A stretch of DNA of 24,000 nt from Saccoglossus kowalevskii (taxonomy: Eukaryota > Hemichordata > Enteropneusta > Harrimaniidae). The stretch lies in assembly GCF_000003605.2 (NCBI RefSeq), contig NW_003144225.1:1-24000 (forward strand), given 5' to 3'. The number at the start of each line of letters is the position of its first letter. Within the stretch, counting starts at the first letter, position 1. A program made the position numbers and the translations under genes. Shown piece by piece: positions 1-24,000 of the stretch. Below the pieces are notes generated by a model. The model ran no database searches. It saw nothing but the letters and a program-made list of their open reading frames with translations, and was not told the DNA's origin.

Positions 1-181
1 TTCAAAACTGTCATCGATGAACGCCATTTGACCGTCGAGCATTACGGCCAATCAGTCAACGCATAGTATAATTCAAAATTCTGAATATCCAGAATTCAAT
101 TGACTTAACTTTTAACTCCTATGTATTTCGATTGTTTCAATATGTGTCACGAGTGTTAGGCAAACGCATCAAAGGTTAACA

Positions 182-256
182 GGGCGTTGTGGGCGCAACG
201 GATAACGCGTCTGACTAGGGATCAGAAGATTCCTGGTTCAAATCCTGGCACGCTCA
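182..256 (+). pseudogene. tRNA-Arg-like copy 1, anticodon AGG, 2-nt insertions
   Basis: Two extra bases in the acceptor/D-arm junction (GGGCGTTGTGGGCGC) disrupt the fold. The anticodon loop reads CTAGGGA (AGG) in an Arg-type body. It belongs to the subtype with T stem CCTGG/CCTGG, discriminator A and trailer AGTATTATGG, and closely matches the copy at 16856. Confidence 0.8.
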
Positions 257-668
257 GTATTATGGCACATGTATTAGTTTTCAAGTTATATATGTTTGTT
301 TTCATCACAACATCAACTTTACGATAGCGCAACTCACCTTCGATAAACATGTCTCATATGAATCCCAAAAACTGTTTCATTTTCTCACACGTGTCATTGG
401 TGAACACCAGAGGGACCGATGAGCATGTGAGCATCTGCAGGTCAAATGAATCGGCTGGAGATTCTGCTATTCCAAAATTTGCATGTCTCAAAACTGTCAT
501 CGATGAACGCTATTGTGACAGTCGAGCGTTACAGCCAAACAGTCAACGCATAGTATAATTCAAAATTCTGAATATCCAGAATTCAATTGACTTAACTTTT
601 AATTCCTATGTATTTCGATTGTTTCAATATGTGTAACGAGTGTTAGGCAAACGCATCGAAGGTGAACA

Positions 669-741
669 GGGCGTGTGGCGCAACGGATAACGCGTCTGAC
701 TACGGATCAGAAGATTCCAGGTTCAAATCCTAGCACGCTCG
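669..741 (+). tRNA. tRNA-Arg(ACG)-like copy 2, commonest sequence
   Basis: Full 73-nt cloverleaf: acceptor GGGCGTG/CACGCTC (7 pairs, one G-T), D stem GCGC/ACGC, anticodon stem TCTGA/TCAGA with loop CTACGGA (anticodon ACG), variable AGATT, T stem CCAGG/CCTAG, T loop TTCAAAT, discriminator G, no CCA encoded. The body from D arm to the 5' T stem is as in animal tRNA-Arg-ACG. The D-stem C13/A22 mismatch is normal for that family; C50/A64 in the T stem is not and suggests a tRNA-derived repeat. A and B boxes are intact and TTTT lies at 763-766. Identical copies: 1638, 2615, 12980, 13949, 14919, 18310, 18795. Confidence 0.65.
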
Positions 742-1152
742 ATATTATGGTACATGTATTAGTTTTCAAGTTATATATGTATGTTTTCATTACACCATCA
801 ACTTTACGATAGCGCAACTCACCTTCGATAAACATGTGTCATATGAATCCCAAATACTGTTTCATTTTCTCACACGTGTCATTGGTGAACACCAGTGGGA
901 CCGATGAGCATATGAGCATCTGCAGGTCAAATGAATCGGCTGGAGTTTCGCCATTCCAAAATTTGCATGTCTCAAAACTGTCATCGATGAACACTATTTT
1001 GACCGTCGAGCGTTACGGCCAAACAGTCAACGCATACTATAATTCAAAATTCTGAATATCCAGAATTCAATTGACTTAACTTTTAATTCCTATGTATTTC
1101 GATTGTTTCAATATGTGTCACGAGTGTTAGGCAAACGTATCAAAGATGAACA

Positions 1153-1225
1153 GGGCGTGTGGCGCAACGGATAACGCGTCTGACTACGGATCAGAAGATT
1201 CCAGGTTAAAATCCTAGCACGCTCG
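1153..1225 (+). tRNA. tRNA-Arg(ACG)-like copy 3, B box damaged
   Basis: Matches the commonest sequence except C56 to A in the T loop (GGTTAAAATCC), which removes an invariant base needed both for the B box and for the D-loop/T-loop contact. Probably inactive. Confidence 0.5.
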
Positions 1226-1637
1226 ATATTATGGTACATGTATTAGTTTTCAAGTTATATATGTATGTTTTCATTACAACATCAACTTTACGATAGCGCA
1301 ACTCACCTTCGATAAACATGTGTCATATGAATCCCAAAATCTGCTTCATTTTCTCACACGTGTCATTGGTGAACACCAGTGGGACCGATGAGCATGTGAG
1401 CATCTGCAGGTCAAATGAATCGGCTGGAGATTCTGCTATTCCAAAATTTGCATGTCTCAAAACTGTCATCGATGAACGCTATTGTGACCGTCGAGCATTA
1501 CGGCCAAACAGTCAATGCATAGTATAATTCAAAATTCTGAATATCCAGAATTCAATTGACTTAACTTTTAATTCCCATGTATTTCGATTGTTTCAATATG
1601 TGTCACGAGTGTTAGGCAAACGTATCAAAGGCGAACA

Positions 1638-1710
1638 GGGCGTGTGGCGCAACGGATAACGCGTCTGACTACGGATCAGAAGATTCCAGGTTCAAATCCT
1701 AGCACGCTCG
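1638..1710 (+). tRNA. tRNA-Arg(ACG)-like copy 4, commonest sequence
   Basis: Identical to the copy at 669, with intact A and B boxes. The downstream T run is shortened (TATTAGTTTCAAG), so the nearest four-T stop is about 20 nt further on. Confidence 0.65.
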
Positions 1711-2121
1711 ATATTATGGCACTTGTATTAGTTTCAAGTTATATATGTATGTTTTCATCACACCATCAACTTTTCGATTGCGCAACTCACCTTCGATAAA
1801 CATGTGACCTATGAATCCCAAAATCTGTTTCATTTTCTCACACGTGTCATTGGTGAACACCAGTGGGACCGATGAGCATATGAGCATCTGCAGGTCAAAT
1901 GAATCGGCTGGAGTTTCTGCCATTCCAAAATTTGCATGTCTCAAAACTGTCATCGATGAACACTATTTTGACCGTCGAGCATTACGGCCAAACAGTCAAC
2001 GCATACTATAATTCAAAATTCTGAATAGCCAGAATTCAATTGACTTAACTTTTAATTCCTATGTATTTCGATTGTTTCAATATGTGTCACGAGTGTTAGG
2101 CAAACGTATCAAAGTTGAACA

Positions 2122-2194
2122 GGGCGTGTGGCGCAACGGATAACCCGTCTGACTACGGATCAGAAGATTCCAGGTTCAAATCCTAGCACGCTCG
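2122..2194 (+). tRNA. tRNA-Arg(ACG)-like copy 5, D-stem change
   Basis: D stem 3' strand is ACCC instead of ACGC, breaking the C11-G24 pair. Otherwise the commonest sequence with intact B box. Confidence 0.55.
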
Positions 2195-2358
2195 ATATTA
2201 TGGCACTTGTATTAGTTTTCAAGTTATATATGTATGTTTTCATCACAACATCAACTTTACGATAGCGCAACTCACCTTCGATAAACATGTGTCATATGAA
2301 TCCCAAAAACTGTTTCATTTTCTCACACGTGTCATTGGTGAACACCAGTGGGACCGAT

Positions 2359-2374
2359 GAGCATATGAGCATAT
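2359..2374 (+). repeat. 8-bp tandem duplication GAGCATAT
   Basis: The unit GAGCATAT occurs twice here, lengthening the monomer to 493 bp. Most monomers have one copy followed by GAGCATCT. It looks like replication slippage in a GAGCAT-rich stretch. Confidence 0.85.
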
Positions 2375-2614
2375 GAGCATCTGCAGGTCAAATGAATCGG
2401 CTGGAGTTTCTGCCATTCCAAAATTTGCATGTCTCAAAACTGTCATCGATGAACGCTATTTTGACCGTCGAGCATTACGGCCAAACAGTCAACGCATACT
2501 ATAATTCAAAATTCTGAATAGCCAGAATTCAATTGACTTAACTTTTAATTCCTATGTATTTCGATTGTTTCAATATGTGTCACGAGTGTTAGGCAAACGC
2601 ATCAAAGATGAACA

Positions 2615-2687
2615 GGGCGTGTGGCGCAACGGATAACGCGTCTGACTACGGATCAGAAGATTCCAGGTTCAAATCCTAGCACGCTCG
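2615..2687 (+). tRNA. tRNA-Arg(ACG)-like copy 6, commonest sequence
   Basis: Identical to the copy at 669: full cloverleaf, intact A and B boxes, TTTT in the trailer. Confidence 0.65.
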
Positions 2688-3099
2688 ATATTATGGTACA
2701 TGTATTAGTTTTCAAGTTATATATGTATGTTTTCATTACAACATCAACTTTACGATAGCGCAACTCACCTTCGATAAACATGTGCCATATGAATTCTAAA
2801 ATCTGCTTCATTTTCTCACACGTGTCATTGGTGAACACCAGTGGGACCGATGAGCATGTGAGCATCTGCAGGTCAAATGAATCGGCTGGAGATTCTGCCA
2901 TTCCAAAATTTGCATGTCTCAAAACTGTCATCGATGAACGCTATTGTGACCGTCGAGCGTCACGGCCAAACAGTCAATGCATAGTATAATTCAAAATTCT
3001 GAATATCCAGAATTCAATTGACTTAACTTTTAATTCCTATGTATTTCGATTGTTTCAATATGTGTCACGAGTGTTAGGCAAACGTATCAAAGGTGAACA

Positions 3100-3184
3100 G
3101 GGCGTGTGGCGCAACGGGAGGCGCAACGGATAACGCGTCTGACTACGGATCAGAAGATTCCAGGTTCAAATCCTAGCACGCTCG
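3100..3184 (+). pseudogene. tRNA-Arg-like copy 7 with duplicated D-arm start
   Basis: Twelve bases (GGCGCAACGGGA, 3108-3119) are duplicated in tandem inside the D arm, giving an 85-nt copy. The B box is intact but the cloverleaf is spoiled and the A/B box spacing is longer. Confidence 0.85.
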
Positions 3185-3597
3185 ATATTATGGCACTTGT
3201 ATTAGTTTTCAAGTTATATATGTATGTTTTCATCACACCATCAACTTTTCGATTGCGCAACTCACCTTCGATAAACATGTGTCACATGAATCCCAAAAAC
3301 TGTTTCATTTTCTCACACGTGTCATTGGTGAACACCAGTGGGACCGATGAGCATGTGAGCATCTGCAGGTCAAATGAATCGGCTGAAGTTTCTGCCATTC
3401 CAAAATTTGCATGTCTCAAAACTGTCATCAATGAACGCTATTGTGATCGTCGAGCGTTACGGCCAAGCAGTCAACGAATACTATAATTCAAAATTCTGAA
3501 TATCCAGAATTCAATTGACTTAACTTTTTAATTCCTATGTATTTCGATTGTTTCAATATGTGTCACGAGTGTTAGGCAAGCGCATCAAAGGTGAACA

Positions 3598-3670
3598 GGG
3601 CGTGTGGCGCAACGGATAACGCGTCTGACTACGGATCAGAAGATTCCTGGTTAAAATCCTAGCACGCTCG
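3598..3670 (+). tRNA. tRNA-Arg(ACG)-like copy 8, T arm damaged
   Basis: T stem CCTGG/CCTAG has two mismatches and the B box reads GGTTAAAATCC. Anticodon ACG. Probably inactive. Confidence 0.5.
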
Positions 3671-3842
3671 ATATTATGGCACATGTATTAGTTTTCAAGT
3701 TATATATATATGTTTTCATCACACCATCAACTTTACGATAGCGCAACTCACGTTCGATAAACATGTGTCATATGAATCCCAAAAACTGTTTCATTTTCTC
3801 ACACGTTTCATTGGTGAACACCAGTGGGACCGATGAGCATAT

Positions 3843-3858
3843 GAGCATCTGAGCATCT
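3843..3858 (+). repeat. 8-bp tandem duplication GAGCATCT
   Basis: GAGCATCT occurs twice in a row after GAGCATAT, at the same site as the duplication at 2359 but using the neighbouring 8-mer, so it arose separately. The corresponding monomer near 9830 lacks it. Confidence 0.85.
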
Positions 3859-4088
3859 GCAGGTCAAATGAATCGGCTGGAGTTTCTGCCATTCCAAAAT
3901 TTGCATGTCTCAAAACTGTCATCGATGAACGCTATTTTGACCGTCGAGCATTACGGCCAAACAGTCAACGCATACTATAATTCAAAATTCTGAATAGCCA
4001 GAATTCAATTGACTTAACTTTTAATTCCTATGTATTTCGATTGTTTCAATGTGTCACGAGTGTTAGGCAAACGCATCAAAGACGAACA

Positions 4089-4161
4089 GGGCGTGTGGCA
4101 CAACGGATAACGCGTCTGACTACGGATCAGAAGATTCCAGGTTCTAATCCTAGCACGCTCG
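4089..4161 (+). tRNA. tRNA-Arg(ACG)-like copy 9, both boxes altered
   Basis: D stem G12 to A (GGCACAACGG) and T loop TTCTAAT alter both the A and the B box. Anticodon ACG. Confidence 0.5.
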
Positions 4162-4573
4162 ATATTATGGTACATGTATTAGTTTTCAAGTTATATATGT
4201 ATGTTTTCATTACAACATCAACTTTACGATAGCGCAACTCACCTTCGATAAACATGTGTCATATGAATCCCAAAATCTGCTTCATTTTCTCACACGTGTC
4301 ATTGGTGAACACCAGTGGGACCGATGAGCATGTGAGCATCTGCAGGTCAAATGAATCGGCTGGAGATTCTGCTATTCCAAAATTTGCATGTCTCAAAACT
4401 GTCATCGATGAACGCTATTTTGACCGTCGAGCGTTACGGCCAAACAGTCAACGCATACTATAATTCAAAATTCTGAATATCCAGAATTCAATTGACTTAA
4501 CTTTTAATTCCTATGTATTTCGATTGTTTCAATATGTGTCACGAGTGTTAGGCAAACGCATCAAAGGCGAGCA

Positions 4574-4646
4574 GGGCGTGTGGCGCAACGGATATCGCGT
4601 CTGACTACGGATCAGAAGATTCCAGGTTCAAATCTTGGCACGCTCG
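4574..4646 (+). tRNA. tRNA-Arg(ACG)-like copy 10, CTTGG subtype
   Basis: D stem 3' strand TCGC and T stem CCAGG/CTTGG, which pairs fully if a G-T pair is allowed, unlike the commonest type. The B box ends in CT. Trailer is GATAATAGGG. The same subtype occurs at 10558 and 12010. Of the subtypes here, this has the best-paired T arm. Confidence 0.6.
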
Positions 4647-5059
4647 ATAATAGGGCACATGTATTAATTTTCAAGTTATATATGTATGTTTTCATTACAA
4701 CATCAACTTTACGATAGCGTAACTCACCTTCGATAAACATGTGTCACATGAATCCCAAAAACTGTTTCATTTTCTCACACGTGTCATTGGTGAACACCAG
4801 TGGGACCGATGAGCATGTGAGCATCTGCAGGTCAAATGAATCGGCTGAAGTTTCTGCCATTCCAAAATTTGCATGTCTCAAAACTGTCATCAATGAACGC
4901 TATTGTGATCGTCGAGCGTTACGGCCAAGCAGTCAACGAATACTATAATTCAAAATTCTGAATATCCAGAATTCAATTGACTTAACTTTTTAATTCCTAT
5001 GTATTTCGATTGTTTCAATATGTGTCACGAGTGTTAGGCAAGCGCATCAAAGGTGAACA

Positions 5060-5132
5060 GGGCGTGTGGCGCAACGGATAACGCGTCTGACTACGGATCA
5101 GAAGATTCCTGGTTCAAATCCTAGCACGCTCG
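5060..5132 (+). tRNA. tRNA-Arg(ACG)-like copy 11, hybrid T stem
   Basis: T stem CCTGG/CCTAG combines the 5' strand of one subtype with the 3' strand of the other, leaving two mismatches. B box GGTTCAAATCC intact. Confidence 0.55.
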
Positions 5133-5544
5133 ATATCATGGCACATGTATTAGTTTTCAAGTTATATATATATGTTTTCATCACACCATCAACTTTACGA
5201 TAGCGCAACTCACCTTCGATAAACATGTGTCATATGAATCCCAAAATCTGTTTCATTTTCTCACACGTGTCATTGGTGAACACCAATGGGACCGATGAGC
5301 ATGTGAGCATCTGCAGGTCAAATGAATCGGCTGGAGATTCTGCCATTCCAAAATTTGCATGTCTCAAAACTGTCATCGATAAACGCTATTGTGACCGTCG
5401 AGCGTTTCGGCCAAACAGTCAATGCATAGTATAATTCAAAATTCTGAATATCCAGAATTCAATTGACTTAACGTTTAATTCCTATGTATTTCGATTGTTT
5501 CAATATGTGTCACGAGTGTTAGGCAAACGTATCAAAGGTGAAAA

Positions 5545-5617
5545 GGGCGTGTGGCGCAACGGATAACGCGTCTGACTACGGATCAGAAGATTCCAGGTTC
5601 AAATCCTAGAACGCTCG
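5545..5617 (+). tRNA. tRNA-Arg(ACG)-like copy 12, acceptor change
   Basis: Acceptor 3' strand starts AACGCTC instead of CACGCTC, losing the last acceptor pair. Boxes intact, anticodon ACG. Confidence 0.55.
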
Positions 5618-6029
5618 ATATTATGGCACATGTATTAGTTTTCAAGTTATATATGTATGTTTTCATCACACCATCAACTTTACGATAGCGCAACTCACCT
5701 TCGATAAACATGTGTCATATGAATTGCAAAATCTGTTTCATTTTCTCACACGTGTCATTGGTGAACACCAATGGGACCGATGAGCATGTGAGCATCTGCA
5801 GGTCAAATGAATCGGCTGGAGATTCTGCCATTCCAAAATTTGCATGTCTCAAAACTGTCATCGATGAACGCTATTATGACAGTCGAGCGTTACGGCCAAT
5901 CAGTCAACGCATAGTATAATTCAAAATTCTGAATATCCAGAATTCAATTGACTTAACTTTTAATTCCTATGTATTTCGATTGTTTCAATATGTGTCACGA
6001 GTGTTAGGCAAACGCATCAAAGGTGAACA

Positions 6030-6102
6030 GGGCGTGTGGCGCAACGGATAACGCGTCTGACTACGGATCAGAAGATTCCAGGTTCAAATCATAGCACGCT
6101 CG
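6030..6102 (+). tRNA. tRNA-Arg(ACG)-like copy 13, T-stem change
   Basis: T stem 3' strand CATAG; the B box reads GGTTCAAATCA. Anticodon ACG, D arm intact. Confidence 0.5.
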
Positions 6103-6180
6103 ATATTATGGCACATGTATTAGTTTTCAAGTTATATATGTATGTTTTCATCACACCATCAACTTTACGAGAGCGCAACT

Positions 6181-6554
6181 CACCTTCGATATACATGTGT
6201 AATATGAATCCCAAAATCTGTTTCATTTTCTCACACGTGTCATTGGTGAACACCAATGGGACCGATGAGCATGTGAGCATCTGCAGGTCAAATGAATCGG
6301 CTGGAGATTCTGCCATTCCAAAATTTGCATGTCTCAAAACTGTCATCGATGAACGCTATGGTGACCGTCGAGCGTTATGGCCAATCAGTCAACGCATAGT
6401 ATAATTCAAAATTGTGAATATCCAGAATTCAATTGACTTAACTTTTAATTCCTATGTATTTCGATTGTTTCAATATGTGTCACGAGTGTTAGGGAAACGC
6501 ATCAAAGATGAACAGGGCGTGTGACGCAACGGATAACGCGTCTGACTACGGATC
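6181..6554 (+). repeat. Duplicated segment ending at the deletion junction, copy 1
   Basis: Shares with 8927-9300 (offset 2746) the rare markers ATACATGTGTAATATG, CTATGGTGACCG, GTTATGGCC, ATTGTGAATATCC, TTAGGGAAACGC and GTGACGC, and the same tRNA-internal deletion end. Confidence 0.8.
6515..6554 (+). pseudogene. 5' tRNA-Arg fragment, truncated after the anticodon arm start
   Basis: Forty nt from acceptor through GGATC of the anticodon arm, then an abrupt join to TGTTTCATTTTC from the middle of the spacer. The T arm, B box and trailer are gone. GTGACGC alters the A box. Confidence 0.9.
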
Positions 6555-6850
6555 TGTTTCATTTTCTCACACGTGTCATTGGTGAACACCAATGGGACCG
6601 ATGAGCATGTGAGCATCTGCAGGTCAAATGAATCGGCTGGAGATTCTGCCATTCCAAAATTTGCATGTCTCAAAACTGTCATCGATGAACGCTATGGTGA
6701 CCGTCGAGCGTTACGGCCTATCAGTCAACGCATAGTATAATTCAAAATTGTGAATATCCAGAATTCAATTGACTTAACTTTTAATTCCTATGTATTTCGA
6801 TTGTTTCAATATGTGTCACGAGTGTTAGGGAAACGCATCAAAGATGAACA
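6515..6850 (+). repeat. Shortened 336-bp monomer
   Basis: A 149-bp deletion relative to the 485-bp unit. Both deletion ends carry ATC (GGATC of the tRNA and AATCTGTTTC of the spacer), so a 3-bp microhomology join is likely. Confidence 0.88.
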
Positions 6851-6923
6851 GGGCGTGTGACGCAACGGATAACGCGTCTGACTACGGATCAGAAGATTCC
6901 AGGTTCAAATCCTAGCACGCTCG
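6851..6923 (+). tRNA. tRNA-Arg(ACG)-like copy 15, G10 to A
   Basis: D stem begins ACGC (GTGACGC), weakening the D stem and A box. Otherwise the commonest sequence. Shares this change with 6515, 7336 and 9261. Confidence 0.55.
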
Positions 6924-7335
6924 ATATTATGGCACATGTATTAGTTTTCAAGTTATATATGTATGTTTTCATCACACCATCAACTTTACGATAGCGCAAC
7001 TCACCTTCGATAAACATGTGTAATATGAATCCCAAAATCTGTTTCATTTTCTCACACGTGTCATTGGTGAACACCAATGGGACCGATGAGCATGTGAGCA
7101 TCTGCAGGTCAAATGAATCGGCTGGAGATTCTGCCATTCCAAAATTTGCATGTCTCAAAACTGTCATCGATGAACGCTATTGTGACCGTCGAGGGTTACG
7201 GCCAATCAGTCAACGCATAGTATAATTCAAAATTCTGAATATCCAGAATTCAATTGACTTAACTTTTAATTCCTATGTATTTCGATTGTTTCAATATGTG
7301 TCACGAGTGTTAGGCAAACGCATCAAAGATGAACA

Positions 7336-7408
7336 GGGCGTGTGACGCAACGGATAACGCGTCTGACTACGGATCAGAAGATTCCAGGTTCAAATCCTAG
7401 CACGCTCG
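7336..7408 (+). tRNA. tRNA-Arg(ACG)-like copy 16, G10 to A
   Basis: Same GTGACGC variant as the copy at 6851; the two neighbouring monomers are nearly identical, suggesting recent local duplication. Confidence 0.55.
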
Positions 7409-7820
7409 ATATTATGGCACATGTATTAGTTTTCAAGTTATATATGTATGTTTTCATCACACCATCAACTTTACGATAGCGCAACTCACCTTCGATAAAC
7501 ATGTGTAATATGAATCCCAAAATCTGTTTCATTTTCTCACACGTGTCATTGGTGAACACCAATGGGATCGATGAGCATGTGAGCATCTGCAGGTCAAATG
7601 AATCGGCTGGAGATTCTGCCATTCCAAAATTTGCATGTCTCAAAACTGTCATCGATGAACGCTATTGTGACCGTCGAGGGTTACGGCCAATCAGTCAACG
7701 CATAGTATAATTCAAAATTCTGAATATCCAGAATTCAATTGACTTAACTTTTAATTCCTATGTATTTCGATTGTTTCAATATGTGTCACGAGTGTTAGGC
7801 AAACGCATCAAAGGTGAGCA

Positions 7821-7893
7821 GGGCGTGTGGCGCAACGGATATCGCGTCTGACTACGGATCAGAAGATTCCAGGTTCAAATCTTGGCACCTTCG
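7821..7893 (+). tRNA. tRNA-Arg(ACG)-like copy 17, CTTGG subtype with acceptor damage
   Basis: D stem TCGC and T stem CCAGG/CTTGG as at 4574, but the acceptor 3' strand is CACCTTC, breaking pairing with GGGCGTG. Trailer GATATTAGGG. Confidence 0.5.
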
Positions 7894-8305
7894 ATATTAG
7901 GGCACATGTATTAGTTTTCAAGTTAAATATGTATGTTTTCATTACAACATCAACTTTACGATAGAGCAACTCACCTTCGATAAACATGTGTCATAAGAAT
8001 CCCAATATCTGTTTCATTTTCTCACACGTGTCATTGGTGAACACCAGTGGGACCGATGAGCATGTGAGCATCTGCAGGTCAAATGAATCGGCTGGAGTTT
8101 CTGCCATTCCAATGTTTGCATGTCTCAAAACTGTCATCGATGAACGCTATTGTGATTGTCGAGCGTTATGGCCAAACAGTCAACGCATACTACAATTCAA
8201 AATTCAGAATATCTAGAATTCAATTGACTTAACTTTTAATTCCTATGTATTTCGATTGTTTCAATACGTGTCACGAGTGTTAGGCAATCGCATCAAAGGC
8301 TAACA

Positions 8306-8377
8306 GGGCATGTGGCGCAACGGATAACGTGCTGATTACGGATCTGAAGATTCCAGGTCCGAATCCTGGCACGCTCT
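8306..8377 (+). pseudogene. Diverged tRNA-Arg-like copy 18
   Basis: 72 nt; GGGCATG acceptor, anticodon stem broken (GCTGATTACGGATCTG), B box GGTCCGAATCC. The T stem CCAGG/CCTGG is fully paired. The trailer lacks about 15 nt, giving a 470-bp monomer. Its overall divergence marks it as an older member. Confidence 0.75.
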
Positions 8378-8775
8378 GTATTAGTTTTCAAGTTATATAT
8401 GTATGTTTTCATCACAACATCAACTTTAAGACAGAGTAACTCACCTGCGATAAACATGTGTCACATGAATCCCAAAATCTGTTTCATTTTCTCACAAGTG
8501 CCATAGGTGAACACCGGTGGGACCTATGAGCATGTGAGCATCTGCATGTCAAATGAATCGGCTGGAGTTTCTGCCATTCCAAAGTTTGCATGTCTCAAAA
8601 CTGTCATCGATGAACGCTATTGTGATCGTCGAGCGTTACGGCCAAACAGTCAACGCATACTATAATTCAAAATTCAGAATATCTAGAATTCAATTGACTT
8701 AACTTTTAATTCCTATGTATTTCGATTGTTTCAATATGTGTCACGAGTGTTAGGCAAACGCATCAAAGGTGAGCA

Positions 8776-8848
8776 GGGCGTGTGGCACAACGGATATCGC
8801 GTCTGACTACGGATCAGAAGATTCCAGGTTCAAAATTTGGCACGCTCG
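8776..8848 (+). tRNA. tRNA-Arg(ACG)-like copy 19, B box damaged
   Basis: GGCACAACGG in the A box, TCGC in the D stem and GGTTCAAAATT in the B box. Anticodon ACG retained. Confidence 0.45.
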
Positions 8849-8926
8849 ATATAAGGGCACATGTATTAGTTTTCAAGTTATATATGTGTGTTTTCATTAC
8901 AACATCAACTTTACGATAGAGCAACT

Positions 8927-9300
8927 CACCTTCGACATACATGTGTAATATGAATCCCAAAATCTGTTTCATTTTCTCACACGTGTCATTGGTGAACACC
9001 AATGGGACCGATGAGCATGTGAGCATCTGCAGGTCAAATGAATCGGCTGGAGATTCTGCCATTCCAAAATTTGCATGTCTCAAAACTGTCATCGATGAAC
9101 GCTATGGTGACCGTCGAGCGTTATGGCCAATCAGTCAACGCATAGTATAATTCAAAATTGTGAATATCCAGAATTCAATTGACTTAACTTTTAATTCCTA
9201 TGTATTTCGATTGTTTCAATATGTGTCACGAGTGTTAGGGAAACGCATCAAAGATGAACAGGGCGTGTGACGCAACGGATAACGCGTCTGACTACGGATC
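8927..9300 (+). repeat. Duplicated segment ending at the deletion junction, copy 2
   Basis: Counterpart of 6181-6554. After the shared junction the sequence switches to a different monomer subtype, matching 3301 onward, so the copy is chimeric. Confidence 0.8.
9261..9300 (+). pseudogene. 5' tRNA-Arg fragment, same truncation as 6515
   Basis: Forty nt ending at GGATC and joined to TGTTTCATTTTC exactly as at 6554/6555. Lacks T arm and B box. Confidence 0.9.
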
Positions 9301-9589
9301 TGTTTCATTTTCTCCACACGTGTCATTGGTGAACACCAGTGGGACCGATGAGCATGTGAGCATCTGCAGTCAAATGAATCGCTGAAGTTTCTGCCATTCC
9401 AAAATTTGCATGTCTCAAAACTGTCATCAATGAACGCTATTGTGATCGTCGAGCGTTACGGCCAAGCAGTCAACGAATACTATAATTCAAAATTCTGAAT
9501 ATCCAGAATTCAATTGACTTAACTTTTTAATTCCTATGTATTTCGATTGTTTCAATATGTGTCACGGGCAAGCGCATCAAAGGTGAACA
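9261..9589 (+). repeat. Shortened 329-bp monomer
   Basis: Same 149-bp deletion as the 336-bp monomer, plus loss of 7 bp in the tRNA 5' flank (TGTGTCACGGGCAAGCG near 9559) and several single-base indels between 9314 and 9382. Confidence 0.85.
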
Positions 9590-9662
9590 GGGCGTGTGGC
9601 GCAACGGATAACGCGTCTGACTACGGATCAGAAGATTCCTGGTTCAAATCCTAGCACGCTCG
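9590..9662 (+). tRNA. tRNA-Arg(ACG)-like copy 21, hybrid T stem
   Basis: T stem CCTGG/CCTAG as at 5060, boxes intact, anticodon ACG. Confidence 0.55.
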
Positions 9663-10072
9663 ATATCATGGCACATGTATTAGTTTTCAAGTTATATATA
9701 TATGTTTTCATCACACCATCAACTTTACGATAGCGCAACTCACGTTCGATAAACATGTGACATATGAATCCCAAAAACTGTTTCATTTTCTCACACGTGT
9801 CATTGGTGAACACCAGTGGGACCGATGAGCATATGAGCATCTGCAGGTCAAATGAATCGGCTGGAGTTTCTGCCATTCCAAAATTTGCATGTCTCAAAAC
9901 TGTCATTGATGAACGCTATTTTGACCGTCGAGCATTACGGCCAAACAGTCAACGCATACTATAATTCAAAATTCTGAATAGCCAGAATTCAATTGACTTA
10001 ACTTTTAATTCCTATGTATTTCGATTGTTTCAATGTGTCACGAGTGTTAGGCAAACGCATCAAAGACGAACA

Positions 10073-10145
10073 GGGCGTGTGGCGCAACGGATAACGCGTC
10101 TGACTACGGATCAGAAGATTCCAGGTTCAAATTCTAGCACGCTCG
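10073..10145 (+). tRNA. tRNA-Arg(ACG)-like copy 22, C61 change
   Basis: B box reads GGTTCAAATTC: the C61 that pairs with G53 is T. Otherwise the commonest sequence. Confidence 0.5.
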
Positions 10146-10557
10146 ATATTATGGTACATGTATTAGTTTTCAAGTTATATATGTATGTTTTCATTACAAC
10201 ATCAACTTTACGATAGCGCAACACACCTTCGATAAACATGTGTCATATGAATCCCAAAATCTGCTTCATTTTCTCACACGTGTAATTGGTGAACACCAGT
10301 GGGACCGATGAGCATGTGAGCATCTGCAGGTCAAATGAATCGGCTGGAGATTCTGCTATTCCAAAATTTGCATGTCTCAAAACTGTCATCGATGAACGCT
10401 ATTTTGACCGTCGAGCGTTACGGCCAAACAGTCAACGCATACTATAATTCAAAATTCTGAATATCCAGAATTCAATTGACTTAACTTTTAATTCCTATGT
10501 ATTTCGATTGTTTCAATATGTGTCACGAGTGTTAGGCAAACGCATCAAAGGCGAGCG

Positions 10558-10630
10558 GGGCGTGTGGCGCAACGGATATCGCGTCTGACTACGGATCAGA
10601 AGATTCCAGGTTCAAATCTTGGCACGCTCG
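10558..10630 (+). tRNA. tRNA-Arg(ACG)-like copy 23, CTTGG subtype
   Basis: Same body as 4574 (D stem TCGC, T stem CCAGG/CTTGG). The base before the tRNA is G rather than A. Confidence 0.6.
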
Positions 10631-11042
10631 ATAATAGGGCACATGTATTAATTTTCAAGTTATATATGTATGTTTTCATTACAACATCAACTTTACGATA
10701 GCGTAACTCACCTTCGATAAACATGTGTCACATGAATCCCAAAAACTGTTTCATTTTCTCACACGTGTCATTGGTGAACACCAGTGGGACCGATGAGCAT
10801 GTGAGCATCTGCAGGTCAAATGAATCGGCTGGAGATTCTGCTATTCCAAAATTTGCATGTCTCAAAACTGTTATCGATGAGCGCTATTGTGACCGTCGAG
10901 CGTTACGGCCAAACAGTCAATGCATAGTATAATTCAAAATTCTGAATATCCAGAATTCAATTGACTTAACTTTTAATTCCTATGTATTTCGATTGTTTCA
11001 ATATGTGTCACGAGTGTTAGGCAAACGCATCAAAGGTGAACA

Positions 11043-11114
11043 GGGCGTGTGGCGCAACGGATAACGGGTCTGACTACTGATCAGAAGATTCCAGGTTCAA
11101 ATCTAGCACGCTCG
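11043..11114 (+). pseudogene. tRNA-Arg-like copy 24, anticodon ACT, 72 nt
   Basis: Anticodon loop CTACTGA gives ACT; the D stem has C25 to G; one base is missing from the T stem (CAAATCTAGC). Non-functional as a tRNA. Confidence 0.75.
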
Positions 11115-11526
11115 ATATTATGGCACTTGTATTAGTTTTCAAGTTATATATGTATGTTTTCATCACACCATCAACTTTACGATAGCGCAACTCACCTTCG
11201 ATAAACATGTGTCATATGAATCCCAAAATCTGTTTCATTTTCTCACACGTGTCATTGGTGAACAGCAGTGGGACCGATGAGCATGTGAGCATCTGCAGGT
11301 CAAATGAATCGGCTGGAGATTCTGCTATTCCAAAATTTGCATGTCTCAAAACTGTCATCGATGAACGCTATTGTGACCGTCGAGCGTTACGGCCAAACAG
11401 TCAATGCATAGTATAATTCAACATTCTGAATATCCAGAATTCAATTGACTTAACTTTTAATTCCTATGTATTTCGATTGTTTCAATATGTGTCACGAGTG
11501 TTAGGCAAACGCATCAAAGGTGAACA

Positions 11527-11598
11527 GGGCGTGTGGCAAACGGATAACGCGTCTGACTACGGATCAGTAGATTCCAGGTTCAAATCCTAGCACGCTCG
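11527..11598 (+). pseudogene. tRNA-Arg-like copy 25, D-arm deletion
   Basis: One base is lost from the D stem (GGCAAACGG for GGCGCAACGG), breaking the A box, and the anticodon stem 3' strand is TCAGT. B box intact. Confidence 0.75.
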
Positions 11599-12009
11599 AA
11601 ATTATGGCACATGTATTAGTTTTCAAGTTATATATGTATGTTTTCATCACACCATCAACTTTACGATAGCGCAACTCACCTTCGATAAACATGTGTCATA
11701 TGAATCCAAAATCTGTTTCATTTTCTCACACGTGTTCTTGGTGAACACCAATGTGACCGATGAGCATGTGAGCATCTGCAGGTCAAATGAATCGGCTTGC
11801 GATTCTGCCATTCCAAAATTTGCATGTCTCAAAACTGTCATCGATGAACGCTATTGTGACCGTCGAGCGTTACGGCCAATCAGTCAACGCATAGTGTAAT
11901 TCAAAATTCTGAATATCCAGAATTCAATTGACTTAACTTTTAATTCCTATGTATTTCGATTGTTTCAATATGTGTCACGAGTGTTAGGCAAACGCATCAA
12001 AGGCGAGCA

Positions 12010-12082
12010 GGGCGTGTGGCGCAACGGATATCGCGTCTGACTACGGATCAGAAGATTCCAGGTTCAAATCTTGGCACGCTCG
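12010..12082 (+). tRNA. tRNA-Arg(ACG)-like copy 26, CTTGG subtype
   Basis: Same as 4574, including trailer GATAATAGGG and ATTAATTTTC downstream. Confidence 0.6.
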
Positions 12083-12494
12083 ATAATAGGGCACATGTAT
12101 TAATTTTCAAGTTATATATGTATGTTTTCATTACAACATCAACTTTACGATAGCGTAACTCACCTTCGATAAACATGTGTCACATGAATCACAAAAACTG
12201 TTTCATTTTCTCACACGTGTCATTGGTGAACACCAGTGGGACCGATGAGCATGTGAGCATCTGCATGTCAAATGAATCGTCTGGAGTTTCTGCCATTCCA
12301 AAATTTGCATGTCTCAAAACTGTCATCGATGAACGCCATTTTGACCGTCGAGCATTACGGCCAATCAGTCAACGCATATTATAATTCAAAATTCTGAATA
12401 TCCAGAATTCAATTGACTTAACTTTTAATTCCTATGTATTTCGATTGTTTCAATATGTGTCACGAGTGTTAGGCAAACGCATCAAAGGTGAACA

Positions 12495-12567
12495 GGACGT
12501 GTGGCGCAACGGATAACGCGTCTGACTACGGATCAGAAGATTCCAGGTTCAACTCCTAGCACGCTCG
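12495..12567 (+). tRNA. tRNA-Arg(ACG)-like copy 27, G3 to A
   Basis: Acceptor GGACGTG loses the third pair. The T loop is TTCAACT, still a valid B box. Anticodon ACG. Confidence 0.55.
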
Positions 12568-12979
12568 ATAGTATGGTACATGTATTAGTTTTCAAGTTAT
12601 ATATGTATGTTTTCATTACAACATCAACTTTACGATAGCGCAACTCACCTTCGATAAACATGTGTCATATGAATCCAAAAATCTGTTTAATTTTCTCACA
12701 CGTGTCATTGGTGAACAGCAGTGGGACCGATGAGCATGTGAGCATCTGCAGGTCAAATGAATCGGCTGGAGTTTCTGCCATTCCAAAATTTGCATGTCTC
12801 AAAACTGTCATCGATGAACGCTATTGTGACCGTCGAGCGTTACGGCCAATCAGTCAACGCATAGTGTAATTCAAAATTCTGAATATCCAGAATTCAATTG
12901 ACTTAACTTTCAATTCCTATGTATTTCGATTGTTTCAATATGTGTAACGAGTGTTAGGCAAACGCATCGAAGGTGAACA

Positions 12980-13052
12980 GGGCGTGTGGCGCAACGGATA
13001 ACGCGTCTGACTACGGATCAGAAGATTCCAGGTTCAAATCCTAGCACGCTCG
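12980..13052 (+). tRNA. tRNA-Arg(ACG)-like copy 28, commonest sequence
   Basis: Identical to the copy at 669. 5' flank carries the GTGTAACGAG and CATCGAAGG variant shared with 669 and 18310. Confidence 0.65.
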
Positions 13053-13464
13053 ATATTATGGCACTTGTATTAGTTTTCAAGTTATATATGTTTGTTTTCA
13101 TTACAACATCAACTTTACGATAGCGCAACTCACCTTCGATAAACATGTGTCATATGAATCCCAAAATCTGTTTCATTTTCTCACATGTGTCATTGGTGAA
13201 CACCAGTGGGACCGATGAGCATGTGAGCATCTGCAGGTCAAATGAATCGGCTGGAGATTCTGCTATTCCAAAATTTGCATGTCTCAAAACTGTCATCGAT
13301 GAACGCTATTGTGACCGTCGAGCGTTACGGCCAAACAGTCAACATATACTATAATTCAAAATTCTGAATATCCAGAATTCAATTGACTTAACTTTTAATT
13401 CCTATGTATTTCGATTGTTTCAATATGTGTCACGAGTGTTAGGCAAACGCATCAAAGGTGAACA

Positions 13465-13536
13465 GGGTGTGTGGCAAACGGATAACGCGTCTGACTGCGG
13501 ATCAGAAGATTCCAGGTTCAAATCCTAGCACGCTCG
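13465..13536 (+). pseudogene. tRNA-Arg-like copy 29, anticodon GCG, D-arm deletion
   Basis: GGCAAACGG deletion in the D arm, C4 to T in the acceptor, loop CTGCGGA (anticodon GCG). B box intact. Confidence 0.75.
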
Positions 13537-13948
13537 ATATTATGGCACATGTATTAGTTTTCAAGTTATATATGTATGTTTTCATCACACCATCAACTTT
13601 ACGATAGCGCAACTCACCTTCGATAAACATGTGTAATATGAATCCCAAAATCTTTTTCATTTTCTCACACGTGTTATTGGTGAACACCAGTGGGACCGAT
13701 GAGCATGTGAGCATCTGCAGGTCAAATGAATCGGCTGGAGATTCTGCTATTCCAAAATGTGCATGTCTCAAAACTGTCATCGATGAACGCTATTGTGACA
13801 GTCGAGCGTTACAGCCAAACAGTCAACGCATAGTATAATTCAAAATTCTGAATATCCAGAATTCAATTGACTTAACTTTTAATTCCTATGTATTTCGATT
13901 GTTTCAATATGTGTCACGAGTGTTAGGCAAACGCATCGAAGGTGAACA

Positions 13949-14021
13949 GGGCGTGTGGCGCAACGGATAACGCGTCTGACTACGGATCAGAAGATTCCAG
14001 GTTCAAATCCTAGCACGCTCG
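13949..14021 (+). tRNA. tRNA-Arg(ACG)-like copy 30, commonest sequence
   Basis: Identical to the copy at 669, with intact boxes and TTTT at 14043-14046. Confidence 0.65.
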
Positions 14022-14433
14022 ATATTATGGCACTTGTATTAGTTTTCAAGTTATATATGTATGTTTTCATTACACCATCAACTTTACGATAGCGCAACTC
14101 ACCTTTGATAAACATGTGTCATATGAATCCCAAAATCTGTTTCATTTTGTCACACGTGTCATTGGTGAACACCAGTGGGACCGATGAGCATGTGAGCATC
14201 TGCAGGTCAAATGAATCGGCTGGAGATTCTGCCATTCCAAAATTTGCATGTCTCAAAACTGTCATCGATGAACGCTATTGTGACCGTCGAGCGTTACGGC
14301 CAAACAGTCAACGAATACTATAATTCAAAATTCTGAATATCCAGAATTCAATTGACTTAACTTTTAATTCCTATGTATTTCGATTGTTTCAATATGTGTC
14401 ACGAGTGTTAGGCAAACGCATCAAAGGTTAACA

Positions 14434-14506
14434 GGGCGTGTGGCGCAACGGATAACGCGTCTGACTGCGGATCAGAAGATTCCAGGTTCAAATCCTAGCA
14501 CGCTCG
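14434..14506 (+). tRNA. tRNA-Arg-like copy 31, anticodon GCG
   Basis: Matches the commonest sequence except A34 to G, giving anticodon GCG. Full-length with both boxes intact, so the cleanest carrier of this anticodon in the window. Confidence 0.6.
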
Positions 14507-14918
14507 ATATTATGGCACATGTATTAGTTTTCAAGTTATATATGTATGTTTTCATCACAACATCAACTTTACGATAGCGCAACTCACCTTCGATAAACAT
14601 GTGTCATATGAATCCCAAAATCTGTTTCATTTTCTCACACGTGTCATTGGTGAACACCAGTGGGACCGATGAGCATGTGAGCATCTGCAGGTCAAATGAA
14701 TCGGCTGGAGATTCTGCTATTCCAAAATTTGCATGTCTCAAAACTGTCATCGATGAACGCTATTGTGACAGTCGAGCGTTACAGCCAAACAGTCAACGCA
14801 TAGTATAATTCAAAATTCTGAATATCCAGAATTCAATTGACTTAACTTTTAATTCCTATGTATTTCGATTGTTTCAATATGTATAACGAGTGTTAGGCAA
14901 ACGCATCGAAGGTGAACA

Positions 14919-14991
14919 GGGCGTGTGGCGCAACGGATAACGCGTCTGACTACGGATCAGAAGATTCCAGGTTCAAATCCTAGCACGCTCG
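14919..14991 (+). tRNA. tRNA-Arg(ACG)-like copy 32, commonest sequence
   Basis: Identical to the copy at 669. Flank has GTATAACGAG and CATCGAAGG. Confidence 0.65.
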
Positions 14992-15403
14992 ATATTATGG
15001 CACTTGTATTAGTTTTCAAGTTATATATGTTTGTTTTCATTACAACATCAACTTTACGATAGCGCAACTCACCTTCGATAAACATGTGTCATATGAATCC
15101 CAAAATCTGTTTCATTTTCTCACATGTGTCATTGGTGAACACCAGTGGGACCGATGAGCATGTGAGCATCTGCAGGTCAAATGAATCGGCTGGAGATTCT
15201 GCTATTCCAAAATTTGCATGTCTCAAAACTGTCATCGATGAACGCTATTGTGACCGTCGAGCGTTACGGCCAATCAGTCAACGCATAGTGTAATTCAAAA
15301 TTCTGAATATCCAGAATTCAATTGACTTAACTTTTAATTCCTATGTATTTCGATTGTTTCAATATGTGTCACGAGTGTTAGGCAAACGCATCAAAGGTGA
15401 AAA

Positions 15404-15475
15404 GGGCGTGTGGCAAACGGATAACGCGTCTGACTACGGATCAGAAGATTCCAGGTTCAAATCCTAGCTCGCTCG
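15404..15475 (+). pseudogene. tRNA-Arg-like copy 33, D-arm deletion
   Basis: GGCAAACGG deletion and acceptor 3' strand CTCGCTC. Its monomer also shares AATCCAAAATC and GGCTTGCGATTC with the one after 11527. Confidence 0.75.
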
Positions 15476-15886
15476 AAATTATGGCACATGTATTAGTTTT
15501 CAAGTTATATATGTATGTTTTCATCACACCATCAACTTTACGATAGCGCAACTCACCTTCGATAAACATGTGTCATATGAATCCAAAATCTGTTTCATTT
15601 TCTCACACGTGTCATTGGTGAACACCAATGGGACCGATGAGCATGTGAGCATCTGCAGGTCAAATGAATCGGCTTGCGATTCTGCCATTCCAAAATTTGC
15701 ATGTCTCAAAACTGTCATCGATGAACGCTATTGTGACCGTCGAGCGTTACGGCCAATCAGTCAACGCATAGTGTAATTCAAAATTCTGAATATCCAGAAT
15801 TCAATTGACTTAACTTTCAATTCCTATGTATTTCGATTGTTTCAATATGTGTCACGAGTGTTAGGCAAACGCATCAAAGGTGAACA

Positions 15887-15958
15887 GGGCGTGTGGCAAA
15901 CGGATAACGCGTCTGACTACGGATCAGAAGATTCCAGGTTCAAATCCTAGCACGCTCG
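15887..15958 (+). pseudogene. tRNA-Arg-like copy 34, D-arm deletion
   Basis: GGCAAACGG deletion; otherwise the commonest sequence with intact B box and anticodon ACG. Confidence 0.75.
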
Positions 15959-16370
15959 AAATTATGGCACATGTATTAGTTTTCAAGTTATATATGTATG
16001 TTTTCATCACACCATCAACTTTACGATAGCGCAACTCACCTTCGATAAACATGTGTCATATGAATCCCAAAATCTGTTTCATTTTCTCACACGTGTCATT
16101 GGTGAACACCAATGGGACCGATGAGCATGTGAGCATCTGCAGGTCAAATGAATCGGCTTGAGATTCTGCCATTCCAAAATTTGCATGTCTCAAAAATGTC
16201 ATCGATGAACGCTATTGTGACCGTCGAGCGTTACGGCCAATCAGTCAACGCATAGTGTAATTCAAAATTCTGAATATCCCGAATTCAATTGACTTAACTT
16301 TTAATTCCTATGTATTTCGATTGTTTCAATATGTGTCACGAGTGTTAGGCAAACGCATCAAAGGTGAACA

Positions 16371-16443
16371 GGACGTGTGGCGCAACGGATAACGCGTCTG
16401 ACTGCGGATCAGAAGATTCCTGGTTCAAATCCTGGCACGCTCA
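16371..16443 (+). tRNA. tRNA-Arg-like copy 35, anticodon GCG, CCTGG subtype
   Basis: Acceptor GGACGTG, loop CTGCGGA, T stem CCTGG/CCTGG (T51/T63 mismatch only), discriminator A, trailer AGTATTATGG. Confidence 0.55.
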
Positions 16444-16673
16444 GTATTATGGCACATGTATTAGTTTTCAAGTTATATATGTTTGTTTTCATTACAACAT
16501 CAACTTTACGATAGCGCAACTCACCTTCGATAAACATGTGTCATATGAATCCCAAAATCTGTTTCATTTTCTCACACGTGTCATTGGTGAACACCAGTGG
16601 GACCGATGAGCATATAAGCATCTGCAGGTCAAATGAATCGGCTGGAGTTTCTGCCATTCCAAAATTTGCATGT

Positions 16674-17097
16674 TTCAAAACTGTCATCGATGAACGCCAT
16701 TTTGACCGTCGAGCATTACGGCCAATCAGTCAACGCATAGTATAATTCAAAATTCTGAATATCCAGAATTCAATTGACTTAACTTTTAACTCCTATGTAT
16801 TTCGATTGTTTCAATATGTGTCACGAGTGTTAGGCAAACGCATCAAAGGTTAACAGGGCGTGTGGCGCAACGGATAACGCGTCTGACTAGGGATCAGAAG
16901 ATTCCTGGTTCAAATCCTGGCACGCTCAGTATTATGGCACATGTATTAGTTTTCAAGTTATATATGTTTGTTTTCATCACAACATCAACTTTACGATAGC
17001 GCAACTCACCTTCGATAAACATGTCTCATATGAATCCCAAAAACTGTTTCATTTTCTCACACGTGTCATTGGTGAACACCAGTGGGACCGATGAGCA
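16674..17097 (+). repeat. Segment matching the window start (1-425)
   Basis: Aligns with 1-425 except small indels, sharing TTAACTCCTATG, the AGG anticodon, CTCAGTATTATGG and ATGTCTCATATG. After this point the first monomer of the window instead follows the sequence seen at 18067 onward. Confidence 0.75.
16856..16928 (+). tRNA. tRNA-like copy 36, Arg body with anticodon AGG
   Basis: Full 73-nt fold of the CCTGG subtype with loop CTAGGGA, i.e. anticodon AGG, which would read proline codons. Acceptor and boxes intact. Same change as in copy 1. Confidence 0.55.
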
Positions 17098-17340
17098 TAT
17101 GAGCATCTGCAGGTCAAATGAATCGGCTGGAGTTTCTGCCATTCCAAAATTTGCAAGTCTCAAAACTGTCATCGATGAACGCTATTTTGACCGTCGAGCA
17201 TTACGGCCAAACAGTCAAAGCATACTATAATTCAAAATTCTGAATAGCCAGAATTCAATTGACTTAACTTTTAATTCCTATGTATTTCGATCGTTTCAAT
17301 ATGTGTCACGAGTGTTAGGCAAACGCATCAATGGTGAACA

Positions 17341-17413
17341 GGGCGTGTGGCGCAACGGATAACGCGTCTGACTACGGATCAGAAGATTCCATGTTCAAAT
17401 CCTAGCACGCTCG
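17341..17413 (+). tRNA. tRNA-Arg(ACG)-like copy 37, B box damaged
   Basis: T stem CCATG breaks pairing and turns the B box into TGTTCAAATCC. Anticodon ACG. Confidence 0.5.
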
Positions 17414-17825
17414 ATAGTATGGTACATGTATTAGTTTTCAAGTTATATATGTATGTTTTCATTACAACATCAACTTTACGATAGCGCAACTCACCTTCGA
17501 TAAACATGTGTCATATGAATCCCAAAATCTGTTTCATTTTCTCACACGTGTCATTGGTGAACACCAGTGGGACCGATGAGCATATAAGCATCTGCAGGTC
17601 AAATGAATCGGCTGGAGTTTCTGCCATTCCAAAATTTGCATGTTTCAAAACTGTCATCGATGAACGCTATTGTGACCGTCGAGCGTTACGGCCAAACAGT
17701 CAACGAATACTATAATTCAAAATTCTGAATATCCAGAATTCAATTGACTTAACTTTTAATTCCTATGTATTTCGATTGTTTCTATATGTGTCACGAGTGT
17801 TAGGCAAACGCATCAAAGGTGAACA

Positions 17826-17897
17826 GGGCGTGTGGCAAACGGATAACGCGTCTGACTGCGGATCAGAAGATTCCAGGTTCAAATCCTAGCACGCTCG
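17826..17897 (+). pseudogene. tRNA-Arg-like copy 38, anticodon GCG, D-arm deletion
   Basis: GGCAAACGG deletion together with loop CTGCGGA, the same pair of changes as at 13465. Confidence 0.75.
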
Positions 17898-18309
17898 ATA
17901 TTATGGCACATGTATTAGTTTTCAAGTTATATATGTATGTTTTCATCACAACATCAACTTTACGATAGCGCAACTCACCTTCGATAAACATGTGTCATAT
18001 GAATCCCAAAATCTGTTTCATTTTCTCACACGTGTCATTGGTGAACACCAGTGGGACCGATGAGCATGTGAGCATCTGCAGGTCAAATGAATCGGCTGGA
18101 GATTCTGCTATTCCAAAATTTGCATGTCTCAAAACTGTCATCGATGAACGCTATTGTGACAGTCGAGCGTTACAGCCAAACAGTCAACGCATAGTATAAT
18201 TCAAAATTCTGAATATCCAGAATTCAATTGACTTAACTTTTAATTCCTATGTATTTCGATTGTTTCAATATGTGTAACGAGTGTTAGGCAAACGCATCGA
18301 AGGTGAACA

Positions 18310-18382
18310 GGGCGTGTGGCGCAACGGATAACGCGTCTGACTACGGATCAGAAGATTCCAGGTTCAAATCCTAGCACGCTCG
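18310..18382 (+). tRNA. tRNA-Arg(ACG)-like copy 39, commonest sequence
   Basis: Identical to the copy at 669; flank also shares GTGTAACGAG and CATCGAAGG with it. Confidence 0.65.
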
Positions 18383-18801
18383 ATATTATGGCACATGTAT
18401 TAGTTTTCAAGTTATATATGTGTGTTTTCATCACAACATCAACTTTACGATAGCGCAACTCACCTTCGATAAACATGTTTCATATGAATCCCAAAAACTG
18501 TTTCATTTTCTCACACGTGTCATTGGTGAACACCAGTGGGACCGATGAGCATATGAGCATCTGCAGGACAAATGAATCGGCTGGAGTTTCTGCCATTCCA
18601 AAATTTGCATGTCTCAAAACTGTCATTGATGAACGCTATTTTGACCGTCGAGCATTACGGCCAAACAGTCAACGCATACTATAATTCAAAATTCTGAATA
18701 GCCAGAATTCAATTGACTTAACTTTTAATTCCTATGTATTTCGATTGTTTCAATATGTGTCACGAGTGTTAGGCAAACGCATCAAAGATGAACAGGGCGT
18801 G

Positions 18802-18812
18802 TGGCGCAACGG
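18802..18812 (+). promoter_or_regulatory. Pol III A box (example copy)
   Basis: TGGCGCAACGG fits the type 2 Pol III A-box consensus TRGCNNARYGG and sits at the normal place, from tRNA base 8 through the D loop. The same word occurs at this place in most copies. Some copies are damaged: GTGACGC (6515, 6851, 7336, 9261), GGCACAACGG (4089, 8776, 21050), GGCAAACGG (11527, 13465, 15404, 15887, 17826). Confidence 0.8.
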
Positions 18813-18845
18813 ATAACGCGTCTGACTACGGATCAGAAGATTCCA

Positions 18846-18856
18846 GGTTCAAATCC
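18846..18856 (+). promoter_or_regulatory. Pol III B box (example copy)
   Basis: GGTTCAAATCC is an exact match to the B-box consensus GGTTCRANYCC, the TFIIIC binding element, in the T arm of the tRNA-like unit. Most copies keep it. Broken versions include GGTTAAAATCC (1153, 3598), GGTTCTAATCC (4089), TGTTCAAATCC (17341) and GTTTCAAATCC (20565); the 6515 and 9261 copies have lost it by deletion. Confidence 0.85.
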
Positions 18857-18888
18857 TAGCACGCTCGATATTACGGCACTTGTATTAG

Positions 18889-18892
18889 TTTT
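18889..18892 (+). terminator. Possible Pol III terminator (TTTT, example copy)
   Basis: The first run of four T after the tRNA 3' end lies 22 nt downstream, inside TATTAGTTTTCAAG. The run is present in nearly every monomer; it is TTTTT in the short dimer members (near 21483, 22311, 23134), shortened to TTT in the monomer of 1638, and TTTG in the last monomer. Four T is the minimal animal Pol III stop, so this would end a precursor of about 98 nt. Read-through to the next TTTT about 20 nt later is possible. Confidence 0.5.
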
Positions 18893-18997
18893 CAAGTTAT
18901 ATATGTATGTTTTCATCACACCATCAACTTTACGATAGCGCAACTCACCTTCGATAAACATGTGTCATATGAATCCCAAAATCTGTTTCATTTTCTC

Positions 18998-19022
18998 ACA
19001 CGTGTCATTGGTGAACACCAGT
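18998..19022. other. Paired palindromes (E-box-like ACACGTGT plus inverted repeat), example copy
   Basis: ACACGTGT at 18998-19005 is a perfect 8-bp palindrome containing the E-box core CACGTG. One base later ATTGGTG and CACCAGT form 7-bp inverted arms around AA. In many monomers the right arm is CACCAAT, making the arms perfectly complementary (e.g. 5757-5772). The pair is kept in both kinds of shortened monomer. It could be a protein site or a hairpin; I cannot tell which. Confidence 0.55.
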
Positions 19023-19174
19023 GGGACCGATGAGCATGTGAGCATCTGCAGGTCAAATGAATCGTCTGGAGTTTCTGCCATTCCAAAATTTGCATGTCTC
19101 AAAACTATCATCGATGAACGCCATTTTGACCGTCGAGCATTACGGCCAATCAGTCAACGCATAGTATAATTCAA

Positions 19175-19194
19175 AATTCTGAATATCCAGAATT
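19175..19194. other. Inverted repeat AATTCTG / CAGAATT (example copy)
   Basis: Seven-bp arms around a 6-nt loop AATATC, about 100 nt upstream of the next tRNA. Present in nearly every long monomer. Variants hit loop (AATAGC) or stem (ATTGTG near 6412 and 9158; ATACTG near 21777 and 22599), and the older monomers near 8203 and 8680 have AATTCAG...CTAGAATT. Loss of stem pairing in several copies argues against strong constraint. Confidence 0.45.
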
Positions 19195-19279
19195 CAATTG
19201 ACTTAACTTTTAATTCCTATGTATTTCGATTGTTTCAATATGTGTCACGAGTGTTAGGCAAACGCATCAAAGGTTAACA

Positions 19280-19352
19280 GGGCGTGTGGCGCAACGGATA
19301 ACGGGTCTGACTACGGATCAGAAGATTCCTGGTTCAAATCCTGGCACGCTCA
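19280..19352 (+). tRNA. tRNA-Arg(ACG)-like copy 41, CCTGG subtype
   Basis: D stem C25 to G (ACGG), T stem CCTGG/CCTGG, discriminator A. Anticodon ACG, B box intact. Confidence 0.55.
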
Positions 19353-19764
19353 GTATTATGGCACATGTATTAGTTTTCAAGTTATATATGTGTGTTTTCA
19401 TCACAACATCAACTTTACGATAGCGCAACTCACCTTCGATAAACATGTGTCATATGAATCCCAAAAACTGTTTCATTTTCTCACACGTGTCATTGGTGAA
19501 CACCAGTGGGACCGATGAGCATATGAGCATCTGCAGGTCAAATGAATCGGCTGGAGTTTCTGCCATTCCAAAATTTGCATGTCTCAAAACTGTCATCGAT
19601 GAACGCTATTTTGACCGTCGAGCATTACGGCCAATCAGTCAACGCATAGTATAATTCAAAATTCTGAATATCCAGAATTCAATTGACTTAACTTTTAATT
19701 CCTATGTATTTCGATTGTTTCAATATGTGTCACGAGTGTTAGGCAAACGCATCAAAGGTGAACA

Positions 19765-19837
19765 GGGCGTGTGGCGCAACGGATAACGCGTCTGACTAAG
19801 GATCAGACGATTCCTGGTCCAAATCCTGGCACGCTCA
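19765..19837 (+). tRNA. tRNA-like copy 42, Arg body with anticodon AAG
   Basis: Loop CTAAGGA gives AAG. B box is GGTCCAAATCC and the variable region has ACGATT. CCTGG subtype with discriminator A. Unlikely to be functional. Confidence 0.5.
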
Positions 19838-20228
19838 GTATTATGGCACATGTATTAGTTTTCAAGTTATATATGTTTGTTTTCATAACAACATCAACTT
19901 TCCGATAGCGCAACTAACCTTCGATAAACATGTGTAATATGAATCCCAAAATCTGTTTCATTTTCTCACACGTGTCATTGGTGAACACCAGTGGGACCGA
20001 TGAGCATGTGAGCATCTGCAGGTCAAATGAATCGGCTGGAGATTCTGCTATTCCAAAATTTGCATGTCTCAAACTGTCATCGATGAACGCTATTGTGACC
20101 GTCGAGCGTACGGCCAAACAGTCAACGCATACTATAATTCAAAATCAATTGACTTAAATTTACTTCCTATGTATTCAATTGATTCAATACGTGTCACCAG
20201 TGTTAAGCAAACGCATCAAAGGCGAACA

Positions 20229-20300
20229 GGGCGTGAGGCGCAACGGATAACGCGCTGACAACGAATCAGAAGATTCCAGGTTCAAATCCTGGCACGCTCG
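20229..20300 (+). pseudogene. Diverged tRNA-Arg-like copy 43
   Basis: 72 nt: T8 to A (GTGAGGCG), one base missing before the anticodon stem (CGCGCTGAC), loop CAACGAA lacking U33. The T stem CCAGG/CCTGG pairs perfectly and the B box is intact. Surrounded by strongly diverged spacer, part of a 462-bp monomer. Confidence 0.75.
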
Positions 20301-20564
20301 ATAGTATGGCACATGTGTTAGTTTTCAAGTTATATATGTATGTTTTCATCACAAAATTAACTTTGCGATAGAGCAACTCACCTGCGAAAACATGTGTCAT
20401 ATAAATCCCAAAATCTGTTTCATTTTCTCACACGTGTCAATGGTGAACACTGGTGGGACCGATGAGCATTTGCACGAGCTAATGCATCAAAGGTGAACAC
20501 GGCGTGTATTTCGATTGTTTCAATACGTGTCACGGCTGTTAGGCAAACGCATCAAAGGTGAACA

Positions 20565-20637
20565 GGGTGTGTGGCGCAACGGATAACGCGTCTGACTACG
20601 GATCAGAAGATTCCAGTTTCAAATCCTGGCACGCTCG
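20565..20637 (+). tRNA. tRNA-Arg(ACG)-like copy 44, B box damaged
   Basis: Acceptor GGGTGTG (T4-G69 wobble possible). T stem CCAGT/CCTGG and B box GTTTCAAATCC. Anticodon ACG. Confidence 0.5.
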
Positions 20638-21049
20638 ATATTGTGGCACATGTATTACTTTTCAAATTACATATGTATGTTTTCATCACAACATCAAGTA
20701 TACGACAGTGCAACTCACCTGCGACAAACATGTGTCATATGAATACCAAAATCTGTTTCAATTTCTCACACGTGTCATTGGTGAACACCAGTGGGACCGA
20801 TGAGCATGTGAGCATCTGCAGGTCAAATGAATCGGCTGGAGTTTCCACCATTCCAAAATTTGCATGTCTCAAAACTGTCATCGATGAACGCTATTGTGAC
20901 CGTCGAGCGTTACGGCCAAACAGTCAACGCATAGTATAATTCAAAATTCTGAATATCCAGAATTCAATTGACTTAACTTTTAATTCCTATGTATTTCGAT
21001 TGTTTCAATATGTGTCACGAGTGTTAGGCAAACGCATCAAAGGTGATCA

Positions 21050-21122
21050 GGGTGTGTGGCACAACGGATATCGCGTCTGACTACAGATCAGAAGATTCCA
21101 GGTTCAAAACTTGGCACGCTCG
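21050..21122 (+). tRNA. tRNA-like copy 45, anticodon ACA, damaged boxes
   Basis: Acceptor GGGTGTG, A box GGCACAACGG, loop CTACAGA (anticodon ACA), B box GGTTCAAAACT. Probably inactive. Confidence 0.5.
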
Positions 21123-21387
21123 ATATTATGGCACATGTATTAGTTTTCAAGTTATATAAGTATGTTTTCATTACAACATCAACTTTACGATAGAGCAACT
21201 CAAATTCGATAAACATGTGTCATATGAATCCTAAAATCTGTTTCATTTTCTCACACGTGTCATTGGTGAACACCAGTGGGACCGATGAGCATTTGCACGA
21301 GCTAATGCATCAAAGGCGAACAGGGCATGTATTTCAATTGATTCAATATGTGTCACGAGCGTTAGGCAAAAGCATCAAAGGCAAACA

Positions 21388-21460
21388 GGTCGTGTGGCGC
21401 AACGGATAACGCGTCTGACTACGGATCAGAAGATTCCAGGTTCAAATCCTAGCACGCTCG
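21388..21460 (+). tRNA. tRNA-Arg(ACG)-like copy 46, GGTCGTG acceptor
   Basis: G3 to T in the acceptor, otherwise the commonest sequence with intact boxes. This variant marks every short-to-long transition in the dimeric region (also 22217, 23040, 23863). Confidence 0.55.
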
Positions 21461-21878
21461 ATATTATGGCACATGTATTAGTTTTTAAGTTATATATATA
21501 TATGTATGTTTTCATCACACCATCAACTTTACGATAGCGCAACTCACCTTCGATAAACATGTGTCATATGAATTGCAAAATCTGTTTCATTTTCTCACAC
21601 GTGTCATTGGTGAACACCAATGGGACCGATGAGCATGTGAGCATCTGCAGGTCAAATGAATCGGCTGGAGATTCTGCCATTCCAAAATTTGCATGTCTCA
21701 AAACTGTCATCGATGAACGCTATTGTGACCGTCGAGCGTTACGGCCAATCAGTCAACGCATAGTATAATTCAAAATACTGAATATCCAGAATTCAATTGA
21801 CTTAACTTTTAATTCCTATGTATTTCGATTGTTTCAATATGTGTCACGAGTGTTAGGCAAACGCATCAAAGGTGATCA

Positions 21879-21951
21879 GGGCGTGTGGCGCAACGGATAA
21901 CGCGTCTGACTACGGATCAGAAGATTCCTGGTTCAAATCCTGGCACGCTCA
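21879..21951 (+). tRNA. tRNA-Arg(ACG)-like copy 47, CCTGG subtype
   Basis: Full fold with acceptor GGGCGTG/CACGCTC, T stem CCTGG/CCTGG, discriminator A, anticodon ACG, both boxes intact. Identical to the copy at 22702. Confidence 0.6.
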
Positions 21952-22121
21952 GTATTATGGCACATCTATTAGTTTTCAAGTTATATATGTTTGTTTTCAT
22001 CACAACATCAACTTTACGATAGCGCAACTCACCTTCGATAAACATGTGTCATATGAATCCCAAAAACTGTTTCATTTTCTCAGACGTGTCATTGGTGAAC
22101 ACCAGTGGGACCGATGAGCAT

Positions 22122-22157
22122 TTGCACGAGCTAATGCATCAAAGGCGAACAGGGCGT
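22122..22157 (+). repeat. 36-nt filler at the short-monomer junction (example)
   Basis: In short monomers GATGAGCAT is followed by 36 nt (GCACGAGCTAATGCATCAAA...GGCGT) and then by GTATTTC of the tRNA 5' flank. The filler looks like a shortened, diverged second copy of the tRNA 5' flank (CACGAG...GCATCAAAGG) plus the first bases of the tRNA. About 183 bp of spacer is missing, a net change of 147 bp. Confidence 0.75.
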
Positions 22158-22216
22158 GTATTTCAATTGATTCAATATGTGTCACGAGCGTTAGGCAAAA
22201 GCATCAAAGGCAAACA

Positions 22217-22289
22217 GGTCGTGTGGCGCAACGGATAACGCGTCTGACTACGGATCAGAAGATTCCAGGTTCAAATCCTAGCACGCTCG
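22217..22289 (+). tRNA. tRNA-Arg(ACG)-like copy 48, GGTCGTG acceptor
   Basis: Same as the copy at 21388; boxes intact, followed by a five-T run in TTAGTTTTTAAG. Confidence 0.55.
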
Positions 22290-22701
22290 ATATTATGGCA
22301 CATGTATTAGTTTTTAAGTTATATATGTATGTTTTCATCACACCATCAACTTTACGATAGCGCAACTCACCTTCGATAAACATGTGTCATATGAATTGCA
22401 AAATCTGTTTCATTTTCTCACACGTGTCATTGGTGAACACCAATGGGACCGATGAGCATGTGAGCATCTGCAGGTCAAATGAATCGGCTGGAGATTCTGC
22501 CATTTCAAAATTTGCATGTCTCAAAACTGTCATCGATGAACGCTATTGTGACCGTCGAGCGAGACGGCCAATCAGTCAACGCATAGTATAATTCAAAATA
22601 CTGAATATCCAGAATTCAATTGACTTAACTTTTAATTCCTTTGTATTTCGATTGTTTCAATATGTGTCACGAGTGTTAGGCAAACGCATCAAAGGTGATC
22701 A

Positions 22702-22774
22702 GGGCGTGTGGCGCAACGGATAACGCGTCTGACTACGGATCAGAAGATTCCTGGTTCAAATCCTGGCACGCTCA
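22702..22774 (+). tRNA. tRNA-Arg(ACG)-like copy 49, CCTGG subtype
   Basis: Identical to the copy at 21879. Confidence 0.6.
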
Positions 22775-23039
22775 GTATTATGGCACATCTATTAGTTTTC
22801 AAGTTATATATGTTTGTTTTCATCACAACATCAACTTTACGATAGCGCAACTCACCTTCGATAAACATGTGTCATATGAATCCCAAAAACTGTTTCATTT
22901 TCTCACACGTGTCATTGGTGAACACCAGTGGGACCGATGAGCATTTGCACGAGCTAATGCATCAAAGGCGAACAGGGCGTGTATTTCAATTGATTCAATA
23001 TGTGTCACGAGCGTTAGGCAAAAGCATCAAAGGCAAACA

Positions 23040-23112
23040 GGTCGTGTGGCGCAACGGATAACGCGTCTGACTACGGATAAGAAGATTCCAGGTTCAAATC
23101 CTAGCACGCTCG
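23040..23112 (+). tRNA. tRNA-Arg(ACG)-like copy 50, anticodon-stem change
   Basis: GGTCGTG acceptor; anticodon stem 3' strand is TAAGA, breaking one pair. Boxes intact. Confidence 0.5.
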
Positions 23113-23524
23113 ATATTATGGCACATGTATTAGTTTTTAAGTTATATATGTATGTTTTCATCACACCATCAACTTTACGATAGCGCAACTCACCTTCGAT
23201 AAACATGTGTCATATGAATTGCAAAATCTGTTTCATTTTCTCACACGTGTCATTGGTGAACACCAATGGGACCGATGAGCATGTGAGCATCTGCAGGTCA
23301 AATGAATCGGCTGGAGATTCTGCCATTCCAAAATTTGCATGTCTCAAAACTGTCATCGATGAACGCTATTGTGAACGTCGAGCGTTACGGCCAATCAGTC
23401 AACGCATAGTATAATTCAAAATACTGAATATCCAGAATTCAATTGACTTAACTTTTAATTCCTATGTATTTCGATTGTTTCAATATGTGTCACGAGTGTT
23501 AGGAAAACGCATCAAAGGTGATCA

Positions 23525-23597
23525 GGGCGTGTGGCGCAACGGATAACACGTCTGACTACGGATCAGAAGATTCCTGGTTCAAATCCTGGCACGCTTA
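23525..23597 (+). tRNA. tRNA-Arg(ACG)-like copy 51, CCTGG subtype
   Basis: D stem ACAC and acceptor 3' strand CACGCTT, which pairs T72 with G1 as a wobble. Discriminator A. Confidence 0.5.
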
Positions 23598-23689
23598 GTA
23601 TTATGGCACATCTATTAGTTTTCAAGTTATATATGTTTGTTTTCATCACAACATCAACTTTACGATAGCGCAACTCACCTTCGATAAAC

Positions 23690-24000
23690 ATGTGTCATAT
23701 GAATCCCAAAAACAGTTTCATTTTCTCAGACGTGTCATTGGTGAACACCAGTGGGACCGATGAGCATTTGCACGAGCTAATGCATCAAAGGCGAACAGGG
23801 CGTGTATTTCAATTGATTCAATATGTGTCACGAGCGTTAGGCAAAAGCATCAAAGGCAAACAGGTCGTGTGGCGCAACGGATAACGCGTCTGACTACGGA
23901 TCAGAAGATTCCATGTTCAATCCTGGCTCGCTCGATGTTGTGTCATATGTATTAGTTTGCAAGTTCTATATGTATGTTTTCATCGCAACATCAACTTCAC
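23690..24000 (+). repeat. 823-bp dimeric repeat, partial copy 5
   Basis: Begins as the other short monomers, but from about 23913 onward it accumulates differences from its counterparts (CCATGTTCAATCCTGGCTCG, GATGTTGTGTC, TTTGCAAGTTCTATATG, CATCGCAACATCAACTTCAC). The window ends inside it. Confidence 0.85.
23863..23934 (+). pseudogene. tRNA-Arg-like copy 52, diverged 3' half
   Basis: GGTCGTG acceptor and normal D and anticodon arms, then a damaged T arm (CCATGTTCAATCCTGG, one base short) and acceptor 3' strand CTCGCTC. The trailer T run is lost (TTAGTTTGC). Confidence 0.75.

Follow-up and report, generated by a model that had tools for sequence, protein, structure and literature searches.

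The 24,000-bp stretch of Saccoglossus kowalevskii DNA analyzed here (the window, which is the whole of contig C3521, exactly 24000 bp) is filled throughout, from 1 to 24000 on the plus strand, by a tandem array of a 485-bp satellite unit carrying a tRNA-Arg(ACG) sequence, and this satellite was most probably seeded by a single tRNA gene that was amplified in tandem with an unrelated spacer. Searching with blastn identifies 52 tRNA-Arg-like copies spanning 182 to 23934, all of them on the plus strand, and two of these align over their first 40 bases only; ARAGORN makes 49 tRNA calls and Rfam reports 50 tRNA matches at the gathering score. TRF gives a period of 485 across 2-20469 in three rows, together with a period of 338 near the 3' end in two rows. 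The first-pass annotation claimed 52 same-strand tandem copies at a 485-bp period, and both parts of this claim are borne out. The description of the array as homogeneous needs tempering; 38 of the 51 spacings between tRNA starts are indeed 480-487 bp, but 13 differ (seven are 329-338 bp and six have other lengths), and pairwise identity among the 51 monomers averages 0.937 with a range of 0.751-0.997. The longest closed ORF within the window is 126 codons long, and the arrangement is that of a satellite, with a non-protein-coding unit repeated head-to-tail in a long array (52 copies in 24 kb, and array contigs of up to 39 kb).

A representative 485-bp monomer, extending from one tRNA start to the next, lies at 12980..13464 (plus strand), with its tRNA-Arg(ACG) body at 12980..13052. 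The body contains TGGCGCAACGG at 12987..12997 and GGTTCAAATCC at 13031..13041, which we take to be A-box-like and B-box-like, respectively, by comparison with the A-box and B-box consensus sequences. The first run of four T residues, a possible Pol III terminator, is 21 bases 3' of the tRNA (13074..13077), an offset shared by 39 of the 51 window monomers; across the array monomers the T4 run is mostly either 21 or 28 bases downstream. Strict matches to the A box are present in 39 and to the B box in 33 of the 51 window monomers, and both are present in 23, so that the earlier statement that almost every monomer has Pol III promoters is too strong. Outside of the window, both strict boxes are found in 116 of 183 monomers. 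An Rfam search of 12800-14000 (E≤5) for ribozymes or other known RNAs in the spacer returned the tRNAs themselves and otherwise nothing but weak matches that fall short of the family gathering scores.

Several monomers depart from this pattern. Deletion monomers of 336 bp (6515..6850) and 329 bp (9261..9589) have a tRNA that aligns over its first 40 bases only, and a further 336-bp deletion monomer (20229..20564) has a full-length tRNA; all three are on the plus strand. At the 3' end of the array, monomers of 338 bp alternate with monomers of 485 or 491 bp to form an 823-bp higher-order repeat (21050..23862, plus strand, and tight from 21388), within which monomers two apart are up to 0.997 identical. 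Higher-order repeats of this kind, and the local subfamilies described below, are those of concerted evolution in satellites.

The same satellite is present elsewhere in the 572-Mb genome, which was searched with tRNA probes of 48 and 73 bases (exact matches) and 36 bases (up to one mismatch). Reversed patterns of these three probes had no matches in the 572 Mb, excluding chance as an explanation for the tRNA-Arg-like copies. There are nine array contigs, which are unplaced on chromosomes, and a consensus was derived from 212 full-length monomers found in them. The window contig forms its own subfamily, with an identity of 0.954 within the contig and 0.896-0.903 to the seven other main array contigs; among those seven, likeness between contigs is about the same as likeness within them. 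The consensus tRNA is identical over 73/73 bases to lone tRNA-Arg(ACG) genes on contigs C286, C2340 and C3850. The 28 exact 73-base gene bodies in the genome comprise these three lone genes and 25 array copies, with none in the window. In the 10 kb fetched around each lone gene, the monomer matches the tRNA and at most seven additional bases. The first-pass annotation had proposed to look for a lone tRNA-Arg(ACG) gene with the same flanks; lone genes are present, but none that shares the flanks was found, and neither was a source of the spacer.

Arg(ACG) is not the only tRNA gene to be arrayed in this genome. Outside of the window there are five or more additional families of tandem tRNAs: Arg(TCG) on contig C237 with a spacing of 274-292 bp, Cys(GCA) at 235-240 bp with one spacing of 384 bp, Lys(CTT) at 527 bp, Lys(TTT) at 335 and 416 bp, and a Glu-like array at about 285-296 bp that is defined by pattern positions alone. 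The four of these that were sampled have little in common beyond their tRNA bodies. Because the spacers around five sampled tRNA families (with the sixth known by pattern) are unrelated, the tRNA is likely to be the common factor. The Arg(ACG) satellite was also described as unusual, but this requires qualification in view of the five or more further tandem tRNA families in the same genome and the arrays published for Hydractinia and Nematostella (see below).

Two alternative accounts of the array are very unlikely. The tandem copies might be an artefact of assembly, and it is consistent with this that the array contigs have lengths of only 10-39 kb, that eight of the nine are satellite throughout the fetched parts apart from small inserts, and that the window contig has a length of exactly 24000 bp. 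However, 211 of the 212 full-length monomers are distinct in sequence, the window contig is a separate subfamily with its own higher-order repeat, and contig C3746 contains a remnant array that is 77-87% identical to the window monomer and is flanked on either side by unrelated sequence. The Lys(CTT) array likewise stops at about 63,970 within a contig of 129,674 bp, and the 1.4 kb read past its end is different sequence. An origin from a tRNA-derived SINE caught in a tandem array has about as little to commend it. The form of the unit is SINE-like, in that a non-tRNA body follows a tRNA head containing boxes A and B, but a spacer probe allowing up to three mismatches finds 314 places in the 572 Mb, where the arrays alone predict 315.8 (240 counted in the fetched arrays and 75.8 by extrapolation, within the error of which a few dispersed spacer copies could sit). 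All 48 exact spacer matches are in array contigs, the three lone genes lack any such body, and, within the reach of probes that are blind to very diverged copies, there is no evidence for dispersed copies of head plus body. The SINE origin was set aside on the spacer count, and of the two sources suggested initially, a SINE or a captured gene, the genome searches favor gene capture, and the direction was probably from gene to satellite. The tandem unit has no free ends, which bears on the 3' tail and target-site duplication of a SINE.

A third possibility, suggested by analogy with the Arabidopsis Ser-Tyr-Tyr cluster, is that the arrays are functioning clusters of tRNA genes, whose amplification met the need of some tissue or stage for a higher dosage of tRNA; we regard this as improbable, although less so than the previous two. 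In its favor are the identity of the consensus tRNA to the lone gene, the 25 exact array copies, the monomers with both strict boxes and a regularly placed T4 run, and the arraying of several isotypes. The exact body is, moreover, present in only three lone genes, and the genome probe search found no lone gene with an AATGG variant of a 35-base core. Mean column identity is also highest over the tRNA (0.961, compared to 0.936; rank 1 of 412 among 73-base windows of the monomer), as might result from weak selection or from conversion by functional copies, but because these windows overlap and the monomers are related we do not take this rank as significant. Against working clusters, none of the window copies is identical to the intact gene, and nine of the 52 have an altered anticodon (43 are ACG, four GCG, two AGG, and one each ACT, AAG and ACA). 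Of the 255 array copies, ARAGORN accepts 181 as tRNAs and assigns 162 of these to Arg(ACG); a T-arm duplication is present in 38 of the 183 monomers outside of the window (by regular-expression match), and monomers of 381 bp (n=9) and 264 bp (n=4) lack the 3' half of the tRNA. Changes restricted to a single monomer are not depleted in the tRNA, with 49 in its 73 sites compared to 173 in the 412 spacer sites, and 46 compared to 136 when L036 and two outlier monomers are omitted; the excess in the tRNA comes in part from misaligned monomers, with L038_1820 supplying six of the 46. Non-CpG singletons are also denser in the tRNA (39 in 55 sites, compared to 153 in 374). Transcription-associated mutation might account for the singleton excess, but misaligned monomers contribute to it and the idea is kept only as a lead. 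As the tRNA shows no shortage of singletons relative to the spacer, we doubt that most copies are kept as genes, and infer that most of the array copies are not needed as such.

In the origin from a single gene that we favor, a tRNA-Arg(ACG) gene would have contributed its 73-bp body, which came to adjoin unrelated spacer DNA, and the resulting unit would have been amplified and homogenized in tandem. Unequal exchange, or something akin to it, was presumably responsible, and would have produced the local subfamilies, the higher-order repeats and the monomers with deletions. Dispersed lone genes would persist as intact copies. Most of the arrayed copies would remain tRNA-like but drift, acquiring different anticodons, damaged T arms and truncations, and transcription could continue from some whose internal promoters are intact. 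At least five other tRNA genes of this genome would have undergone something similar, and the four that were sampled have unrelated spacers. A broader and more doubtful idea is that satellite DNA in this genome repeatedly nucleates at tRNA genes, with the Pol III body, as a replication-fork barrier or chromatin-bound site, promoting its own tandem amplification together with the adjoining spacer; many isotypes would then gain satellites, and arrays bound by Pol III factors might have a structural role or provide a store of spare tRNA genes.

Tandem tRNA arrays are already known, and the Arg(ACG) satellite adds one more case. The closest parallels, as described in the available portions of the papers cited here, are in Hydractinia and Nematostella (PMC11067881), animals with evenly spaced tRNA arrays of several isotypes and repeated spacers that are at least several hundred bases long; Saccoglossus similarly has one tRNA per unit, even spacing, similar spacers and several isotypes per genome. 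The Hydractinia copies are described as nearly identical or highly similar, whereas those of Saccoglossus appear to have drifted (with a mean identity of 0.937 in the window and 25 exact gene bodies in all of the arrays). Hydractinia also has arrayed rRNA and U-snRNA genes (PMC11067881), and the comparison here is of the tRNA arrays alone. The mitochondrial contig, C4830, indicates that the present genome is not that of a cnidarian: its COX1, read by eye, is that of an animal with TGA as Trp, AAA as Lys and AGA as Ser, and no close species was named among the 60 chains listed in a PDB search. The Arabidopsis SYY cluster, for which a role in increasing the tRNA supply of a particular tissue or stage has been proposed, also consists of tandem repeats in which an intact body predominates and pseudogene-like copies are the minority, with dispersed genes elsewhere, but its units are Ser-Tyr-Tyr, and tissue expression and the effect of deletion were tested there (PMC12308677). 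The amphibian Pol III satellites, newt PolIII/TAN (about 360 nt and tRNA-related), Xenopus OAX and Rana/polIII, are also tandem repeats with tRNA-related sequence, for which PMC10702118 finds no confirmed SINE; Rana/polIII has 64% tRNA similarity over 64 nt according to the same paper, whereas the Saccoglossus consensus includes the whole gene body. Entamoeba has tandem tRNA gene arrays with many unit types per genome, but there almost all tRNA genes are arrayed, with up to five per unit and microsatellite-like spacers (PMC2652664), whereas Saccoglossus also has lone genes. The human 1q23.3 VNTR is a tRNA tandem repeat as well, but with a 7.3-kb GC-rich unit containing several tRNAs and CTCF sites, and with demonstrated copy-number variation (PMC4041453). 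No description of the 485-bp monomer was found in the literature searched by title and start of abstract, and the main text of the Pacific oyster satellitome paper contains neither 'tRNA' nor '485'.

These observations link tRNA gene number with the birth of satellites, two subjects that are usually treated apart, and make it possible to test, by comparing relatives, if satellites are seeded by Pol III genes. They also carry a warning: where automatic annotation counts tRNA genes in genomes of this kind, satellite copies that are drifting and have altered anticodons may swell the total.

The 24,000-bp window is the complete contig C3521, one of 4830 contigs (572 Mb) searched, and blastn with one tRNA body as query identifies 52 tRNA-Arg copies within it, all on the + strand (ARAGORN reports 49, and Rfam 50). 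The first-pass annotation had described a same-strand tandem array with a 485-bp period; the orientation holds throughout, but 13 of the 51 spacings depart from that period, with 38 measuring 480–487 bp, seven measuring 329–338 bp, and six having other lengths. Pairwise identity among the 51 monomers averages 0.937. Short monomers at 6515 (336 bp) and 9261 (329 bp) have a tRNA that is alignable over its first 40 bases only, and further short ones from 20229 onwards lack spacer and retain the tRNA. From approximately 21050, and tightly from 21388, 338-bp monomers alternate with 485- or 491-bp monomers to form an 823-bp higher-order repeat, where identity between monomers two apart reaches 0.997.

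A 48-base tRNA probe has 77 exact matches in 12 contigs of the 572 Mb (control, 0); three of these contigs contain a lone gene only, and nine contain an array (C574, C3216, C3521, C3594, C4113, C4163, C4549, and C4645) or an array remnant (C3746). Array copy numbers are lower bounds because the assembly breaks within arrays. These contigs were sampled whole or in part, to give 14 stretches (128 kb including the window) with 255 tRNA matches; the unread portions amount to about 18 kb in C4549, 15 kb in C4645, and lesser lengths elsewhere. Cutting between adjacent tRNA starts yielded 234 monomers, with seven of 241 spacings left out as shorter than 300 bp, and the 212 monomers of 460–510 bp were aligned. 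The tRNA of the 485-bp consensus is identical over 73 bases to the tRNA-Arg(ACG) genes that stand alone on C286, C2340, and C3850, and the exact 73-base gene body occurs at 28 places genome-wide: the three lone genes and 25 array copies, none in the window. C3521 monomers share an identity of 0.954 among themselves, 0.896–0.903 with monomers from the remaining seven main array contigs, and only 0.870 with the single aligned C3746 monomer, whereas the seven others resemble each other about as closely as they do themselves (0.912–0.923). C3521 is a separate subfamily of the satellite.

Three contigs, C3594, C4549, and C4113, also have monomers interrupted by an insert some 208 bp long, whose terminal inverted repeats read TACTGTAAAA / TTTTACAGTA (at 7435–7642, 1115–1322, and 1879–2085 in the fetched stretches L043, L044, and L045, respectively). 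This looks like a MITE, and was perhaps co-amplified with the satellite.

Two origins had been proposed for the monomer, a dispersed SINE with the same body or a lone gene captured with its flanks. The gene proposal stands in part: the three lone genes share the 73-base body, but comparison of 10 kb around each with a monomer and with the consensus shows a match of the tRNA plus at most seven further bases, and no spacer. The SINE proposal is not borne out. A spacer 26-mer (up to three mismatches) has 314 genome matches (control, 0) against 315.8 expected from arrays alone, of which 240 lie in fetched stretches and 75.8 are extrapolated to unfetched array parts. A 36-base tRNA probe has 215 matches against an arrays-only expectation of 214.4, to which the three lone genes are additional. 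These counts suggest space for only a few dispersed copies of spacer or tRNA at most, within the extrapolation error, among copies not so diverged that the probes would overlook them.

The remnant array on C3746 is 77–87% identical to a window monomer and has unrelated flanks on both sides. Some of its tRNA copies have the lone-gene T arm TTCGAATCCTGG, which is whole in no window copy, and this pattern fits a gene that would have joined the repeat unit, with its copies drifting afterwards. Upstream of the remnant, at a distance of about 0.9 kb, are three broken pieces of a LINE-like retrotransposon (5966–8733 of L036, the fetched C3746 stretch); one of them matches a reverse transcriptase at E 2e-6 and 28 bits, just under the Pfam cut-off of 29.6.

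Maintenance of the array copies as tRNA genes would agree with the intact consensus tRNA, the 25 exact copies, a T4 run usually 21 or 28 bases downstream of the tRNA, and the acceptance of 181 of 255 copies by ARAGORN. Moreover, the tRNA has the highest mean column identity (0.961 versus 0.936, rank 1 of 412 windows). Also in favour, although fewer than the Pol III promoters that the first-pass annotation placed in almost every monomer, both boxes, scored as strict A- and B-box consensus strings, are present in 23 of the 51 window monomers and 116 of 183 others. However, single-monomer changes are denser, not rarer, in the tRNA (49 in 73 sites versus 173 in 412; binomial p 0.005), and number 46 versus 136 without L036 and two outliers, although one probably misaligned monomer supplies six of the 46. 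The anticodon is altered in nine of the 52 window copies, a T-arm duplication pattern is seen in 38 of the 183 monomers outside the window, and the 3' half of the tRNA is missing from deletion monomers of two kinds, one of 381 bp (nine spacings) and one of 264 bp (four spacings). Judging from these sequence patterns, the majority of array copies are probably not maintained as genes.

Other tRNAs in this genome also form satellites. Scanning the genome with the tRNA model of Rfam gave 25,204 loose candidates, and most of the best 63, which were scored, are in tandem on few contigs, chiefly C237 and C926. The tRNA-Arg(TCG) array on C237 has a basic spacing of 274–292 bp in a small sample, and its ARAGORN-called and degenerate, uncalled copies alternate (L048, 1–2401) in a higher-order repeat of about 550 bp, paralleling the 823-bp repeat of the window. 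tRNA-Cys(GCA) is in tandem on C926, C682, and C4368 at 235–240 bp with a single exception of 384 (small samples). A pattern for one tRNA class occurs exactly at 52 places, including tandem Lys(TTT) on C874 and Lys(CTT) on C4166 (129,674 bp); the latter array has 527-bp spacing and ends at about 63,970, with one further pattern match at 129,199, and several of its monomers read Asn(GTT) through an anticodon change (as at L053, 1132–1204). A second pattern occurs at 440 places genome-wide; among the 100 listed, the 51 with sequence letters look like tRNA-Glu by anticodon loop, with steps of about 285–296 bp and multiples on C103, C742, and C983 by pattern positions alone. The tRNA is likely the factor common to these satellites, because blastn among those sampled finds nothing shared beyond the tRNA bodies, extended by about a dozen neighbouring bases at most.

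The C3521 array adds to known tandem tRNA arrays and Pol III satellites. The Arabidopsis SYY cluster combines intact major copies with pseudogene-like minor ones (PMC12308677), and in amphibians the Pol III satellites of newt, Xenopus (OAX), and Rana contain tRNA-related sequence, with no SINE confirmed (PMC10702118). Distinctive here are several drifted satellites, each of a single isotype, one of which matches lone genes exactly in its consensus. As a separate observation, the genetic code read from the mitochondrial contig C4830 (L047) suggests an animal other than a cnidarian or an echinoderm, and COX1 on this contig lies on the strand opposite to frames resembling COX2 and NAD1 by eye.
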